DNA from: Calothrix sp. PCC 7716
GTDB taxonomy: Bacteria > Cyanobacteriota > Cyanobacteriia > Cyanobacteriales > Nostocaceae
Direction: 5' to 3'
NCBI RefSeq assembly: GCF_019977735.1
Contig: NZ_AP025018.1
Span: forward strand, 7,878,580 to 7,942,579
Length of the DNA stretch: 64,000 nucleotides
The notes beneath the pieces are model-generated. The model saw only the letters and a program-made list of their open reading frames with translations, made no database searches and had not been told where the DNA came from. Shown here piece after piece: positions 1 to 64,000 of the stretch. The position numbers were made by a program, and so were the translations under genes. Position 1 is the first letter of the stretch; each line of letters opens with the position of its first letter.

Positions 1-1
1 T

Positions 2-865
2 ATGAATAAATTATGGGACTGTGTGAAAGCGACGACAGAACGTGCGCTGTCGTGTGGTGCTTTACTATCAATACCGACTAATTACGAGTTTGTCGAGCAA
101 GATGGTGTAGTATTCATGGTGCGGATATTATCGAATCTGGTGCGAAAGGATGAAGCTAAGAAGAAAGAAAAGCAAATAACTCAAAATGCAATTGACTTTA
201 ATCCTTTCCTTCCTTATGAACAAGATTTATGGGTAGCTGACATTTCAGATACTCACGTTTGTATTTTGAACAAATTTAATGTTGTTGATTACCACTTACT
301 TATTATTACCCGCGCGTTTGAGGCACAAGAATCTTTACTAACAGAACGAGACTTTGCGGCAATGTGGTATGCAATGGCTGATTTCGATGGATTAGCGTTT
401 TATAATGGCGGTCAAATTGCAGGTGCCAGTCAAAAGCATAAACATTTGCAATTAGTTCCTTTACCATTGGCTCCTAATGGAACAAAATTACCAATTGAAC
501 CTTTACTTTTATCCGCTTCATTTCAAGGTTCTGTCGGTACAATACCTAAACTTCCATTCGTACATGCATTTACACGCTTAAATCCTGATTGGGTAAAGTC
601 TCCAATTGAAGGTGGTGTCGCTACTTTAAAACAATATCATCACTCACTAAAAGCAGTAGGTTTACAAGATGGCGGCGCCTATAACTTACTAGCAACACGA
701 GAGTGGATGCTCATAATACCGCGACAACACGAATGTTTCGATTCTATATCAGTAAATTCACTGGGTTTTGCAGGCGCCTTACTTGTGCGAAACTCCGAGC
801 AACTTCAACGTCTTAAGGATTATGGACCAATGAATATCCTTAAAAGCGTAGCTATACCTCTTTGA
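2..865 (+). CDS. Ap4A phosphorylase / ATP adenylyltransferase family (HIT-like)
   Basis: Predicted to cleave or form diadenosine 5',5'''-P1,P4-tetraphosphate in the cytoplasm, as in the APA1/APA2 branch of the HIT-like superfamily. Seen: a 287-residue protein with the nucleotidyl-transfer motif HKHLQ at residues 146-150, where the middle His would be the nucleotidylated residue, inside a typical SQKHKHLQLVPLP context. The N-terminal SCGALLSIPT segment and the DISDTHVCILNKFNV stretch are also typical of this family. Length fits (about 280-330). The ATG lies at the second base of the window, so promoter and ribosome-binding site are not visible, but the N-terminus looks complete. The next gene follows after about 120 bp on the same strand. 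Family assignment is firm; the exact substrate (Ap4A or another dinucleotide) is inferred. Confidence 0.85.
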   Translation: MNKLWDCVKATTERALSCGALLSIPTNYEFVEQDGVVFMVRILSNLVRKDEAKKKEKQITQNAIDFNPFLPYEQDLWVADISDTHVCILNKFNVVDYHLLIITRAFEAQESLLTERDFAAMWYAMADFDGLAFYNGGQIAGASQKHKHLQLVPLPLAPNGTKLPIEPLLLSASFQGSVGTIPKLPFVHAFTRLNPDWVKSPIEGGVATLKQYHHSLKAVGLQDGGAYNLLATREWMLIIPRQHECFDSISVNSLGFAGALLVRNSEQLQRLKDYGPMNILKSVAIPL

Positions 866-986
866 AATACTTTGCATTGGCGCCCAAGATTAGAGTAAAG
901 TTAAAAAGTGTAACAAAGTATCAGTTTTACTTTAAGCTTTGAAACAAGCTTTTAACACTTAGCGTTGAAATTCTTATAAAAAGTCC

Positions 987-1796
987 ATGCAAAAAAGTTT
1001 TTGGCGGCGCCTAGGGGCGTTTGTAGGGTTATTATTCTTAGCTGGTTCCATTTGGGTAATGCATCCTGCCGATGCCTTAGCTTATGACAACCCAGAACTA
1101 TTACCAAAAACAGCAACCCCAGTTGTAGACCTAGCCAAAACTCTCACTGATGTCCAAGAAGAGAATTTGGTTAAAGAACTTAATAGTTTTCAAGAAGAAA
1201 CAGGTTGGAAATTACGAGTATTAACGCAGTTTGACCGTACACCTGGTCGGGCAGTTATCAATTTTTGGGGTCTAGATGATAAAAGCATTTTGCTTGTATC
1301 AGATGCTCGTGGTGGTAACATTCTCAGCTTTAGTGTTGGCGATGCAGTGTATGAATTATTACCTCGGACATTCTGGATTGAACTGCAAACCAGGTTTGGG
1401 AACTTGTATTACGTCCGTGAAAATGGGGAAGACAAAGCAATACTCGACACATTAACGACTGTAGAAGGTTGTTTACGTAAAGGTGGTTGTGGCGTAGTAC
1501 CAGGATTACCGCGCGAACAGTGGATTTTAACCTTAATTACATCAGTAATTGGAGGTGTGATTTGCGGTTTTGCAGCACAACCACGTCGTGAAGGTCAAGT
1601 GTTTGCATGGCAGTGGGCATTAATTTTTTCACCTTTATGGGGAATTTTATTTCTTGCCTTTGGTATCGGCCCCGTCGTCACTCGTACAACCGAATGGCTA
1701 CCTTTATTTCGCAACGTAGCAGGTTTCCTAATGGGTGTTATAGTAGCTTACCTCTCACCAGTATTTGGGCGCCCGTCATCAAACGCCGAATCTTAA
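987..1796 (+). CDS. TPM-domain thylakoid/periplasmic membrane protein
   Basis: A 269-residue protein. Residues 1-32 form a signal peptide or N-terminal membrane anchor ending near ADALA. A TPM (formerly DUF477) domain follows at about residues 40-160, starting at the VVDLAKTLTDVQEENL segment. About three hydrophobic segments occupy residues 175-260. Plant and cyanobacterial TPM proteins (the Arabidopsis TLP18.3 type) act at the lumenal side of thylakoid membranes in photosystem II repair and may have weak phosphatase activity; that role is known for relatives and inferred here. The CxxxxGGCG segment near residues 159-167 suggests a short disulfide loop. The gene ends directly at a heptamer-repeat hairpin that separates it from the methylmutase-family gene. 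Confidence 0.8.
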   Translation: MQKSFWRRLGAFVGLLFLAGSIWVMHPADALAYDNPELLPKTATPVVDLAKTLTDVQEENLVKELNSFQEETGWKLRVLTQFDRTPGRAVINFWGLDDKSILLVSDARGGNILSFSVGDAVYELLPRTFWIELQTRFGNLYYVRENGEDKAILDTLTTVEGCLRKGGCGVVPGLPREQWILTLITSVIGGVICGFAAQPRREGQVFAWQWALIFSPLWGILFLAFGIGPVVTRTTEWLPLFRNVAGFLMGVIVAYLSPVFGRPSSNAES

Positions 1797-1866
1797 GTGC
1801 TGAGTTGAAAGTGCTGAGTGCTGAGTTGGAAACTGAGTTAAAACTCAGCACTCAGCACTTTTCACT
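1796..1866. repeat. STRR heptamer array with inverted arms
   Basis: Left arm is built from AGTGCTG/GAGTGCT units and right arm from ACTCAGC/CAGCACT units, so the transcript can fold into a hairpin. The array fills most of the gap between the TPM gene and the cbiC/cobH-type gene and stays open in the reading frame of the latter, which creates a falsely long reading frame. Heptanucleotide tandem repeats of this type are known from heterocystous cyanobacteria. Confidence 0.85.
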
Positions 1867-1909
1867 GATTTACTGTAAGCTTATTGCTGTTGTGCGTTGC
1901 AGAACTCGA

Positions 1910-2530
1910 ATGGAATGGCATATAACTGATGCTCAAAGTCTGGCAATAATTGATAGTGAAATTGGCGACCATGTTTTTTCACCCGCAGAATACGAAATCG
2001 TGAGGCGTGTTATTTATGCCACATGCGATTTTGAATATAAATCATTGCTAAATTTTTCAGAGCGTGCTTTACAATCAGCAGCAGCAGCTTTAGCGGCTCG
2101 CACCACTATAATTGTCGATGTACCGATGGTGCAGGTGGGTATAGCAAATGACATACAAAATACTTTTGCAAATCCAGTATTTTGCAGTTTTGAAGCTGTA
2201 AATAAATCTCAAAACAAAAAAACTCGCGCTGCATCAGGTACAGAATTACTTGCAAAACGATATCCAGAAGGAATTTTTATAGTTGGTCAAGCTCAAACTG
2301 CACTTTCCACACTTGTAGAATTAATAGAGGCAGAAGAAATTAAACCAGCTTTAATAATTGCAACTCCTCCAGGATTTATAAATGTAGACATGATAAAAGA
2401 GGGCTTACGTGAATCACTTGTCCCAAATATTATGATTGAAGGTAGTAAAGGAAACGCAGTAGTTGCCGCAGCAATTGTTGATGGTTTGGTAGATTTAGCT
2501 TGGCAAGCTTACGGGTCTGATGGGAAATAA
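1910..2530 (+). CDS. cbiC: Precorrin-8X methylmutase family (CbiC/CobH)
   Basis: Family enzymes move a methyl group from C11 to C12 of precorrin-8X (or cobalt-precorrin-8) in cobalamin synthesis. The 206-residue protein shows the family hallmarks: a DAQSLAIIDSEI start, ALAARTTIIVDVPMV in the middle, a TRAASG segment, and a C-terminal EGSKGNAVVAAAIVDGL glycine/alanine-rich loop. I chose ATG 1910 because the frame is open much further upstream only by reading through the heptamer repeat; from 1910 the length matches the family (about 200-215). Odd: the segment expected to carry the catalytic His (RVIH in CbiC, RLIH in CobH) reads RVIY, with Tyr at residue 36. This may mark a cyanobacterial paralogue with altered chemistry rather than a dead gene, since the rest is well kept. 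Confidence 0.8.
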   Translation: MEWHITDAQSLAIIDSEIGDHVFSPAEYEIVRRVIYATCDFEYKSLLNFSERALQSAAAALAARTTIIVDVPMVQVGIANDIQNTFANPVFCSFEAVNKSQNKKTRAASGTELLAKRYPEGIFIVGQAQTALSTLVELIEAEEIKPALIIATPPGFINVDMIKEGLRESLVPNIMIEGSKGNAVVAAAIVDGLVDLAWQAYGSDGK

Positions 2531-2538
2531 TAAATCCC

Positions 2539-2605
2539 AGAAACCGGGTTTCTTCTTGATATCTTGCAATAAAAATGACAATTTTGCATAGAAACCCGGT
2601 TTCTT
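2539..2605. repeat. 67-bp palindrome-ended dispersed element, copy 1
   Basis: The element begins AGAAACCGGGTTTCTT and ends ATAGAAACCCGGTTTCTT, with a conserved AT-rich core (GATATCTTGCAATAAAAA then an ATTTTGC block). Each end is itself a palindrome. Three further copies lie at 24736, 32946 and 54101. It sits 9 bp after the methylmutase stop codon, between convergent genes. Confidence 0.85.
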
Positions 2606-2626
2606 CGATGCTTTCTTTGATGAGTT

Positions 2627-3361
2627 CTAATAATCTTCTTCTGTATCCCAATCATCGCGTCTTCTACGTCTCGTATCTTCTTGCGGACGACGACGGCGCC
2701 TTGGTCTATCATACTCGTCATCATCGCGTAAGCGCTTTCCAACTTCTGTAAAAAAGTCTCTTCGTAAATAAGGGTAATCACTTATCCAAATATTGCGATT
2801 AGGAATATATATATCAGTAATTTCTTCAATACGGCTGAGGTCAGCACGATTTGACAACACAAGCATTTCAGCAATTTGACCACGTGTCACAGCTTTATAT
2901 GCTACTTGTAACGGTGCTTGATACTCAGCAGTAAACCCTGTTTCATCCCCAACTTCTAAATTGATACGCTTTTCGCGATTTTCGACAATAACCAACTCAC
3001 CCTTACCATTAACAGTTTCTTGCTTACCTACCAACTCTTCAGTAATCCAAATATCCACGACTCGACCGCGAAAAAAGCCACAATACTTATAACGTCGGCT
3101 TTTACCATTTCGCATACTAGCTTGAAACACAGGCCCCCACAACCAATAAAAAGCGCTAATTAGTCCAAGCACGAATACAAGTGGCCCAAAATTAAGTCCC
3201 AGAACAAACCTTAAAAGTAAAACAACAGCAGCAGCAACTACAGAAATTAATAATCTTTGTAAAAGTTTAGAAAAATTACCCCAATAATATTTGTACTGAG
3301 GTCCAGTCCCGATCAAAGGAATAAGTTGATCAAATTTTTCGCGTGTCAGTGGAATAAGCAT
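2627..3361 (-). CDS. Conserved cyanobacterial membrane protein, unknown function
   Basis: A 244-residue protein starting MLIPLTREKFDQLIPLI. ATG 3361 was chosen over an in-frame ATG five codons upstream because the MLIPLTR start looks like the natural N-terminus. A pair of hydrophobic segments lies at about residues 35-80 (LLISVVAAAVVLLLRFVLGL and LVFVLGLISAFYWLWG). A soluble region follows with a repeated pattern of beta-type strands (residues 95-200). The tail is very basic and acidic, rich in RRRRR and DDDE runs. Relatives are sometimes named phosphate transporter permease without good reason; I recognise no transport or catalytic motif. It converges on the methylmutase gene and lies downstream of dapB on the same strand, separated from it by a heptamer-repeat hairpin. 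Confidence 0.7.
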   Translation of the reverse strand: MLIPLTREKFDQLIPLIGTGPQYKYYWGNFSKLLQRLLISVVAAAVVLLLRFVLGLNFGPLVFVLGLISAFYWLWGPVFQASMRNGKSRRYKYCGFFRGRVVDIWITEELVGKQETVNGKGELVIVENREKRINLEVGDETGFTAEYQAPLQVAYKAVTRGQIAEMLVLSNRADLSRIEEITDIYIPNRNIWISDYPYLRRDFFTEVGKRLRDDDEYDRPRRRRRPQEDTRRRRRDDWDTEEDY

Positions 3362-3369
3362 AATTATTG

Positions 3370-3487
3370 AGTTCAAAGTGCTGAGTGCTGAGTGCTGAGG
3401 AACGGAGTAAGAGTAGAGACCGAATTAATTTGGTCTGTACGGAGTTATGAGTTACCACTCAGCACTCAGCACTCAGCACTCATAACT
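3370..3487. repeat. STRR heptamer array with inverted arms
   Basis: Three GTGCTGA units are followed by about 60 bp of unique sequence and then four or more CTCAGCA units in inverse orientation, giving a long potential hairpin in the gap between dapB and the downstream membrane-protein gene. It could act as a transcript processing or termination structure, but no U-run is visible. Confidence 0.85.
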
Positions 3488-3490
3488 TTT

Positions 3491-4327
3491 TTATAGAATT
3501 TTTTCTAATCCATATACTAACGACTTTAACTGTTGAACCTTGCGAATAGCCAGTAAAACTCCAGGCATATAACAAGCTCGGTCGGAAGTATCATGACGCA
3601 GTGTATAAATTTGCCCTGCTGCACCAAATATAACTTCTTGATGTGCAATTAATCCAGGCAAACGAATACTGTGAATTCTTATCCCTTCTCCAGCATCACT
3701 ACCCCTAGCACCTTTTAGGTTTTCTTCTTCTTTTACGATAGCAGGGTTAAAAGATTTACCCATTTCTGCGAGCATTTGGGCAGTTTGAATAGCAGTACCG
3801 CTAGGAGCATCAGCCTTTTGGTTATGATGCAATTCAATAATTTCCACATGGTCAAAATACTGTGATGCTGTTACTGCTGCTTGCTGCAACAATACCATCC
3901 CAATTGAGAAGTTAGGAATAATTAAACAACCAGTGCTAGCTTTTTCAGCAAAATCTGCTAAATCTTGTAGCTGTTGAGGACTTAAACCAGTAGTACCAAC
4001 TACCGGACGAATACCATAAGCAATAGCGCTACGAATATTATCATACACCCCCGAAGGATGAGTAAAATCTACTATCACCCCAGGAAGCATTTGTCGTTCA
4101 CCTGCCACATAACCCAACATCGGTTCTAACTGGTTAGTTATTGGCACCTCTAACGGTTCGGTCAAACCAGCTAATTCACCAACATCTTTACCTTGATGTT
4201 CTGGACTAGTGTCAATGGCGCCCATTATCGTCATATCAGATGCTTGGGACACAGCTTTAACAACCTCACGTCCCATTTTACCCGCAGCACCATTGATAAT
4301 TACCGGAATTTTATTTTGATTAGCCAT
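3491..4327 (-). CDS. dapB: 4-hydroxy-tetrahydrodipicolinate reductase
   Basis: DapB reduces 4-hydroxy-tetrahydrodipicolinate with NAD(P)H in the lysine/diaminopimelate pathway that feeds peptidoglycan. The 278-residue protein has the N-terminal nucleotide-binding loop GAAGKMGR (about residues 13-20), the GTTGL segment, and the catalytic and substrate-binding signature [15 protein letters not shown] with the His pair at about 167-168 and Lys at about 171. Length is normal (about 275). ATG 4327 is preferred to a TTG two codons upstream. A stretch of about 300 bp separates it from the divergent small secreted-protein gene. Confidence 0.96.
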
Positions 4328-4637
4328 AGTCAAACAAATATTCTGCCAGCGTAATTTCTACCCAACACACGAATTTTAAGAGATTTGAGGCGCCACGTAA
4401 AAAAAGAGCGTCAGTTATTGTTGGGAACTTGGCAGAATTTAATTGAGTCAGTCGCTTAAAATAAAGTACTCTACATCACTCATAGGTGAACTTCACAGGG
4501 GCGAATACCAAATGTCGAAAATTCAGTCAGTAATAACCATGACAATTGTCACATCTTTGTATAAAATGCACTGAGCAACACCCAAAAGATGTGAAATCAT
4601 TAATGCGGTCTCTGTAGTTCAGAATAAAATTGAGTCA
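4328..4637. other. Divergent intergenic region
   Basis: About 310 bp between dapB (minus) and the small secreted-protein gene (plus). It must hold both promoters. I see one GGCGCC site and no confident -35/-10 pair, hairpin or small open frame. Confidence 0.4.
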
Positions 4638-5012
4638 ATGAATAAGAAATTTGTCCTCACCTTACTTTCCAGCCCAGCATTGTTTGCCTCAGTTGCATCA
4701 ATGATGATGACCACTCCTGCCCAAGCAAGCCAAGTACTTCACCAAGGCTCACTTGACTGTATTCAATCACCCCACACCAAACAACATGCATTTGTTTGTG
4801 AGCGGCGCCAAAAAGCAACAACAGCAACCACACAACAAATAGCCTCAGCACAAAAACAACCAGAACTAATACCACAGGCGCCGAACAAAATTACTGAGCT
4901 AGCATTTACCGACGAAGAAAGCGACACAGCCATTCAACTCTTTGGATGCGACTGTCCCGCTTGCCTTAACTCATTACGCCAACTGCGTAACATGACACAA
5001 ATGGCAGTATAA
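4638..5012 (+). CDS. Small secreted protein with a C-terminal CDCPAC motif
   Basis: A 124-residue protein. Residues 1-30 are a signal peptide (basic MNKK start, hydrophobic core, cleavage near AQA-S). A short Cys-containing region follows (C at about 41 and 54), then a low-complexity Q/A/T linker, then a conserved-looking C-terminal segment with FGCDCPACLNSLRQLR near the end. The CDCPAC cluster could bind a metal or form disulfides in the periplasm or lumen. I do not recognise a named family and propose no function. It has its own upstream region and is followed at once by a heptamer repeat. Confidence 0.7.
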   Translation: MNKKFVLTLLSSPALFASVASMMMTTPAQASQVLHQGSLDCIQSPHTKQHAFVCERRQKATTATTQQIASAQKQPELIPQAPNKITELAFTDEESDTAIQLFGCDCPACLNSLRQLRNMTQMAV

Positions 5013-5086
5013 AAGTGCTGAGTAGAAAGTGCTGAGTGCTGAGTAGAATATAATATTCTTCACTCAGCACTCATTACTCATTACTC
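5011..5086. repeat. STRR heptamer array between convergent genes
   Basis: GTGCTGA-type units on the left and CTCAGCA/CTCATTA-type units on the right flank a short AT-rich centre. It lies exactly between the stop codons of the small secreted-protein gene and psaK, so it may serve as a two-way 3' hairpin. Confidence 0.8.
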
Positions 5087-5087
5087 T

Positions 5088-5354
5088 TTAAATTCTTCCA
5101 AGGTTGTGTAAACCTAAAATTACACCAATTCCCAGGATATGACCAAAGCTAGTTGTAGCTAAAATAGCAGGCAAGCCAAAACCACCAAAGAAATTAGACG
5201 CAGGCACAGCAGGTTCGGCACTAGGATACTTGATAGTCGATTTACCGAACGCAATCGCTAAAATATTGCAAACAACCATTATCGCTCCAACGGTTGGACT
5301 CCATTGTAAAGGCGCTACTGCTGGTGTAACAGCCAGTAAAATTGATGTTAACAT
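5088..5354 (-). CDS. psaK: Photosystem I reaction center subunit X (PsaK)
   Basis: PsaK is a two-helix membrane subunit at the edge of photosystem I, involved in antenna contacts and state transitions. The 88-residue protein has the typical order: a short N-terminus, first hydrophobic helix around VGAIMVVCNILAIAFG, a polar loop with KYPSAEPAVP, and a second helix ending in the invariant-looking HILGIGVILGLHNLGRI. The frame is open 34 codons further upstream, but ATG 5354 has an AAGGAG ribosome-binding site and matches the known PsaK start. Assignment is secure. Confidence 0.95.
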   Translation of the reverse strand: MLTSILLAVTPAVAPLQWSPTVGAIMVVCNILAIAFGKSTIKYPSAEPAVPASNFFGGFGLPAILATTSFGHILGIGVILGLHNLGRI

Positions 5355-5522
5355 GCGATTTGCTCCTTGATTTACTAAATGTTTTACCGGGTTGAAAATA
5401 TTACTTCTAAAATTTTTTAGCAAAAAACCTTTGCCTAGCGCTAACTTTCGTATCACTAGTTCATATTTCGTTGTAATATTTCATCACATTGTTGTAATAA
5501 TTATTTATTTTTCTTTACATAA

Positions 5523-5550
5523 TCTTGTGGAGCGGGCATCCCTGCCCGCC
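5523..5550. repeat. Dispersed palindrome, GCGGGCATCCCTGCCCGC type
   Basis: The stretch CTTGTGGAGCGGGCATCCC followed by TGCCCGCC forms a compact GC-rich hairpin in AT-rich surroundings. Sister copies lie at 21681-21709, 22465-22494 and 36110-36136. The rest of 5355-5734, between the divergent psaK and protease genes, shows no further gene. Confidence 0.8.
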
Positions 5551-5734
5551 TTCTGTATTTTCTATATTTTCTGTATTGGACGGGGCTTGCGATGCTCCGA
5601 ACTTTGCCAGAAGAATAATCTCCTGGCAAGTTCTCTCCATCCCACAAGAGCAATCATGAAGTTTTGACGGTGAGGTAGCGCACGCATCATTGAAGATAAT
5701 ACAGTGTAAAAAAGAGCTATGTACTAAACCCACC

Positions 5735-7438
5735 ATGAAACGTAGATGGAAGTCTTTGTTCCTTTCTCTCAGCTGGGTATTTCTCTCAGTAGGGACATCT
5801 ATTTTTGTTATCGTCACGCAGCCTTTAATAACACCAGCACAACAACCTGCGTCAATTGAAAAGTATAATCAAACATCCGTACAAACCAAAGAAGATAAAA
5901 AGCCTGAATCAAAAAAACCTGAAGACCAAAGCAATAATAAAAAACCAGAAGAAGAACAAAAACCAACACCCGAAGAAATAGCGCGTCAACAAAAGCTGAT
6001 AGAGGCAGATAAGCTTTATTTAGCGGGAAATGTTGCTGAAGCTGAGAAAGTATATCGTGCTATCAAACAACCATTCAAGCTAGCGGCTAATAATAGTAAC
6101 GAACAACTTCAACCAGCAATTACCGATGCAGCACAATTAACACCAGCAGGAAGAGTATACTGGCGTGAAGCTGAAGCAGGAATTATTGGCAATTTACAAA
6201 CTCGCATTTTGGTTCCTTTAGACTTATTAGTTCAACAGGTGCCTCAGTTTATACCCGGACATATTAAGTATGCTGAATATCTAAAAAAGTACGGTGATGA
6301 AAAAAAAGCGTTACAAGTATTAGAACGCGCGGCTACACTGTATCCAAATCAACCAGATTTAGTTCGAGCGCGTGTAGCTGCGTTAGGAGATGCGAAAAAG
6401 TGGATGGAAGCGTCGCTAGCTGCACGTCAATATGCAATTCTCAACCCTAATGACCCATTGATGCCAGAATTTACAAAGTTGGCAGATGATAATTTAAAGC
6501 GTTACAAATCTCATATTCGCGGTGAAATTCGCGGTAATGCCATAGCCAATATTATTACAGGCGCCATCGGTTATGCGGTTACAGGAAGTCTACTTGGCCC
6601 ATTTTCGGCACTTGACTCAACGGTAATGTTGCTGCAAGGAGAAGAATCTATTGGTGAAAGCGTAGCGAAACAAGCGAAAAAACAACTTGATTTGGTCAAA
6701 GACGAAACCGTTAATGCATACGTTAATGATATTGGTCAAAAACTTGCCCAAGTTGCTGGACGCAATGAATTTAAATATGAGTTTTTCGTAATTCCCGAAC
6801 CTGATTTAAATGCATTCGCTTTACCCGGTGGTAAGGTGTTTATAAATGCAGGCGCCATTGAAAAAGCAAAATCCGAAGCTGAATTAGCAGGGTTAATTGG
6901 TCATGAATTAGCCCACGTCGTACTATCCCACGGATTTCAACTAGTAACTCAAGGTAATTTAATTTCAAATATTACTCAGTATTTACCGTTGGGTGGAACT
7001 GTTGGACAGCTATTTGGACTGTCTTATAGTCGTGATATGGAGCGTCAAGCCGATGTTTTGGGCACACGTTTACTCGTTACAACTGGGTATGCAGCGGATG
7101 GGTTAAGAAACCTCATGGTCACGCTCAAAGAACAAATGAAAAATAAAAATGTACCACCAACTTGGGCATCATCGCACCCAGGTGGTAACGAACGGGTGGG
7201 TTACTTGGAAGAGTTAATAACACGCAATAGTTACAACCGTTATGCTTATGAGGGAGTTGCCAAGCATGAAGAAATTCGCTCAAAAGTTAAAACTATATTA
7301 AAAGAGCTAAAAGAGTGTCGCGAAGACAAAAAGAAATGCCCTGATGATAAGAAAGATCAAACAGAGCGCAAAAAGCCAGAACAACCTCAAAACCCCACCC
7401 AGCAAACAGAACAACAGCCAAATGACTCTAAAAAATAA
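5735..7438 (+). CDS. Secreted M48-family zinc metalloprotease with TPR-like region
   Basis: A 567-residue protein. Start ATG 5735 was chosen because the preceding in-frame codons do not look like coding sequence and MKRRWKSL starts a clear signal sequence. Order: signal peptide or anchor (residues 1-35), a charged K/E/P-rich linker (to about 85), helical tetratricopeptide-like repeats (about 85-250), then an M48 catalytic domain. Zinc motif HELAH lies near residues 389-393 (GLIGHELAHVVLSHG) and the third ligand Glu in SRDMERQADVLG near 434. The C-terminus is again low-complexity K/P/Q. Relatives such as BepA and Oma1-like proteases work in envelope protein quality control; the substrate here is unknown. 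It stands alone as a transcription unit. Confidence 0.9.
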   Translation: MKRRWKSLFLSLSWVFLSVGTSIFVIVTQPLITPAQQPASIEKYNQTSVQTKEDKKPESKKPEDQSNNKKPEEEQKPTPEEIARQQKLIEADKLYLAGNVAEAEKVYRAIKQPFKLAANNSNEQLQPAITDAAQLTPAGRVYWREAEAGIIGNLQTRILVPLDLLVQQVPQFIPGHIKYAEYLKKYGDEKKALQVLERAATLYPNQPDLVRARVAALGDAKKWMEASLAARQYAILNPNDPLMPEFTKLADDNLKRYKSHIRGEIRGNAIANIITGAIGYAVTGSLLGPFSALDSTVMLLQGEESIGESVAKQAKKQLDLVKDETVNAYVNDIGQKLAQVAGRNEFKYEFFVIPEPDLNAFALPGGKVFINAGAIEKAKSEAELAGLIGHELAHVVLSHGFQLVTQGNLISNITQYLPLGGTVGQLFGLSYSRDMERQADVLGTRLLVTTGYAADGLRNLMVTLKEQMKNKNVPPTWASSHPGGNERVGYLEELITRNSYNRYAYEGVAKHEEIRSKVKTILKELKECREDKKKCPDDKKDQTERKKPEQPQNPTQQTEQQPNDSKK

Positions 7439-7574
7439 TCGAAAATAATCATCCTATGGTTATAAAGTTTTGATGGCACATAACAAAAACGTGTGGAAAT
7501 CAACGCTATTGACAGACACATCAATGCAAGAGGGCAAGTTATAATTTTTTAGCGGACGACTATTGTAAACATTT

Positions 7575-7895
7575 ATGACTACCCCTCTTGTACAAGCTTT
7601 TTTTGTGGGCAGAGCTGTCGCTGAAATTCTTAGCGAACGTCTTGAACATACTGTTACTGATGGACTATCGCAACTCGGTAAGTTAGACGCTGAGTTACGC
7701 GAGCAAATGCGCTCGTTTACTGATGAAGTTATGGTTCGTGCCCAAAGCGCATCAAATGCAGCAGGTGCTGGTTTTACTTCTCCAGGTACTTCTGCACAAT
7801 CAGCATCAGTTGATACACAAGCAATGATTGATGATTTACGTGCCGAAATTGCCACATTACGCACTGAACTCCAACGTCATCGCGTTAGTGGTTGA
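7575..7895 (+). CDS. Small conserved cyanobacterial protein with C-terminal coiled coil
   Basis: A 106-residue soluble protein without signal peptide. The N-terminal half is helical and rich in hydrophobic heptads (VQAFFVGRAVAEILSERLEHTV). The middle is a flexible A/S/G/T linker, and the last 25 residues (DDLRAEIATLRTELQRH) form a short coiled coil suited to dimer formation. It resembles small thylakoid-associated or hypothetical proteins found widely in cyanobacteria, but I cannot attach a named function. It is followed by a GTGGGCA-type palindrome and then the UbiB-like kinase gene about 100 bp away, so co-transcription is possible. Confidence 0.65.
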   Translation: MTTPLVQAFFVGRAVAEILSERLEHTVTDGLSQLGKLDAELREQMRSFTDEVMVRAQSASNAAGAGFTSPGTSAQSASVDTQAMIDDLRAEIATLRTELQRHRVSG

Positions 7896-7897
7896 GT

Positions 7898-7920
7898 GTA
7901 GGGTGGGCACTGCCCACCAT
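7898..7920. repeat. Dispersed palindrome, GGGTGGGCACTGCCCACC type
   Basis: GTAGGGTGGGCACTGCCCACC is a near-perfect inverted repeat just after a stop codon. Other copies occur at 36059-36080, 48181-48205 and 58084-58109. Confidence 0.8.
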
Positions 7921-8001
7921 ACAAATTTTACAAACAAGCAAAAAATAACAAAGTATTTTCTCCCTTTAAGATTCAGTTAATCCCAGCGGTATTTAAAGCA
8001 T

Positions 8002-9684
8002 ATGGAAAAAGGATATTCGGATAAGGCATACCGTTGGAATCGCGAGAACTACTCTAGCAGGCGCCGCTTTATAGATATTTGGGGGTTTGTGCTGCTATTG
8101 ATGTATCGCCTTTGGCTGTATAACAAATCTTGGAGTTATCCAGGAGGAGTTAGTGACGCAAAGCAAGCTGCAAGGCGCCGGACTTTAGCGGTTTGGATTC
8201 GCAACACATTACTCGATTTAGGCCCAACTTTTATTAAGGTTGGACAATTATTTTCGACGCGCGCGGATATATTTCCTGCTGAATATGTCGAAGAACTAAC
8301 AAAGTTACAAGATCGTGTTCCAGCATTTAGCTACGAGCAGGTAGAGTCTACTATCGAGAAAGAACTAGGTAAAAAAATTCCTGAACTTTTCCATAGCTTT
8401 GAACCCGTTCCTTTAGCAGCAGCTTCTTTAGGTCAAGTTCATAAAGCGGTTTTACACTCCGGTGAAGCTGTTGTCGTCAAAGTTCAGCGTCCTGGACTCA
8501 AAAAGCTTTTTGAAATTGATTTAAGAATTCTCAAAGGTATCTCGCGTTATTTTCAAAACCATCCTAAATGGGGAAAAGGACGCGACTGGATGGGAATTTA
8601 CGAAGAGTGCTGCAAAATTCTTTGGGAAGAAATCGATTATTTGAGCGAAGGTCGCAATGCCGACGCTTTTCGTCGTAATTTCCGCGATTATGAGTGGGTA
8701 AAAGTTCCTCGCGTTTACTGGCGTTACACCTCTTCTCGTGTACTCACACTCGAATACGCTCCAGGTATAAAAATTAGCCAGTACGAAGCGTTAGAAGCGG
8801 CTGGTTTAGATAGAAAGGTGCTGGCTCGTCAAGGCGCCGAAGCATATTTACACCAGTTACTCGATAATGGTTTTTTCCACGCCGACCCACACCCAGGTAA
8901 TATTGCCGTTAGTCCCGAAGGCGCCTTAATTTTTTATGATTTCGGTATGATGGGACGTATCAAGTCGAACGTGCGTGAAGGCTTGATGGAGACATTATTT
9001 GGCATCGCCTCTAAAGATGGTGATAGAGTTGTGCAGTCACTCATTGACTTAGGCGCAATAGCACCAACCGACGACATGGGTCCAGTCAGACGTTCGGTGC
9101 AGTATATGCTCGATAACTTTATGGATAAACCTTTTGAAAACCAATCGGTTGCCGCCATCAGTGACGACTTGTACGAAATCGCTTATAATCAGCCATTTAG
9201 ATTTCCTGCAACATTTACCTTCGTCATGCGCGCGTTTTCGACGCTAGAAGGTGTTGGTAAAGGACTTGACCCAGAGTTCAGCTTTATGGAAGTCGCTAAA
9301 CCCTACGCAATGCAGCTTATGACTAATACAAATGGTGAGGGCAATAGTTTACTTAACGAACTAGGCCGTCAAGCAGTCCAAGTTAGCAGTACAGCTTTGG
9401 GACTACCGCGTCGTCTCGAAGATACTCTTGAAAAACTAGAACGCGGTGATGTTAGAATGCGTGTTCGCGCTATAGAAACCGAGCGCTTATTAAGGCGGCA
9501 AAGTAACATCCAATTAACTACCACTTACGCGGTACTTATAGGTACTTTCACCCTTTCAGCCTCGATTTTATTGGTTAAAAATTATATATGGGCAGCCGTG
9601 TTTGTTGCTTTAGTCGCGGTCAGCGTATCATGGCTGTTAATTAGGCTTATTTCACGTCTTGACCGTTATGACCGTATGTATTAA
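8002..9684 (+). CDS. ABC1/UbiB-type atypical kinase (AarF family)
   Basis: Members of the UbiB/ADCK family support quinone or isoprenoid lipid metabolism and show ATPase or atypical kinase activity at membranes. The 560-residue protein has the KxGQ motif (KVGQ near 79-82), the alanine-rich loop AAASLGQ near 140 in place of a glycine-rich loop, the conserved lysine in VVKVQRPG near 159, the catalytic HADPHPGNI near 293, and the metal-binding DFG near 313. Two C-terminal membrane helices lie at about 505-550. In cyanobacteria such proteins are linked with plastoquinone or tocopherol metabolism; this is inferred. A phosphatase gene follows 29 bp downstream, suggesting one operon. A second UbiB-like protein is encoded at 29365. 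Confidence 0.92.
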   Translation: MEKGYSDKAYRWNRENYSSRRRFIDIWGFVLLLMYRLWLYNKSWSYPGGVSDAKQAARRRTLAVWIRNTLLDLGPTFIKVGQLFSTRADIFPAEYVEELTKLQDRVPAFSYEQVESTIEKELGKKIPELFHSFEPVPLAAASLGQVHKAVLHSGEAVVVKVQRPGLKKLFEIDLRILKGISRYFQNHPKWGKGRDWMGIYEECCKILWEEIDYLSEGRNADAFRRNFRDYEWVKVPRVYWRYTSSRVLTLEYAPGIKISQYEALEAAGLDRKVLARQGAEAYLHQLLDNGFFHADPHPGNIAVSPEGALIFYDFGMMGRIKSNVREGLMETLFGIASKDGDRVVQSLIDLGAIAPTDDMGPVRRSVQYMLDNFMDKPFENQSVAAISDDLYEIAYNQPFRFPATFTFVMRAFSTLEGVGKGLDPEFSFMEVAKPYAMQLMTNTNGEGNSLLNELGRQAVQVSSTALGLPRRLEDTLEKLERGDVRMRVRAIETERLLRRQSNIQLTTTYAVLIGTFTLSASILLVKNYIWAAVFVALVAVSVSWLLIRLISRLDRYDRMY

Positions 9685-9713
9685 ATGATTGTTTCCGATA
9701 CGTCTAAAAAAAT

Positions 9714-10439
9714 ATGAAAATAAACTATATAGGAGCTAGCGACCCCGGACTTATTCGATTTTCTAATCAGGATGCTTATTATACTGACCCAGAAGGACGA
9801 TTTTTCGTGGTTGCCGATGGGATGGGTGGTCATGCGGGTGGTGAAGAAGCCAGTCGTATTGCCACCCAAGAAATTCAAGCTTATTTAGTCGCAAACTGGG
9901 ATTCAAAAATTCCTTCCGAAAAATTGCTCGAAGAAGCATTACTTCAAGCAAACGAAGCCATTATACGTGACCAACAAAGCCATCCAGAACGTGCCGATAT
10001 GGGCACAACTGCCGTCGTCATACTGTTGCGCGACGCCGACTCACCCTTGTGCGCGCACGTCGGTGACTCCAGATTATACCGCTGGCGAGAACCCAAACTC
10101 GAACAAATTACAGAAGACCATACTTGGGTCGCACGTGCATTAAAAGTTGGTGATATTTCCCCCGATGAAGCGCGTATTCACCCCTTCCGTCACGTACTAT
10201 CACGTTGCCTAGGACGCGAAGATTTACAAGGAGTTGACATTCAACCTCTGAGTTTAAAACCAGGAGACCGCTTGCTGCTATGTAGTGACGGTTTAACCGA
10301 AGAACTAGTCGATGAAAAAATCGCCAGTTACCTCCAAGAAACCTCAATGCTCGACAAAGCAGCTTTCGCGCTCATTGAAGGCGCCAAAGAACAAGGTGGA
10401 CACGATAATATTACCGTCGTATTAGTAGCGCTTGATTAA
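9714..10439 (+). CDS. PP2C-type Ser/Thr protein phosphatase (Stp1/PrpC-like)
   Basis: A cytosolic Mn/Mg-dependent phosphatase that removes phosphate from Ser/Thr residues. In bacteria it usually opposes Hanks-type kinases. The 241-residue protein carries the PPM motifs in order: RFSNQDA near the N-terminus, VADGMGGH (metal-binding Asp and the conserved Gly pair), DMGTTAVV, HVGDSRLYRW, CSDGLTEEL and the final GGHDNITVVLV with the metal-binding Asp-Asn pair. Length is typical for bacterial PP2C (about 240). It lies 29 bp after the UbiB-type kinase gene, an arrangement that suggests co-expression. A Ser/Thr kinase gene lies about 1.1 kb downstream on the opposite strand and is a possible partner. 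Confidence 0.93.
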   Translation: MKINYIGASDPGLIRFSNQDAYYTDPEGRFFVVADGMGGHAGGEEASRIATQEIQAYLVANWDSKIPSEKLLEEALLQANEAIIRDQQSHPERADMGTTAVVILLRDADSPLCAHVGDSRLYRWREPKLEQITEDHTWVARALKVGDISPDEARIHPFRHVLSRCLGREDLQGVDIQPLSLKPGDRLLLCSDGLTEELVDEKIASYLQETSMLDKAAFALIEGAKEQGGHDNITVVLVALD

Positions 10440-10440
10440 T

Positions 10441-10512
10441 ATTGGCAACGGATACAACAGATGTAACGGATGAACTTGCTACAAATCAACCATCCGTTAC
10501 ATCCGTTGCCAA
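10441..10512. repeat. Long nested hairpin after the phosphatase gene
   Basis: GATGTAACGGATG pairs with CATCCGTTACATC (13 bp), and outside it ATTGGCAACG pairs with CGTTGCCAAT (10 bp), leaving a bulged GATACAACA. It starts right after the stop codon and can serve as a 3' structure. Related AACGGAT/ATCCGTT palindromes lie at 31163-31195 and 62874-62906. Confidence 0.8.
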
Positions 10513-10564
10513 TTTGTTCATTTTAAGCATTTTTCATCTTTACAATTTGATACAAAATACATTA

Positions 10565-10588
10565 CCCTCCAAGAATTACCTTGGAGGG
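10565..10588. terminator. Hairpin CCCTCCAAG/CTTGGAGGG, possible terminator
   Basis: A perfect 9-bp stem (CCCTCCAAG with CTTGGAGGG) around a six-base loop, followed by TTAATTATAAC on the plus strand. The A/T-rich flanks are suggestive, but a clean U-run is missing, so termination is only possible. Confidence 0.45.
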
Positions 10589-11017
10589 TTAATTATAACT
10601 TTGTGTGAATTGACATCTTGCTACTTTTACTGTATATCGAATAAAATCGACTTTAATACTCCAAGTCCCTATATTCCCGATATAGGGCACAGGCGTATTA
10701 ACTCATGTTAAATACTGAATCCTTGACTTTTTGCTGTATATAGTGCAAAGTTTACCGAAATATGCCTAGGCAAACTTGGTATATATATTTAGCTAGAAGC
10801 TCAGGAGTGTAAACTAGACGACATTATAGAAAGACAACACAAAATTACCACCTAAAGGAGTGGGCATTTTGTCAAACTCTTGTTATCTTTCGTAATAAAG
10901 AGGCACACAATTAGATTTTATTCCCTCAAATCTAATCAACGGCACCTCGGCTAGTCAGTCTAACTTACTTCACTGTTTTACGTCATCTTCATTATCTTCT
11001 CTATCTGGAGTTATTTT
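10589..11017. promoter_or_regulatory. nblA upstream region
   Basis: About 430 bp of non-coding, AT-rich sequence before nblA. It has another perfect hairpin at 10667-10687 (CCCTATAT/ATATAGGG around TCCCG). nblA genes usually have complex upstream regions that respond to nitrogen starvation. I looked for an NtcA box (GTA-N8-TAC) and found no convincing match, so only the region, not a site, is reported. Confidence 0.4.
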
Positions 11018-11212
11018 ATGAACAACCCAATCGAACTTTCACTCGAACAGCAATTTAGCATTCACTCATTTGCTAACCAAGTACAAGATATGAGCCATGA
11101 GCAAGCAAAAGACTTTTTAGTCAAGCTTTACGAGCAAATGGTAGTAAGAGAAGCAACATATAAAGAACTTCTTAAGCACCAATGGGGCTTAGACGGTACT
11201 GGATTGGCTTGA
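11018..11212 (+). CDS. nblA: Phycobilisome degradation protein NblA
   Basis: NblA is a small adaptor that binds phycobilisome rods and directs them to Clp protease during nutrient starvation. The 64-residue protein matches the family over its full length: an N-terminal IELSLEQQFSIHSF helix, a short turn, the DMSHEQAKDFLVKLYEQMVVREATYKELLKHQW long helix (positions about 28-60) and a short polar tail. The LxxLYEQMxxREATYxELL core is diagnostic. It is monocistronic, with a long 5' region and a protein-kinase gene converging on it. Confidence 0.97.
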   Translation: MNNPIELSLEQQFSIHSFANQVQDMSHEQAKDFLVKLYEQMVVREATYKELLKHQWGLDGTGLA

Positions 11213-11558
11213 GCAATGTGATTGAAGTCCAGTGTCGCAAGTCAAGGCGACCTCCTTCTCTTGCTTAGTTCCATACGGGGAAACGAGCTGGGGATGATGG
11301 GGCGTCAACTTAAGACTCAAAGGACTACCAGCAGACCGCGTTAATTACTTTCAGTACCATTAATATTTATATTTCCTATGAGCTTTTTTTACAACCGTAA
11401 TTTATTTTTTATTATTATTTCTTAACAATGAGATAAGAAATGTTACATCAATAAGAAAAACCGAGTATATATACTCAGAAAATATATATATCTTATTTTA
11501 TATATAAACAAAAGTTATAGTTAATATAATACAGGTAGGTGTTCATAAGCTTTCGTTT
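11213..11558. other. Convergent intergenic region
   Basis: About 345 bp between nblA and the Ser/Thr kinase gene. It is very AT-rich, particularly 11385-11530, where TATATA runs dominate. I see no gene and no clear intrinsic terminator. Confidence 0.4.
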
Positions 11559-13130
11559 TTAGGCAGAAAGGTCGAAAGGAGAATCTGTATTAATTGAGGC
11601 AAGCTTAGTTAAAATTTGGGGTTTAATTTTTTCGTATTCAGTTTTGAGATAGGTTTTACTAATTTGGGGATTAGCAGACGAAGGAAGTGTGTTGCCCAGT
11701 AATGACCATTCCTTTAAACGACGACATTGAGAAGAAGCAATAGTAGAAACTAAGATATGAGTAGGGTGAGTTGGTTGCTCGCGTGCGAAAAACAGCAGGC
11801 GATAGTAACCTTTGTCACTAAGTAAGCGTACAGTTTCTTGCCCAAAATTGGTTTTGAGGTCAAGGTAATAAGGAAGCCATTTGGCACCAAACTTACGGTT
11901 ATAGATAACAGTCACCCAAAGTAGCATTGGGTGAGGAGAAGGAATAAAAAGAAATTGGTTGTAGCGAGTACAAACCGAGCGCTTTTGAATTTCGAGTATT
12001 GGTAACATCATCCACAATGCAGGGGTAAGTTCATTGTGAACACGAATAGGTTGAGGAAAAACAATATCAGCGATTGGTTTATTTTTGGGCCAAGTCGAAA
12101 GTTTTACAATCTCATCTGGTAAGGGACTAGGCAGGTTTTCAGATTTATCTACTTCTTTTGCAACAACCGTAGCAGCATCAGCACTCGTAGTTTGGCGCCC
12201 TGTATGGGTAGTAGTTGTGCTGGTAGTTTTATTAAGTTCAGATGTAATATCAACTGCTGATAGTGTTTGTATAATGTCATTAATATTTTGCGGACGGTCT
12301 AATGGTTTTTTCGCAAGACATGACATTACCAACTCTTCTAGAGACTTAGGAACGTGAAAACTTATATCAATTTCCGCAAACGAACGCGGTTCAGTGAAAT
12401 GATGTGCTTTATACCAGGCGCCGAATGAATGAGTAGGAGCAGTAAGAGGTAACTTGCCCGTAAGCATTTCAAACATCATCACACCCAAACTATAAATATC
12501 TGAACGATTATCTAACTCCTTACCCTCCATTTGTTCGGGAGAAGAATAAGCTAAAGTTCCCAGATAGTAATTAGTTTGCTGCGTATTCGACTGTAATAAC
12601 TTAGCAATGCCAAAATCAAGAATTTTAACTAATTCACCAAACGTCGGGTCAACAATCACCAACATATTACTAGGTTTAATATCACGATGAATAATTGGGT
12701 AAATAGTGCCATCTACAGGAATACCATCGTGAGCGCACTGCAACCCCAAACTAATTTGACGTGCCATGCTAAAAAACCGCACTAATGACATTTCTTGCTT
12801 GCGGATAATATGTGACAAGCTTTTACCTTTAAGGTATTCCATAACGTAGAACGGAGTATTATACTCGTCCACACCATAATCCATAACTCGAACAATTTGA
12901 ATACTTTTTTGTCCCAAAAGCGCGCAGGTTTTAGCTTCACGCTCAAAGCGTTCCTGCAACCGCATTTTTTTATTAGTTTGGATGGACATTGAGAGAAACT
13001 TCACCGCAACAGGCACATCTCCCAACAAAGTATCCTTAGCACGATATACTCGTCCCATAGCTCCAGTTCCTATTAACTCCTGAAGCTGGTACCTTTGGCT
13101 AAGTTTGCGACCGACGTTGGGGTCCGACAT
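11559..13130 (-). CDS. Hanks-type Ser/Thr protein kinase with unknown C-terminal domain
   Basis: A 523-residue cytosolic kinase. Start ATG 13130 (MSDPNVGRKLSQRYQL) was preferred to a longer in-frame form. Kinase domain at about residues 14-285: glycine loop IGTGAMGRVY (20-29), ATP-anchoring Lys 44 in AVKFL, catalytic HRDIKPSN (148-155), DFG (172-174), and LAYSSPEQM in the activation segment. A T/S-rich linker (about 300-335) leads to a C-terminal region of about 170 residues that resembles nothing I recognise. It starts around IRVHNELTPALWMMLPILE and may be a substrate or ligand domain. No membrane segment is visible. The hybrid histidine kinase gene lies 150 bp upstream on the same strand. 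Confidence 0.9.
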   Translation of the reverse strand: MSDPNVGRKLSQRYQLQELIGTGAMGRVYRAKDTLLGDVPVAVKFLSMSIQTNKKMRLQERFEREAKTCALLGQKSIQIVRVMDYGVDEYNTPFYVMEYLKGKSLSHIIRKQEMSLVRFFSMARQISLGLQCAHDGIPVDGTIYPIIHRDIKPSNMLVIVDPTFGELVKILDFGIAKLLQSNTQQTNYYLGTLAYSSPEQMEGKELDNRSDIYSLGVMMFEMLTGKLPLTAPTHSFGAWYKAHHFTEPRSFAEIDISFHVPKSLEELVMSCLAKKPLDRPQNINDIIQTLSAVDITSELNKTTSTTTTHTGRQTTSADAATVVAKEVDKSENLPSPLPDEIVKLSTWPKNKPIADIVFPQPIRVHNELTPALWMMLPILEIQKRSVCTRYNQFLFIPSPHPMLLWVTVIYNRKFGAKWLPYYLDLKTNFGQETVRLLSDKGYYRLLFFAREQPTHPTHILVSTIASSQCRRLKEWSLLGNTLPSSANPQISKTYLKTEYEKIKPQILTKLASINTDSPFDLSA

Positions 13131-13279
13131 AGTAAGCTTTGGCTCCAATCTTTTAAAATAAGCGAATTTCCTGTTAAATTTAGTATTCCCAAATTTTTGG
13201 CAATAAACACCAAACATTGACCAAACAAATGCAACACAAACAAAAACACTTAAGTATTTATTTATACTTATAGCTTTAA

Positions 13280-16228
13280 TTATTTATTCGTAACTAACTT
13301 AGCAATAGCATCTGCTAACACATCAGGTTCAACAGGTTTAGCGATATGAAGGTGAAAACCAGCATCAAGAACCTTTTTACGGTCATATTCTCCAGCAAAA
13401 GCCGTCAGAGCAATTGCAGGAATTAGCTCGCCATTGGACGGCGCCCACTTTCTGACTTGTCGTAATAATTCATACCCATCCATCAAGGGCATACCAATAT
13501 CACTAACTAAAATATGAGGTTTTGAAATAGTCAATAGCTGTAGTGCCTCAACCGCACTAGACACACTTTGAACTTCGGCGCCATATAATTCCAAAGCAAA
13601 GCTAATAAACTCTCGCGAGTCAGGGTCATCATCAACAGCCAAAACTCGAACACCAGAAAGCAAAGAATTAGTGATGAGTGAGTCGTGCTGAGTACTGAGT
13701 TTAGGTTTATTCTCAGCACGACTCACTTTTGACTCAGCACTATTTAATAGAGGCAGTTTAACAGTAAAAGAGGCGCCTTGATTTAAACCAGAACTATGCG
13801 CTTCAACAGTACCACCATGAAGCTCAACCAAATTACGAACAATAGCTAACCCAAGTCCGAGTCCACCAAATTTTCTAGTAGTCGTACTATCTTCTTGACG
13901 GAAATAATCAAAAATATGAGGTAAAAATTCCGAATTAATACCCTTCCCAGTATCACTAACAATAACCTTAACAAAAGGAACATCCATCAAAAAATCCACC
14001 TTAACATGCCCACCACCAGGTGTAAACTTAATAGCATTAGACAAAAGATTCCAAAAAATCTGCTGCAAACGAGCAGCATCCCCCACCATCGTAATAAGCG
14101 CTTCAGCGCTTCCACCCCCAAAACTACTCTCAATCTCAATCCCCTTACTCTCCGCAGCCAATCGCACAGTATCAATAGCAGCAGAAACCACACTAACCAA
14201 ATTCACACGAGTCGCATTAAGCGTCAGCTTACCACGAAGAATACGAGAAACATCAAGTAAATCTTCAATTAAATCAACCTGTAACTTAGCATTACGCTCA
14301 ATAGTATTCAAAGCTTCAGAAACCTTAGCTGGATTCAACTTACCACTCTTCAACAACTTCACCCAACCAATAATTGGATTAAGCGGAGTACGTAACTCGT
14401 GAGAAAGAACAGCAAGAAACTCATCCTTAACACGATTAGCATTTTCAGCTTGCTCGCGTGCAGCTTGCTCACTTAATAACAATCGTTCTCGCTCAATTTC
14501 CGACTCCTTACGGTCATGAATATCATTAGCAACACCGACCCACTTAACAATTCGTCCAGAATCATCCTTTAAAGGCAACCCACGTGCAATAAACCAACGG
14601 TACATCCCATCCGACGCACGACGACAGCGTACTTCCGCTTCATAATTATTACCATTACCTGTAGCATAATTCCAAACCGTTAAAACTTTATTCCGGTCAT
14701 CAGGATGAATGGCGCCAACCCATTGATAGCCGATAGTTTGTTGCATCGACAAACCAGTATAATCAAGCCAGTACTGATTACAGTAAGTAATTTTGCCATC
14801 ATTTTGAGACATCCAAACAACTTGAGGAGCAACTTCCGTCAGAATTCGATAACGTTCCTCACTTTCACGTAAAGCTTGCTCAACCCTTTTAGTATCATCA
14901 ATATCAGTACAAGAACCAAACCAGCGAATTATCTTACCGTCTTCATCTCGTAATGCAAATGCTTTACCAAGAAACCAACGGTACTGTCCATCAGAAGCAC
15001 GTTTAAAACGATATTCAATATTATAGTCTTTACCAGTACGCAACGATTCGTTCCAGATATTCAAACACCTTTGTTGGTCATCTGGATGTAACAAATGACT
15101 CCATCCCCAACCTTGGGTTTGCGCTAAAGTCATGCCAGTATACTCAAACCAACGGCTATTAAAATAATCATGATAGCCATCAGGTAAAGTAGTCCAAAAT
15201 AACTGTGGCATTGTATCTGCCAAAGTTCGGAAATTCAACTCGCTTTGCTGTAAAGCTTGCTCTTGTTGCTTTCTCTGACTAATATCTCGAATTGACCATC
15301 GTAAACCAGTAAACTGTCCAAAATTATCGTGTATACTAGCAACTGTCACCCCAGCATAAAAAGGTGTCGCATTATTTGGCTGAATGAAAAATTCTTTTGT
15401 TTGAGTTTGTAGCTGTGGTAATGCGCGTAACTGGTTAAATTGTGAGTAAAATGCTTGATATTCTTCACGTGGAATATAAGCTGTTAGATATTTACCAATT
15501 AAATCTCGTTGTTTTGAGCAAAGAAGAATAGAAATAGACTGGTTTGCTTCCTGAATTTTACCCTTAGTGTCGGTAACAAGATATCCATCAGGAGCAAAGT
15601 TGAATAAATCTTGATAGCGTTGTCGTTCGGTTTCCAATAACAAATTCTGGTATTGCAATTCTTCTTCTGCAACGCTAAGTTCTTCTAAAACAAGTTGTAA
15701 ATCATCATTGACATTTGATAAATTTGTGTTCTCGGTCTCTAAATCAAAATAAGTTTTAGATATTATTTGTTCTCTTGTGCGACTATGACCATTGGGTATA
15801 AAATTATTTTGAGCTTGTATTTGCCCTAATACATGAAAATTGCATACTACAGCATAAGGCTTATTGGCGCCAGATAAAAACAATGGCTGAAAGTTTAATT
15901 CAAGCCATATGCCATTTTCAGAATTAGACTTACAAAACCCAATAATGACCTTTTGATAAGAATTAGATGTTTTAAATGCAGCAATGGCTGGATAAGTATT
16001 ATGCGTGTAACTTGCCCCATTTACATCTATAACTTGTGTAAATAAGTCAAATAGACTTTTACCTATCATTTCGTTTGGAGTATATCCAAAACAAGCAATA
16101 TTATTACATCCGCAAATCGTGCCATCAGCAATATGAAGTAACATTCCGTCTTCAAGGATGATGGAATCACCTTTTTGCATTTGCTGCGTATTCGCATGTA
16201 GATTAGAAGACGTTTCTTCAGGTTGCAT
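13280..16228 (-). CDS. Multi-PAS hybrid sensor histidine kinase
   Basis: A 982-residue cytosolic signalling protein without membrane segments. Four PAS-type regions lie at about 25-135, 205-320, 330-450 and 455-580; the last two have PAC ends typical of PAS_3 folds (HPDDQ...RWFLGKAF). The HisKA domain has phospho-acceptor His 610 in [10 protein letters not shown], then a HATPase domain (about 715-830) with N, G1 and G2 boxes (NLLSNAIKF, DTGKGI, GLGLGLAI). The C-terminal receiver (about 862-980) has acceptor Asp 910 in VSDIGMP and Lys in IAKP. Signal is unknown. The linker between ATPase and receiver (about 829-851) is encoded by a heptamer repeat. The receiver output may act as a phosphorelay or an internal brake. 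Confidence 0.94.
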   Translation of the reverse strand: MQPEETSSNLHANTQQMQKGDSIILEDGMLLHIADGTICGCNNIACFGYTPNEMIGKSLFDLFTQVIDVNGASYTHNTYPAIAAFKTSNSYQKVIIGFCKSNSENGIWLELNFQPLFLSGANKPYAVVCNFHVLGQIQAQNNFIPNGHSRTREQIISKTYFDLETENTNLSNVNDDLQLVLEELSVAEEELQYQNLLLETERQRYQDLFNFAPDGYLVTDTKGKIQEANQSISILLCSKQRDLIGKYLTAYIPREEYQAFYSQFNQLRALPQLQTQTKEFFIQPNNATPFYAGVTVASIHDNFGQFTGLRWSIRDISQRKQQEQALQQSELNFRTLADTMPQLFWTTLPDGYHDYFNSRWFEYTGMTLAQTQGWGWSHLLHPDDQQRCLNIWNESLRTGKDYNIEYRFKRASDGQYRWFLGKAFALRDEDGKIIRWFGSCTDIDDTKRVEQALRESEERYRILTEVAPQVVWMSQNDGKITYCNQYWLDYTGLSMQQTIGYQWVGAIHPDDRNKVLTVWNYATGNGNNYEAEVRCRRASDGMYRWFIARGLPLKDDSGRIVKWVGVANDIHDRKESEIERERLLLSEQAAREQAENANRVKDEFLAVLSHELRTPLNPIIGWVKLLKSGKLNPAKVSEALNTIERNAKLQVDLIEDLLDVSRILRGKLTLNATRVNLVSVVSAAIDTVRLAAESKGIEIESSFGGGSAEALITMVGDAARLQQIFWNLLSNAIKFTPGGGHVKVDFLMDVPFVKVIVSDTGKGINSEFLPHIFDYFRQEDSTTTRKFGGLGLGLAIVRNLVELHGGTVEAHSSGLNQGASFTVKLPLLNSAESKVSRAENKPKLSTQHDSLITNSLLSGVRVLAVDDDPDSREFISFALELYGAEVQSVSSAVEALQLLTISKPHILVSDIGMPLMDGYELLRQVRKWAPSNGELIPAIALTAFAGEYDRKKVLDAGFHLHIAKPVEPDVLADAIAKLVTNK
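13676..13742. repeat. STRR heptamer repeat inside a kinase gene
   Basis: GTGAGTC/GTGCTGA-type units followed by inverse CAGCACG/CTCAGCA units are read in frame as the linker between the ATPase and receiver domains (residues about 829-851). Confidence 0.8.
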
Positions 16229-16393
16229 TATTAATACTTAAGATAACAGTTCGGCAATTGTAATAGATTCAACTATATAGATTCATATTTATGGCACTGG
16301 TGCCGCTGTGTAACGTGGCAAAAAACTGATAATCACAGATCATAACATTACGACATTGTAAACAGTTGTTACTTCTACCTAAAGATTTATTTA

Positions 16394-16852
16394 TTAAGTA
16401 TTAGGCTGAGTTTGCTGACGTTCGAGTTTTGCCTCCATTGTACTAGAAAGGAAATGACCAACCAGAATACCGCCAGTCATACAATAAGCGTCATTAGAAA
16501 CGCGGTGTAGGGTTTCAAAACCACTACGACGCTGACGGTCACTGAGTACCCAGTAGCGTTGTACTATAGTTTCCGGGCCTATCCAACCTTCACCTTCAAT
16601 TTGTCCAAACAGGTTATGTTGTAGCAAAAACGAGTAATGACGCTCACCATCATCCAAACGTCCTTTGTACTGTAAAGCAATTTCTGAGCGTTCGCTGCCA
16701 GGAAAAATGAGTTTAGTTGCCATAGTGAACCAATTATCGCGGTTCCAGGCAACCAAAGTCATACCTTTAACGGCAACAGGCATAGCATCGCGCTCTAACC
16801 AACTGCCTTGTAAAGTCCAGCGTCCAGCTTCGAGTAAAAAAGAGTGTCTCAC
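16394..16852 (-). CDS. Conserved cyanobacterial protein, probable small beta-barrel
   Basis: A 152-residue soluble protein, starting with GTG (MRHSFLLEAGRWTLQGSW) preceded by an AAAGG. The sequence alternates hydrophobic and polar residues in short strands broken by glycine and polar turns (RWTLQGSWLERD, VKGMTLVAWNRD, HYSFLLQHNLFGQIEGEGW), suggesting a lipocalin or fatty-acid-binding-like barrel. This is an inference from pattern only. No catalytic motif is seen. It does not show the signature of CpcS/CpeS phycobilin lyases, which have a comparable fold. Neighbours (hybrid kinase upstream, anmK downstream in the same direction) do not explain its role. Confidence 0.6.
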   Translation of the reverse strand: MRHSFLLEAGRWTLQGSWLERDAMPVAVKGMTLVAWNRDNWFTMATKLIFPGSERSEIALQYKGRLDDGERHYSFLLQHNLFGQIEGEGWIGPETIVQRYWVLSDRQRRSGFETLHRVSNDAYCMTGGILVGHFLSSTMEAKLERQQTQPNT

Positions 16853-16961
16853 TTGTTAATACCTTTACGTGTTTATTTTTTTCCTAGTTTTGCAGCGCCA
16901 AAACCGGAGATAAAAATAAAACACCTCTGGCGGCGAGTACACTTAGTATACCCATTACAAA

Positions 16962-17175
16962 GTGCTGAGTAGAAAGTGCTGAGTGCTGAGTAAGTTTTAG
17001 AGTTAGGAGTTAGGAGTTAGGAGTCAGGAGTTAGGAGTTAGGAGTTAGGAGTCAGGAGTTAGGAGTTAGGAGTTAGGAGTTAGGAGTTAGGAGTTAGGAG
17101 TCAGGAGTCAGGAGTTAGCACTCATCACTCAGCACTCAGCACTCAGCACTCATCACTCAGCACTCAGCACTCAAA
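16962..17175. repeat. Long composite STRR array (two heptamer families)
   Basis: About 210 bp: GTGCTGA units, then more than a dozen GGAGTTA/GGAGTCA units, then several CTCAGCA/CTCATCA units. Three blocks of 7-bp periodicity in tandem make this the second largest array in the window. It reaches into anmK, whose stop codon TGA lies within the array (GAGTGCTGA read on the minus strand). This fills the gap between anmK and the barrel-like gene; nothing else is seen there. Confidence 0.9.
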
Positions 17176-18318
17176 GACTTCTCCTAATAGCACCTCAAGT
17201 TTGGCGCCAGTTGCACAAGGCAAGTTACCGGGACTGCCATGAACGCGCCAGTATGCAAGTACAGCAAAAGCGATAGCCTCTTTAAAATCAGCATTTAATC
17301 CAAATTCGTCGGTAGTAGTAACAGGTGTTGAGCCTAAAAGCGCTTGTAACCTCTGTTTTAAATAAAGATTACGACTGCCACCACCGCATAAAAGTACTCT
17401 TTGTGGCGTTTGTGGGAGAAAATGACGGTAATTATAAACAATTGAAGCTGCCGTTAGTTCGGTGAGTGTTGCTAAAAAATCGGCGCTGTTTAATTGATAC
17501 TCTTTAGCATCGTGAAAACACTGAGTAATATAATCAAAACCAAATAACTCACGTCCAGTTGATTTCGGTGGAGGCGCCTGGAAGTATGGGTGTTTCAGCC
17601 ATTTATCAACTAAGGGTTGGCAAATGTTGCCGCTAGCAGCCCACTCGCCATTTTCATCATAATTTTTGGTACCATCGCTTAATTGATTTACCGCCAAGTC
17701 AAGTAAACTATTTCCTGGGCCAGTGTCCCAACCGCGAATTAAGTTGAGCCAATCACCGCTTCGATTTGGGATATAAGTAACATTACCAATACCACCAATA
17801 TTTTGAATACATCTTGTTTCATTGGGATGAGCAAGTAATGCAGCATCAACACGGGGAACAAGTGGCGCCCCTTGACCACCCACAGCAATATCAGGGGCAC
17901 GAAAATTACTGACAGTGGTAATACCCGTTAAGGCAGTAATCAAGGCGCCGCGACCAAGTTGTAAACTATAACCCAGGTTCACTTCATTAGCTTCTTCAAC
18001 ACCTATTGGTGGTCGATGAAATATAGTTTGTCCGTGCGAACCAATAAGTGAGGCACCTTCGTGTACAGTTTGAATATTTACAGCAGCTTCAGCAAAAGCA
18101 ATTGCAATAGCATCGTCAAGCTGTGCAAATTCAGGCATCGAAATAGCCTCACCCGCGCAGACACTCAAAATACGTTCTCTAAGTGCGGAAGGGTAAGGGT
18201 AAGTCGCTTTTTCTACTAGCTCGACTTTAATATCCAAATCAATACCTGAAATATCAACCAAGGCAGCATCAATACCATCGACTGATGTACCGCTCATTAA
18301 ACCAATTACGCGCGTCAT
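17164..18318 (-). CDS. anmK: Anhydro-N-acetylmuramic acid kinase
   Basis: AnmK opens and phosphorylates 1,6-anhydro-N-acetylmuramic acid with ATP to give MurNAc-6-phosphate in peptidoglycan recycling. The 384-residue protein starts with the ATP-binding [19 protein letters not shown], has the [12 protein letters not shown] segment, [11 protein letters not shown], and the second phosphate-binding region [16 protein letters not shown], and ends with [16 protein letters not shown]. Length is normal (370-400). Its final codons and stop are provided by a heptamer-repeat unit, indicating that the 3' end was reshaped by repeat growth. A tandem 53-bp repeat lies directly upstream. Confidence 0.95.
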
Positions 18319-18322
18319 GTTA

Positions 18323-18428
18323 GTTGGGGCGAGGGGGCGGGTTTACAGATATGCTAATGATAGCGGAAGTTTTTTGTTGGGGCGGGGGGCGGGTTTACAG
18401 ATATGTTAATGATAGCGGAAGTTTTGGG
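18323..18428. repeat. Tandem 53-bp direct repeat
   Basis: Two copies of a 53-bp unit starting GTTGGGGCG (18323 and 18376) and containing GGGTTTACAGATATG and TAATGATAGCGGAAGTTTT. The second copy runs into GGGTTAACCCGCCC, a small palindrome. The pair lies between purN and anmK, both on the minus strand. Confidence 0.8.
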
Positions 18429-18459
18429 TTAACCCGCCCTTACAAACTTGCCCTTAGAG

Positions 18460-19107
18460 TTACTCCGCTCTTATAGCAAGGGATATTGCAGCAGGGAGGA
18501 TTCGATGTTCTTCAATTTGAATTCGTTGATGAAGCGTTTCGGTTGTATCGTCTGGCAAGATAGGTATTGCTGCCTGCATCAAAATGGGTCCATCGTCAAC
18601 TTGTAAGCGTACTATATGTACTGTACAGCCAGCTATTTTGACTCCACTCGCTAAAGCTTGTTCGATGGCACGGGCGCCTTTAAAGCTGGGTAATAAGCTG
18701 GGATGAATGTTTATAATTTTGTCAGTGTACGCCTGAATTAGTACTTGAGTAACAATTCGCATCCAACCAGCCATTACCACCCATTCAACATTATACTTTT
18801 GTAGAGTGCGTACAATTTCCGCATCAAAATCTTCACGACTTTTGTAGTCACGGTGATTTAACAGTACTGCTGGAATATCCCAATTTGCCGCACGTGTTGC
18901 TGCGTATGCATCTGGGTTATTGTAAATTAAAACCTGAATTTGGGCGTTGAGTTGTCTATTTTTTATTGCCTGGGCAACTGCTTCAAAGTTACTGCCGCTA
19001 CCCGAAGCCAAAACTCCTATGTTACGAGAGGCGCCACCAGGTGAAATGCTGGTAATACTGGGAGAAATCAAACTATTTGTCGTCATAGCATTTGAGTCAG
19101 ACACCAT
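18460..19107 (-). CDS. purN: Phosphoribosylglycinamide formyltransferase
   Basis: PurN transfers a formyl group from 10-formyltetrahydrofolate to GAR in purine synthesis. The 215-residue protein shows the substrate loop LASGSGSNFEAV, the catalytic NIHPSLLPSFKG segment (Asn and His), the CTVHIV strand, and the catalytic Asp in VDDGPILMQ. ATG 19107 has a good GAGAGGA ribosome-binding site. The N-terminal 27 residues before NIGVLASGSGS are a poorly conserved, Ser/Thr-rich extension compared with the E. coli enzyme. Upstream lies a nested palindrome and then the divergent TonB-receptor control region. Confidence 0.95.
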   Translation of the reverse strand: MVSDSNAMTTNSLISPSITSISPGGASRNIGVLASGSGSNFEAVAQAIKNRQLNAQIQVLIYNNPDAYAATRAANWDIPAVLLNHRDYKSREDFDAEIVRTLQKYNVEWVVMAGWMRIVTQVLIQAYTDKIINIHPSLLPSFKGARAIEQALASGVKIAGCTVHIVRLQVDDGPILMQAAIPILPDDTTETLHQRIQIEEHRILPAAISLAIRAE

Positions 19108-19115
19108 AATTTCCT

Positions 19116-19184
19116 CTCTGTGTTCTTTGTGTCTCTGTGGTAGTATAAAGAGCTTTTTACCACAGAGACGCTCTTGACACAGAG
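19116..19184. repeat. Nested palindrome of the CTCTGTGG/CCACAGAG family
   Basis: An inner 12-bp stem GTCTCTGTGGTA/TACCACAGAGAC (19131-19142 with 19158-19169) sits within an outer 8-bp stem CTCTGTGT/ACACAGAG. It lies directly upstream of the purN start. A related copy lies at 31068-31117. Confidence 0.75.
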
Positions 19185-19316
19185 AAAACTTTAGAGAAGG
19201 CGCCGACAGGAACGAGTTGTGTTAGGTGCTATTTTTTTGATTAGTTATTATATAGCTTTAGCACTAATATATCAAGCTATTTAAGAATAATTTCTGATTC
19301 GCTTAATAAACTTAAA

Positions 19317-19366
19317 TATGACATTGCGTCATACTAAAAAAAGAGAAAGTATGACGTATTGTCATA
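19317..19366. promoter_or_regulatory. Paired palindromic operator TATGAC-N5-GTCATA
   Basis: Two perfect 6-bp dyads with 5-bp spacers: TATGACATTGCGTCATA (19317-19333) and TATGACGTATTGTCATA (19350-19366). The centres are exactly 33 bp apart, about three helical turns, as expected for two dimers binding the same DNA face. They lie about 40 bp upstream of a good -35 element for the TonB-dependent receptor gene. The cognate regulator is not identified. Confidence 0.65.
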
Positions 19367-19407
19367 TTAGATATGTCAAGAGAGTATATTATTTTGCATC
19401 TAAAAGC

Positions 19408-19436
19408 TTGACATTATGTGTTCATAACGATAATGT
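19408..19436 (+). promoter_or_regulatory. Probable sigma-70 type promoter for the TonB receptor
   Basis: TTGACA at 19408-19413, a 17-bp spacer, then TAATGT at 19431-19436. This is the best -35/-10 pair between purN and the receptor gene and would give a leader of about 150 nt. Confidence 0.55.
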
Positions 19437-19470
19437 TTTTTAACAGTATTGCATATATAATTTCCTAGCC

Positions 19471-19500
19471 CACGCCACTCTCCGTTGAGGAGAAATCGTG
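19471..19500 (+). other. Small hairpin in the receptor leader
   Basis: TCTCC/GGAGA forms an inner stem around GTTGA, and CACG/CGTG can close an outer stem. It lies in the predicted leader. It does not match a cobalamin or other riboswitch that I know; a structured leader is possible but unproven. Confidence 0.3.
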
Positions 19501-19594
19501 CGGATTATTTGCCTTTGTGGTTTATAAAAAATGAACCGTACTAGTACACTAAATTAACAAACAAATAAATAAATCTATAAATTAGGAGATTAGA

Positions 19595-21640
19595 GTGCAA
19601 AATTTATATTTATATCAAATTGCTTTATTAAGCCTATTGATAGGATTACCAGCATTTGCTGTTGACACAAATCAGCAAGATATTTTCAATCTAAATGAAA
19701 TCAAGTTACCATCACAAGAAGCCAAGTTCTTGACCCAGCAACCTACAAACAATCAGCCTCAAGAAGAATCAAAACCAGAACAACCACCGTCTACAGACGA
19801 TTCAGATATTGACCTAGAAGCGATAGGAGAACAAGACACATTACCGCAATCTACACCAACTTATACTATTGAGAAAGAAGAAATCCAGAAACAAGGCGCC
19901 ACAAGTGTTGCGGATATCTTGAAGCGAATGCCAGGATTTGTCATTAACAACGTTGGACACGGCGCCGACATTCATACAGGAACATATTACCGAGGTGCCA
20001 CACTAAATCAAACAGTGATTTTGATTAACGGTAGACGAGTTGATACTAATGTCAATACTTATCATGGCGCCACAGATTTAAATAGCATTCCAGTAGAAGC
20101 AATAGATCGAGTAGAACTATATAGCGGAACAGCAACATCATTATATGGTTCCTCTGGTTTTGGTGGAGTCGTCAATATCATTACAAAACAAGGTAGTACT
20201 ACCCCTAGATTTAATGCTTCTACAGAATTTGGCTCATTAAATTTAAATAACCAACAAACAAGTTATAGCGGTGGTATCGAAAACGTTAGATATAACCTAA
20301 GCTTTGAACGCTTGTTTATAGACAACCGTTATAGAGTACCTGTCGGCGCCGCAAATAGAGACGCAAGCGGTAATTTATTTAACGCCGATACAGCGACAAG
20401 TACTTACTTTGGTAATCTGGCTGTAGACTTAGACAAAAAAAACACCGTTAACTTAGACGTAAAAGTACTAAGTAGTCGTCGCGGTCTAGTATATTTTGGT
20501 TTTCCATTACAACGAGATAGATTAGACCATGATGGATTAAACATTGGTTTATCATGGAAATCAGAACTAGCAAAAGGTTCTAATTTAACCACTACATTTG
20601 GATACAACCGAGATTATTTTAATACCTACGGACCAACAGGGACATTTTACCGCACAGGAACATTAGACACACAGCAATTTACAGGTAGAATAGAACATGA
20701 TTGGCAAGTCACCTCAAACAATCAACTTCGTTGGGGTTTAGATATAAAAAACACCGACTTAAATAGTCTTGCCGATAGTACGCTACCAAGTCGAATAGCT
20801 TTAAACGAAACCGAAGATAGAAGTTTATTGAATACAGCACTATTTGCCGTTAACACTTTTAATATTAGTGATAATTTTTTATTCGATTTAGGATTACGAC
20901 AAAGCTTTGACTCAGAGTTTGGGAGCTACTTTAATCCAAGCGGAGGATTACGATATGCCATTACACCAAATCTCGCTGTACGTGGTAGTTTAGCTTATGG
21001 ACAGCGTAACCCAGGTTTAGACCAACTATACACATACGACACAGTACATGGTTGGTTGCCAAACGCCAATTTAGAACCAGAAACAGGCACATCTTGGACT
21101 GCTGGCATAGATATTAACATTACCAAAGATATAATCGGGCAATTTACTTATTTTGGCAGCAGTATCGATAATACCCTTAGCGTTATTCGAGGGCAATGGC
21201 AAAATATTGGCTTAGTTGACACCAATGGTTTTGAAGCTGCACTAAGAATGAAAGTCGCGCGTGATTGGTCAACTTTTGTAAACTACACTTATACAGATGC
21301 CCAAGTTAAAACAGGAGCAGATAGAGGTTTACAGTTAGGCTTAATACCCTACTCACTACTTCAAGCAGGTGTTGGATACGAAAAAAATGGCTGGCAAGCT
21401 AACTTATATGCTACCTACAACAGCGGCGCCCGTCGAGCATTATTCGCGGCGCCAGGAGACAGAAACACAGATTTTGTACCCTCTTACTTCAACCTAGACC
21501 TCAGTACCCGCATACCAGTAACATCCAACTTAGGCTTAACATTTTACCTAGAAAACTTATTAGGAGAACAATACGAAAAAGTAAATCGTATTTACAGTCC
21601 CGGTTTCACCTTCCGTGTAGGTTTAACCTCCACCATTTAA
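19595..21640 (+). CDS. TonB-dependent outer-membrane receptor
   Basis: A 681-residue outer-membrane gated porin that imports scarce ligands such as siderophores, heme or cobalamin using TonB energy. GTG start at 19595 has an AGGAGA site 7 bp upstream. Signal peptide at residues 1-23; a variable linker (about 24-85) with P/Q/E-rich sequence; plug domain about 86-200 (SVADILKRMPGFVINNV, RVELYSGTATSLYGSSGFGGVVNII); 22-strand barrel to the end (terminal FTFRVGLTSTI). Unlike many cyanobacterial receptors it has no N-terminal AMIN domain. No TonB, ExbB, siderophore or ABC import genes are adjacent, so ligand cannot be read from context. The paired operator upstream suggests tight regulation. Confidence 0.93.
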   Translation: MQNLYLYQIALLSLLIGLPAFAVDTNQQDIFNLNEIKLPSQEAKFLTQQPTNNQPQEESKPEQPPSTDDSDIDLEAIGEQDTLPQSTPTYTIEKEEIQKQGATSVADILKRMPGFVINNVGHGADIHTGTYYRGATLNQTVILINGRRVDTNVNTYHGATDLNSIPVEAIDRVELYSGTATSLYGSSGFGGVVNIITKQGSTTPRFNASTEFGSLNLNNQQTSYSGGIENVRYNLSFERLFIDNRYRVPVGAANRDASGNLFNADTATSTYFGNLAVDLDKKNTVNLDVKVLSSRRGLVYFGFPLQRDRLDHDGLNIGLSWKSELAKGSNLTTTFGYNRDYFNTYGPTGTFYRTGTLDTQQFTGRIEHDWQVTSNNQLRWGLDIKNTDLNSLADSTLPSRIALNETEDRSLLNTALFAVNTFNISDNFLFDLGLRQSFDSEFGSYFNPSGGLRYAITPNLAVRGSLAYGQRNPGLDQLYTYDTVHGWLPNANLEPETGTSWTAGIDINITKDIIGQFTYFGSSIDNTLSVIRGQWQNIGLVDTNGFEAALRMKVARDWSTFVNYTYTDAQVKTGADRGLQLGLIPYSLLQAGVGYEKNGWQANLYATYNSGARRALFAAPGDRNTDFVPSYFNLDLSTRIPVTSNLGLTFYLENLLGEQYEKVNRIYSPGFTFRVGLTSTI

Positions 21641-21643
21641 AAT

Positions 21644-21709
21644 TAATCTTATAAAACAGCTAATCTTATAAAACAGTTAATCTTGTGGAGCGGGCATCCC
21701 TGCCCGCCC
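21644..21709. repeat. 17-bp tandem repeat joined to a dispersed palindrome
   Basis: TAATCTTATAAAACAGC and TAATCTTATAAAACAGT in tandem are followed by a third partial unit TAATCTTGTGG that continues into the GCGGGCATCCCTGCCCGC palindrome. It follows the TonB-receptor stop codon. Confidence 0.8.
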
Positions 21710-21810
21710 CCCACATTCACAATTGACAAGTTAAAATAAAAAAAGGGCAAATAATTAAATATCTACCCTAAGCAAAAAAATATTAATTCAAGGCAAAACC
21801 GATTGACTAC

Positions 21811-22320
21811 TTAGAAGCGGTATCCTACGCCAGCTTGGATACTTAATGCATCGCCAGAACTTCTTTTGTATGCATCAATTGCGTATTTTACATCTCCGAA
21901 CAAAACAATATTTTTGCTCACAGCAGATTCCGCACCTAGAGTCAATAAAGCTGCATTGCGATTTCCTAACTGTGTTCCTTTGCCTTCTGTAGTAACAAAC
22001 GAATAACCAGCACCAACATAAATATTGGTATTTTTAGCTACAGGAATGTCATACGTGAGGGTAGGAGCAACAACAGTTGCATCACCACCAAATAAAACAG
22101 CACCACGTACAGAAACAGGAGTATTAGGAATTGCAAAACGACCTTGAACGGCACCACCCAACTTTGCAGCATCATTGCTGCGTCCACCATTGGTCAAACC
22201 TGCGGCGGCGCCTACACCGATATAGCTACCTTGCATTCCTGTGTCCGCACTAGCAATTCCAGCCGATACAACAGCAGATGTAACGAAAGCTACAGACAAC
22301 GCAGAAGCTACTAGTCTCAT
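21811..22320 (-). CDS. Small outer-membrane beta-barrel protein
   Basis: A 169-residue protein. Signal peptide to about residue 25 (ending IASA-DTG). The mature part alternates glycine-rich turns and amphipathic strands (GSYIGVGAAAGL, VSVRGAVLF, TNIYVGAGYSFV, SIQAGVGYRF). The C-terminal residue is Phe within VGYRF, the classic signal for outer-membrane insertion by BamA. About eight strands fit the length, as in OmpA/OmpW-like barrels. Ribosome-binding site GAGGAG precedes ATG 22320. It converges on the TonB-dependent receptor gene. Function unknown: a small porin or a structural barrel. Confidence 0.8.
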   Translation of the reverse strand: MRLVASALSVAFVTSAVVSAGIASADTGMQGSYIGVGAAAGLTNGGRSNDAAKLGGAVQGRFAIPNTPVSVRGAVLFGGDATVVAPTLTYDIPVAKNTNIYVGAGYSFVTTEGKGTQLGNRNAALLTLGAESAVSKNIVLFGDVKYAIDAYKRSSGDALSIQAGVGYRF

Positions 22321-22464
22321 ATTGACTCCTCGCTAGGGTTATTTGTCATCGATGCTTATATCTAGTGTAGCTATTTTGACTTGCAATTTATTTATATACT
22401 GATATAGGAATATGGATTTTCAAAAAATCACCCGATTGGGTGAGGTGATAGTACTCATATGGGA

Positions 22465-22494
22465 GGGACGGGCAAGGATGCCCGTTCCACAAGA
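22465..22494. repeat. Dispersed palindrome, CGGGCAAGGATGCCCG type
   Basis: GGACGGGCAAGGATGCCCG followed by TTCCACAAGA is the inverse-oriented sister of the 5523 and 21681 copies. It lies between the murJ stop and the barrel gene. Confidence 0.8.
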
Positions 22495-22508
22495 AATTAA
22501 TATTAGAA

Positions 22509-24131
22509 CTATCTTTTTAATATCTTTTGTCGCATTTTTACAACAAAGCTATTGATTTCATGTATTCGCATCACAGCGGTAATGGCGCCAAACACTATTA
22601 ACCCTACAAGTCCTGCAACAGAAAGTTTAATTAGTAAAACTAGTAGATTTTCGTTGCCAACTAAAAACCGTTCCACAAGTTGTAATGTGGCAAAGCTAGA
22701 AATTCCACCTGCAACACTCGCAGCAGTTAATCCTAAAATAGGCAAACTCCACTCGATCCACGGTAAACCACCGATTTTGCGGTCGAGTAAGTACAAAAGC
22801 ATTAAGGTAGAACTTAAGTTTACTCCTACGGTTGCTAGTACTAAACCAGGGGCGCCAAATGATTGAATGAAAATCAAATCAAGAACAACATTTAGGACAA
22901 TATTAAACAAGCTAATGCGAAACGGCGTATTTCCATCACCCAAAGCATAAAACACTCGTACCAAAACATCGCGTCCAAGGTAAACGAACATCCCGACACC
23001 ATAAGCAACCAGCAGTGAAGCAACTAAATCAGAAGCTTTTTGGTCGAATGCTCCTCGTTTATATACTAAATTTACTATTGGTTGTGATAAAGCAATCATT
23101 AAGGCGCCCAAAGGCAACATTGTGAAAGCCGACAGAATAAGTCCTTGACGGATGCGCTGCTTTAATTCACCCCAGTCTTGTGGGTCAGTAAGACGAGAAA
23201 ATATAGGTAGTAACGGAACTAATACAATATTAGAAATTACTCCTAGAGGTGTTTGAACGAGTAAATTGGCGTAGTTTAATCCAGAAGCGGCGCCAGGAAT
23301 ATAAGAAGCAAATATAGAATTAATCTGCCAATTAATATAAAGCATTCCAGAAGAAAAGGTTGCCGGAAGCATAATTTTCATTATCTCCCTCACACCTGGT
23401 TGATTAAAGTCAAATCGCAGTCGCAAACCACCCATGCCAATGCGCGCTTGTGCGACAAGTTGAACTGCCCATTGTAATATGGCGCCCGCAGTTGTACCAA
23501 CCGCTAAAATTGCCCCACTGTATATAACATTTTCTGCGGCGTAAATATTTTTTCCTAACTGCAATCCTAGAAATGCAACGGCAATGACGACCGTAATACT
23601 CGATAGTAAAGGACTAATCGAAGGCAACCAATATTGATTGGCAACGTTAAGAGTACCAAAACCAATACCAATTAACCCTGCTAGCACTGCCATCGGCGCC
23701 ATAATTTGAAGTTGTCGGGTGGCAATTGCTTTAATTAATTCTCCATCAGGACGTTGGTCTAAACCAGGTGTTGTTAAATCAATCAGGTTTCCGGCAAAAA
23801 CTACCAGTAAAATTGTTACTGCCAAAAGCACGACACCAACAAGCGTCGTCATCGTTTCCACCAAAGGTGCAGCTTCTTCTTTTTTCCGCTTTGCTAAAAC
23901 ACTAACAATTGCGCTGTAAAACGGACCGTTGATACCCCCCAGTAAAATCAGTAGAAATCCGGGGACGATATAAGCGAAGTTATAGGCTTCAGCAATTGCG
24001 TCTGTACCAAACGCGGCGCCAATAGCGACTTGGCGCACTAAACCTACAACTTTACTAATAATGGTAGCAGCAGCTACAATACCAGCAATACCAGCCAGGG
24101 AGCGAGTTACTTTTTTTTGTTCTTGTGACAC
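22509..24131 (-). CDS. murJ: Lipid II flippase MurJ (MviN)
   Basis: MurJ moves lipid II across the cytoplasmic membrane for peptidoglycan synthesis. The 540-residue protein has about 14 hydrophobic helices and typical MviN segments: an N-terminal KVVGLVRQVAIGAAFGTDAIAEAYNFAYIVPGFL, GGINGPFYSAIVSVLAK, and the INSIFASYIPGAASGLNYANLLVQTPLGV segment in the middle. Conserved arginines in VGLVRQ and RDVLVRVFYALGD line the predicted cavity. Start is GTG 24131 (SQEQKKVTRSLAGIAG). A more distant O-antigen flippase (Wzx) role cannot be excluded, since both belong to the MOP superfamily, but the sequence fits MurJ. Confidence 0.93.
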   Translation of the reverse strand: MSQEQKKVTRSLAGIAGIVAAATIISKVVGLVRQVAIGAAFGTDAIAEAYNFAYIVPGFLLILLGGINGPFYSAIVSVLAKRKKEEAAPLVETMTTLVGVVLLAVTILLVVFAGNLIDLTTPGLDQRPDGELIKAIATRQLQIMAPMAVLAGLIGIGFGTLNVANQYWLPSISPLLSSITVVIAVAFLGLQLGKNIYAAENVIYSGAILAVGTTAGAILQWAVQLVAQARIGMGGLRLRFDFNQPGVREIMKIMLPATFSSGMLYINWQINSIFASYIPGAASGLNYANLLVQTPLGVISNIVLVPLLPIFSRLTDPQDWGELKQRIRQGLILSAFTMLPLGALMIALSQPIVNLVYKRGAFDQKASDLVASLLVAYGVGMFVYLGRDVLVRVFYALGDGNTPFRISLFNIVLNVVLDLIFIQSFGAPGLVLATVGVNLSSTLMLLYLLDRKIGGLPWIEWSLPILGLTAASVAGGISSFATLQLVERFLVGNENLLVLLIKLSVAGLVGLIVFGAITAVMRIHEINSFVVKMRQKILKR

Positions 24132-24219
24132 AAATAATACCCGAATCTTCAGGTGAGGGCGCTTATCTGTTGAACATTTAACATGAAAGTGACTATTCTG
24201 TCAGGCAAATTTTAATCAA

Positions 24220-24726
24220 TTATTTACAACCTAAACTATCTCTTGTTGCTACACCAGTCACTGGGTTAACACCGTCGGCGCGTTCGCACATCAAACTTAC
24301 CTGGTAGCGGTCGATAAGAGCATTACTAAAGTCGGCGCCTGTAATATCGGCATCGAATAAGCGACTGCGAGTTAGTGTTGCATCAGTGAATATGGCGTTT
24401 CTAAGATTGGCATTATCAAGGGTAACGCGGTCTACTAAGGCGCCTGTCAGGTTTGCTCCTTCTAAGTTGGCTTTGAGCATTACGCCTTTGGTAAACATCG
24501 CATTGGTTAAGTTGGCGCCTTTGAAATTGGTGCCACGCATTTCTGCTGCAACAAAATTTACACCTACTAAATCAGTATTAGAGAAATCACGATTCTCTAA
24601 ACTGGCGTTGTTATAGTTGATTGTATTAATTTGAGCATATCCTGGCTTGGCATTAAACATCACAAGTAAACACGCCAAACCAAGTATCGTTATTAAAGTA
24701 ACAACACCACGTAATATTTTTTTCAT
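24220..24726 (-). CDS. Secreted pentapeptide-repeat protein
   Basis: A 168-residue protein. ATG 24726 ([19 protein letters not shown]) begins a signal peptide cut near GYAQ; an upstream in-frame stretch overlaps a repeat element and is not used. Residues about 40-135 contain tandem A(D/N)LxX pentapeptides ([31 protein letters not shown]), which build a right-handed square beta helix. The tail has two Cys (MCERADG and SLGCK) that may form a disulfide. Such secreted proteins are common in cyanobacteria, some of them in the thylakoid lumen; the role is unknown. It sits downstream of the chimeric histidine kinase gene. Confidence 0.88.
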
Positions 24727-24735
24727 AAGCTCAAA

Positions 24736-24801
24736 AGAAACCAGGTTTCTACACAAAATCATCTTACTTATTATAAGACATCAACAGAAACCCGGTTTCT
24801 T
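24736..24801. repeat. 67-bp palindrome-ended dispersed element, copy 4 (inverse orientation)
   Basis: AGAAACCAGGTTTCT and AGAAACCCGGTTTCTT ends flank a core that, read on the minus strand, matches the other copies (TTGATGTCTTATAATAAG then GATGATTTTGTG). It encodes the last residues (about RNRVSVDVL) and the stop codon of the histidine kinase gene, so the insertion changed its C-terminus. Confidence 0.8.
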
Positions 24802-26066
24802 ATGGGGATTGTAATAACAAACTCCGTACCTTCCCTTTCGCTTGAATTTACATCAATACTACCATAATGCTTATCAACAATAATTTGACGCGCGATAGTC
24901 AAACCTAACCCTGTCCCTTTCCCAACAGCTTTAGTAGTAAATAAATGTTCAAAAACCTTATTTTTAATTTCATCAGACATCCCAACACCATTATCTTTAA
25001 TTCGGATAATAGTTGACTCCTCATCTCGACTCAACCCAGTTACAATTGTAATTATATTTGGGTTTGCTTGAATTCCTTCAAAACTTTTCCCTTTATTTGA
25101 TTCTTCCAAAGCATCGATAGGATTTGCTAATAAGTTCATAAAAACTTGATTAAGCTGTCCTGCATAACATTCAACTTGTGGAAGTTTACCATAATTACAA
25201 ATGACTTCAATAGCAGGACGATTTTCATCTGCTTTTAAACGATGTTTAAGAATTAAAATAGTGCTATCCAAGCCATCATGAATATTAAACTCTGTTGGAT
25301 ATTCACTATCCGCACGCGAAAAAGTACGAAGACTAGTAATGTTTTGCTCAGAATAGCTCATTGTGTCCTTTACCCAGTTAGTTACAACAGGTAAATCAAC
25401 ATCAAAAAAGAAATTGCTTCCAACTCCTAATTGACTCTTGACTTGTATTTGGCTATCCATTAGGTTAACTATTTTGCTGCTGATGGATAAACCAAGTCCT
25501 GTACCTTCAGAAGTTCGTGCGATTGAACCAACTTGTTCAAATGGTTTAAAAATGGCTTCTATTTCGTCTAGTGCAATTCCAACTCCTGTGTCTTGGATTT
25601 GGAAACGTAGTTTAATTAGTGCTGAGTTCTGAGTGCTGAGTGCTGAGTTTGTTAGAGTTTCGACATTGAAGATTACTGAACCTTTGTCGGTAAATTTAAT
25701 TGCATTACCTAGTAAGTTAATTAAAACTTGACGTAAACGCTTTTCATCAGCTTCAATACCTTCGGGTAACTTAGTATCAGCAGTATAAATAAACTCTAAA
25801 CCTTTTTGTTCGGCGCGGATGCGGCAAATCTCTACAACTCCTTGTAAAAAGGAAGGGAGATGTAATGCTCTAGGATATAGTTCTAATTTACGAGCTTCAA
25901 TTTTGGATAAATCTAATACATCGTTGATTAATGTTAGTAAATGCGAACCACATTGGTAAATAATTTCTACGCCTTTTTTTTCTTTATCGCCCCAGGTATT
26001 AGAACGATTTAGGATTTGAGCATAGCCAAGAATACGATTTAGGGGTGTGCGAAGTTCATGGCTCAT
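24771..26066 (-). CDS. Truncated, chimeric histidine kinase with two ATPase domains (probable remnant)
   Basis: The 431-residue frame starts inside the HisKA box ([20 protein letters not shown]). Upstream codons still read KNLAKSEFLAN in frame, then a TGA, so the sensor part is lost. Residues 1-240 are HisKA plus a first HATPase ([23 protein letters not shown]). Residues about 255-425 begin abruptly with [26 protein letters not shown] and contain a second complete HATPase ([24 protein letters not shown]), typical of a different kinase subfamily. This looks like a deletion that fused two kinases. A heptamer repeat is read in frame at about residues 138-150, and a dispersed element supplies the C-terminus. 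Expression is doubtful. Confidence 0.8.
25616..25652. repeat. STRR heptamers inside the kinase ATPase domain
   Basis: Four GTGCTGA/GTTCTGA units read on the minus strand as [12 protein letters not shown], placed in a loop of the first HATPase domain between VIFNVETL and LRFQIQDTG. Confidence 0.8.
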
Positions 26067-26299
26067 GTTAGCTAAAAACTCGCTTTTTGCTAGATTTTTT
26101 CTTCAATGCAAAATCGTAACTAGGCATATAAAATAAAATTAAAATTCCTTTTAAAGATATTGTGCCCAGGATTTTGCTATATGTAACACCATAAAGGTAT
26201 ATACTGATATTGAAGTTATTTAGCCATAAATGACTATATTTTGATAATTATCAAGATTTTTGAAGATAAAGTATTTGATTAAGTCAGAAATTTATAGTC
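26067..26299 (-). other. Decayed 5' region of the chimeric kinase
   Basis: Directly upstream of the kinase start, codons for KNLAKSEFLAN are still readable, then the frame stops at TGA (near 26101-26110) beside a run of six A. Another short frame (MPSYDFALKKK) lies just beyond. Further sensor domains are absent. No promoter is evident. Confidence 0.55.
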
Positions 26300-26330
26300 A
26301 AAAAAAACCCTCCAATTTTTATTCGGAGGG
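26300..26330 (-). terminator. Intrinsic terminator of the LCP-family gene
   Basis: On the minus strand CCCTCC pairs with GGAGGG around an AT-rich loop and is followed directly by a run of T. It lies about 65 bp after the LCP-family stop codon. This is the clearest Rho-independent terminator in the window. Confidence 0.8.
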
Positions 26331-26394
26331 AAATATTTTTTATTTATGGCAGAGACTTAGATGTAACGTCTCTACAAAATTTTGAAACTATTTT

Positions 26395-27855
26395 CTATTT
26401 CCAATCCTTACCGACGCGAATTGTAATATCAGATTCGAGGTCACCTGTAGCAGCAACTTCGACATGTCCCAGACCAAGAGCTTTTTGAACTTGTTCGCCA
26501 AGCTCGCGGTCACCTCGTTGGACAATTATTTGTGTTTCGCGCTGGGTGTCAGACCAGTCTGTGGATGCGTAAGCTTTAGCAAAACCTTTTTGTTTGAGAG
26601 TATTAATAACTTTTTCGGTTACACCAGGCTTATTTGAAGCATTTTGAATAGCAACTTTTAGGTTCGGTAAAGGTCTTACCAAGGGACGCATTCCTGCAAT
26701 TCCAACACCTGCATAATCGTTCAACAGCTTAACTTGTCCGGTTAAGTCAATCCAGTAGCTGTTAGGGTCAGCACTGAGACGGCTAAAAATACCGGGCAAA
26801 ATCGTCATTTGAAAATTATCACGCTCTAAGTTAGAAGAGAAGTTGACGAGTGCCATCATTTCTTCCAACTTTAAATTGGTGTCGAAGTACTTTCGCATAA
26901 CGCGGATAAGTTGCGGTAAGCGAGTTACAACTGTCGGACTCGATAGTTTTTCGCGCATAGCCATTAATAGCGCTTGCTGACGTTGAACACGCGGTAAATC
27001 TCCACTATTGGTTTCACGGAAGCGCGCGAACTGTTCAGCTTGTTCACCGTTGAGATTTTGCCAACCTTTGACCAAGTTAATTGAGAAGCGGGTGGAAGTG
27101 TCTTTGTAGTTCATAGCTTGGGGAACAAATACTTCGACTCCCCCCAGTTGATCTACCAGCTGACGCAAACCGCTCGTGGAAATCCGAATATAACGGTCGA
27201 TAGGAGCATTATTTAGAGTTCGGCTAATTACCCGGTTGGATAGTACAGGGCCACCTTGAGCGTTTGCTTGCGATACTTTGTTCAAACCCTTTTCAGGAAT
27301 TGAAATCATTGTATCTCTGGGAATTGACAGTACACGCATACTTTTATCTTCGGGGTTTAACCGAATTAGCAGCATTGTGTCGCTTTTACCCGCAAAGCTT
27401 TCTGGTGAACCATCAACGGTACCTGGTACTGGCTCAATTCCCATTACTAGGATATTCATTGGACGAATGAGCTTATATTGTGAAATATTGCTCCACAAAT
27501 CTGCTGGTAACTGCGTTTTTTCCCCTTCTTTACCAGACAGTTGTAACTCATCATCGCTGTTGCCAACGCTGCTCCATAACGGAGTCCACAGTGCTAAAGC
27601 TGACACCATTAACCCAGATAAAGTCATCCCAACTGCAATAGATAGTATCCAGAATAACCAACGCGGCATCGACAAACCGAGCCGTTGGTGAAGCTGACTA
27701 GGAATAGAAGGAGCTCTCCTACCCGGATTTGCAGTAGTATTATCTGAATAATTTACAGTCCCATAGTTAAGGGATTGTTCTGAGTTTGATGGTGCCTCTT
27801 GATTCTCTGACCAATCTGTATCTTGATTATCTTTACGTTCTACTTGTTTAACCAC
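26395..27855 (-). CDS. LytR-CpsA-Psr (LCP) family protein with LytR_C domain
   Basis: LCP proteins transfer lipid-linked glycans onto cell-wall or other acceptors on the outer face of the membrane. The 486-residue protein has an N-terminal cytosolic tail rich in N/S/E (to about 60), one membrane helix (about 66-92, LFWILSIAVGMTLSGLMVSALAL), an LCP domain (about 125-305) with GKSDTMLLIRLNPEDKSMRVLSIPRDT (the conserved Asp and Arg bind pyrophosphate) and RFRETNSGDLPRVQRQQALL, and a C-terminal LytR_C domain (about 390-480). I prefer GTG 27855, six bases after GGGGAG, to an upstream TTG. It is divergent from manC, and near the polysaccharide locus, so attachment of surface glycan is a reasonable guess. 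Confidence 0.9.
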   Translation of the reverse strand: MVKQVERKDNQDTDWSENQEAPSNSEQSLNYGTVNYSDNTTANPGRRAPSIPSQLHQRLGLSMPRWLFWILSIAVGMTLSGLMVSALALWTPLWSSVGNSDDELQLSGKEGEKTQLPADLWSNISQYKLIRPMNILVMGIEPVPGTVDGSPESFAGKSDTMLLIRLNPEDKSMRVLSIPRDTMISIPEKGLNKVSQANAQGGPVLSNRVISRTLNNAPIDRYIRISTSGLRQLVDQLGGVEVFVPQAMNYKDTSTRFSINLVKGWQNLNGEQAEQFARFRETNSGDLPRVQRQQALLMAMREKLSSPTVVTRLPQLIRVMRKYFDTNLKLEEMMALVNFSSNLERDNFQMTILPGIFSRLSADPNSYWIDLTGQVKLLNDYAGVGIAGMRPLVRPLPNLKVAIQNASNKPGVTEKVINTLKQKGFAKAYASTDWSDTQRETQIIVQRGDRELGEQVQKALGLGHVEVAATGDLESDITIRVGKDWK

Positions 27856-28021
27856 AAATATCTCCCCACTCAACCAACGCCATTTACGTTTAACTGGGAA
27901 AAACCCCAGTTTACTTCTGTGGCCACTCCCTTAAGGCTATGTTAATGCAAGCTTTTAAACTTGCCAGTGTCCAGGCTTCCAGTACACACTTGTAATGTTT
28001 TAAATTTAGGTTTTCTAATAT

Positions 28022-29086
28022 ATGACTAACGCATTTTTTCCTGTAATCCTTGCTGGTGGTAAAGGTGAGCGTTTTTGGCCCCTGAGTCGTCTCAACCGAC
28101 CAAAGCAATTTTTGTGTCTCGATGGTACTGACCGAAGTCTTTTACAAGCTACTGCCGACCGACTGCTTGGTTTAGCTTCTGGTTGGGAAAACTTGTGGGT
28201 TATTACTTCTAGTTTGATCGCGCAGGGTGTTCGCGACCAGTTAACAGAACTACCATCCGATAATTTACTTATTGAACCAGAGGGAAGAGACACAGCAGCG
28301 GCAGTTGCATGGACTAGTTTAGAAATAGCTCGTCGCTACGGTCCGGACGCGATAATTGGCTTTTTTCCAGCAGACCACTGGATTGCTGACCAATCAGTGT
28401 TTGTAGACACTATAAGTGCAGCTTCCCAACTAGCAGCAACCACAGATGCGATTGTGACGTTGGGGATCAAGCCTACGTTCCCCTCAACTGGTTATGGATA
28501 CATTGAGCAAGGTGAAAAAAGTGGTATCTTTGATGACCTGCCAGCTTATCATGTTAACCGCTTTACTGAAAAGCCTAATCGTGAAACTGCAGCAAACTTT
28601 TTATCTACGGGTCGTTTTAGTTGGAACAGTGGCATGTTTATTTTTAGGGCTGGTGTTGTCCTTAAAGAACTACGTGCGTATGCTCCCGAAATTATCGAAC
28701 CGTTAGAAAAAAATGGGCCAGATGTTTACCCCAAACTGCCTAAAAAGAGTATAGACTACGCTTTGATGGAAAAGACAGGTCTAGCATATGTATTACCCGT
28801 AGAATTTGGTTGGGATGACCTTGGTGACTGGAATGCTATTGAACGACTTCTTAAAAAAGAAGATAATAAGAATGTCGAACTGGCTACTCATGTAGGATTA
28901 GATACAAAAGGCGCCGTTGTTTATGCATCGAATCCGGATGATGTAATTGTTACAATTGGACTTGAGGATGTAGTTATAGTACGTGATGGAAATGCTACCC
29001 TTATCGTGAAAAAAGACCGTACTCAAGAAATCAAAGAAGTCCTCAAAACCTTGAAAAGCGATTCTAAATTTAAAGAGTTACTTTAA
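28022..29086 (+). CDS. manC: Mannose-1-phosphate guanylyltransferase
   Basis: Makes GDP-mannose from mannose-1-phosphate and GTP for glycan synthesis. The 354-residue protein starts with the nucleotidyltransferase signature FPVILAGGKGERFWPLSR, followed by PKQFL, IEPEGRDTAAAVAW, GFFPADHWI (metal-binding Asp), FTEKP, and WNSGMFIFRA. It lacks the second (phosphomannose isomerase) domain of longer ManC/AlgA proteins, which fits the short cyanobacterial type. Divergent from the LCP gene with 166 bp between start codons. The product could serve mannosyl or GDP-fucose routes for the downstream polysaccharide locus. Confidence 0.93.
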   Translation: MTNAFFPVILAGGKGERFWPLSRLNRPKQFLCLDGTDRSLLQATADRLLGLASGWENLWVITSSLIAQGVRDQLTELPSDNLLIEPEGRDTAAAVAWTSLEIARRYGPDAIIGFFPADHWIADQSVFVDTISAASQLAATTDAIVTLGIKPTFPSTGYGYIEQGEKSGIFDDLPAYHVNRFTEKPNRETAANFLSTGRFSWNSGMFIFRAGVVLKELRAYAPEIIEPLEKNGPDVYPKLPKKSIDYALMEKTGLAYVLPVEFGWDDLGDWNAIERLLKKEDNKNVELATHVGLDTKGAVVYASNPDDVIVTIGLEDVVIVRDGNATLIVKKDRTQEIKEVLKTLKSDSKFKELL

Positions 29087-29091
29087 GTAAG

Positions 29092-29358
29092 TTATGAGTG
29101 CTGAGTGCTGAGTTGTAACTTTACTTAGCACTCAGCACTTTCTACTCAGAACTTTTAAAACTGTTGGCAGAGGCAGAATATACCTTTTTTTAGTATAACT
29201 TAACTATCTTGAGAAGTTAAAGGTTGAGATGCGCGGAGCCATAAGTTATGAGTTATTAGTAAGACTCAGCACTCAGCACTCAGCACTCAGCACTCAGCAC
29301 TCAGCACTCAGCACTCAGCACTCAGCACTCAGCACTCCTAACTCCTAACTCCTAACTT
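29092..29358. repeat. Large STRR array region upstream of the second UbiB gene
   Basis: Two blocks: 29092-29155 with inverse arms (GAGTGCTGAGTGCTGAG and CTCAGCACTTTCTACTC), and 29255-29358 with about ten CAGCACT units ending in CTCCTAA units. Between them is about 100 bp of unique sequence. It spans the whole gap between manC and the UbiB-type gene, so the promoter of the latter must lie within or between the arrays. Confidence 0.9.
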
Positions 29359-29364
29359 TTATTT

Positions 29365-31014
29365 ATGTTTATTACGCAAACCGTTCCTCGTCAACGCGAA
29401 ATAGTCGAAGTTCTCCTCCGTAATGGTTGGGACTACATGCGGCGCCTGCTAACCGGAGGCAAACCAGAAGACCCGCAACTTCCGACACCTGCCGTATTGA
29501 AGAAAATTCTTGTAGACCTAGGACCCGTTTACGTCAAACTCGGTCAACTAATGTCAACTCGTCCTGACATTTTGAGTGCTTCTTACATTGAAGAACTTTC
29601 TACCTTGCAAGACGAAGTTCCACCAGTTGCCTGGTCAGAAATTGAAATACTTATACGTAAGCAATTAAAACGTCCTCTTGAAGAGACATTTAAATATATA
29701 AACCCCGTTCCAGTTGCTGCTGGTTCAATTGCTCAAACACACCGTGCGACTCTTATTGACGGTCGCGAAGTGGCAATGAAAGTTCAACGCCCAGGTATTG
29801 ATATTACTATCGCCCAAGATATTGCTTTAATACAGGGTATTGCCGATTTAGTTGCACGCACTGAATTTGGACAAAACTACGAAATTAAATCTATAGCAGA
29901 GGAATTTTGTAAAGCTCTCGAAGCAGAACTTGATTTTACTCGCGAAGCTAGTTTTACCGACGAACTACGTCGCAATTTGTCAAAAAGTAAGTGGTTTGAC
30001 CCTACACAACTTGTAATTGCCGAGATTCACTGGGATGTGACATCACCCAAGTTAATGGTAATGGAATGGCTAGATGGAGTTCCTATACTCAGTGCAAAAA
30101 TTGGCACTGAGTATAGGAATGGCAAAGACCCTACTGTTGAACGTAAAGAAATAACAACTTTATTATTCCGGGCATTTTTCCAACAGCTATATATAGATGG
30201 CTTTTTCCACGCTGATCCCCATCCTGGAAATTTGTTTTATTTGCGAGATGGTCGCGTTGCTATTTTAGATTGTGGCATGGTTGGGCGCCTTGATCCCCGC
30301 ACTCAACAAATTCTTACAGAAATGTTACTTGCGACAGTTGACTTAGACGCACAAAGATGCGCGCAGTTAACGTTACAACTAGCAGACTCAACTCAGCCAG
30401 TAATCTTGTCACGGTTAGAAAGCGACTATGACCGGATGTTGCGGAAGTATCATAATCTGAACGTCGCCCAAATCAACTTCTCACAAATTATTTACGAAAT
30501 TCTCCAGGTCGCGCGCAATAATAAAATTCGCTTACCGACGAACATGGGTTTATACGCCAAAACTCTCGCGAACTTAGAAGGTGTCGCACGTGGCTTTAAT
30601 CCTGAACTTAACTTTTTCGATGAAATCAAACCATTACTTACAGACTTATTTAGGCGCCAATTACTAGGAGAAAGTCCATTCCGTTCGTTGTTACGTACAG
30701 CGCTTGATCTAAAAAGTCTCTCTTTGCAATCACCGCGTCAAATAGAATCACTATTAGACCGAGTAACATCAGAAACCTTACAGTGGAATATCTCTCTACG
30801 TGGTTTAGATGGCTTACGTCGCACAATGGACGATTCAGCCAATCGACTCTCATTAAGTATCCTCGTAGGTTCGCTAATAATGGGCGCCGCAATTATTTCC
30901 ACAAAAGCACAAACCGTACAACTATCACTACTCAATAATATTTTATTCGCTGTTGCTAGTTTATTAGGTTTATGGCTTGTTTATAGTACATTGCGCGCTG
31001 GAAATAGAAAATAA
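29365..31014 (+). CDS. ABC1/UbiB-type atypical kinase (AarF family), second copy
   Basis: A 549-residue paralogue of the protein at 8002. Motifs: KLGQ near 58-61, alanine-rich loop AAGSIAQTHRA near 118, Lys in AMKVQRPG near 139, catalytic HADPHPGNLF near 282, and LDCGMVGR near 302, where Cys replaces the Phe of the usual DFG. Two C-terminal hydrophobic helices (about 495-540, LSILVGSLIMGAAII and LLNNILFAVASLLGLWLVY) anchor it to the membrane. The short N-terminus (MFITQTVPRQREIVEVLL) begins 7 bp after a heptamer array. Role presumably in quinone or prenyl-lipid metabolism, as for family members. Confidence 0.9.
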   Translation: MFITQTVPRQREIVEVLLRNGWDYMRRLLTGGKPEDPQLPTPAVLKKILVDLGPVYVKLGQLMSTRPDILSASYIEELSTLQDEVPPVAWSEIEILIRKQLKRPLEETFKYINPVPVAAGSIAQTHRATLIDGREVAMKVQRPGIDITIAQDIALIQGIADLVARTEFGQNYEIKSIAEEFCKALEAELDFTREASFTDELRRNLSKSKWFDPTQLVIAEIHWDVTSPKLMVMEWLDGVPILSAKIGTEYRNGKDPTVERKEITTLLFRAFFQQLYIDGFFHADPHPGNLFYLRDGRVAILDCGMVGRLDPRTQQILTEMLLATVDLDAQRCAQLTLQLADSTQPVILSRLESDYDRMLRKYHNLNVAQINFSQIIYEILQVARNNKIRLPTNMGLYAKTLANLEGVARGFNPELNFFDEIKPLLTDLFRRQLLGESPFRSLLRTALDLKSLSLQSPRQIESLLDRVTSETLQWNISLRGLDGLRRTMDDSANRLSLSILVGSLIMGAAIISTKAQTVQLSLLNNILFAVASLLGLWLVYSTLRAGNRK

Positions 31015-31067
31015 TAAAATTAATCCCTGCGGGAAAACCTCCGGTGTACATGTCTCTACTCTGTACG

Positions 31068-31117
31068 CTCTACGTCTCCGTGGTAATAGTTCTTTTTTAC
31101 CACAGAGGCACGTAGAG
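31068..31117. repeat. Nested palindrome of the GTGGTA/TACCAC family
   Basis: CTCTACG/CGTAGAG outer stem and GTGGTA/TACCAC inner stem around an AT-rich loop; related to 19116-19184. An AACGGAT-type palindromic stretch follows at about 31163-31195 and overlaps the 3' end of the next minus-strand gene. Confidence 0.7.
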
Positions 31118-31170
31118 ACACGTTCACACAGTGTCCCGCTCTTAATAATTGCGTCTGTACACAGAGTCCG

Positions 31171-32091
31171 TTACATCCGTTCTATCCGTTGCAAAGATTG
31201 AGATTGTGGAGATGTTGTATTATTTCTTTGTGGCATAAATAAGGACACAAATGCTAATAAAATTGCGAGTAAACTTCCCACACCAATAAAAAGTAACTTT
31301 TGATTTGTTTGTGCTTGATACTCATCTATTGTGGCAAGACGGTTTGGAAGGTGTTCTAGTTGCAGTACCGTATTTTGTTTTACTTCATTGATTGAAGCTT
31401 TTGTATTATTCAGTTCTGATTCGAGACGGTTTAAAGATTGCTGTATTTGTTTCTGGCTATTAGTCACATCTTCTATACGCTGCTCAAGTTTGACTTCAAG
31501 TTCTTCTTGATAGCGTTTTAATTCAGTTTTAACATCGTTTTGAATGTTAATTATATTTTGATGCGATTGGTTACTTAAATTTTCAACGTGCTGGTTTAAT
31601 TCTTGTTGGAATTGCGTAAAGTTCTCTAATATTTCATGCTTTAAAGCTATAAATTCTTGTTGAACTGCTTCGTTACTGTGGGTTACTTGTTTAACTGCGG
31701 TTTCCGATTCGTTTTTTATGTCTACTGACACTTGACGTAATTCATACTCAGACTTTTTAAACTGCTGGTTTAATTCTTTCTGAAATTGAGTAAAGTTTTC
31801 TACAATTTCATGTTGTAAATTTGTAAATTCTTCGTTAATATGCTCATTTGCTAAATTTACTTGTTTGATTGCATCTTTTGATTGGTCTTGTAATTCTATT
31901 GCAGTTGTGCGTGATTGTTCAACAAATTCACTCAGTTTCTTATGCTCTGTTTGTATTTCTTTATACTTTTGTGATAATCCTTCAAAATCAGTTTTAATTT
32001 TAGCTAAATCGTTCAAAGCCTCGGATGATTCTTTAAATTTTACGCGATAACTAGCTAACTCTTGCTCTAAACTTTTTAAGAAATCTGTCAT
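31171..32091 (-). CDS. Coiled-coil protein with C-terminal membrane anchor
   Basis: A 306-residue protein starting at ATG 32091 (MTDFLKSLEQELASYRVKF), preferred because AAGGA lies just upstream. Residues 1-255 are almost entirely coiled coil (E/K/Q heptads). A unit of about 70-75 residues is duplicated: EEFTNLQHEIVENFTQFQKEL and QEFIALKHEILENFTQFQQEL with similar flanks (VNLANEH, VTHSNEA). One membrane helix lies near the C-terminus (LLFIGVGSLLAILLAFVSLF), followed by a short basic and polar tail. Topology suggests a cytosolic rod held at the membrane, like a tail-anchored scaffold. No enzyme motif; function unknown. It is divergent from the zinc-protease gene. Confidence 0.75.
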   Translation of the reverse strand: MTDFLKSLEQELASYRVKFKESSEALNDLAKIKTDFEGLSQKYKEIQTEHKKLSEFVEQSRTTAIELQDQSKDAIKQVNLANEHINEEFTNLQHEIVENFTQFQKELNQQFKKSEYELRQVSVDIKNESETAVKQVTHSNEAVQQEFIALKHEILENFTQFQQELNQHVENLSNQSHQNIINIQNDVKTELKRYQEELEVKLEQRIEDVTNSQKQIQQSLNRLESELNNTKASINEVKQNTVLQLEHLPNRLATIDEYQAQTNQKLLFIGVGSLLAILLAFVSLFMPQRNNTTSPQSQSLQRIERM

Positions 32092-32343
32092 GTCCTTATC
32101 CTCTAGCAAAATTAAACTATATGCGAGCAAATTTTTGCCTGATATTGCTCAGTCTTGGCTTTAATAGGGCTACTTCGTCTGAAATATTCCTCTATCGTAT
32201 TGTATATATTTATAACGTCTTTGTGCGTGATGTTTAGTTGCATTCTTCAAACATGAAAATAAGCTGAACCCAGTCAAACAGGCTAACTTTAGGTTTTATA
32301 GTACAAATTGGCTTTATAATTAGTCGCCTAGATTTAACTTTGT

Positions 32344-32925
32344 ATGAAAATAAATAAGGTACTAACAAATATTATTGTTGGCATTGGCTACTTATTCGTT
32401 TCGTTACCAGTGAAAGCTGAATGGAAACCTGGGACGGTTGTTCAAGGTATATATTCAGGAATACAACAAATTCACGGTTATCAAGCTACATCTAAATTAA
32501 TTTGGGATGTCCCAAACGGCGCCAGGGGAGGTTGCGGTAGAATTTACGGTAGCCATTATTGTGTTCGTAATCACACTGTGTATATAACTAGACAGCATAT
32601 ACGTATGGCTTATCAACATGGAGATGCTGCTCTAGCTTATATCGTCGCACACGAATATGCCCATGCAATGCAAACCGCGTATGGGTTTCAACCTCGTATT
32701 ACACCTATTTCAGAATTACAAGCAGATTGTTTGGCAGGTGTTTATATTGGGTTAATTCCAAATATTGAGTTTGATAATAGAGATATTCAAGAAATAGCGT
32801 CTTTTGCGTACCGTATTGGTGATTATAATTGGCATAATCCACAGCACCACGGGACACCGCAACAACGTGTAAAAGCTGTTGTTTTGGGTATGCAGTCTTC
32901 TGTACAAGGTAAAAGTGATAATTAG
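32344..32925 (+). CDS. Small secreted zinc metallopeptidase-like protein
   Basis: A 193-residue protein with a signal peptide (residues 1-25, ending VKA-EW). Zinc-binding motif HEYAH (in VAHEYAHAMQ, about residues 103-107) and a downstream ELQADCLAG at about 125-133, whose Glu would be the third ligand. This arrangement matches the YpfJ-type putative neutral zinc metallopeptidases, but the protein is shorter than typical YpfJ (about 290). A Cys pair near GGCGRIYGSHYC may form a disulfide. It ends close to a 67-bp repeat element. Substrate unknown; likely periplasmic. Confidence 0.75.
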   Translation: MKINKVLTNIIVGIGYLFVSLPVKAEWKPGTVVQGIYSGIQQIHGYQATSKLIWDVPNGARGGCGRIYGSHYCVRNHTVYITRQHIRMAYQHGDAALAYIVAHEYAHAMQTAYGFQPRITPISELQADCLAGVYIGLIPNIEFDNRDIQEIASFAYRIGDYNWHNPQHHGTPQQRVKAVVLGMQSSVQGKSDN

Positions 32926-32945
32926 TGCTTGTTTAAGATAGCCAA

Positions 32946-33013
32946 AGAAACCGGGTTTCTTTTTCAATATCTTGTAATAAAAACAAAGATTTTGTCTAGA
33001 AACCCAGTTTCTT
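32946..33013. repeat. 67-bp palindrome-ended dispersed element, copy 2
   Basis: AGAAACCGGGTTTCTT start, core CAATATCTTGTAATAAAAAC and GATTTTGTC, AGAAACCCAGTTTCTT end. It fills the space between two convergent genes; its last bases overlap the stop codon of the minus-strand gene at 33012. Confidence 0.85.
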
Positions 33014-33632
33014 ACACTGCAACTAAATTTTGTAATTGTACTTCACTTTGTTGAAAAGTATAATTAACAGCCGCAAATAGTTCATCTAGTTCTTGAATAG
33101 TGTAGATTTTTTTATTGCGGGTAAAAAGATTTTCTTCTAATTTCCCAAATTGCCAAAACCCGCCATTAGAAACGATACCAAAAATAGTTATCTTTAATTC
33201 GTCATTTAATCTTTGAGCAGCAATCATCTCAGCAAGGCATTGTGCCCAACCTCCTTCAAAGTCATCTTGCTTGGCTTCAACTAAGATAAAATAAGGTTTG
33301 TCGAAAACAACTTTACCTAAAGGTGATCTCGTTGCAAGAATATATTCGGGGTATCCTGTTAGTTTTGCATCGCAATTCAGTAATTGGTGACTCCATAGTA
33401 GAAAATTACTGCGATAAACTTTCCAAACTTCTTTCAAAACTGGGTAAATAAAATTTTCACAAATTGCAAATTCCGAGTTATCGACAACAGCTTCATTCAT
33501 CATCAACTCTAAGTCATCACGGAAATAATCTGGAATGTGAAACGATGTTGCAATAACAAAATTTGCTTCGGTATAAGTAACCTGATATTCTTTGACGACT
33601 TCACCAATAGTTTTGTAACTGCTAAAAGCCAT
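33012..33632 (-). CDS. PD-(D/E)XK nuclease-like conserved protein, unknown function
   Basis: A 206-residue soluble protein. The middle shows a pattern typical of PD-(D/E)XK folds: an acidic residue in a strand before FILVEAKQDDFEGGWAQCLAEM, where E-x-K follows a hydrophobic strand, and a helix with Gln comes after. The N-terminal half is rich in acidic helices (DYFRDDLELMMNEAVVDN). Similar small proteins are scattered in cyanobacteria without known role; some may be restriction-type or regulatory nucleases. Whether it cuts DNA is inference only. No mobile genes flank it, apart from a dispersed repeat at its 3' end. Confidence 0.65.
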   Translation of the reverse strand: MAFSSYKTIGEVVKEYQVTYTEANFVIATSFHIPDYFRDDLELMMNEAVVDNSEFAICENFIYPVLKEVWKVYRSNFLLWSHQLLNCDAKLTGYPEYILATRSPLGKVVFDKPYFILVEAKQDDFEGGWAQCLAEMIAAQRLNDELKITIFGIVSNGGFWQFGKLEENLFTRNKKIYTIQELDELFAAVNYTFQQSEVQLQNLVAV

Positions 33633-34046
33633 ATTTTGTAAGTTTGTGTTGAGATATATAAATTATATTATATAGAAAAATGATAAGTGTTTACGCTTTG
33701 TAGCAATGTTTAATTTAAGATTATGTTAGATAAATTTGGAAACTGACAATTAATAATGAGCAATATTGTGTCCGTACCAACATTTTTGCTTTCGGTACCA
33801 TGTTTAATCAGGCGCCACACATGAGGCGTTGTCGGGTAATATGTATATGTTAAAAATTATTAAGTTGTAACGAGTGCATATTGTGTGTAATGTGCGCTTC
33901 TATCCAGAAGTAGAAGTAATATTAAGAGAGAATATGTAAATTGAAAGAATTTAAGCAAATTTTACCAATAATCGTCCAGAATATATTAGTATTTCCTATA
34001 CACGACTTCGGAAGAGAGTGCATTACCACACTTTATCAATATATAT
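33633..34046. other. Divergent intergenic region
   Basis: About 410 bp, AT-rich, between the nuclease-like gene and the ABC transporter ATPase gene. It has one GGCGCC site at 33812 and no open frame longer than about 22 codons. It must hold both promoters; I found no confident motif. Confidence 0.4.
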
Positions 34047-35027
34047 ATGTCTATCATTCTTGCTCACAATTTGAGCAAATTTTACCCCGTCGCTGTCAAA
34101 GAACCAGGTATTAAAGGCACATTATCTCATTTTTTTCGACGCACTTACCGCCAAATTAAAGCTGTTCGGGATGTTTCGTTTGAAATTAACCCTGGTGAAG
34201 TTGTCGGTTTTTTGGGGCCTAACGGTGCAGGCAAAACAACGACGCTGAAAATGCTTACGGGACTCGTTCATCCAACAAGTGGCAATGTCAGAGTTGCTGG
34301 ATATGTTCCCTTTCGGCGCCAGGAAGAATTTTTGCGAAAGGTTACACTTGTAATGGGGCAAAAGCAGCAATTATTGTGGGACTTACCTGCTATGGACTCG
34401 CTAAAAATTAATGCTGCTGTTTACGGTATTTCTGACCATGAGTTTATGCTCCGGGTGGGAGAACTAACCGAAATGCTTTCACTAGAAGGTAAATTAAATC
34501 AAGCTGTGCGAAAGTTGTCTCTGGGTGAGCGAATGAAAGCTGAGTTACTTGCCGCATTATTACATCGTCCTCAAGTATTATTTCTTGATGAACCGACTTT
34601 AGGGTTAGATGTTAATGCACAAGTGGGAGTGCGCGACTTTTTGCGTCAGTACAATCAACGCTATCAAGCCACTGTACTATTAACTAGTCATTATATGGCA
34701 GATATTACTGCTTTGTGCGAACGAGTTATTATGATTCACCAAGGCGCCTTAATGTACGATGGTAGTTTGGATGGTTTACTCGAACGGTTTGCACCATACC
34801 GTGAGGTTCATGTAGAGTTAGCACACCAAATATCTAAAGAAAAGCTCAAATTTTATGGGGACGTAAAAACAGTAGAAGGACGTTTTGCTTGTTTTATTGT
34901 TGAGCAAGAAAAGCTGACGCGCACTGTATCCCGCATTTTATCAGACTTAGAAGTTGTTGATTTAACAGTTAATGAGCCACCTGTGGAAGAAGTTATAGGT
35001 CGGGTGTTTCAAGCAGGAGTTGTGTAG
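34047..35027 (+). CDS. ABC-2 type exporter, ATP-binding subunit
   Basis: A 326-residue ATPase of an ABC-2 (NatA/DrrA-like) exporter. Walker A GPNGAGKTT (about residues 60-68), Q-loop region, signature LSLGERMKAE, Walker B VLFLDEPTLGLD, and H-loop in LTSHYM are all intact. The C-terminal ~90 residues are the usual accessory region of this class. The following permease gene starts 67 bp downstream across a heptamer array, so they form a pair. Substrate unknown: candidates are lipids, antibiotics or glycoconjugates. ATG 34047 was chosen because MSIILAHNLSKFYP starts a normal N-terminal strand. Confidence 0.92.
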   Translation: MSIILAHNLSKFYPVAVKEPGIKGTLSHFFRRTYRQIKAVRDVSFEINPGEVVGFLGPNGAGKTTTLKMLTGLVHPTSGNVRVAGYVPFRRQEEFLRKVTLVMGQKQQLLWDLPAMDSLKINAAVYGISDHEFMLRVGELTEMLSLEGKLNQAVRKLSLGERMKAELLAALLHRPQVLFLDEPTLGLDVNAQVGVRDFLRQYNQRYQATVLLTSHYMADITALCERVIMIHQGALMYDGSLDGLLERFAPYREVHVELAHQISKEKLKFYGDVKTVEGRFACFIVEQEKLTRTVSRILSDLEVVDLTVNEPPVEEVIGRVFQAGVV

Positions 35028-35090
35028 AGTGCTGAGTGTAGAGTGCTGAGGAATGGAGTTAGGAGTTAGGAGTTAGGAGTTAGGAGTTGG
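35027..35090. repeat. STRR heptamers between ATPase and permease genes
   Basis: GAGTGCTGAGTG units followed by five GGAGTTA units. The last AGGAG (35082-35086) lies 7 bp before the TTG start of the permease and seems to act as its ribosome-binding site. Confidence 0.8.
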
Positions 35091-35093
35091 ATT

Positions 35094-35870
35094 TTGAAAA
35101 AAGTAAGGACTTTTCTTTGGGTGTATTACGCTTATATGGTGGAATACCGTGCTGAGTTGATATTGTGGGTTTTGGCGGGTTCACTACCTATTATATTGAT
35201 GGGAGTGTGGACGCAAGCTGCACAAGGTGGTCAATTTGGTTTGTCACCTGCTGATTTTGCTCGTTATTTTATTACAGTGTTTATCGTTCGACAGTTTACG
35301 GTTGTTTGGGTTGTTTGGGAATTTGAGCGTGAAGTTGTTGAAGGAAAACTTTCACCTCGGTTATTACAACCTATTGACCCTGTATGGCATCATGTAACTT
35401 CGCATGTTTCTGAGCGCGCAGCTCGTGTGCCTTTCTCTATTTTTTTAGTGGCTTTATTTTTTATACTGTATCCACAGGCTTTTTGGATACCTAGCTGGTC
35501 ACAGTTTTTATTATTTACACTGTCTATACTGCTAGCGTTTGCGTTACGGTTTATTATTCAATATACTTTTGCAATGCTAGCGTTTTGGACGGAACGCGCA
35601 AGTTCTGTGGAAAGCTTTTGGTTTTTGTTTTATTTGTTTCTATCTGGGATGATTGCTCCTTTAGAAGTTTTTCCTGAACCTGTGCGTGTGGCAGTTTTAT
35701 GTACTCCCTTCCCTTATTTAATAGATTTTCCTGTAAGTCTTTTAATTGGTTTACCAACTGATATTGGTAGAGGGTTTTCTATGACCATTGGGTGGACGCT
35801 GTTGTTTTTGGGTTTAAATAGGATATTGTGGCGCCAGGGTTTAAAGCGTTATTCGGGGATGGGTGCGTAA
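35094..35870 (+). CDS. ABC-2 type permease (DUF990-like)
   Basis: A 258-residue membrane protein with six hydrophobic segments (roughly 20-45, 58-80, 108-130, 135-165, 170-200, 228-250). It belongs to the ABC2_membrane_6/DUF990-like group: an N-terminal WVYYAYMVEYRAELILWVL, FITVFIVRQFTVVWVVWEFE with the following REVVEGKLSPRLLQP segment, and FLSGMIAPLEVFPEP. The start is TTG 35094, with the ribosome-binding site provided by the heptamer repeat. It pairs with the ATPase just upstream. In this group a second permease often follows; here only repeats and then opposite-strand glycosyltransferase genes are seen. Confidence 0.88.
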   Translation: MKKVRTFLWVYYAYMVEYRAELILWVLAGSLPIILMGVWTQAAQGGQFGLSPADFARYFITVFIVRQFTVVWVVWEFEREVVEGKLSPRLLQPIDPVWHHVTSHVSERAARVPFSIFLVALFFILYPQAFWIPSWSQFLLFTLSILLAFALRFIIQYTFAMLAFWTERASSVESFWFLFYLFLSGMIAPLEVFPEPVRVAVLCTPFPYLIDFPVSLLIGLPTDIGRGFSMTIGWTLLFLGLNRILWRQGLKRYSGMGA

Positions 35871-36058
35871 GGGCGCGTGAACCCATATTTCACAAAAAAT
35901 TATAATCCAACTAAACCCGCCCCACAATATATCGGGGAAACAACATAAATTTTGGAGACACCACAGGATTTTGGAGCAGACCTTTAGGGTTTCTAGAAAT
36001 CCCATCTTGCACCATGAGCTTCCACTCGAATAAAAGAGTTTGTAATGCTTGGTTTTGC

Positions 36059-36136
36059 GTAGGGTGGGCACTGCCCACCCAGCCCTTGAAGGTGCAAGAT
36101 GTGAGGTAAGGGCGGGCAAGGATGCCCGCTCCACAA
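36059..36136. repeat. Two dispersed palindromes side by side
   Basis: GTAGGGTGGGCACTGCCCACC (36059-36080) and GGCGGGCAAGGATGCCCGC (from about 36110 to 36136) occur within 80 bp in the convergent gap 35871-36174. Nothing else recognisable is in this gap. Confidence 0.8.
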
Positions 36137-36174
36137 ATAATAGTTTGTGTAACTAATTTGTTTAAGAATATCTA

Positions 36175-37320
36175 CTAAATTAACTCAATTAGTAGCTCTT
36201 TAACGGTTTTTCCGATAACTGACCAATTGAGACGAGACTCATACTCATGAAACGCAGAAAGAGCTAAACTTTTGTATTGAGAATAATTAGACCAAAGATC
36301 ACTTATATATTTACAATACTCTGAAACATCAGCATATGAAGAAAATAACTTACCGTTCAATCCATCTTTAATTGCTGATGGTATTCCACCTTCAATTCTG
36401 GATATGCAAGGAACCCCGAATGAATTCGACTCGCAAAAGACGACCCCAAAACACTCTGCTCTAGAAGGCAAGATTAAAAAGTGAGATTCAGCTAATAGTT
36501 TATCAAGTTGTTGTCTTCCCTCTTTTGTAGTCTTACTTATAAAGCCTAAAGCTTTAACATAGCTTGGAAGAGAACCATCTACAACTGGTTCACACCCAAC
36601 TACTGTTAGCTCTGCACTAATCCCTGTTGAGTTTAACTGTTTAGTCACCTCAAGAGCTATGTCTCCTCCCTTTCTAAACCAGTCTACACCTAAAAATAGC
36701 AACTTACATTTATTTGAAGGTCTTAACTCTAAAAGTGCCTTTATATCATCTATGTTTCTGTCTACTTCAATATTGGCTCCAAAGGGAACAACTTTTACTT
36801 TTGAAGGATTAATTTTATAATACTCAATAGCTGTTTTAGCCGCCCACTCAGATGAATAAAGAGCTAATGTACATCTGTCAAGAGCAGATTGTTCCATTGC
36901 ATGACCATTTTTAATAGTTTCTTTGCAGAAATTGCCGAATCCGGGATAATAATCCATCACTCCTGCAAACGTAGTATCTGTCCAAAAAACTATAGGTTGA
37001 TTACATTCTAAATAGGCAATAGGAATTGTTCCTTGAGCAAATACAATATCCGCATCAATACTAGATAATTTTTTACTAACTTGATGTGCATAGTCTTTGA
37101 GAACGAGAGGCTCTCTGTCTCTCAGATACCTTTTCTTAAAAAAACGGCTGCGGTATATACGCTCCTTTACATTGGAAAGTAGTAAATATCTTTCCCTTAA
37201 AGAGCCAATATACTCAACTGATAGAGATTGATTTTTCAGAGCCAAGGGTATGTAATAACCTGTCCCTGACCACTGCTTAACATCTGTAGCATCGTAGGTA
37301 GTTACATAAGCTATCTTCAT
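36175..37320 (-). CDS. Glycosyltransferase family 4 (GT4)
   Basis: A 381-residue GT-B enzyme that would add a sugar from a nucleotide donor to a growing glycan. N-terminal Rossmann start MKIAYVTTYDATDVKQWSGT; C-terminal donor-binding half has FLGVDWFRKGG and the E-x7-E motif in ECFGVVFCES with the following GVPCISR. Sugar specificity cannot be read. It is the last gene of the minus-strand polysaccharide cluster and is separated from glf by about 410 bp that may hold a transposon fossil. Ribosome-binding site GAGGAG lies upstream. Confidence 0.85.
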   Translation of the reverse strand: MKIAYVTTYDATDVKQWSGTGYYIPLALKNQSLSVEYIGSLRERYLLLSNVKERIYRSRFFKKRYLRDREPLVLKDYAHQVSKKLSSIDADIVFAQGTIPIAYLECNQPIVFWTDTTFAGVMDYYPGFGNFCKETIKNGHAMEQSALDRCTLALYSSEWAAKTAIEYYKINPSKVKVVPFGANIEVDRNIDDIKALLELRPSNKCKLLFLGVDWFRKGGDIALEVTKQLNSTGISAELTVVGCEPVVDGSLPSYVKALGFISKTTKEGRQQLDKLLAESHFLILPSRAECFGVVFCESNSFGVPCISRIEGGIPSAIKDGLNGKLFSSYADVSEYCKYISDLWSNYSQYKSLALSAFHEYESRLNWSVIGKTVKELLIELI

Positions 37321-37562
37321 AAGACTGAATTCTCCTCATGAGTAGTCAACAAAACGTAGTAAATCCTGGGGAATACCCGTTTTTCATTGTTCACTTCGCA
37401 AAACTCCTCTGTAGTCGCATCCTGTAGCAAGTGAGCCGTAGGCTCAACCACATAGAGCGTAGTATGGTAGGAATTTTACAGGCAGACTACCCAAGCCTAA
37501 TGCAATGAATGTGGTAGTTGCTTGCCGTTCAAGATTCATTACATACCTAATTTATTACTAAA
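37321..37562 (-). other. Structured spacer, possible right end of an IS200/IS605-like element
   Basis: About 240 bp with short inverted repeats, for example GAGCCTACGGCTC and AAAATTCCT/AGGAGTTTT, following the stop of the possible TnpB fossil. Subterminal hairpins and a structured RNA at the tnpB 3' end are known for IS605-type elements. Assignment here is tentative. Confidence 0.3.
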
Positions 37563-37727
37563 CTAGGCTTTCCGCAGTACAAAGACCGCGTTAGTTCTAT
37601 GTCGTAATATTGCTTTTAATCCAATGTTTCTAGCAGCATTTAAACCGGAATGGGCAGAATAACAATTTTTAGGATTAACTACAAAGTCAGCACCTGGTTC
37701 ATATTTTGGTTCTAATTTCCCATAAAG
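37563..37727 (-). pseudogene. Possible C-terminal fossil of a TnpB-like protein
   Basis: The minus strand has a 54-codon open stretch without a start, ending at TAG 37563. It includes NPKNCYSAHSGLNAARNIGL, which resembles the last zinc-ribbon half (CGYSAHRD) and final RuvC motif (DxNAAxNI) of TnpB/OrfB proteins with RD changed to SG. The N-terminal part is missing. It lies immediately 3' of glf. Low-to-moderate confidence because it is short. Confidence 0.4.
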
Positions 37728-37731
37728 TTAA

Positions 37732-38898
37732 TTAATAACAAACAGGCACATTACCAAGAGTTACGTCTTCGGTTTTGCTCTGTACAACTTCTTTTTCAAA
37801 CAAACTGAGCGCGCGTAATGCTGCTTGATCCATATCATAATATTTGTACTCTGCCAAGCGTCCGGCAAATACTACTGAACCATTGAGTTTATTTGCTTCT
37901 TTTAGGTAAAGTTCATAACGCGCACGATTTTCTTCGCGCGGAACTGGGTAATATGGATCGTTAATACCGGGAACGTATGCTTGGGGGTACTCTTTGACTA
38001 AAGTTGTTTTGGGAGATGTTTGTCCAGAGAGATATTTTTGCTCGGTGATGCGAGTGATATCGTATTCGTTAGGGTAATTAACTGTGCCAACTTCTTGATA
38101 ATGTTCTTGGTCTAAGGTTTCAAAAGAAAATCTTAAACTTCGATATGGCAGTTCACCATGCATATAGTCAAAGAAAGTATCAACTGGACCGGTGTAAACC
38201 ATGCGGTTAAACTTGATGTCGTTAATGACTTCACGATAGTCAGCGTTGAGAAGTACTTTGATGTTAGGGTGCGCTAACATTTTGCGGAACATTTCGGTAT
38301 AACCATACTTTGGCATTGCTTGGTATGGGTCTTGGAAGTAGCGGTCATCACGACTGATATATACTGGGACTCTTCCGGTTACTGCTTTGTCGAGTTCTTC
38401 GGGTTTTAGTTCCCACTGTTTAGCAGTGTAACGAACGAAGACGTTATTGTAAATGTAGTTTGCCAGAAATTCGAGTTCACCGTTTGCACTTTCTTTGAGT
38501 TTGAGAATGGGGACTTTGACCCCAAACCCGAAGTTATCTAGCAGTTTTTCTTCGAGTTTTTCAGCGTACTTAGGTGGAAATAATGCGTAGAGCGAATTTA
38601 GGTTGAAGGGTATTGGTACTTTTTTACCTTCTACGACTCCTAAAACGTGATGAAAATATGGGCGCCATTCGGTAAATTGAGATAGGTAGTCCCAAACTTT
38701 TTTTGATTTAGTGTGGAAAATGTGCGGCCCGTATTTGTGGATTAGAATGCCATGCTCGTTATAATAATCATAAGCATTACCACCTATATGGTCGCGCTTA
38801 TCCATCAATAAGACACGTTGTCCTAGTTGGGATGCAATACGTTCAGCAAGAATGCATCCAGAAAAACCCGCTCCTACTATCAACCAATCTACCTTCAT
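37732..38898 (-). CDS. glf: UDP-galactopyranose mutase
   Basis: Converts UDP-galactopyranose to UDP-galactofuranose using reduced FAD. The 388-residue protein has the FAD-binding IVGAGFSGCILAERIA at residues 6-21, MDKRDHIGGNAYD, the YGPHIFHT segment, and FNLNSLYALFP; conserved Arg residues near YISRDDRYF and the VVFAGRLAEYKYYDMD C-terminus match the family. Length is normal. A strong AAGGAGATAT ribosome-binding site precedes ATG 38898. The upstream neighbour encodes a GlfT2-like galactofuranosyltransferase, giving a coherent galactofuranose module. Confidence 0.96.
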   Translation of the reverse strand: MKVDWLIVGAGFSGCILAERIASQLGQRVLLMDKRDHIGGNAYDYYNEHGILIHKYGPHIFHTKSKKVWDYLSQFTEWRPYFHHVLGVVEGKKVPIPFNLNSLYALFPPKYAEKLEEKLLDNFGFGVKVPILKLKESANGELEFLANYIYNNVFVRYTAKQWELKPEELDKAVTGRVPVYISRDDRYFQDPYQAMPKYGYTEMFRKMLAHPNIKVLLNADYREVINDIKFNRMVYTGPVDTFFDYMHGELPYRSLRFSFETLDQEHYQEVGTVNYPNEYDITRITEQKYLSGQTSPKTTLVKEYPQAYVPGINDPYYPVPREENRARYELYLKEANKLNGSVVFAGRLAEYKYYDMDQAALRALSLFEKEVVQSKTEDVTLGNVPVCY

Positions 38899-38918
38899 TT
38901 TAATATCTCCTTATATAA

Positions 38919-40745
38919 CTAACTTTCACGAGGTTCAAGATAAGTTTGCCAAAACTCTATCGATGTCAAATCATCTGCTGATTGCTTCCACTGTTTTGTA
39001 ATTTTTGACCATAGCAAACGACTTTTAATTACTAATATTATCCAAGACAATAAAATATTGAATGCTGCTTGACTATCAAGTTCGTTTTGATATAATGCAG
39101 GAATTTCTTTATACTTCAAAATAATGCGTTTCTTAGCAAATGCTTTGCAAATAGAATCACGTTTTGATTCAAGCCTATGATAGTAGATGAATGCACTCTC
39201 GTCGCGAATTGCAAACTTTGGAAGTAAATGTCCATTAAGTGTGATTAAAGTCAGAAATTTTCGGAATTTTCCAACTTTGGTAATTTGATAATTTTCATTT
39301 AATTCGACAGGTTGAGTTACTAGTGTTTGGGTTTTATGGCTTTTACTATAACTACATATTTGAGAATGCAATGCTTCAGAATCAGTATTTTTAATGAAAT
39401 TTGGACCTGCTAAGAAATCTTCAAATGCTTTTGCATATATTTGCGCTGCGTTGTAATTAAATAGCAATAAATGATAAATCAATCCTGCTGATATACTCTT
39501 TAAAACAGTCCAATATTTTAAAGAACCGTGTATAGCACTAGTTATCATTATATTACGCTGACTATAATAATCATCCCAACCAGTATTTTTAGCGTAAAAA
39601 GGTTCGTGCCATACTGCTATTGAAGGAAATGCCACTATTGCACTGTTCAAATATTTTTTCACTCTTAAGCCAAACTCGACATCATCCATTTTGATAAAGA
39701 ACGGCAATGGTAGTCCAATATTTTTTACAACTTCCTTTGAAAACGCAAAAAACCAAAAAGCACCATAGTCAACTTCTTCTTCTAATGTAATTGAGTTTAA
39801 TGCTGAAGCATTGCGTAAATCAATATTTCTTTTGATAGAAGTAATATTTAGTTCACGGTCTTCAATATTTCCTTCTTCGTCACCAAATTTATTGTATAAA
39901 GCTCCAGCTTCATATAACATATGCTTTTTCTGTAAATCTAGCATACTGCCGGAAATTGCAAAATCTTGTTTTCCATGCTCGTACAAAGAAAAAAGTTTGT
40001 AAATTACTTCGCTATCTATCTCTATATCGTCATCCATAAATAGAAAGTGTGTATAAGCACCTTCTTGTAAAGCTTCAATCAAACCCTTAGTAAATCCACC
40101 ACTACCTCCAACGTTGCGATTTGGCACAAGTTTTACTTTAGAATCGTTAAAATCGTTATCATTTAATGTTTTCCCGTTATCAATTACAAAAATTTTGAAA
40201 TCTTTGTTTTTCAATAAATTATCTTTAGTAATTAAGTCTACTGTTCTTTTGATGTAAGCTTCTTTTTTAAAGGTACAACTAATGATAGCTAACGATACAT
40301 CACGTTGTTTTTCTTGCTGCGTTGCTATTAACCCTTCGATAATAGTACCTTGTTGACTCAAGCAAGTTATTTCTAAATAAATTCTACCTGAATCCGGCGC
40401 CGACTTCAGAAGTGGCAGGCTAAACTCAAGATAATTTGATAAATCTTGATTCTCAACTCTTTCGCTTTTTATGAGTTCTTTTTCATTCCCAAGTCGCTCT
40501 CTATAAGCTACTATTTCAAAGGCACCTATGAGTTTGAATTGATATTTTAACTCGTTAAGATTTGTATATTTGGTGTAGAAGCTTTCGTAAATTGAGTTAA
40601 AGTATGTGTTAAAAGATATCTTATCGTTTTGATATAAGATAATTTTATTAGCGTCAAAATCTATAAATGCACTGCCATTAAATTTGACATACAATTCAGA
40701 GCATTCTGATGTTCTGGGTAGTTGTACTCTGCTTACAAATTGCAT
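38919..40745 (-). CDS. Galactofuranosyltransferase GlfT2-like (GT2)
   Basis: A 608-residue enzyme expected to polymerise or add galactofuranose from UDP-Galf. N-terminal beta-rich domain (about 1-155), then a GT-A domain with IISCTFKKEAYIKRTVD, a NVGGSGGFTKGL nucleotide-binding loop, a metal-binding FMDDDIEI near 236-239, and WHEPFY near 377, which matches the catalytic/metal-binding WHE region of the GlfT2 family. The C-terminal part is helical. Start ATG 40745 has an AGGAG site. The gap to glf is only 20 bp, so both should be co-transcribed. GlfT2 is best known from mycobacteria; cyanobacterial homologues likely act on O-antigen or exopolysaccharide. Confidence 0.9.
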   Translation of the reverse strand: MQFVSRVQLPRTSECSELYVKFNGSAFIDFDANKIILYQNDKISFNTYFNSIYESFYTKYTNLNELKYQFKLIGAFEIVAYRERLGNEKELIKSERVENQDLSNYLEFSLPLLKSAPDSGRIYLEITCLSQQGTIIEGLIATQQEKQRDVSLAIISCTFKKEAYIKRTVDLITKDNLLKNKDFKIFVIDNGKTLNDNDFNDSKVKLVPNRNVGGSGGFTKGLIEALQEGAYTHFLFMDDDIEIDSEVIYKLFSLYEHGKQDFAISGSMLDLQKKHMLYEAGALYNKFGDEEGNIEDRELNITSIKRNIDLRNASALNSITLEEEVDYGAFWFFAFSKEVVKNIGLPLPFFIKMDDVEFGLRVKKYLNSAIVAFPSIAVWHEPFYAKNTGWDDYYSQRNIMITSAIHGSLKYWTVLKSISAGLIYHLLLFNYNAAQIYAKAFEDFLAGPNFIKNTDSEALHSQICSYSKSHKTQTLVTQPVELNENYQITKVGKFRKFLTLITLNGHLLPKFAIRDESAFIYYHRLESKRDSICKAFAKKRIILKYKEIPALYQNELDSQAAFNILLSWIILVIKSRLLWSKITKQWKQSADDLTSIEFWQTYLEPRES

Positions 40746-40797
40746 AAATTTATCTCCTAATGTGTAAATTTTGAAACTTTTAATAACTAAAAAAAAA

Positions 40798-41670
40798 TTA
40801 TGTCCCGATACTCAGCAATTTTTTGAAATTTGAACGAAGTTTATGAAGTATATTTTGGGGAGTTAATAAATAATGTTTGATGTAGTATTTGAATTTCCAT
40901 TTCAACTTTCTATGCCACAAAATATTTGACTCGTATATAATCGTGATTAACCATCGTTGGAGTAATGGTAAATCTTTACGGTAATATCGCAGAATCCCGT
41001 CTATTAGCTGATATCCGCGTTCTTCGTTTTGCCATAAAGTCATCGATTTTGTGTTTTCGAGTCGCATCCAGTTACCCCAACTTTCATTTATATAAGTAAT
41101 TTTTGCAACTTGGACTGCACGGAGGAGAAAATCTAAATCCATTGCGTAATGCTCATCAATTTTGTACATTCCAACTTGTTGATGTAAACAGGTATGATAG
41201 AAATATGCCGAGGGATTTGTGGGAAAATTGGTTTCATTCAACCCCTGAAGCATACTGCTTAATGTAAAATTTGCTGGTTTGTGAACAGCAACAAGTTTCG
41301 TTTTACTATCCCAGAGATTACAATTACCAAGCAATATACTAGGAACGGGTAAACGTGGAAAAATCTCTAGCGCGCGATTTAATACATTCGGTTGATAAAA
41401 ATCATCTACATTTAGAAAAGATATTATTTCACCTTTTGCCATTGCTACCCCTTTATTCATTGCGTCTGACTGTCCTTTATCTTTCTCAGAAATCCAGCGA
41501 ATATGGGGATAAATATCAGCATATAATTTAATAATGTCAACAGTTTTATCCGTTGAGGCACCGTCAACGATAATATGTTCGACATCTGGACAATTTTGGT
41601 CGATGATAACTTTAATACAAGCTTCGATAAATTGTTCACCGTTATAAACGGGTGTAATCACACTAATCAT
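40798..41670 (-). CDS. Glycosyltransferase family 2 (GT2)
   Basis: A 290-residue GT-A enzyme. ISVITPVYNGEQFIEACI starts the nucleotide-binding fold, followed by HIIVDGASTDKTVDII, DKGQSDAMNKG and the DxD-type metal site LNVDDFYQPN. Similar to WcaA-like transferases that add single sugars to a repeating unit. No membrane segments are evident, but the C-terminus is rich in basic and aromatic residues (HRKLKWKFKYYIKHYLL), fitting peripheral membrane contact. Lies between glfT2-like and GT4 genes, all in one direction. Confidence 0.88.
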   Translation of the reverse strand: MISVITPVYNGEQFIEACIKVIIDQNCPDVEHIIVDGASTDKTVDIIKLYADIYPHIRWISEKDKGQSDAMNKGVAMAKGEIISFLNVDDFYQPNVLNRALEIFPRLPVPSILLGNCNLWDSKTKLVAVHKPANFTLSSMLQGLNETNFPTNPSAYFYHTCLHQQVGMYKIDEHYAMDLDFLLRAVQVAKITYINESWGNWMRLENTKSMTLWQNEERGYQLIDGILRYYRKDLPLLQRWLITIIYESNILWHRKLKWKFKYYIKHYLLTPQNILHKLRSNFKKLLSIGT

Positions 41671-41708
41671 AGTTTAAACAATGTCAATAATGTTAGTTAT
41701 ATTTTATT

Positions 41709-42800
41709 TTATTTTATTTTTGCAACATTACGATATACCTCGAATGTTTGAGCAGCAGTTTTATCCCAGCTAAAGTGTTGAGCGCGCTTATAGCCTTTGG
41801 CGATAATACGTTCCCGTTCACTGGGGTTATCGAGTAAGAACAGTAACATATCAGATAATTCATGATTGATATCAGGGTTGAAAAGCAAACCTCCATCACC
41901 TACAACCTCCGGAATACTCGAAGTATTAGCTGCAACAACAGCTGTACCGCAACCCATTGCTTCTAACGGTGGAATACCAAAACCCTCGTACAATGAAGGG
42001 TAAACAAACGCAACACTACAACGGTATAATTTAGCAAGATAATTATCGTTGACATAACCGTAAAACTCGATACGCGCGTCTAATTTCAAGTCGGCAATAA
42101 GCTGTCGTTCGTCTGGGTTAAATGGTGAACCAATTACGCAAAGTCTTATATCAGGGTTCTTTTCGGCAACTTTCGCAAACGCTAAAAGTAAACCATCAAA
42201 ATTTTTATAGCTCATTCGGTTTCCAACATATAGGAAATAAGGATGAGCAGGTATAATCTCAGAACCATAAGACAAGCTCGCATCAAGTTCGGAAGCTAGA
42301 TAAGTTACGGTTATTTTATCTTCCGGTAACTTATAGCGTTCGAGTAAATCTTTTTTGGTGTTTTGAGAGATACAAATAATCGCGTCCGCTGACATAATTG
42401 CTTTGCGCTTATCCTCAACATCGACAGCATCGGGATAAAACATTTCATGAATCATGTCATGAACTGTAACCACCGTAGGAATTTTATAGCTATTAAGATT
42501 ATTTCGTGTTAGCAACGAATAATATGTAGGATGTATTAAATCAAACTTTTTGTACTGAGCAATGGTTCGGAAGTACATTTTTTCTAGCCAAAAAGAAACG
42601 CGACGAGGACGAAAGCCAAATCGTTGAAAATAAAACGTCTTTAAGTTAGGATGATTTGGAAAATTGATATTTCTATTTTCACAAATCGTGATACTAGGAA
42701 CATCGTTTTTTGATAACCTACTAATCAAGTTAGCAAAATATCGATTTATTCCACCTGCTGTTTGCATTAAATAAATTTGTCCATCGTATAAAATATCCAT
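41709..42800 (-). CDS. Glycosyltransferase family 4 (GT4)
   Basis: A 363-residue GT-B enzyme. N-terminal MDILYDGQIYLMQTAGGINRYF resembles WbpY/WbdC-type mannosyltransferases; TVVTVHDMIHEMFY and the donor-binding FLYVGNRMSYKNFDGLLLAF with the E-x7-E motif EGFGIPPLEAMGCG are clear. Such enzymes often use GDP-mannose, which manC at 28022 could supply; this is inference. It is followed closely by the GT2 gene and preceded by the methyltransferase gene with a gap of 21 bp. Confidence 0.88.
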   Translation of the reverse strand: MDILYDGQIYLMQTAGGINRYFANLISRLSKNDVPSITICENRNINFPNHPNLKTFYFQRFGFRPRRVSFWLEKMYFRTIAQYKKFDLIHPTYYSLLTRNNLNSYKIPTVVTVHDMIHEMFYPDAVDVEDKRKAIMSADAIICISQNTKKDLLERYKLPEDKITVTYLASELDASLSYGSEIIPAHPYFLYVGNRMSYKNFDGLLLAFAKVAEKNPDIRLCVIGSPFNPDERQLIADLKLDARIEFYGYVNDNYLAKLYRCSVAFVYPSLYEGFGIPPLEAMGCGTAVVAANTSSIPEVVGDGGLLFNPDINHELSDMLLFLLDNPSERERIIAKGYKRAQHFSWDKTAAQTFEVYRNVAKIK

Positions 42801-42821
42801 AATCAGTTTGTTATTAAATAA

Positions 42822-43670
42822 TCATTTGAAGCAAAAAAACGAATACAATCTACCAGGAAATTTACATTTACGAGATAAATAGTATCGATAAACTTTTTCA
42901 ACCACTGAAACTTTAATTAAAAATGAAGCAACTTTTCTACCGATTTTTCTTGATAATGAGTCATATAACATTGCTGTTATATCAGCATTAGATGTAGGAA
43001 AGTGGTTGATTACATTATCAAAAGGCGCCAATGTTCTAACTTTCCGAAAACCAGCTTTATACAAGGTTGAAATATAAGTTTTTAGTGTATGAGCATTTTC
43101 ACCAGCATGGAGCTGATGTAAAAGATGATTTTCTAAAAATTCTTGAAGTTGAATGTCATCATTAACAACATGCTCTCTAGTTGCTAGTAGTACACCGTTT
43201 TGCTTTAGTACCCTTGAACATTCAGCAAGACCTTTATGTAAGTCAGAGAAGTGATGTAGTGCTTGACGTGCATAAACAATATCAAACGTTGAGTCAGGAA
43301 ACGGAAGAGATTCAGCGAAAGCTTGAACAGTCGAAATAGAACCATTGTCAACTACAGAACCTAGCTTTTGAGCAGCTGTCAGTCCAACATCAGCACTATT
43401 GTCAGGGTCTACACCAACAACATTATGACCTAACGATGCCAAAGCAAAAGAAGCAATACCATTACCACAACCAAGGTCAAGTATTTTAAACTTTTGAGAT
43501 GAATTACTTAACCTTAAAAGTTTTGTAATTTCTATAAACTCCTCACTCAATGCAAAACGCTGGGCAGCAATGTAATTTTCTTCATCAAGGTAACAAAGTT
43601 TAACTAACTCTGAGTGTTCTGGTTGGTTTCGCATCCAACGAACAGATTCTTCGTATGTATATGTAGACAT
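42822..43670 (-). CDS. Class I SAM-dependent methyltransferase
   Basis: A 282-residue Rossmann-fold enzyme. Motif I ILDLGCGNGIASFAL binds S-adenosylmethionine, followed by VVGVDPD (acidic loop) and FDIVYARQALHHFSDLHKGL (motifs II and post II). This is a Methyltransf_11/UbiE-like pattern. In a glycan locus it may methylate a sugar or terminate the chain, as known for methyl caps in ABC-dependent O-antigens. Placement next to wzt, whose C-terminal domain often recognises such caps, supports this idea but does not prove it. GAGGT ribosome-binding site precedes ATG 43670. Confidence 0.85.
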   Translation of the reverse strand: MSTYTYEESVRWMRNQPEHSELVKLCYLDEENYIAAQRFALSEEFIEITKLLRLSNSSQKFKILDLGCGNGIASFALASLGHNVVGVDPDNSADVGLTAAQKLGSVVDNGSISTVQAFAESLPFPDSTFDIVYARQALHHFSDLHKGLAECSRVLKQNGVLLATREHVVNDDIQLQEFLENHLLHQLHAGENAHTLKTYISTLYKAGFRKVRTLAPFDNVINHFPTSNADITAMLYDSLSRKIGRKVASFLIKVSVVEKVYRYYLSRKCKFPGRLYSFFCFK

Positions 43671-43681
43671 AAATTACCTCA

Positions 43682-45013
43682 CTATAATTTGGAATTGAAT
43701 TTTGAAATTGTTTGTACAAAATCTAATTTATCAAGTTGACTAGTTGATTCAAACCAGGGTAAGTTGGTAATAACAATACCCAAAGTTTCGCGAGATTGAT
43801 TATATTTGGCATATTTAGTTCCAGTCTCTGTAATGGTAAACAATAAAATATGTTCATGAATATCAAATATTTCAACCATTGGTTCATGAGCAGCAATACT
43901 TAACATATATGAACCAGGCATTAAAAACATCGCTGGCATTTTAACTGATACTTCATAAGTACCTATATTGCGTGGTTTCATCTGTACAGTATCTGACTGA
44001 CTTGATGTCAAAACTGCAATACCATCACTTGTGTGTATCCGAACTGATAAATCAACATTATTGATAGGTTGAGTCACTTCGTAATCAAAATTTATATAAA
44101 AAGGATGACGGACATCTAGTTCAGATGATTCTATATATTCATCATTGATAAGTCGAATTTGCTTGAAAAATAATTTCTTCTTTTCTCTAATTGACTCGAT
44201 ATTACTAACTAACGTCATTTTTCCATTACTGGTACTCCCTTGCGCCAAATACTTGCCAATTACAGAGTTAATATTTCCTGACTGAATTACTTTACCGGAA
44301 GCTAAATAAATGCCTGTTGTACAAAGTTGGGTTATCGTTCCCATATTATGGCTAACAAATAAAACTGTTCTTCCTTCCCTACCTACTTCTTCCATCTTAC
44401 CCAAACATTTTTTTTGAAATTGGGCATCCCCAACTGCTAGTACTTCATCAACAATTAGAATTTCTGGTTCTAAATGTGCTGCCACTGCAAATGCTAGGCG
44501 TACATACATACCAGATGAATAACGTTTTACGGGGGTATCTAAAAACTTTTCAATTTCAGCAAAATCAACTATTTCGTCGAATTTACGTGTAATTTCTAAC
44601 TTACTCATTCCCAAAATGGCACCATTGAGGAAAATATTCTCTCGACCCGTTAATTCTGGGTGGAAACCAGTTCCAACTTCGAGTAAGCTGGCAACTCTCC
44701 CAGAAATTCTGATTCTGCCAGTTGTTGGTTCAGTAATTCGACTTAATATTTTTAGTAGTGTTGATTTACCAGCGCCATTACGTCCAATAATACCAACTCT
44801 GTCTCCTTGTTGAATTTCAAACGACACATCATTAAGTGCCCAAAATTCCTCACGGTCTAACTGCGCTTTTGCTCTTTTGCGTGGGTTTAATGCGTTAGTT
44901 AGCGACTTGGCCGCATCTGTAATGGCGCCACGAAATGTTTTATAACTATCTTGTTGATATCCAATAACGTACTTTTTGCTTAAATTTTCAACTCTAATTA
45001 CAGGTTTAGACAT
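43682..45013 (-). CDS. wzt: Polysaccharide ABC exporter ATPase with C-terminal glycan-binding domain (Wzt-like)
   Basis: A 443-residue protein. Residues 1-245 are the nucleotide-binding domain: VENLSKKYVIGYQ, Walker A GRNGAGKST, signature YSSGMYVRLAFA, Walker B ILIVDEVLAVGD, and the H-loop FVSHNMG. Residues about 285-443 form a separate beta-sandwich type domain (FFKQIRLINDEYIES...PFYINFDYEVTQPI), matching the Wzt C-terminal region that recognises the non-reducing end of the glycan. The protein pairs with the permease encoded next upstream (22 bp). Together they move lipid-linked polysaccharide across the inner membrane. Confidence 0.93.
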   Translation of the reverse strand: MSKPVIRVENLSKKYVIGYQQDSYKTFRGAITDAAKSLTNALNPRKRAKAQLDREEFWALNDVSFEIQQGDRVGIIGRNGAGKSTLLKILSRITEPTTGRIRISGRVASLLEVGTGFHPELTGRENIFLNGAILGMSKLEITRKFDEIVDFAEIEKFLDTPVKRYSSGMYVRLAFAVAAHLEPEILIVDEVLAVGDAQFQKKCLGKMEEVGREGRTVLFVSHNMGTITQLCTTGIYLASGKVIQSGNINSVIGKYLAQGSTSNGKMTLVSNIESIREKKKLFFKQIRLINDEYIESSELDVRHPFYINFDYEVTQPINNVDLSVRIHTSDGIAVLTSSQSDTVQMKPRNIGTYEVSVKMPAMFLMPGSYMLSIAAHEPMVEIFDIHEHILLFTITETGTKYAKYNQSRETLGIVITNLPWFESTSQLDKLDFVQTISKFNSKL

Positions 45014-45035
45014 AATATTTTAAAATTAAATAAAA

Positions 45036-45875
45036 TTAAATAACGTCAGCAAAAGTACGTTCCATACGGCGAAAGTACCAAATACCACTTGCAAGTAATA
45101 ATATTACTAGCGCAGTTGACAAAGCAAATCCTGGTAAATATATATTAGATTCCCCTCCTAATATTGCCCAACGAAAGCCATCTATTACACCTACCATTGG
45201 GTTGAGTGAATATAACAGGCGCCATTTTTCATCAATTACTTGACTGCTAAAACCAACTGGAGACACATATAAACCAAACTGAACGATAAACGGAACAATA
45301 ATCCGAAAATCTCTATACTCTACATTTAACGCTGCTAACCATAACCCGGCGCCCATTGATGCTGCAAACGCAATAGCTATAAATAATGGTAGTGTCAAAA
45401 TTCGCCAGTCGGGAATAAAGTTGTAATATGCCATTAAACCAAGTAGAATAATTCCCGATATCATAAAATCTACAAAGCTTACAATTACAGCACTTGTAGG
45501 AACTATTAATCTAGGAAAGTAAACTTTAGAAAGCAAGTTGGCATTATTAATCAAACTATTACTGCATTCAGTTAAGGCGCCAGAAAAAAACTGCCACGGT
45601 AGTAAACCCGCAAAAACCATAATGGGATATGGTGTCGTTCCTTCGCTAGGAAGTTTTGCGATGTTACTAAATACAACGGTAAACACTATCATTGTTAAAA
45701 ATGGACGCACTAATGCCCATGCCATACCAATAATAGTTTGTTTATAGCGAACTAAAATATCACGCCATGCTAAAAAATAAAATAATTCTCTATATTTCCA
45801 TAAGTCTCGCCAATATTGACCTTCGGTTCGACCTGCTTCAATAAGAAGTTCTTTGACTGGTTCCTTGGTTTTCAT
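45036..45875 (-). CDS. wzm: Polysaccharide ABC exporter permease (Wzm-like)
   Basis: A 279-residue ABC-2 permease with six membrane helices (about 35-60, 65-90, 112-135, 140-170, 175-200, 245-270). Typical sequences: FLAWRDILVRYKQTIIGMAWALVRPFLTMIVFTVVF, YPIMVFAGLLPWQFFSGAL and FIVQFGLYVSPVGFSS, as in Wzm/TagG exporters. The start ATG 45875 lies inside the upstream GT4 gene (overlap 38 bp), so the two are translationally coupled. It works with the Wzt-like ATPase encoded directly downstream. Confidence 0.93.
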   Translation of the reverse strand: MKTKEPVKELLIEAGRTEGQYWRDLWKYRELFYFLAWRDILVRYKQTIIGMAWALVRPFLTMIVFTVVFSNIAKLPSEGTTPYPIMVFAGLLPWQFFSGALTECSNSLINNANLLSKVYFPRLIVPTSAVIVSFVDFMISGIILLGLMAYYNFIPDWRILTLPLFIAIAFAASMGAGLWLAALNVEYRDFRIIVPFIVQFGLYVSPVGFSSQVIDEKWRLLYSLNPMVGVIDGFRWAILGGESNIYLPGFALSTALVILLLASGIWYFRRMERTFADVI

Positions 45876-47112
45876 AAATTAGTACGGTAGGGTTAAATTT
45901 TTCTAGTACTTTCTCGATGTCGTTTATCATTCTGTTAATACTAAATTTGGAAACCGCGTGGTTACGACAACGGGCGCCTAGTTGTGGGTCTTCTTGTCTC
46001 CAATTAATAATTTTATTCAAAGTATTGGCTAAGTCGGTTTCATTCCCTGGTTCAAAGAGTCCTCGCTGAAATTCTTCCGTCAAACTTTCGGGTATTCCTC
46101 CGGTACGGCTTGCAACTACTGGCGTACCACATGCCATTGATTCTATAATTGAACGTGGGAATGGTTCCGACCATCTACTCGGCAAAACTGTAACATCACT
46201 AAGTTGATATAAACTTGTTGTATCACTCACATAACCAAGAAAGCTGACGTAATCTTGAATTCCTAAATTAATACTTAATTGTTCTAAGCTTGTTTGATAT
46301 TCCTCTCCTAACAGTACAGGTTTACCTGCAATCAAAAGTTTAATTTGATTGACATTATTATTGGTTTTGGTAAGGTTATGTAATAAGGCGAAGGCATTCA
46401 ATAAAATCTCTAATCCTTTTTCCTTGTCGAGTCTACCAACATAAGAAATTACGCGACTATTATCGGCAATATTCCATTGCTTTCGTTCTTGAAAGTTGGT
46501 AGTTGGTTTATATTTGTCTAAATTAATGCCGTTATGAACTACGTTAATTATATCGCCTTGATAGCCTTTTTGTACCCAATCGGCTTTAGTTTGTTTGGAA
46601 ACAGCTATATATTGCTTAACTCCTTGAAGTCCAATTCTAATTTGAGTACTCAAATTTAGCATTGCAATATGGTGCTTTAATTCTTTAAAATCTAATTTTA
46701 GTTTATGGCGCCATGTGGTTAATTGCGGTGGTGGCAGATGAAGATAGCAAACAAGCGGAATATTCAGAACAAATGAGAGAATGCGACCTATAAAGGTATC
46801 TTGATACTGGTTACTCAGAACAATACTGCTTTCTAATGTATATTCTGGTACCGTACTAGTAATTTGATGCTTGATTTGCAAAATACTAGTTAAGAATTTA
46901 ATAATGTGTGAAGGACGATAAACTCGAAACTGTTTTACCTTTATAGTTTGAATACAAAACTTTTGATATTGTTCCAACAAGTTTTCTTCATCCGAGTAGA
47001 GCAGTACAATTTTATGCCCTCGTTGAGCTAAACCGCGACAAATATCGAATAATACTAACTCTTGTCCACCCCGCTGTGAAGTTGGTTTTTCTTCCAAAAC
47101 AAATATATACAT
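45838..47112 (-). CDS. Glycosyltransferase family 4 (GT4)
   Basis: A 424-residue GT-B enzyme. MYIFVLEEKPTSQRGGQELVLFDICRGLAQRGH is a typical N-terminal acceptor domain start; the donor half carries ISYVGRLDKEKGLEILLNAF, FLGYVSDTTSLYQLSDVTVLPSRWSEP, and E-x7-E in EPFPRSIIESMACG. Its last 12 codons overlap the wzm start, which ties it to the exporter. The GGAAG site upstream of ATG 47112 is modest. Sugar specificity is unknown. Confidence 0.88.
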   Translation of the reverse strand: MYIFVLEEKPTSQRGGQELVLFDICRGLAQRGHKIVLLYSDEENLLEQYQKFCIQTIKVKQFRVYRPSHIIKFLTSILQIKHQITSTVPEYTLESSIVLSNQYQDTFIGRILSFVLNIPLVCYLHLPPPQLTTWRHKLKLDFKELKHHIAMLNLSTQIRIGLQGVKQYIAVSKQTKADWVQKGYQGDIINVVHNGINLDKYKPTTNFQERKQWNIADNSRVISYVGRLDKEKGLEILLNAFALLHNLTKTNNNVNQIKLLIAGKPVLLGEEYQTSLEQLSINLGIQDYVSFLGYVSDTTSLYQLSDVTVLPSRWSEPFPRSIIESMACGTPVVASRTGGIPESLTEEFQRGLFEPGNETDLANTLNKIINWRQEDPQLGARCRNHAVSKFSINRMINDIEKVLEKFNPTVLIYENQGTSQRTSY

Positions 47113-47147
47113 ACAAATACTTCCCTTTTATAAGAAACCGGGCTTTT

Positions 47148-48161
47148 TTATGAAGCATTAAAACTTTTTAACAGAACTCGCAAGAGAGCATCCGGTTTGT
47201 CGATATGTTTTGTAAAATTTAATATTATACGTTTAAAATAGCGCGTTAAATTTCGCACTCCGTTATAACCTTCATTACCAAATAAACGCATCATAAAGAT
47301 GGCTAAATTTAGTCTAAAATAACTTTCCTTGAAAGAAACAAATGGGTAATGTAAAAATGCCTGTTTCCGATATTTAATTGCTGTTTTTATATCTTTATCA
47401 TCAATTGCCAACCACGCAAACCCGATAAATAAACTTGCATAAGCTTGATTTCTTAAATACAGCATATCTAACGGCGCCGTTGCAAATGCTCTTTCATAAA
47501 CTGTTTGCAGTCCATGCATCATTTTTTTACGGTTTTTAGTAACGTTGTATGGATGCTGTCGATAGTAGACTAAAGGTTCTTTTATAACACCAAACTCATA
47601 CTGTTGAGTTATTCGTAGCCAAAAGTCTAAATCTTCAGCATAGGCAAGTTGTGCATCAAAAGCACCTACATTTTCTATACATTGGCGCCGTACCATTGCG
47701 GAACTACCAGTTGATATAACATCCTTAGTTAATAATTCCTTCCATATCATTCCTGATGCATGAGATGCAAAAATACGATTTATCGAATTTCCTAACTCAT
47801 CTATTAATTTTGTCCAAGTGTAAACTACACCTACATTTACATATTTATCTAAATATTCTACTTGTTTCTCTAAATATTCCGGCACCCATAAATCATCAGC
47901 ATCTAAAAATGCAATATATTCACCTTGACTATTGACAAAACCTGTATTTCGTGCTGCTGATACACCTTGATTTGATTGCGTAATTAATCGAATTCGCGAA
48001 TCCTTTGATTGCGGCGCCCATTCCATAATAGAATCAGAACTACCATCGTTAACAATTATGACTTCATAATCGGTGAAAGTTTGCTGCAACACACTATCCA
48101 GAGTTTGTGGCAGGTACCTCATTGCATTGTAAGCTGGGATAATAACAGAAACTTTTGTCAT
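47148..48161 (-). CDS. Glycosyltransferase family 2 (GT2), paralogue A
   Basis: A 337-residue GT-A enzyme: VSVIIPAYNAMRYLPQTLDSVLQQTF, VIIVNDGSSDSI, GVSAARNTGF and metal-binding LDADDLWVPE. It is clearly paralogous to the gene at 49397 (same length, same PAYNAM(R/K)YLP start, the same YYRQHPYNV/YYRQHPNNV block), suggesting duplication within the locus. The ribosome-binding site AGGAG upstream of ATG 48161 is supplied by heptamer units. The C-terminal third is helical and not typical GT fold. Confidence 0.88.
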   Translation of the reverse strand: MTKVSVIIPAYNAMRYLPQTLDSVLQQTFTDYEVIIVNDGSSDSIMEWAPQSKDSRIRLITQSNQGVSAARNTGFVNSQGEYIAFLDADDLWVPEYLEKQVEYLDKYVNVGVVYTWTKLIDELGNSINRIFASHASGMIWKELLTKDVISTGSSAMVRRQCIENVGAFDAQLAYAEDLDFWLRITQQYEFGVIKEPLVYYRQHPYNVTKNRKKMMHGLQTVYERAFATAPLDMLYLRNQAYASLFIGFAWLAIDDKDIKTAIKYRKQAFLHYPFVSFKESYFRLNLAIFMMRLFGNEGYNGVRNLTRYFKRIILNFTKHIDKPDALLRVLLKSFNAS

Positions 48162-48164
48162 ACT

Positions 48165-48205
48165 TAACTCCTAACTCCTACCTTGTAAGGTGGGCACTGC
48201 CCACC
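48165..48205. repeat. Heptamer units joined to a GGGTGGGCACTGCCCACC palindrome
   Basis: TAACTCCTAACTCCTA (two heptamer units) abuts the palindrome GGTGGGCACTGCCCACC. Read on the minus strand the palindrome encodes the C-terminus of the upstream glycosyltransferase, the first heptamer unit gives its stop codon, and the next unit gives the AGGAG of the downstream gene. Confidence 0.85.
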
Positions 48206-49383
48206 CTACTCATGTTTTTATATGCTTCCACTGCCCGTAGTGCATATTGTTCCCAACTCAAGTCTTCAGATTTAAATGCAAGCGCATTTTGCTGTTTTTG
48301 AGCTAGTAATTTTGGGTTATTTGCAAGTTTTGTTAACAGTGAAGCAATAACTTCACTATTGGCTGGAGGAATAATGTAACCTGCAGGATACTCGTCTATA
48401 TTATTTTCCAACTTAACTGGTGATGCATTATTAATACGCAATACGTCTTCACCACCACTATTTGTAGTGCAAATTAAGGGGACACCACAAGCAATTGCTT
48501 GTAAGATGACATATGCAAATCCATCTTCAATACTAGGTAATACAAAAACACTGCTCTGATGGTAATATTCTGCTAACTTTGGTTCGGGAATGTGACCAAT
48601 ACACTTAACCCGTGAGTCTCCAGATGCAATTAGTCGTCCTGTTTCTGGTGTAGCACCTCCAATTAAACAAAGTTCACTGTTGGGAATATTTGCACTGCAA
48701 AAACCTTCGACAAGATAATGTATTCCTTTGCGAACGCTAAGAGAACCAGCGTAAACAACACGAAATACATTATCTTGCTTAACTCCAGGTGAGAAGGTTT
48801 TTAAATTTGTACCAAAACGGTTATGAACTAAACGGTCTAAAGGAAATCCTTCTTCGATAAAACTACGTTCAGCAAAGTAGCTTGGAACTGCAACTTGATT
48901 TGCTAATTCATATTCAGCTAATTCTGTCTTAACTATTTGCGGATGAATTTCTGTACAGGATAGCCCAAATTTTTGATATTCTGCTTCTAGTAATTTTGCT
49001 TGGTAGCTGATATGCGCTGAACTTCGCTCTAAAAGAAATGGTACATTATTTCGCTTTGCCCACTCAATTGCTGGAAGTGAGCAACTCGACCAACCATGAA
49101 CTAATGTACTACCTTCCAAATGACGAACAGCAGACGAAGCAAACATTTGGTATATAGTAGGTAATGATTTACGAACTAATTTGGCGCCACCAACTTTTTC
49201 AATGGCTTTATTTAATAGTAATGTCAGGGGTAAGCTAACGACTTTATCATCAGGTACACCCCAACTGCGTGTTTTGAATTTAGGGTAGTTGGTTATAAGT
49301 CGGTGTAAGTAACCGTTTTTATGCAACTCGCGTGCGAGTTCTATTGCGTGCCATCTTCCACCGACTACTATAGATACTTTCAT
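48178..49383 (-). CDS. Glycosyltransferase family 4 (GT4)
   Basis: A 401-residue GT-B enzyme; ATG 49383 (MKVSIVVGGRWHAIELARELH) is used because the 33 upstream codons have no family character and overlap the neighbouring gene. Donor half: RVVYAGSLSVRKGIHYLVEGF, VFVLPSIEDGFAYVILQAIACG. The usual E-x7-E pair is replaced by Asp and Gln (DGFAYVILQ), which may reflect a divergent subfamily. The last residues (MSRVGSAHLTR) are encoded by the dispersed palindrome, so the natural C-terminus has been extended or replaced. Upstream paralogue-type GT2 gene ends 14 bp away. Confidence 0.85.
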   Translation of the reverse strand: MKVSIVVGGRWHAIELARELHKNGYLHRLITNYPKFKTRSWGVPDDKVVSLPLTLLLNKAIEKVGGAKLVRKSLPTIYQMFASSAVRHLEGSTLVHGWSSCSLPAIEWAKRNNVPFLLERSSAHISYQAKLLEAEYQKFGLSCTEIHPQIVKTELAEYELANQVAVPSYFAERSFIEEGFPLDRLVHNRFGTNLKTFSPGVKQDNVFRVVYAGSLSVRKGIHYLVEGFCSANIPNSELCLIGGATPETGRLIASGDSRVKCIGHIPEPKLAEYYHQSSVFVLPSIEDGFAYVILQAIACGVPLICTTNSGGEDVLRINNASPVKLENNIDEYPAGYIIPPANSEVIASLLTKLANNPKLLAQKQQNALAFKSEDLSWEQYALRAVEAYKNMSRVGSAHLTR

Positions 49384-49396
49384 GGTCGATAAGGGG

Positions 49397-50410
49397 TTAG
49401 AAAAATATTTCGTTTGGTTTCCAGTTTTGTGTTGTGGGTGTAGATGTTTGGTTAGAAATACGTTTTCTGAGTGCGTAAGCAAATTCTAAAAAACGGTTAT
49501 AACCTCCTATACCCAAGTAACGCATTAATGCTATCGCGACACTCAGGCGCCAAAACTCAGGCGATAAAATTTGTTTGGGATCATAACGTAAAGCAGAAGC
49601 ACGAAAATTTGCTGCGAGTTGAAAATCTTTGTCTTTGCTTTGTAATGCTTTCCAAGCTAGTACTAAATTAGCATGACCATAACTTGGCTTTTTCAAATGC
49701 TGAAGTTCGCTTGGCGCTGCCTTGAAAGCACTTTTGATGACTTCATTAAAACCTAGCTGCATCTGGCGCCAGTTTTTAGAAACATTATTAGGATGCTGTC
49801 GGTAGTAGACTAATGGTTGTTTGATAACCGAAAACTCATAAACTGCGGCTATTCTAATCCACATTTCCCAGTCCTCGTTATATCGAATGTTTGTATTAAA
49901 CAAACCAACTTTATTAAAACAACTGCGTCTAACTACAACTGAGGGACAATCAATGATATTTTGAACTAGTAGTTTTGAGTATACATTACCATCAGCGGTT
50001 GGTTTCAGCAATCTACCTGTTGGTTGCCCTTGAGAATTCATCATTGCCGTCCAACTACAACTCAATGCAACTTTCGGATTATTGTCTAATTGAACAACAT
50101 GTGCTTCTAATTTAGTTGGCGCCCATAAATCATCAGCGTCTAAAAGGGCGATATACTCACTTTGAGAAACTAAAATGCCCGTATTACGTGCAACAGATGC
50201 ACCTTGGTTTGGTTGTGAAATAAACTTAAACCGTGAATCTGTGATTTGAGAAGCCCATTGTTTGATATCATCTGAGCTTCCATCATCGACTAATATTACT
50301 TCAAAATCGGTAAAAGTTTGGCGCCAGACACTTTGGAGAGTGTCTGGTAGATATTTCATCGCGTTATATGCTGGAATTACTATTGATACTTTTGGTATTG
50401 GCATATTCAT
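49397..50410 (-). CDS. Glycosyltransferase family 2 (GT2), paralogue B
   Basis: A 337-residue GT-A enzyme: KVSIVIPAYNAMKYLPDTLQSVWRQTF, VILVDDGSSDDI, GASVARNTGI and metal site LDADDLWAPT. It shares full-length architecture with the protein encoded at 47148, including YYRQHPNNVSKNWRQM and a helical C-terminus (LMRYLGIGGYNRFLEFAY). ATG 50410 has AGGAG 9 bp upstream, within a heptamer-like TTAGGAGTTA unit. The two paralogues flank a GT4 gene, as expected for local duplication. Confidence 0.88.
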   Translation of the reverse strand: MNMPIPKVSIVIPAYNAMKYLPDTLQSVWRQTFTDFEVILVDDGSSDDIKQWASQITDSRFKFISQPNQGASVARNTGILVSQSEYIALLDADDLWAPTKLEAHVVQLDNNPKVALSCSWTAMMNSQGQPTGRLLKPTADGNVYSKLLVQNIIDCPSVVVRRSCFNKVGLFNTNIRYNEDWEMWIRIAAVYEFSVIKQPLVYYRQHPNNVSKNWRQMQLGFNEVIKSAFKAAPSELQHLKKPSYGHANLVLAWKALQSKDKDFQLAANFRASALRYDPKQILSPEFWRLSVAIALMRYLGIGGYNRFLEFAYALRKRISNQTSTPTTQNWKPNEIFF

Positions 50411-50442
50411 GATAATTAACTCCTAATTCTTTTTCTCAAAAC

Positions 50443-51870
50443 TCAGAACTCAGCACTCTCTACTAACTTTTGGTTCCATTGCCATCCTGCTACGGATATT
50501 AATGTCCATAAATAGAAAAATAATGTGGTATGGCTCCAAATATTTTCAGTTAACATTCCCACCATAATGGCAGATAGCATTGCAAGTAGAACTAAACATA
50601 AGTTTCTTTGTTTACTATTTGGTTGTGCTGTACGAAATATTTGTAATAAATATGTAAATAGTGCGATGAATAATAATATAAATGCAGCAAATCCGATTAT
50701 TCCACCTTCTGCTAAAGCGCGGATATAGTCGTTGTGTGCATATGCATCAAAAACAGTTAATTGTTTGCATGTTGCTAGTCCATATCCTAATATTGGCTGG
50801 TGTTCCCAAGCTTGTAGTAAAAATGTCCACTGTGCTATGCGCCAGTTAAAACTATTTCCGTCGCTTGCTGATAGTAAAATTGCACGTGATATATCTATAT
50901 TGGAGTTAAACAAAGGTGTACTTGTGAGTGATGCAAGACGCTGTTGTCCAAATTCTGTGCTGGCAAATAAGGCAATGGCTATTGCAAATAGTAAGGCGCC
51001 GCCAATAATTTTTGCTAAACTCAGCTTTGGGGCAATAAATACTAAAAGAAAAACACCAAGCATTGCTAAAGCAAACAAAGCTTTGGTTGCAACGTAGAAA
51101 AACGCTAATAGTCCCAGTAAACACAACCAGTATAAGCGCTGCTTTGCTTTACCTAGTTTCCATAACGTTAACCCAATGAATAACAGTAAAAATGTGGCGA
51201 ATGTATTGGGGTGTCCTAGTGTACCATTCACGCGCGATATACTTGCACCAATGGCACCGTATTCATCTCCACCACCACCAAACATTGGAGGCAAAAGCGA
51301 TGGTGCAAAAATTTGCATTAATGCAATAGTACTAGGCGCAATTAACGCTAAAAATAATCTTGAGACAATGATTTCTGGGTGAACTTTGTCTTTAAGCTGC
51401 AACATTAGCAAATAAACCATCAACCAAGAAAAAATTCGTACCCACTCACGTAAACTCGTTTGTAGTTGTGAAGCATCCGACCCTAAGCCACCTATAAACA
51501 TTAGTACTAGCCATAAAGACTGTAAAATGACCCAAGTAGCAAATACCCACCATAATTTTTCAGTAATTACTTGTTTTTTGGTTATTAGCTGCACTACTAC
51601 ATACAGCAGTGTCAAAGCGCTAACACCAATAGCAAACGCTGCTGGAAGTTGCATTCCTGAAAATGGGTCGAGCGCACTTCGCAGTACTAATAATCCAATT
51701 GCAGCGACTTCAAACCGCATAAAGAAAAATGCAACAATTGGTACTGTCGCAAACCCCAGTCCTAAAAGCATTGGACTTGCACCTGCCATAAAACCAGACA
51801 TGACAGCTATACCCACTCCTAAAAGTGAGACAAACAACGCTAGTAAATGGGAACGAGTACGAGTCAACAT
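50443..51870 (-). CDS. O-antigen ligase/polymerase family membrane protein (Wzy/WaaL-like)
   Basis: A 475-residue membrane protein with about 11-12 hydrophobic helices. The large periplasmic loop near residues 300-385 contains ILGYGLATCKQ and YAHNDYIRALAEGGIIGF, the HN-D-(Y/L)...EGG(I/V)xG signature of O-antigen ligases and Wzy polymerases. It either polymerises repeat units or ligates the glycan to its acceptor; the two cannot be told apart by eye. It lies directly downstream of the Wzc-like gene across a heptamer array, consistent with a Wzy-dependent branch of synthesis. The last residues (ESAEF) come from heptamer-like sequence. Confidence 0.88.
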   Translation of the reverse strand: MLTRTRSHLLALFVSLLGVGIAVMSGFMAGASPMLLGLGFATVPIVAFFFMRFEVAAIGLLVLRSALDPFSGMQLPAAFAIGVSALTLLYVVVQLITKKQVITEKLWWVFATWVILQSLWLVLMFIGGLGSDASQLQTSLREWVRIFSWLMVYLLMLQLKDKVHPEIIVSRLFLALIAPSTIALMQIFAPSLLPPMFGGGGDEYGAIGASISRVNGTLGHPNTFATFLLLFIGLTLWKLGKAKQRLYWLCLLGLLAFFYVATKALFALAMLGVFLLVFIAPKLSLAKIIGGALLFAIAIALFASTEFGQQRLASLTSTPLFNSNIDISRAILLSASDGNSFNWRIAQWTFLLQAWEHQPILGYGLATCKQLTVFDAYAHNDYIRALAEGGIIGFAAFILLFIALFTYLLQIFRTAQPNSKQRNLCLVLLAMLSAIMVGMLTENIWSHTTLFFYLWTLISVAGWQWNQKLVESAEF

Positions 51871-51901
51871 GGAGTTAGGAGTTAGGAGTTAGGAGTTAGG
51901 A
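51870..51901. repeat. STRR GGAGTTA array
   Basis: Four GGAGTTA units fill the 32-bp gap between the wzc-like stop and the wzy/waaL-like ATG. In the sense direction of these genes it reads TAACTCC, so it does not act as a ribosome-binding site. Confidence 0.85.
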
Positions 51902-51902
51902 G

Positions 51903-54044
51903 TTAAATTTTAGCTTTTATACGTTTCATTTGATAACCGCTCATGGGATAGCGGTAATATTGTTCGGTTTGCGAAGTCATACCATTAACTACGACTCCAA
52001 CAATGGGGATGTGATTGTTATTTAATTCAGAAACTGCACGTTGAAGTACTTCTTTAACAGTGATGTTCGGACGTGTCACCATTAGCACACCTTCGCATTG
52101 TTTGGCTAGGGTGGCTGTGTCGGCACAGGCGCTCAATGGAGGTGTGTCAATTATGACAAAATCATAGTTAGCAGCAGCTTCTGCTATGAGTTTTTTCATG
52201 GCTGCTGATTCTAGTATTTGCGATGGTCTACCGTATATTCCGCCACATGTCAGTACTGAAAGATTTTCAATTTCGGTAGGCTGTACGGCTTCTTTTAAAC
52301 TGATATTTCCTTCGACTATATCGCTAATACCTGGTTTCCCTGGCAGGTTAAAAATTGTGTGTTGTACAGGGCGCCGTAAGTCAGCGTCAATTATTAAAGT
52401 TCGTCGTGATAACATGGCTGATACAGCAGCAAGGTGCGAAGCCACAATAGATTTGCCTTCACCGGAAATAGTACTACTTACTACTAATAGCTGTAGTTCA
52501 GAAGTACGAAATTCAAGTGATTTAAATAGCATTCGATATGGTTCGACTAAAGCGACATTATCGAGAAAACCGTCAGCGGGTTCTAATGCTAATGTTTTAG
52601 CTGGTAAACGTGGTAATACACCAAGTAAAGGTAGTTTGAGTAATTCTTCAGCTTCAGAAGCATCATGTATGGTGTTATCCATTACTTCTAAAAGAATAAT
52701 TACACCAGTTGCTAACAGTAAACCAAAGGCGCCAGCAAGGGCAAGTACAACGTTAGGTTTGGGAGAATTAGCAGTACTTGATGGTTTTGCAGCTTGAATT
52801 ACTTGTAGGTTACTAACTTTTTGCGCTTCGGCGATACGTGCTTCTTCAAATTTGGCTTGTAAAAATTTGAGTGATGCAGCAGCTTCTTCGCGTTTACGAA
52901 TTAAAGCAGTAAGGGGTTGTTGTTGGAGAGGAAGTTGGGTTAGTCGGTTTCGGAGTTGCGCTATATTATTTTGGGTAAGCTGAAGCTTCTCGGCAACTGC
53001 CGCTCTTTCAATTTCATTTGTTATGAGTTGAGATGTTAAATCTTGGCTAATTGGGTCGCCAGCTATATTATTATTTGAATTGTTGGCCCCAGCTCTTGGA
53101 GCGACACGTGCGAGTTCTTGGGCATAAAGACTGCGGAGAGCATCGCGAGAAAGCAACATTTTAACGACAGTAGGATGACTATCGGTAAATTTTAATCGAG
53201 CCTCGATAAGTTGAGTCTCTTGCTCGGTAAGTTTAGCACGCAATTTTTGCAGTTCTTGGTCTTGACCACCGCGAACAGATTCATATGCCGTATCAAGTCC
53301 TTGAGCTTGGGTTACTTGACGCAACGAGTCAAGGCGTGAATTTGCTTCTTTAAGTTGTGTTGCAAGAGTACGCTGTTGGTCTTCAAGGGATGCAACACTT
53401 TGAACAAGGCTTTTGGTTTGTTCGTCAAAATCGACGATGCTACTTTGCTGACGATAATTATTTTCCGCCGCTTCTGCTGCTTGAAGTTGGGTTCGCGCTT
53501 GCGGTAGCTGCTGCTGTAAAAATTGGCGAACTTTGGTAGCTTCAGAACTTATCGATTTAATGTTATCGCGAATCGTCGCCATTGCTACGGCATTTGCATA
53601 TGCGGCAGCAAGGTCTGGATTCTTTGATTGATAACTAATTTCGAGAATATTTGTAGCAGGAATAGTTTTGACTCTTATTCCTCCACTTAATTCATCGACA
53701 GTAAGTTTAGTTGACCCATTTTGCCCATCCTCAGAATTTTCTACATTAGAATTTCCAACTATCGCTAATGCTTGAGTAAGAATCCGTTCAGACTTAATTA
53801 ACTCCGCTTGATTTGCGAGAGGGCTATTTCCTGGACTACTTACTGATGTTTGTGATAAGTCACGTCCTAATTCAGAAACACTCGTTCGTCTATCATCAAA
53901 TATTAATCTTGATGAGCTTTCATATAGGCGCGGGGTTACTTTCAAATAAGCTACCGCTCCACCAATTACCGCAGTAAAAGTAATTAAAGCAGGTAAGCCA
54001 CGCCGTTTTAAAACTGACAATACTGACCAAAAGCCCTTTTCCAT
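51903..54044 (-). CDS. Polysaccharide co-polymerase / BY-kinase (Wzc-like)
   Basis: A 713-residue inner-membrane protein. Wzz domain with first helix at about 16-33 (LPALITFTAVIGGAVAYL), a long periplasmic coiled coil (about 150-385, Q/E/R-rich), second helix about 430-450 (VVLALAGAFGLLLATGVIILL), then a cytosolic tyrosine-kinase domain: Walker A STISGEGKS (about 523-531), Walker A' LIIDADLRRP, Walker B FVIIDTPP. The C-terminal tail has a small Tyr cluster (EQYYRYPMSGYQ) for autophosphorylation. Such proteins control chain length and export of Wzy-dependent polysaccharide. It is next to the Wzy/WaaL-like gene, with GT genes on both sides. Confidence 0.94.
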   Translation of the reverse strand: MEKGFWSVLSVLKRRGLPALITFTAVIGGAVAYLKVTPRLYESSSRLIFDDRRTSVSELGRDLSQTSVSSPGNSPLANQAELIKSERILTQALAIVGNSNVENSEDGQNGSTKLTVDELSGGIRVKTIPATNILEISYQSKNPDLAAAYANAVAMATIRDNIKSISSEATKVRQFLQQQLPQARTQLQAAEAAENNYRQQSSIVDFDEQTKSLVQSVASLEDQQRTLATQLKEANSRLDSLRQVTQAQGLDTAYESVRGGQDQELQKLRAKLTEQETQLIEARLKFTDSHPTVVKMLLSRDALRSLYAQELARVAPRAGANNSNNNIAGDPISQDLTSQLITNEIERAAVAEKLQLTQNNIAQLRNRLTQLPLQQQPLTALIRKREEAAASLKFLQAKFEEARIAEAQKVSNLQVIQAAKPSSTANSPKPNVVLALAGAFGLLLATGVIILLEVMDNTIHDASEAEELLKLPLLGVLPRLPAKTLALEPADGFLDNVALVEPYRMLFKSLEFRTSELQLLVVSSTISGEGKSIVASHLAAVSAMLSRRTLIIDADLRRPVQHTIFNLPGKPGISDIVEGNISLKEAVQPTEIENLSVLTCGGIYGRPSQILESAAMKKLIAEAAANYDFVIIDTPPLSACADTATLAKQCEGVLMVTRPNITVKEVLQRAVSELNNNHIPIVGVVVNGMTSQTEQYYRYPMSGYQMKRIKAKI

Positions 54045-54100
54045 TGCATATACCCTTACGGTTATTGTTGACAGTTAATTGTCATTCATTATTAGTTTCC

Positions 54101-54167
54101 AGAAACCCGGTTTCTGATTGATAAATTGCAATCAAAACAACGATTTTCAATAGAAACCGGGTTTCTT
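54101..54167. repeat. 67-bp palindrome-ended dispersed element, copy 3
   Basis: AGAAACCCGGTTTCTGATTGATAAATTGCAATCAAAACAACGATTTTC-type core with AGAAACCGGGTTTCTT end. Located in the 150-bp gap upstream of the wzc-like gene. Confidence 0.85.
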
Positions 54168-54195
54168 TTTGAATGACAAAAAACTAATACCATAC

Positions 54196-55383
54196 TTACT
54201 TCTTTCCTGTTATGGTAAAAAGTCCACTTTCTTTTGTCTCTAATACACCTTCAGATAGAGGTGAATTGAGCAATTTTGTGTATAGTCGCATCGTATCAGA
54301 GGTGATTCGCTCCCAGCTATAGTTGTTTTGTAAATAAATTTGAGCATTTTTTGCCATTTTCGCACATTCTTGTGGATTCTGAATTGACCATTGAAGCGAC
54401 TGTAAGCAAGAATCTACATTCCCAGCCTCAAACAGTATTCCACGTCCTGCTACTAATTGTTGATGGGGAGGGATATCGCTCGCAACTACAGGAATGCCTT
54501 CGCGCATAGCTTCGAGCATTGCTAAAGGTAATCCTTCGAGGTCAGAAGGTAGTGCAAATAACCCGGCGCCTCGTACAATCTCTGCAAGCCGCATACCTCG
54601 CAATTCTCCAGCAAAAACAATGTTCGGGTTGTTGGAAATTTTGTTTAATATCTCAGCAGTATAAGTTTTAGTGTCGCTGACACCACCTGCCAATACTAAC
54701 TTCCACCCCGTTTGTTGTAATTTTGAAAATGCTTCGATAAGTAAATCAGGACGTTTTTCGGGAACCATTCTACCTAGAAATAGTATATAACGTCCCTTTT
54801 CTAAACCCAACTCCTTACCATAATTGAACTGTGAGTCAGAGTCTGCATAAGACGCAGGAGCGTTTGGAATATAAACAGTTTGCCTACCATAAGTCCGCTG
54901 AAAGTAAGTCTGAAGCGCATCCGAAACAACAATAATACCATGAGCAAATTTTACGGCTGCTTGCTCACCCAGTTGTATCAGACCACTCGAAAAACTTCCC
55001 CATTTTGCTCTTTGCCAGTCAAGTCCCTGACAAGTAACAACAATTTTAGAATTTGAAGCAATGCGCGGTAAACATGTAAATAACGATGGACCTAGCGCGT
55101 GAAAGTGAATTATATCGTAGTGATTAGTAGAAGAAGCGATGGCGCCGAGAGCAGAAGTGACGAAAGCATCAATTCCACGCATTTTCAAGCCAGGTAAAGG
55201 TATAACGTTAACCCCTTTATAGTCATAACGTTTACCCAATTTAGTTTCTGTATAGGAAGCGCGAGCAAATAAATCGACACTACAACCCTGAGTAACCATA
55301 CGCGGATAAAGTTCCGCACAGTAATGCTCTATTCCACCTTGTAAAGGCGGTAGACCCTTTGCACCAATAACAGCTATTCTCAT
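54196..55383 (-). CDS. Glycosyltransferase family 4 (GT4)
   Basis: A 395-residue GT-B enzyme. N-terminus MRIAVIGAKGLPPLQGGIEHYCAELYPRM matches transferases of the PimA/Cps-type GT4 group; VVTCQGLDWQRAKWGSFSSG is typical for the acceptor domain. Donor half: ILFLGRMVPEKRPDLLIEAF and E-x7-E in EGLPLAMLEAMREG. It may be one of the early enzymes, as similar genes often initiate or extend the lipid-linked unit. A 67-bp dispersed repeat separates it from wzc-like. The upstream gap to the next GT4 gene is about 180 bp. Confidence 0.88.
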   Translation of the reverse strand: MRIAVIGAKGLPPLQGGIEHYCAELYPRMVTQGCSVDLFARASYTETKLGKRYDYKGVNVIPLPGLKMRGIDAFVTSALGAIASSTNHYDIIHFHALGPSLFTCLPRIASNSKIVVTCQGLDWQRAKWGSFSSGLIQLGEQAAVKFAHGIIVVSDALQTYFQRTYGRQTVYIPNAPASYADSDSQFNYGKELGLEKGRYILFLGRMVPEKRPDLLIEAFSKLQQTGWKLVLAGGVSDTKTYTAEILNKISNNPNIVFAGELRGMRLAEIVRGAGLFALPSDLEGLPLAMLEAMREGIPVVASDIPPHQQLVAGRGILFEAGNVDSCLQSLQWSIQNPQECAKMAKNAQIYLQNNYSWERITSDTMRLYTKLLNSPLSEGVLETKESGLFTITGKK

Positions 55384-55560
55384 AACCCAAGTAAAATAAA
55401 TAACTTAAAGTGTACTCGTGAACTTAGTAATATTACTTTTTATTCTTCTTCTCCCCCCCCCTAGTTAATTCAACTGTGTTGAATTCGATTTTTCGTTTCA
55501 ATTGGTTCAAATAAACGAGTTCTATTTCTAACATATAAATTATGGAATTCAATGAATTGA

Positions 55561-56811
55561 CTAATTTGTAGGTATTTCTTGTAAAACTCGTACTTTTTTA
55601 CTCCAAATAAGCAACATATCAGCGTAAACCTCATTTACAACAGTGCGGGCAGCGTATGGACGAGCAACGCGCGTGCAAGCTTCTTGCGAGAAGTTATCAC
55701 TTTGACTTAAAACTTGATGTAGTGCAGAAGCAATACATTCCGGGGTTCGTTCATTACAAACTACTCCACTGTCATGAGTTAATAGTAATGGCGTTTCTCC
55801 GGTTTGTGTCGTCACAACTGGAGTTCCACAAGCAAGAGCTTCTAAAGCAACCAACGGCAAACCCTCGTATGCACTACTCAAAGCAAATACATCACAAATG
55901 CGGTGTAAATCTGCCAATTCAGCTTGATTTAAAGCTCCTAACATTGTGACAGAGTTTGTTAAACCTAAATTATCTATCTGATCTCGCAGTTGTGGCGCCA
56001 ACTCACCTTCACCAACGATTAATAAATGAACGTCTTGTTCATTTAACTGGCTATTTAATTCTTTTTTCATAACAGATAAAGCCTGTACAAGTAATACAGG
56101 GTCTTTCTGAGGATGCAACCTACCAGCAAACAAAATAAATTTCGTTTGCTCCTTTTTACCGAACTTTCGAGCTAACTCGCGTTTCATAGACGCGCGTTCA
56201 TCGCAATGCAATGGATAAAAAACTTCGTCATCAAATGAGTTTTTGATGTAAGCTATACGGTCACTCAAATTAGGATAGTGCTGTTGATAAAATTTTGCCG
56301 ACTTAGTATTGCACGACAAAATTTGATTAAACTGACGCACCAATAAACTTTCAAGAGCAAAATAAACTTTTGGGAATCTTCGCCAAAGAATCGCCTTCTT
56401 ATCGCCTTCTGCTTTCATTTGCGCGTGAATATCATTGTGGATAAACAACGTTTTCTCACCTTGCCAATGCCAAGTGGCTAAAGTTGGCTCCAAACGATGA
56501 AAATGCATAAAATCAGAAGCGAAAGTACGTCCCAACAAAGCCGCAGTATACTTGACTGTTGTCGGTATCAGATTTCTAACATTATCATTCTCTAAAGCGA
56601 ATAAAGGCAAAAATTTTATCGGTCTACCAGCAAAAACAGCTTCTTGCCACTCACCGATATTTTTATCTCCTTTATCTCCTGTCCCAACAAGTCTCACCTC
56701 AAAATCATTGGGTGCGTACTTGATGAAAAGTCTGATTAGAGTCTGAATTCCTCCGATAGTACTGTTCCAAGGATTGAATTGGTAAAAAATTGTTAGAACT
56801 GGTTTACGCAT
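55561..56811 (-). CDS. Glycosyltransferase family 4 (GT4)
   Basis: A 416-residue GT-B enzyme. ATG 56811 (MRKPVLTIFYQFNPWNSTIGGIQTLI) was chosen over an ATG ten codons upstream since the family start fits better. Donor half: ILFAGRLHPQKDPVLLVQAL, MLGALNQAELADLHRICDVFALSSAYEG and E-x7-E in EGLPLVALEALACG with following GTPVVTTQTGE. It is the first gene of the minus-strand polysaccharide cluster, so its upstream region (56842-57695) should contain the main promoter. Sugar specificity is unknown. Confidence 0.87.
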   Translation of the reverse strand: MRKPVLTIFYQFNPWNSTIGGIQTLIRLFIKYAPNDFEVRLVGTGDKGDKNIGEWQEAVFAGRPIKFLPLFALENDNVRNLIPTTVKYTAALLGRTFASDFMHFHRLEPTLATWHWQGEKTLFIHNDIHAQMKAEGDKKAILWRRFPKVYFALESLLVRQFNQILSCNTKSAKFYQQHYPNLSDRIAYIKNSFDDEVFYPLHCDERASMKRELARKFGKKEQTKFILFAGRLHPQKDPVLLVQALSVMKKELNSQLNEQDVHLLIVGEGELAPQLRDQIDNLGLTNSVTMLGALNQAELADLHRICDVFALSSAYEGLPLVALEALACGTPVVTTQTGETPLLLTHDSGVVCNERTPECIASALHQVLSQSDNFSQEACTRVARPYAARTVVNEVYADMLLIWSKKVRVLQEIPTN

Positions 56812-56841
56812 TATAACAACCTTGGATAATAGTGAAAACAC

Positions 56842-57695
56842 ATAGAAGGATTCTCACCTTCATAATTGGCACACAGAAGCTTTGCTAGTTTTACATATAA
56901 ACTTCATCACACTTTTAAAATCGTAATCGCTTCACACTTTATTTGCACTTTTTTCGTCTAATCTTCATGAAAACTTGATACTAATAGTATCTTTTTTATC
57001 TTCAATGTAGATTAAAACGTAATGTTTTACACAAAAAGAGTGTCATTGTATACTTTTTTGAATCTTTCACCCTTAAAGCTTTACAATAACTTTATATTTG
57101 GGTTATTGTCAAGTATATATACTTAACAAAAATGAGTATCAAATTAGACTTAAATGCAATAAATGGTAAATACCAAAATAGCTTATAAGCCTATTTGGCA
57201 GGGGTTTCGGTTTTTTTTGAAAATTGCGAGTTGTATTAAGTATGAGCCGCATAAAGATCGGTATGTTTTAATAAAAGGATAATTGAGTTAAATTAACTTC
57301 TGACTTTTGATAGGTATTTTTATTTATTTTTTCTGCATTATTGTGATTTAGTTAACTCGTTAGATGCTTGACAACTGGTAGAATTTCTCACATTAATGTT
57401 TAAGGCTGAATGATACTACTTGCTAACTATGTATACTCGTGGTTTGTGGCATAAATTCATAAAAAGCATCAAATTTATTGATGATTAGGGATGTAACAGA
57501 TACATAGTCCGTCAAGTTTTTAGGCGCCTTTTTTTTGATAGGCAGGCAAAGTATATTAAGCGGAAAGGAGTGACATACAGGCAAGTACTATTTTATGCTT
57601 CCCCCACTTGGGTGAACCAAGCGGGGGAAGCATAAATAACAAGGTGTATTGTATATTTGGTGCAGCATAACACAGGCAGAAAGTAGACAGTTACA
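56842..57695. promoter_or_regulatory. Long AT-rich control region upstream of the polysaccharide locus
   Basis: About 850 bp without a gene between the divergent glycosyltransferase gene and the small membrane-protein gene. It includes a GGCGCC site near 57523, a TTGACA-like box at 57368-57373 (no clean -10 partner) and a very strong hairpin at 57595. The length is unusual for this genome segment and could hide a small RNA or long leader for either side. Confidence 0.4.
57595..57633. other. Strong 17-bp hairpin
   Basis: ATGCTTCCCCCACTTGG and CCAAGCGGGGGAAGCAT pair over 17 bp with one mismatch around GTGAA. No U-run follows, so it is not a standard terminator. It may be part of a small RNA, a processing site or a protein-binding cruciform. 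Confidence 0.6.
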
Positions 57696-58073
57696 GTGCG
57701 TTCCAACCCTTATGCACAGGTTATAAACATGCGCTCAATCCTCAAAATAGTAAAACAGGCGATTGAAACTGGATATATTAGTAATATAGAAATTCAGCAA
57801 TTGCAAAATTTACTCAAATATAGTCATTATGAAGAAGATGTAGACGCTTTGATGGAATTACATCGAGCTGTAGTAACAGGAAGTGTTAGACAAGTTAACG
57901 AACACAAAAAACCAGCTATGAAAAAATATCATCGCGGCATCGTAAAAATGAAACTTGTATGCCAGACTACATTTGCTGCTGTAATTGTAGGTACTATAGT
58001 TTTCGCGATACCAAAATCTGAACAATCTGTTTTAAACAACGAAGTTAGAACGATGGATATTTGGCAACAGTAA
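57696..58073 (+). CDS. Small single-helix membrane protein, unknown function
   Basis: A 125-residue protein beginning with GTG 57696; an ATG at 57729 (MRSILKIVKQAIETGYIS) is an equally possible start and neither has a good ribosome-binding site. The N-terminal half is helical and charged (SNIEIQQLQNLLKYSHYEEDVDALMELHRAV); the C-terminal half has a basic patch (KKPAMKKYHRGIVKMK) followed by one membrane helix (about 88-105, TTFAAVIVGTIVFAIP). I do not recognise a named family. It is flanked by the strong hairpin upstream and a dispersed palindrome downstream. Confidence 0.55.
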   Translation: MRSNPYAQVINMRSILKIVKQAIETGYISNIEIQQLQNLLKYSHYEEDVDALMELHRAVVTGSVRQVNEHKKPAMKKYHRGIVKMKLVCQTTFAAVIVGTIVFAIPKSEQSVLNNEVRTMDIWQQ

Positions 58074-58083
58074 GAGAGTTATA

Positions 58084-58109
58084 GTAAGGTGGGCAGTGCC
58101 CACCCTACA
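58084..58109. repeat. Dispersed palindrome, GGTGGGCAGTGCCCACC type
   Basis: GTAAGGTGGGCAGTGCCCACC followed by CTAC, located between the convergent stop codons of the small membrane-protein gene and the aminopeptidase gene; a likely 3' hairpin for both. Confidence 0.8.
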
Positions 58110-58115
58110 TAATAG

Positions 58116-60764
58116 CTATCCGTTTTTCTCTGACTTTGCCTCCAAACTTTCTAAGCGGCTTCGTAGCTCTTGATTTTGTTGTTTGAGTTGATCTAATTCT
58201 TGGCGTAAGGAATTTAGTCCGTTCTCTTTGCCAATTTTTTGAAGAACTTGAATTATTTCTTCATCCGCAAACCGTCGAACTCGTCCGTCGGGAGTTTGAC
58301 GGGCTAAATTTTCTAAAATAGTCATCGCTTTCTGATTTTCCATCTGCCCCAAAGCAACAACTACTGCAACTTGTGTTAGAAAGAAACTATCGCGTGCAAG
58401 CTCGGTTAATCGCTCCAGTATTCGTTCCAAGTTAGTATTATTTTGACCAATGGATATTTTCCCTAATGCCCGAATTGCTGATAAACGCAATGGTTGAGGG
58501 GTGCCAAGCTTCGTATATTCAAGTATCAAATCTAACGCCGCTTCAGAGGTTTTCATTTCACTCAGTCCAGCGATGGCGCCACTGCGAACGACTTCGTTCC
58601 AACCAGCTTTATCTTCTAAAACAGATTTGAGAACTTTAATAACTTTTTCTTCTTTAGGCTTTTCGTCACCCGTCGCACCAGCAATTGCTCCAATACTACG
58701 ACAAGCAGCAGCTTTAACGTAATAACTAGCATCTCCTTCTTGAACTACCGATTTAAGGGCTTTATAGCTGGAGTAAGTTTTAATTTTACCAAGCGCTTCG
58801 ATGACAGCACGACGTACATAAGGACTATCATCTTTTAAACCAGGTATAAGAAAATCAAAACTTTGGTCAAGGTATATATTTGCAATTTGTTTCGCTACCT
58901 CCACCCGTACACCCCAAAATGAGTCATTCTTCAGCGCTTTTCCAAGTGCTTTAAGTGACTCCAAACCACCCTTTTTAGCAAGGGCAACAGCAGCATAAAT
59001 TCGGGAAGTTGGATGTGGGTCAAACTCAAGCTGTGCCTTTAGTTCAGGTATTGGATATTCTAAACAGACAGTTTTGAGATAATTGTTGCCTACATCAAAA
59101 CTAATAAACAAAGGTTTTTCGACAAACGGGAAATAAAAGCTTTGTTCTCGCTCATGAATTCGGACGGTAAAAGTGCTGAGTGTTGAGTGCTGAGTGCTGA
59201 GTGCTGAGTTTTGAGTGCTTTCGGTATTGTTAACTCCTAACTCCTCACTCCTAACTCCTAACTCCTGACTTTTTACACCAAAACCAATAGGAATTTTTAG
59301 GTCAAACAAATCAGGTTGAGTTTGCTTTACTGTTACCTTTGCAAGGTTAGCATCACTATCCCACGAGTAAGTAACATTATAATCTGGATGTCCTCCACGA
59401 TACACGTACTGGTCGAATAAAAACATTAAATTTCGTCCAGTCGCTTTTTCAATTGCCCGCAATAAATCTATTGTCTCGACTGTTTTATGGGCATTATCCT
59501 GTACGAACGTTTGTATAGCCTTCCAAAATAAATCTTCGCCTAATTCAGTGCGTATCATGTGATAAACACAGGCGCCTTTTTCGTAGATGTGGCGGTCATA
59601 AAGTTCGATAGCTTCGCGGTAAACATGTGTTACCATTGGGCGCCGATAACGTTCGGCATCTTCAGAGAGATAACTACGTGCGTCATTTAAGCGATAATAA
59701 GCAGCATCAAGGGTACCATACTCTTGTTCAGTCCACATAGTCTCAGAGTACGTCGCCATACCCTCTTTAACCCAAGCGTGTGACCAATGTTTAATAACGA
59801 TTAAATCGCCAAACCACTGGTGTGCAAGTTCATGAACAACCAAGCTTTCGGTATTACGGTTATCGAGTGCTGCTACAGAGTCGAGTAAACATCTATCAGT
59901 TAATACAGTAGTAGAGGTATTTTCCATACCTCCAAAAATGAAGTCATCGACGCAAACCTGAGCATATTTGGGAAACGGATAAGGATAACCATACTTTTGG
60001 CTCAAAAACTCCATCATCCGGGGAGTTTTGCCCATACTACGCACAGCATCTTCTTCACGCCCTTTTTCGACGTAATAAGTTACCGGTTTACCATTCCATT
60101 CATCGCGAATTTCAGCAAAATCACCCACCGTTAATGTCATTAAATAAGTTGGGTGAATTTCTTTCTGTAACCAATGATAGATTTTGTAATCGCCACCTTC
60201 TGAAGTAGTACTAATTAACTCACCGTTAGAAATGGCAATATATGGTTTAGGTATGCGAACCCGAATTTCGCTCGTAGATAATTGTCCTGGGTAATCAAAA
60301 CATGGGAACCAGAAGCGTGAATCTTCGTCTTCCCCTTGAGTCCAGACTTGTATGGGTTTATTAGGATAATGCTTGTCAGGCTTGATAAAGTAAATACCAC
60401 GCTGCGGTGCAGTACACGAGTATTTAATACTAATGTTGATTAGTTTCCCAGCTTCTGTAGGTGAATCGAGGTAAACAAAAAGCTGTTCGCCATTGTAGTC
60501 AAACTTTTGCGATTGTGCATCAACTTCCACACCTTCGATATTGAGGTTAACAGCATCAAGGGTTAGGCTGTGAAGGCTATCGCGAATTGGTTTGAGCCTA
60601 ATAGTGCAAGTTGCGTGATAACTCTGTTTGGTTACATCAAGGTTGATGTCAAGAAATATGTGTTCAACCTGTCCGGGACGGTCAGGTGTGTAATGCGGTT
60701 TAGCTCCTGGTAACTCAAAAGACTTATAACGGCTTTTTTCCGTATCAAAATAAAACTGCGACAT
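58116..60764 (-). CDS. M1-family aminopeptidase with HEAT repeats
   Basis: A zinc aminopeptidase that removes N-terminal residues from peptides. 882 residues: N-terminal beta domain (about 1-215), catalytic domain with the exopeptidase motif GGMEN near 277 and zinc site HELAH near 309-313 with the third Glu near 332 (VKEGMATYSE), then a beta linker (about 450-550), and a C-terminal HEAT-repeat solenoid (about 560-840; e.g. SPYVRRAVIEALGKI, GDASYYVKAAACRSIGAIAG) ending with a short coiled coil. A heptamer repeat is read in frame at about residues 497-531 (NSALSTQHSTLSTF). HEAT-fused M1 enzymes are typical of cyanobacteria. No signal peptide is seen. Confidence 0.93.
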   Translation of the reverse strand: MSQFYFDTEKSRYKSFELPGAKPHYTPDRPGQVEHIFLDINLDVTKQSYHATCTIRLKPIRDSLHSLTLDAVNLNIEGVEVDAQSQKFDYNGEQLFVYLDSPTEAGKLINISIKYSCTAPQRGIYFIKPDKHYPNKPIQVWTQGEDEDSRFWFPCFDYPGQLSTSEIRVRIPKPYIAISNGELISTTSEGGDYKIYHWLQKEIHPTYLMTLTVGDFAEIRDEWNGKPVTYYVEKGREEDAVRSMGKTPRMMEFLSQKYGYPYPFPKYAQVCVDDFIFGGMENTSTTVLTDRCLLDSVAALDNRNTESLVVHELAHQWFGDLIVIKHWSHAWVKEGMATYSETMWTEQEYGTLDAAYYRLNDARSYLSEDAERYRRPMVTHVYREAIELYDRHIYEKGACVYHMIRTELGEDLFWKAIQTFVQDNAHKTVETIDLLRAIEKATGRNLMFLFDQYVYRGGHPDYNVTYSWDSDANLAKVTVKQTQPDLFDLKIPIGFGVKSQELGVRSEELGVNNTESTQNSALSTQHSTLSTFTVRIHEREQSFYFPFVEKPLFISFDVGNNYLKTVCLEYPIPELKAQLEFDPHPTSRIYAAVALAKKGGLESLKALGKALKNDSFWGVRVEVAKQIANIYLDQSFDFLIPGLKDDSPYVRRAVIEALGKIKTYSSYKALKSVVQEGDASYYVKAAACRSIGAIAGATGDEKPKEEKVIKVLKSVLEDKAGWNEVVRSGAIAGLSEMKTSEAALDLILEYTKLGTPQPLRLSAIRALGKISIGQNNTNLERILERLTELARDSFFLTQVAVVVALGQMENQKAMTILENLARQTPDGRVRRFADEEIIQVLQKIGKENGLNSLRQELDQLKQQNQELRSRLESLEAKSEKNG
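59170..59272. repeat. STRR heptamers inside the aminopeptidase gene
   Basis: GTGCTGAGT units (59175-59215) and CTCCTAA units (59232-59270), both read in frame on the minus strand as about 34 extra residues (SQELGVRSEELGV...NSALSTQHSTLST). They sit in the linker between catalytic and HEAT domains, where an insertion may be tolerated. Confidence 0.85.
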
Positions 60765-61197
60765 CGACGTTAAGTGACCTTAATTATCCTGATTTAACAA
60801 AATTCTCTTAAAAGAAACAGCAATTGCTGCTACCAAATTTAGTGATTAGCAGGTTATTGACAAATTACTTGCCTGCCCTTGCCAATCAATAAAGTAGAAG
60901 TACCCTATTGATACCTATATAACTTAAAATAACTGGTTTATGTTGTTTTAAGCATGGTGGGTTTTGATATGGGTAGTAAACGTGCATTGACAATATCCAA
61001 CGTCCATGCGGATTTGCGTGTTTTGCACTTGAAGTAGTATTTTGGAACAGATTTTAGCCCTTCTTAGTTTGAGGGAATACTAATTTTATCAGTAGTTACC
61101 GCTAAATTAGTGGAGCTGGAAAAGAAATCCATATATTTTCTGCGCTTACGTTGACCCAAAGCAATTTGACGATTTGAGAAAACAAGGATAGACAACA
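60765..61197. other. Divergent intergenic region
   Basis: About 430 bp between the aminopeptidase (minus) and DUF3352 (plus) genes. The largest open stretch is about 27 codons (near 60954) and does not look coding. An AAGGAT site precedes the DUF3352 start; no clear promoter boxes are seen. Confidence 0.4.
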
Positions 61198-62862
61198 ATG
61201 CCTGAAAGTAAGTCAAAATTTTTAATCCCAGCGATAGGTGCTGCGGCTGTAGCAGTTGGTGGTATTGCTGCCTACATGTATTTTTTCAAGGGTCCTTCTG
61301 GTGATAGTTCTGGCGCCATAGCGAGCGCGCGGGTAGTTCCAGATGACGCACTAGTAGCCACATATATAACAACTGACCCACAAGCTTGGTCTAAACTGTC
61401 GCAGTTTGGTACACCAGAAGCTCAAAAAGTTGTATCTAATTCATTAGAAGCTTTTAATAAGACAACATTAGCTGATGGTAATATTTCATACGAAAAAGAC
61501 TTAAAGCCTTGGATAGGTGGTGTAATGGTAGCGCTTCTACCATCACCACTAAAACCGACTCAAACAACCCCTCAAGCAACCCAAGAACCAAACGTTTTGA
61601 TGGTAGTTGGCATTAAAGATAAAGTTAGCGCTTTAAATCTTGCAAATCGCTTAAAATCGCAAAAAGACGTAAAAAGCCAAGAAATTGATTATAAAGGTGA
61701 AAAAATCACCGAAACCCAAGGACAGGGTAAACCTACATACAGCGCTATTGTAAACAATAATAATTACTTAGTATTCTCCCAAGATAAAAGAGCCATCGAA
61801 CAAGCTATAGATACCGTTAAAGGCGAACCCTCATTTGCGAGTAAACAAGGCGCCAGCGAAATTTTTAACAAAGGTGTCGATGTTCAAAACGCAGTTGCTC
61901 AAATATATGTGCCAGATTATGCCAGTATGTTTGAGCAATTAATCAAAAATAGTTCTCAAGCAACACAGATACCTCGCCAAACTTTAGACCAGTTAAAGCA
62001 AGTTAAATCAATGGTTGCAGGTATTGGCATTGATAATGAAGGCGTGCGGATGAAAGCTGTAGCGAACATTGACCCCAAACTTTTAAAGTATAAATATGAA
62101 CCAAGTTCTTCTAAAATAGTTTCTCAGTTCCCAGCAAACACACTCGCTTTGGTCAGTGGGCAAGGAATTAGCCGCTGGTGGAAAGCAGTTAGCGAAGAAT
62201 CTAAAAATTATCCAGAACTAAACCAAGCACTTCAGCAAGCGCGGGGACAACTTCAATCTGTAAGTCTAGATTTAGACAAAGATGTTTTTGGTTGGATGGA
62301 CGGCGAATTTGGATTAGCAGCAATACCTTCTGACCAAGGAGTTTTAGCAGGTTTTGGATTTGGTGGCGCCTTTGTATTTGACACAAGCGACCGCAAAACA
62401 GCCGAAGCAACTTTTTCAAAAATCGACAATATAGTTAAAACACAAAACGTAAATGTGCAAGCGCGTAAAATAGGTGATAGAGACATAACCGAATGGCAAA
62501 TACCCAACCAAGGTGGACTACTAGCACATGGTTGGCTTGACCAAGACACAGTTTTTATCGCATTAGGTGGCCCCATCGCCGATACCCTTGCAGTTCAAAG
62601 CAAACAGCCATTAGACAATAGCGACTCATTTAAAGCCATCACAGGGTCATTACAAAAGCCCAACGGTGGATACTTATATATAGATATGGATAAAACCATG
62701 TCGATAGTCAACAAATTCGCAACCGCAGCAGCTCCAATACCACCCGTCACAGCAGCAATTCTCAACTCAATTCGTGGAATAGGGATAACAGCCAATAGTA
62801 ACAACGAATCAACAACCCAAATGGAAATGTTGTTATCACTCAAACCAAAAACTCCAAAATAG
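61198..62862 (+). CDS. DUF3352-family membrane-anchored protein
   Basis: A 554-residue protein with an N-terminal membrane anchor (about 8-30, FLIPAIGAAAVAVGGIAAYMYFF) and a large extracytoplasmic part. Family features: VVPDDALVATYITTDPQAWSKLSQFGTPEAQK, PWIGGVMVALLP, NNYLVFSQDKRAIEQAIDTV, and ALVSGQGISRWW. DUF3352 proteins are widespread in cyanobacteria without an assigned function. No enzyme motif is seen; beta-rich ligand-binding or structural role is possible. A hairpin with AACGGATGAGT/ACTCATCCGTT follows the stop. Start ATG 61198 follows AAGGAT. Confidence 0.88.
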   Translation: MPESKSKFLIPAIGAAAVAVGGIAAYMYFFKGPSGDSSGAIASARVVPDDALVATYITTDPQAWSKLSQFGTPEAQKVVSNSLEAFNKTTLADGNISYEKDLKPWIGGVMVALLPSPLKPTQTTPQATQEPNVLMVVGIKDKVSALNLANRLKSQKDVKSQEIDYKGEKITETQGQGKPTYSAIVNNNNYLVFSQDKRAIEQAIDTVKGEPSFASKQGASEIFNKGVDVQNAVAQIYVPDYASMFEQLIKNSSQATQIPRQTLDQLKQVKSMVAGIGIDNEGVRMKAVANIDPKLLKYKYEPSSSKIVSQFPANTLALVSGQGISRWWKAVSEESKNYPELNQALQQARGQLQSVSLDLDKDVFGWMDGEFGLAAIPSDQGVLAGFGFGGAFVFDTSDRKTAEATFSKIDNIVKTQNVNVQARKIGDRDITEWQIPNQGGLLAHGWLDQDTVFIALGGPIADTLAVQSKQPLDNSDSFKAITGSLQKPNGGYLYIDMDKTMSIVNKFATAAAPIPPVTAAILNSIRGIGITANSNNESTTQMEMLLSLKPKTPK

Positions 62863-62873
62863 GCAATGGATAC

Positions 62874-62906
62874 AACGGATGAGTAATAATAAATAACTCA
62901 TCCGTT
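62874..62906. terminator. Hairpin AACGGATGAGT/ACTCATCCGTT
   Basis: A perfect 11-bp stem with an AT-rich 11-base loop right after the DUF3352 stop codon, related to the nested hairpin at 10441. A short U-run is lacking, so termination is inferred from position only. Confidence 0.5.
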
Positions 62907-63015
62907 ACATCTGTTTATTCACATACATGCTTTTTTAACTTTTTGATGAAGCGGCTTTAGATTAGGATTGATTTTATTGAGATTTTACATCCTCGTCGTC
63001 AAAGAACCGAATTTT

Positions 63016-63933
63016 ATGACTGCTGCGCTTAAAAACACTCCAGATATAGCATCACGTTTAGTAAACAGGGTACTAGCGATTAAACCATTGGCTCACTTTG
63101 CCAAACACCAAGCGCGTCAAATGATGATAAAACGCGCGCATGAACTTGGTGTACCCTGGAAAAACGAAGTTGACACATTAAAAGCCCGTGACTGGCAATC
63201 TGATCTAGTTCAAGTCAAAAATCCCGATTTATCATACCCAGAGTATTATCTAACTTCTTTTCATGCTTACGAAAGTGGTAATATGAGTTGGTTAGCAGCT
63301 TTTGAAGTCGAATCTGCTGCATATGCTGTCCATGCAAAAATCTGGCAAGATGCAGGTGCCCAAGGTGATACAAAACTGCGCCAAAATTATCACAATATTC
63401 TTAAAAAGCATATACCAAACCCACCTCAAACTATTCTCGACATCGGGTGTAGTGTTGGTATGAGTACTTTTGCACTGCAAGATTTATATCCAAACGCACA
63501 AGTTACAGGTTTAGATTTATCACCTTACTTTTTGGCTGTTGCTCATTATCGCGCGCAGGAACGACAAAGCAAAATTAACTGGGTTCATGCAGCAGCAGAG
63601 TCAACTGGTTTACCTGATGCTTCGTTTGATTTAATTTCAATATTTCTTGTTTGTCACGAATTACCACAAACTGCCACAAAACAAATTTTTGCTGAAGCGC
63701 GAAGGCTACTACGTCCGAACGGTCATTTAGCAATAATGGACATGAATCCGAAGGCAGAAGCGTTTAAAATGATGCCTGCTTATGTATTCACGTTGCTCAA
63801 AAGTACAGAACCTTATTTAGACGATTATTTTGGCTTGGATATAGAACAAGCATTAATTGAAACAGGTTTTACGGCGCCTGTCATTGCTTCTAATAGTCCT
63901 CGTCACCGTACTATTATCGCTAAAGTTGTATAA
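63016..63933 (+). CDS. Class I SAM-dependent methyltransferase
   Basis: A 305-residue enzyme; ATG 63016 (MTAALKNTPDIASRLVN) was preferred over a TTG 16 codons upstream. An N-terminal helical region of about 125 residues (RQMMIKRAHELGVPWKNEV, DLSYPEYYLTSFHAYE) precedes the methyltransferase core. Motif I TILDIGCSVGMSTFAL, acidic loop VTGLDLSP, FDLISIFLVCHELP (motif II) and RLLRPNGHLAIMDMNP (motif III). This two-part form is common in cyanobacteria (Methyltransf_11/25 with a long N-terminal extension). Substrate unknown; it may act on a lipid or quinone-like molecule, by analogy with UbiE-type relatives only. Confidence 0.88.
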   Translation: MTAALKNTPDIASRLVNRVLAIKPLAHFAKHQARQMMIKRAHELGVPWKNEVDTLKARDWQSDLVQVKNPDLSYPEYYLTSFHAYESGNMSWLAAFEVESAAYAVHAKIWQDAGAQGDTKLRQNYHNILKKHIPNPPQTILDIGCSVGMSTFALQDLYPNAQVTGLDLSPYFLAVAHYRAQERQSKINWVHAAAESTGLPDASFDLISIFLVCHELPQTATKQIFAEARRLLRPNGHLAIMDMNPKAEAFKMMPAYVFTLLKSTEPYLDDYFGLDIEQALIETGFTAPVIASNSPRHRTIIAKVV

Positions 63934-63949
63934 ATTAAATTATTTTTTT

Positions 63950-63978
63950 GTGTCATGCTGAACGCAGTGAAGCATCTT
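63950..63978. repeat. Dispersed GTCATGCTGAACGCAGTGAAGCATC-type repeat (partial)
   Basis: GTGTCATGCTGAACGCAGTG followed by AAGCATCT is an imperfect palindrome of a type known to be dispersed in bacterial genomes. It lies downstream of the methyltransferase gene near the window end. Confidence 0.55.
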
Positions 63979-64000
63979 AACATATAGTTGTATATAGCGA

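Follow-up and report, generated by a model that had tools for sequence, protein, structure and literature searches.

GGCGCC sites within the window

The window analysed here, a stretch of 64 kb from the 12.37 Mb genome of Calothrix sp. PCC 7716 (G000), has a G+C content of 38.8% (from base counts) and contains 89 GGCGCC sites by direct count. The initial annotation had estimated nearly 90 sites by eye, with only about four expected, and both figures are borne out: expectation is 3.4 sites from base composition, 5.4 from a first-order and 4.4 from a second-order Markov model, and 200 first-order simulations of the window yield a mean of 5.4 and a maximum of 13. The excess amounts to 16-fold. 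A fourth-order Markov model predicts 42.7 sites and half-explains the count because the pentamers GGCGC and GCGCC are already part of it; the observed number is still twice as high. Classical HIP1 (GCGATCGC), which had likewise been reported as not seen, occurs in 0 copies, and the iterated word of the window is not HIP1 proper. The features are:

674..63878, no strand: set of 89 GGCGCC sites (direct count; composition and Markov expectation)
674..679, no strand: first GGCGCC site of the window (direct count)
21425..21430, no strand: GGCGCC site (direct count)
21448..21453, no strand: GGCGCC site (direct count)
62365..62370, no strand: GGCGCC site within the ORF of a DUF3352 protein, 61198-62862 (direct count)
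63873..63878, no strand: last GGCGCC site of the window (direct count)

The sites start at positions 674, 773, 879, 1006, 1768, 2695, 4217, 4389, 4804, 4877, 6560, 6851, 8060, 8174, 8833, 8920, 10380, 12194, 12417, 13440, 13577, 13772, 14711, 15866, 17203, 17573, 17864, 17944, 18673, 19030, 19199, 19895, 19961, 20066, 20345, 21425, 21448, 22207, 22584, 22851, 23103, 23289, 23481, 23695, 24015, 24334, 24439, 24514, 28910, 29441, 30284, 30653, 30883, 32518, 33811, 34315, 34743, 35830, 38661, 40396, 43024, 44924, 45218, 45348, 45576, 45973, 46707, 47473, 47684, 48013, 49183, 49546, 49765, 50118, 50320, 50995, 52370, 52728, 54565, 55141, 55994, 57523, 58575, 59571, 59639, 61312, 61849, 62365 and 63873. 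Six of the seven positions quoted as examples in the initial annotation are exact; the site given at 21424 in fact starts at 21425.

As had been claimed, the sites are located mostly in genes, both strands and all three frames being represented: 83 of 89 lie within a set of 48 ORFs (100 aa or longer, without overlaps), with a frame split of 50/19/14 in which the Gly-Ala frame is commonest. For the other gene-based counts, genes were ORF calls of at least 150 aa, without annotation. GGCGCC encodes 703 of 1,392 Gly-Ala pairs, so that the sites exploit synonymous freedom. Gly-Ala codings one base off the word, except GGTGCC, are found at 0.25-0.66 of expectation, and those two bases off at 0.65-1.88, some being as low as the one-off forms. 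GGTGCC is enriched, 1.40-fold over first-order expectation and 2.46-fold at Gly-Ala pairs. The one-off coding GGGGCC also includes the avoided word GGCC.

Replacement of HIP1 throughout the genus

The whole genome carries 20,380 GGCGCC vs 7 copies of the reversed control word CCGCGG, a calculated density of 1,648 per Mb that lies inside the range of about 1,000-2,000 per Mb expected of a highly iterated palindrome (HIP). Over 1.02 Mb, 1,627 sites were counted, 20-fold above first-order expectation. HIP1 is present in 66 copies in 12.37 Mb vs 64 for its reversed control word, as expected where an alternate HIP is in use. No Markov model comes to about 90 sites in the window and the genome total is far from expectation, which confirms GGCGCC as a palindrome iterated genome-wide far above composition and Markov expectation.

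The comparison set comprised seven congeners and 210 other genomes of the same family; the genus is the one that includes Dulcicalothrix desertica PCC 7102 and Calothrix sp. PCC 7103 (G061). All seven congeners contain 7,475-20,380 GGCGCC per genome (calculated density 1,150-1,711 per Mb), vs at most 1,053 in each of the 210 others. HIP1 occurs 31-163 times in the congeners vs 37-75 for the reversed control, with G064 showing as much as 4 times its control, and exceeds 1,100 copies in all but 4 of the 210. By these counts, the replacement of HIP1 by GGCGCC that was proposed from the window is genus-wide. GACGTC is rare in all seven congeners (38-78 per genome), and both GACGTC and GACGCC are rare where GGCGCC abounds. 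Within G000, a second contig also bears sites (29 in 20 kb, L028), and two accessory regions contain 49 and 54 in 20 kb (L025, L020). In another family, f9, a moderate GGCGCC excess was observed in G377 (3,403 sites vs 13 for the control), in G224 and in three genomes of genus g90.

That GGCGCC acts as an alternate HIP is already published: Elhai (2015; PMC4390886) reports it for Calothrix sp. PCC 7103 and, from 19 kb only, for Calothrix D253. The present case is alike in the word, the near-loss of HIP1, the low GATC and the kind of methyltransferases. There, however, one genome and 19 kb of another stood as a sporadic exception, whereas here seven species are concerned. The data add the genus-wide extent and indicate that many copies were kept in place over evolution, with site-level conservation and a decay footprint (see below). 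Among openly readable papers, Elhai (2015) was the only report found on GGCGCC as a HIP or in Calothrix; later reports may exist. Like HIP1 of most cyanobacteria, GGCGCC is a GC-rich palindrome of about one copy per kb, but both the word and the methyltransferase differ, and HIP1 itself is near background in G000. HIP1 was described in 1995; Elhai (2015; PMC4390886) links it to orphan methyltransferases and still treats its function as an open question.

A candidate methyltransferase and the footprint of C-to-T decay

A candidate enzyme was found outside the window:

G000:C1:10,950,497-10,951,501: candidate DNA cytosine-5 methyltransferase (PF00145 / dcm profile over cut-off)

Comparison with PDB entries only places it among the C5 methyltransferases, alongside M.HaeIII and M.HhaI; its NCBIfam match gives no target specificity. 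The initial annotation had suggested a search for a solitary methyltransferase, and the candidate appears to be an orphan at its locus, with a GHL10 gene and a RuBisCO-like gene as immediate neighbours; the latter adjoins the enzyme in six of the seven congeners. In a survey of the best nine or fewer first-look candidates per genome, to which any statement of one copy or none refers, members of the enzyme clade (83-100% identity) were found in 7/7 congeners and 0/210 other family genomes, and the seven form one clade in the tree (support 100/99). The seven congeners may represent a single evolutionary event, so that this co-distribution counts once. Relatives at 54-73% identity, some partial, occur in 55 of the 210 genomes. 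They would be of the GRCGYC type, a specificity assigned in PMC4390886. In these 55 genomes the GGCGCC count is just 0-277 per genome, against thousands in the genomes with the genus clade. Residues shared by all seven enzymes but uncommon among 33 others occupy only 5 positions; with so few diagnostic residues, no change in target recognition is pinned down. Depletion of GACGTC was dropped as a discriminator of two methyltransferase types, since the word is rare in all seven congeners; its rarity speaks neither for nor against a GRCGYC specificity.

The suggestion that the iterated site may mark a methyltransferase target gains support from this co-distribution and from the pattern of decay. 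Where G000 has GGTGCC or GGCACC, a C stands at the T place in 14/22 cases in G061 vs 25/363 for other NGTGCN, and in 16/26 vs 60/446 in G063. This is also the one-off form most often found opposite GGCGCC (11/22 in G061, 14/26 in G063). At Gly-Ala sites, C3-to-T changes number 28 vs 7 for C6-to-T when summed over six relatives, a sum that mixes overlapping branches; by relative, C3:C6 is 11:1 in G061, 9:2 in G063, 5:0 in G064, 0:0 in G065 and 0:1 in G062, the contrast being absent in G060 (3:3). Lone-codon controls (GGC-to-GGT/GCC-to-GCT) are similar in G061 (0.178/0.147) and G063 (0.325/0.305) and differ in G062 (0.046/0.156) and G064 (0.485/0.300). C3-to-T is not absolutely faster than C-to-T at other C (7.1% vs 5.2-8.1% in G061); the case for the inner C stands on the contrast of C3 with C6. 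Decay mainly via GGTGCC points to methylation of the inner C, and GGCGCC is apparently tied to this one cytosine-5 methyltransferase clade.

Site conservation and possible mechanisms

Conservation between relatives, a check proposed at the outset, was assessed on BLASTN blocks with a minimum of 400 bases and 74% identity, assigned one-to-one by best score; the 20 kb queries L025 and L020 aligned poorly to most relatives and were left out of site-turnover counts. Gly-Ala sites outlast matched codons. Their synonymous third positions are kept in 133/149 cases in G061 vs 0.565 predicted as the product of lone-codon rates (p 5e-18), in 90/114 vs 0.247 in G063 (p 7e-34) and in 114/122 vs 0.682 in G060 (p 3e-11), p-values which are not independent because the relatives have branches in common; G065 (33/35 vs 0.726), G062 (26/28 vs 0.764) and G064 (8/17 vs 0.152) complete the set. 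These larger codon-matched counts are preferred over a smaller, window-only sample, in which sites and control hexamers differ in retention by no more than 0.09 for five of the six relatives. In G063, retention is also high for some control hexamers made only of G and C (0.53-0.80 by CpG class vs 0.695 for GGCGCC). In the polarised comparison, whole sites are not clearly lost less often than other hexamers, 24/230 (10.4%) vs 11.5% and 15/192 (7.8%) vs 9.3%; a smaller polarised set gives 15/110 (13.6%) vs 11.1% for all and 15.9% for GC-rich hexamers. Non-coding sites show no clear conservation: they are kept in 11/15 and 11/17 cases vs 296/434 and 230/427 controls, and a third comparison gives 6/7 vs 115/257 (p 0.05).

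We lean towards the explanation that GGCGCC is a maintained, methylation-linked alternate HIP of the genus, its methylation, enzyme specificity and function being predicted. By parsimony, the word would have taken the place of HIP1 before the genus radiated, and would have been kept since. The orphan methyltransferase may methylate the inner C of both strands (GG-mC-GCC) in sites at long-lived, mostly synonymous positions; decay of the methylated C to T would yield GGTGCC or GGCACC, after which the site might be restored or the decayed copy purged. The marks would most likely serve the recognition of strand or self during mismatch repair or related DNA transactions, a role already suggested for HIP1; the repair or segregation role raised in the initial annotation is likewise hypothetical. 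Points against this explanation include the excess in G377, for which, as for G224 and the three g90 genomes, no close enzyme relative was found, and the assignment of the enzyme's relatives by Elhai (PMC4390886) to GRCGYC, not strictly GGCGCC; the polarised losses, the non-coding sites, the well-kept all-GC controls in G063 and the absolute C3-to-T rate given above also count against it.

The main alternative is the mutational ratchet of Elhai (2015; PMC4390886). In that model, a GRCGYC methyltransferase present twice in the genome directs a mismatch repair dependent on GmC, and this repair skews new mutations in favour of GGCGCC up to a density of roughly one per kb, the sites needing no function. 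Site densities in the seven congeners lie within the published range, GACGTC and GACGCC are rare, one-off Gly-Ala codings are depleted (though some two-off forms are as low), and the T footprint fits the inner-C methylation that the model requires. However, the saturation expected at about 1 kb was not seen: Gly-Ala site use is flat (0.52-0.59) with a neighbouring site at 100-1,600 bp and drops only when another lies within 50 bp (0.31), a comparison in which local differences in load could mask a weak effect of distance. G060 and G064 each have one match of the enzyme family at E 1e-60 (best 9 of 21 and of 14 candidates scored), the latter flagged for one TGA in a locus that nevertheless has an open frame of 327 aa, yet their densities are 1,701 and 1,150 sites per Mb, so that the requirement for a second copy seems not to hold. 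The polarised comparison shows 0 gains vs 24 and 15 losses, although precursors are few (22 lineage-hexamers in the smaller set). Moreover, exceptional HIPs were held to be sporadic and non-persistent (PMC4390886), whereas this one lasts through a genus. We consider the ratchet unlikely.

Selection of the sites as marks for DNA uptake or segregation, with incidental methylation, would agree with their synonymous conservation and their presence on the second contig and in accessory regions; over 1.02 Mb, however, the sites are spaced almost at random (CV 0.96) except for depletion below 100 bp, and the palindrome carries no direction. We regard this reading as quite improbable. Even less credible is very-short-patch repair, by which a Vsr-like nuclease would return T:G mismatches in GGTGCC to GGCGCC. 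The frequent pairing of GGTGCC/GGCACC with GGCGCC would fit, but the Vsr family profile has no match in G000 (the control matched in 5/14 genomes) and GGTGCC is enriched, the wrong sign; Vsr-type repair was rejected as largely contradicted. An artefact of composition or codon use is refuted. The fourth-order model yields about half of the count, but when synonymous codons are shuffled, the three frames are expected to hold 15, 10 and 9 sites, as opposed to the 282, 107 and 165 counted; the use of amino-acid pairs barely changes (Gly-Ala ratio 1.09), and the excess is missing from the 210 other family genomes.

With seven species sequenced, a clade in which word and candidate enzyme changed jointly offers a natural experiment. 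To our knowledge, the function of HIP1 is still open today, and this genus could separate an effect of the word from an effect of the methyl mark and allow selection to be tested against a ratchet. Persistence throughout the genus weakens the argument of PMC4390886 that alternate HIPs are sporadic in origin and short-lived. It is conceivable, if on balance doubtful, that maintenance as epigenetic marks, and not a repair ratchet, accounts for HIPs in general, the word having switched from HIP1 with a new orphan m5C methyltransferase and the marks having since been held against m5C decay, at long-lived synonymous positions, for as long as the genus has existed; G273 (family f8) would then represent a second, independent switch, with an enzyme relative and a different GCGC-centred word. 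In G273, HIP1 occurs 0 times in 50 kb, GCGC-centred words are iterated, and a methyltransferase of the same family (L002) is present at 55% identity, which the congeners G223 and G251 lack at that level. Unlike in G000, iteration concerns AGCGCC and GGCGCT, with 110 and 124 copies (20 expected for each), as well as GGCGCC, with 106 (31 expected), at a G+C content of about 54% and in another family.

Replacement of HIP1 by GGCGCC in Calothrix sp. PCC 7716

The hexamer GGCGCC occurs 89 times in the window by direct count, with 3.4 sites expected from composition, 5.4 from a first-order and 4.4 from a second-order Markov model; 200 first-order simulations gave a mean of 5.4 and a maximum of 13. 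The initial annotation, which counted nearly 90 by eye and expected about four, is borne out, and its site coordinates are exact apart from one shifted by one base. The excess extends over the genome: 711 versus 37 expected (first-order) in a 464 kb sample made up of the window and twenty 20 kb stretches, 1,627 versus 81.5 in 1.02 Mb, and 20,380 versus 7 for the reversed word CCGCGG in all 12.37 Mb. HIP1 (GCGATCGC), the usual highly iterated palindrome (HIP) of cyanobacteria, is missing from the window (0 sites), as first noticed, and stands at background in the genome (66, reversed control 64). The iteration of GGCGCC is real, and was correctly read as taking the place of HIP1.

Synonymous codon shuffling predicts 15, 10 and 9 sites per frame; 282, 107 and 165 are observed. 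Gly-Ala pairs as such are scarcely more frequent (ratio 1.09). In 1.02 Mb, 703 of 1,392 such pairs are coded GGCGCC, 75-fold above the level of codings two bases away; of the 619 Ala-Pro positions able to carry the word, 358 do so. The excess outside ORFs of at least 150 aa (158 versus 6.9 expected) is as strong as that inside (554 versus 30.6).

Distribution among relatives and a candidate methyltransferase

Elhai (2015; PMC4390886) describes two Calothrix strains, PCC 7103 and D253, in which GGCGCC serves as an alternate HIP. As PCC 7103 is a congener of PCC 7716, the core phenomenon is already published, and our strain is a further species showing it. Among open-access full texts, nothing beyond that paper was found to join GGCGCC to the HIP phenomenon; later reports are possible. 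Added here are genus-wide persistence, an enzyme clade, codon-level conservation and a decay footprint. The six congeners are:

G060, Dulcicalothrix desertica PCC 7102
G061, Calothrix sp. PCC 7103
G062, Calothrix sp. HK-06
G063, Calothrix sp. NIES-4105
G064, C42_A2020_038 (MAG)
G065, FI2-JRJ7 (MAG)

Across 217 genomes (56 genera) of the family, GGCGCC numbers 7,475-20,380 in all seven genomes of the genus and at most 1,053 in the other 210. HIP1 numbers 31-163 in the genus (reversed control 37-75) and exceeds 1,100 in all but four of the others (G182 30, G194 535, G191 574, G184 990). Across the genus, aligned sequence differs by up to about 20% at the nucleotide level (G064, 80% identity), so that the swap from HIP1 to GGCGCC is not recent. 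In G182 (88% complete), the 30 HIP1 sites in 3.2 Mb are accompanied by 15 GGCGCC, a low HIP1 count without replacement by GGCGCC.

The order was surveyed in 388 genomes of 149 genera, including three congeneric genomes and a further 68 from the family. Family f9 shows a weaker GGCGCC excess of up to 3,403 (control 13). Five of its genomes (G377, G224, G252, G274, G398) hold 1,031-3,403 sites, with 10-38 for the reversed control, and nothing closely related to the genus enzyme described below was found in these five; their excess is perhaps another, weaker alternate HIP. G346 (872, control 9) is the sole genome of family f21 with a weaker excess; it carries a homologue of the genus enzyme at 61%, and the remaining f21 genomes listed have 15-430 sites.

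The C5 methyltransferase family has 16 matches in PCC 7716, fragments among them. The candidate enzyme is:

G000:C1:10,950,497-10,951,501, putative GGCGCC methyltransferase, 335 aa

Among the best nine candidates per genome, counterparts at 83-100% identity occur in 7/7 genomes of the genus and in 0/210 others of the family; relatives at 54-73%, some partial, occur in 55 of these 210, where GGCGCC numbers 0-277. The seven genus enzymes form a single clade (support 100/99; tree of 40 rows). A RuBisCO-like gene adjoins the enzyme in six of seven genomes and a GHL10 neighbour is seen in five of seven within the available flanks; the G062 enzyme adjoins a partial paralogue instead. The early suggestion that GGCGCC may mark a methyltransferase target has thereby gained an enzyme clade co-distributed with the GGCGCC load and of putative specificity; methylation of the word and a function of its sites are likewise putative.

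Two GRCGYC-type methyltransferases are described in PCC 7103, and a second copy was suggested to be critical (Elhai, 2015; PMC4390886). A second methyltransferase type (L004, L008; 56-61% identity) exists in some congeners and is absent at E 1e-60 from the best nine candidates of G060 and G064. Yet these two genomes carry 1,701 and 1,150 GGCGCC per Mb, so that, contrary to this suggestion, a second copy seems unneeded.

Conservation, decay and spacing of sites

Comparison between relatives, proposed in the initial annotation as a check, gave a divided answer. Both synonymous cytosines of in-frame Gly-Ala sites (GGC GCC) are kept above the product of the lone GGC and lone GCC rates:

Retention of both synonymous cytosines (relative; kept; control)
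G060; 114/122; 0.682
G061; 133/149; 0.565
G062; 26/28; 0.764
G063; 90/114; 0.247
G064; 8/17; 0.152
G065; 33/35; 0.726

Whole-site losses polarised with G063, on the other hand, are about as common as changes in other hexamers (24/230, 10.4% versus 11.5%; 15/192, 7.8% versus 9.3%). Certain all-GC control hexamers are likewise well kept, and the few non-coding GGCGCC sites are not clearly retained above GC-rich hexamers. Neither polarised comparison yielded a site gain (0 in each). Taking these results together, with few precursors sampled, we read the sites as probably old and at lasting places, with transient decay.

The only one-off form in excess is GGTGCC/GGCACC (1.40-fold in 464 kb; 2.46-fold among Gly-Ala codings). 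In PCC 7716 it stands opposite C in G061 in 14/22 cases versus 25/363 for other NGTGCN, and in G063 in 16/26 versus 60/446. Within Gly-Ala sites, changes to T at the third base (C3) and the sixth (C6) number 11:1 in G061, 9:2 in G063 and 5:0 in G064, an excess missing in G060 (3:3) and G062 (0:1); the lone-codon equivalents change at similar rates in large samples. The simplest reading is that C3 may be a mutable, methylated cytosine. As its absolute rate of change to T is no higher than that of C elsewhere, this reading rests on the contrast with a protected C6.

In the ratchet model, methylation-guided repair biases mutations toward GGCGCC until its range of about 1 kb is saturated with sites (Elhai, 2015; PMC4390886), and a potential site close to another should hence be occupied less frequently. 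The realised fraction is 0.31 below 50 bp, 0.50 at 50-100 bp and 0.52-0.59 at 100-1,600 bp from the next site; 0/13 are realised beyond 1,600 bp, where potential sites perhaps lie in foreign DNA. The effect is short-range only: at the distances that the model predicts, the course from 100 to 1,600 bp stays flat, although a weak effect could be masked by unevenness in local load.

That GGCGCC is a maintained, methylation-linked alternate HIP of the genus appears modestly probable on these sequence comparisons. A broader proposal, that HIPs are maintained epigenetic marks and that the lineage switched its word with a new methyltransferase, G273 being an independent second switch, is tentative and rather doubtful. 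The polarised losses and the best-nine scoring of candidates slightly lower the odds of both. G273, of another family (G+C about 54%), holds 9,489 GGCGCC (control 2,450). In 50 kb it has no HIP1, 106 GGCGCC versus 31 expected, and 110 AGCGCC and 124 GGCGCT (expected 20 each). It carries a relative of the genus enzyme (55% identity), which has no counterpart at this level in G223 and G251, two congeners of G273, and which long branches make hard to place in the tree. Judged from 50 kb and two congeners, a second switch is possible.

Other over- and under-represented words

Another palindrome in excess is CGCGCG (227 versus 32 expected in 464 kb; 6.2-fold in 1.02 Mb), which is also enriched in samples of the six relatives (3.6- to 10-fold). 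In 1.02 Mb, GATC is at 0.13 of expectation and TGCGCA is almost missing (1 versus 231). CCGCGG, GTGCAC, GCATGC, CCATGG, GTCGAC, CGTACG and AGGCCT are at 0 in 464 kb (first-order expectation 27-100 each), and such absences suggest past exposure to many restriction systems. The 20 kb stretches L013, L017 and L024 hold 14-16 GGCGCC each, about half the usual load, and are perhaps recently acquired DNA; L013 contains three HIP1 sites. One tandem array of the window matches dozens of loci in this genome and its congeners, and three others are comparable:

16961-17175, heptanucleotide array (17000-17118 GAGTTAG; 17117-17173 AGCACTC)
29264-29337, comparable array
35055-35088, comparable array
51871-51905, comparable array
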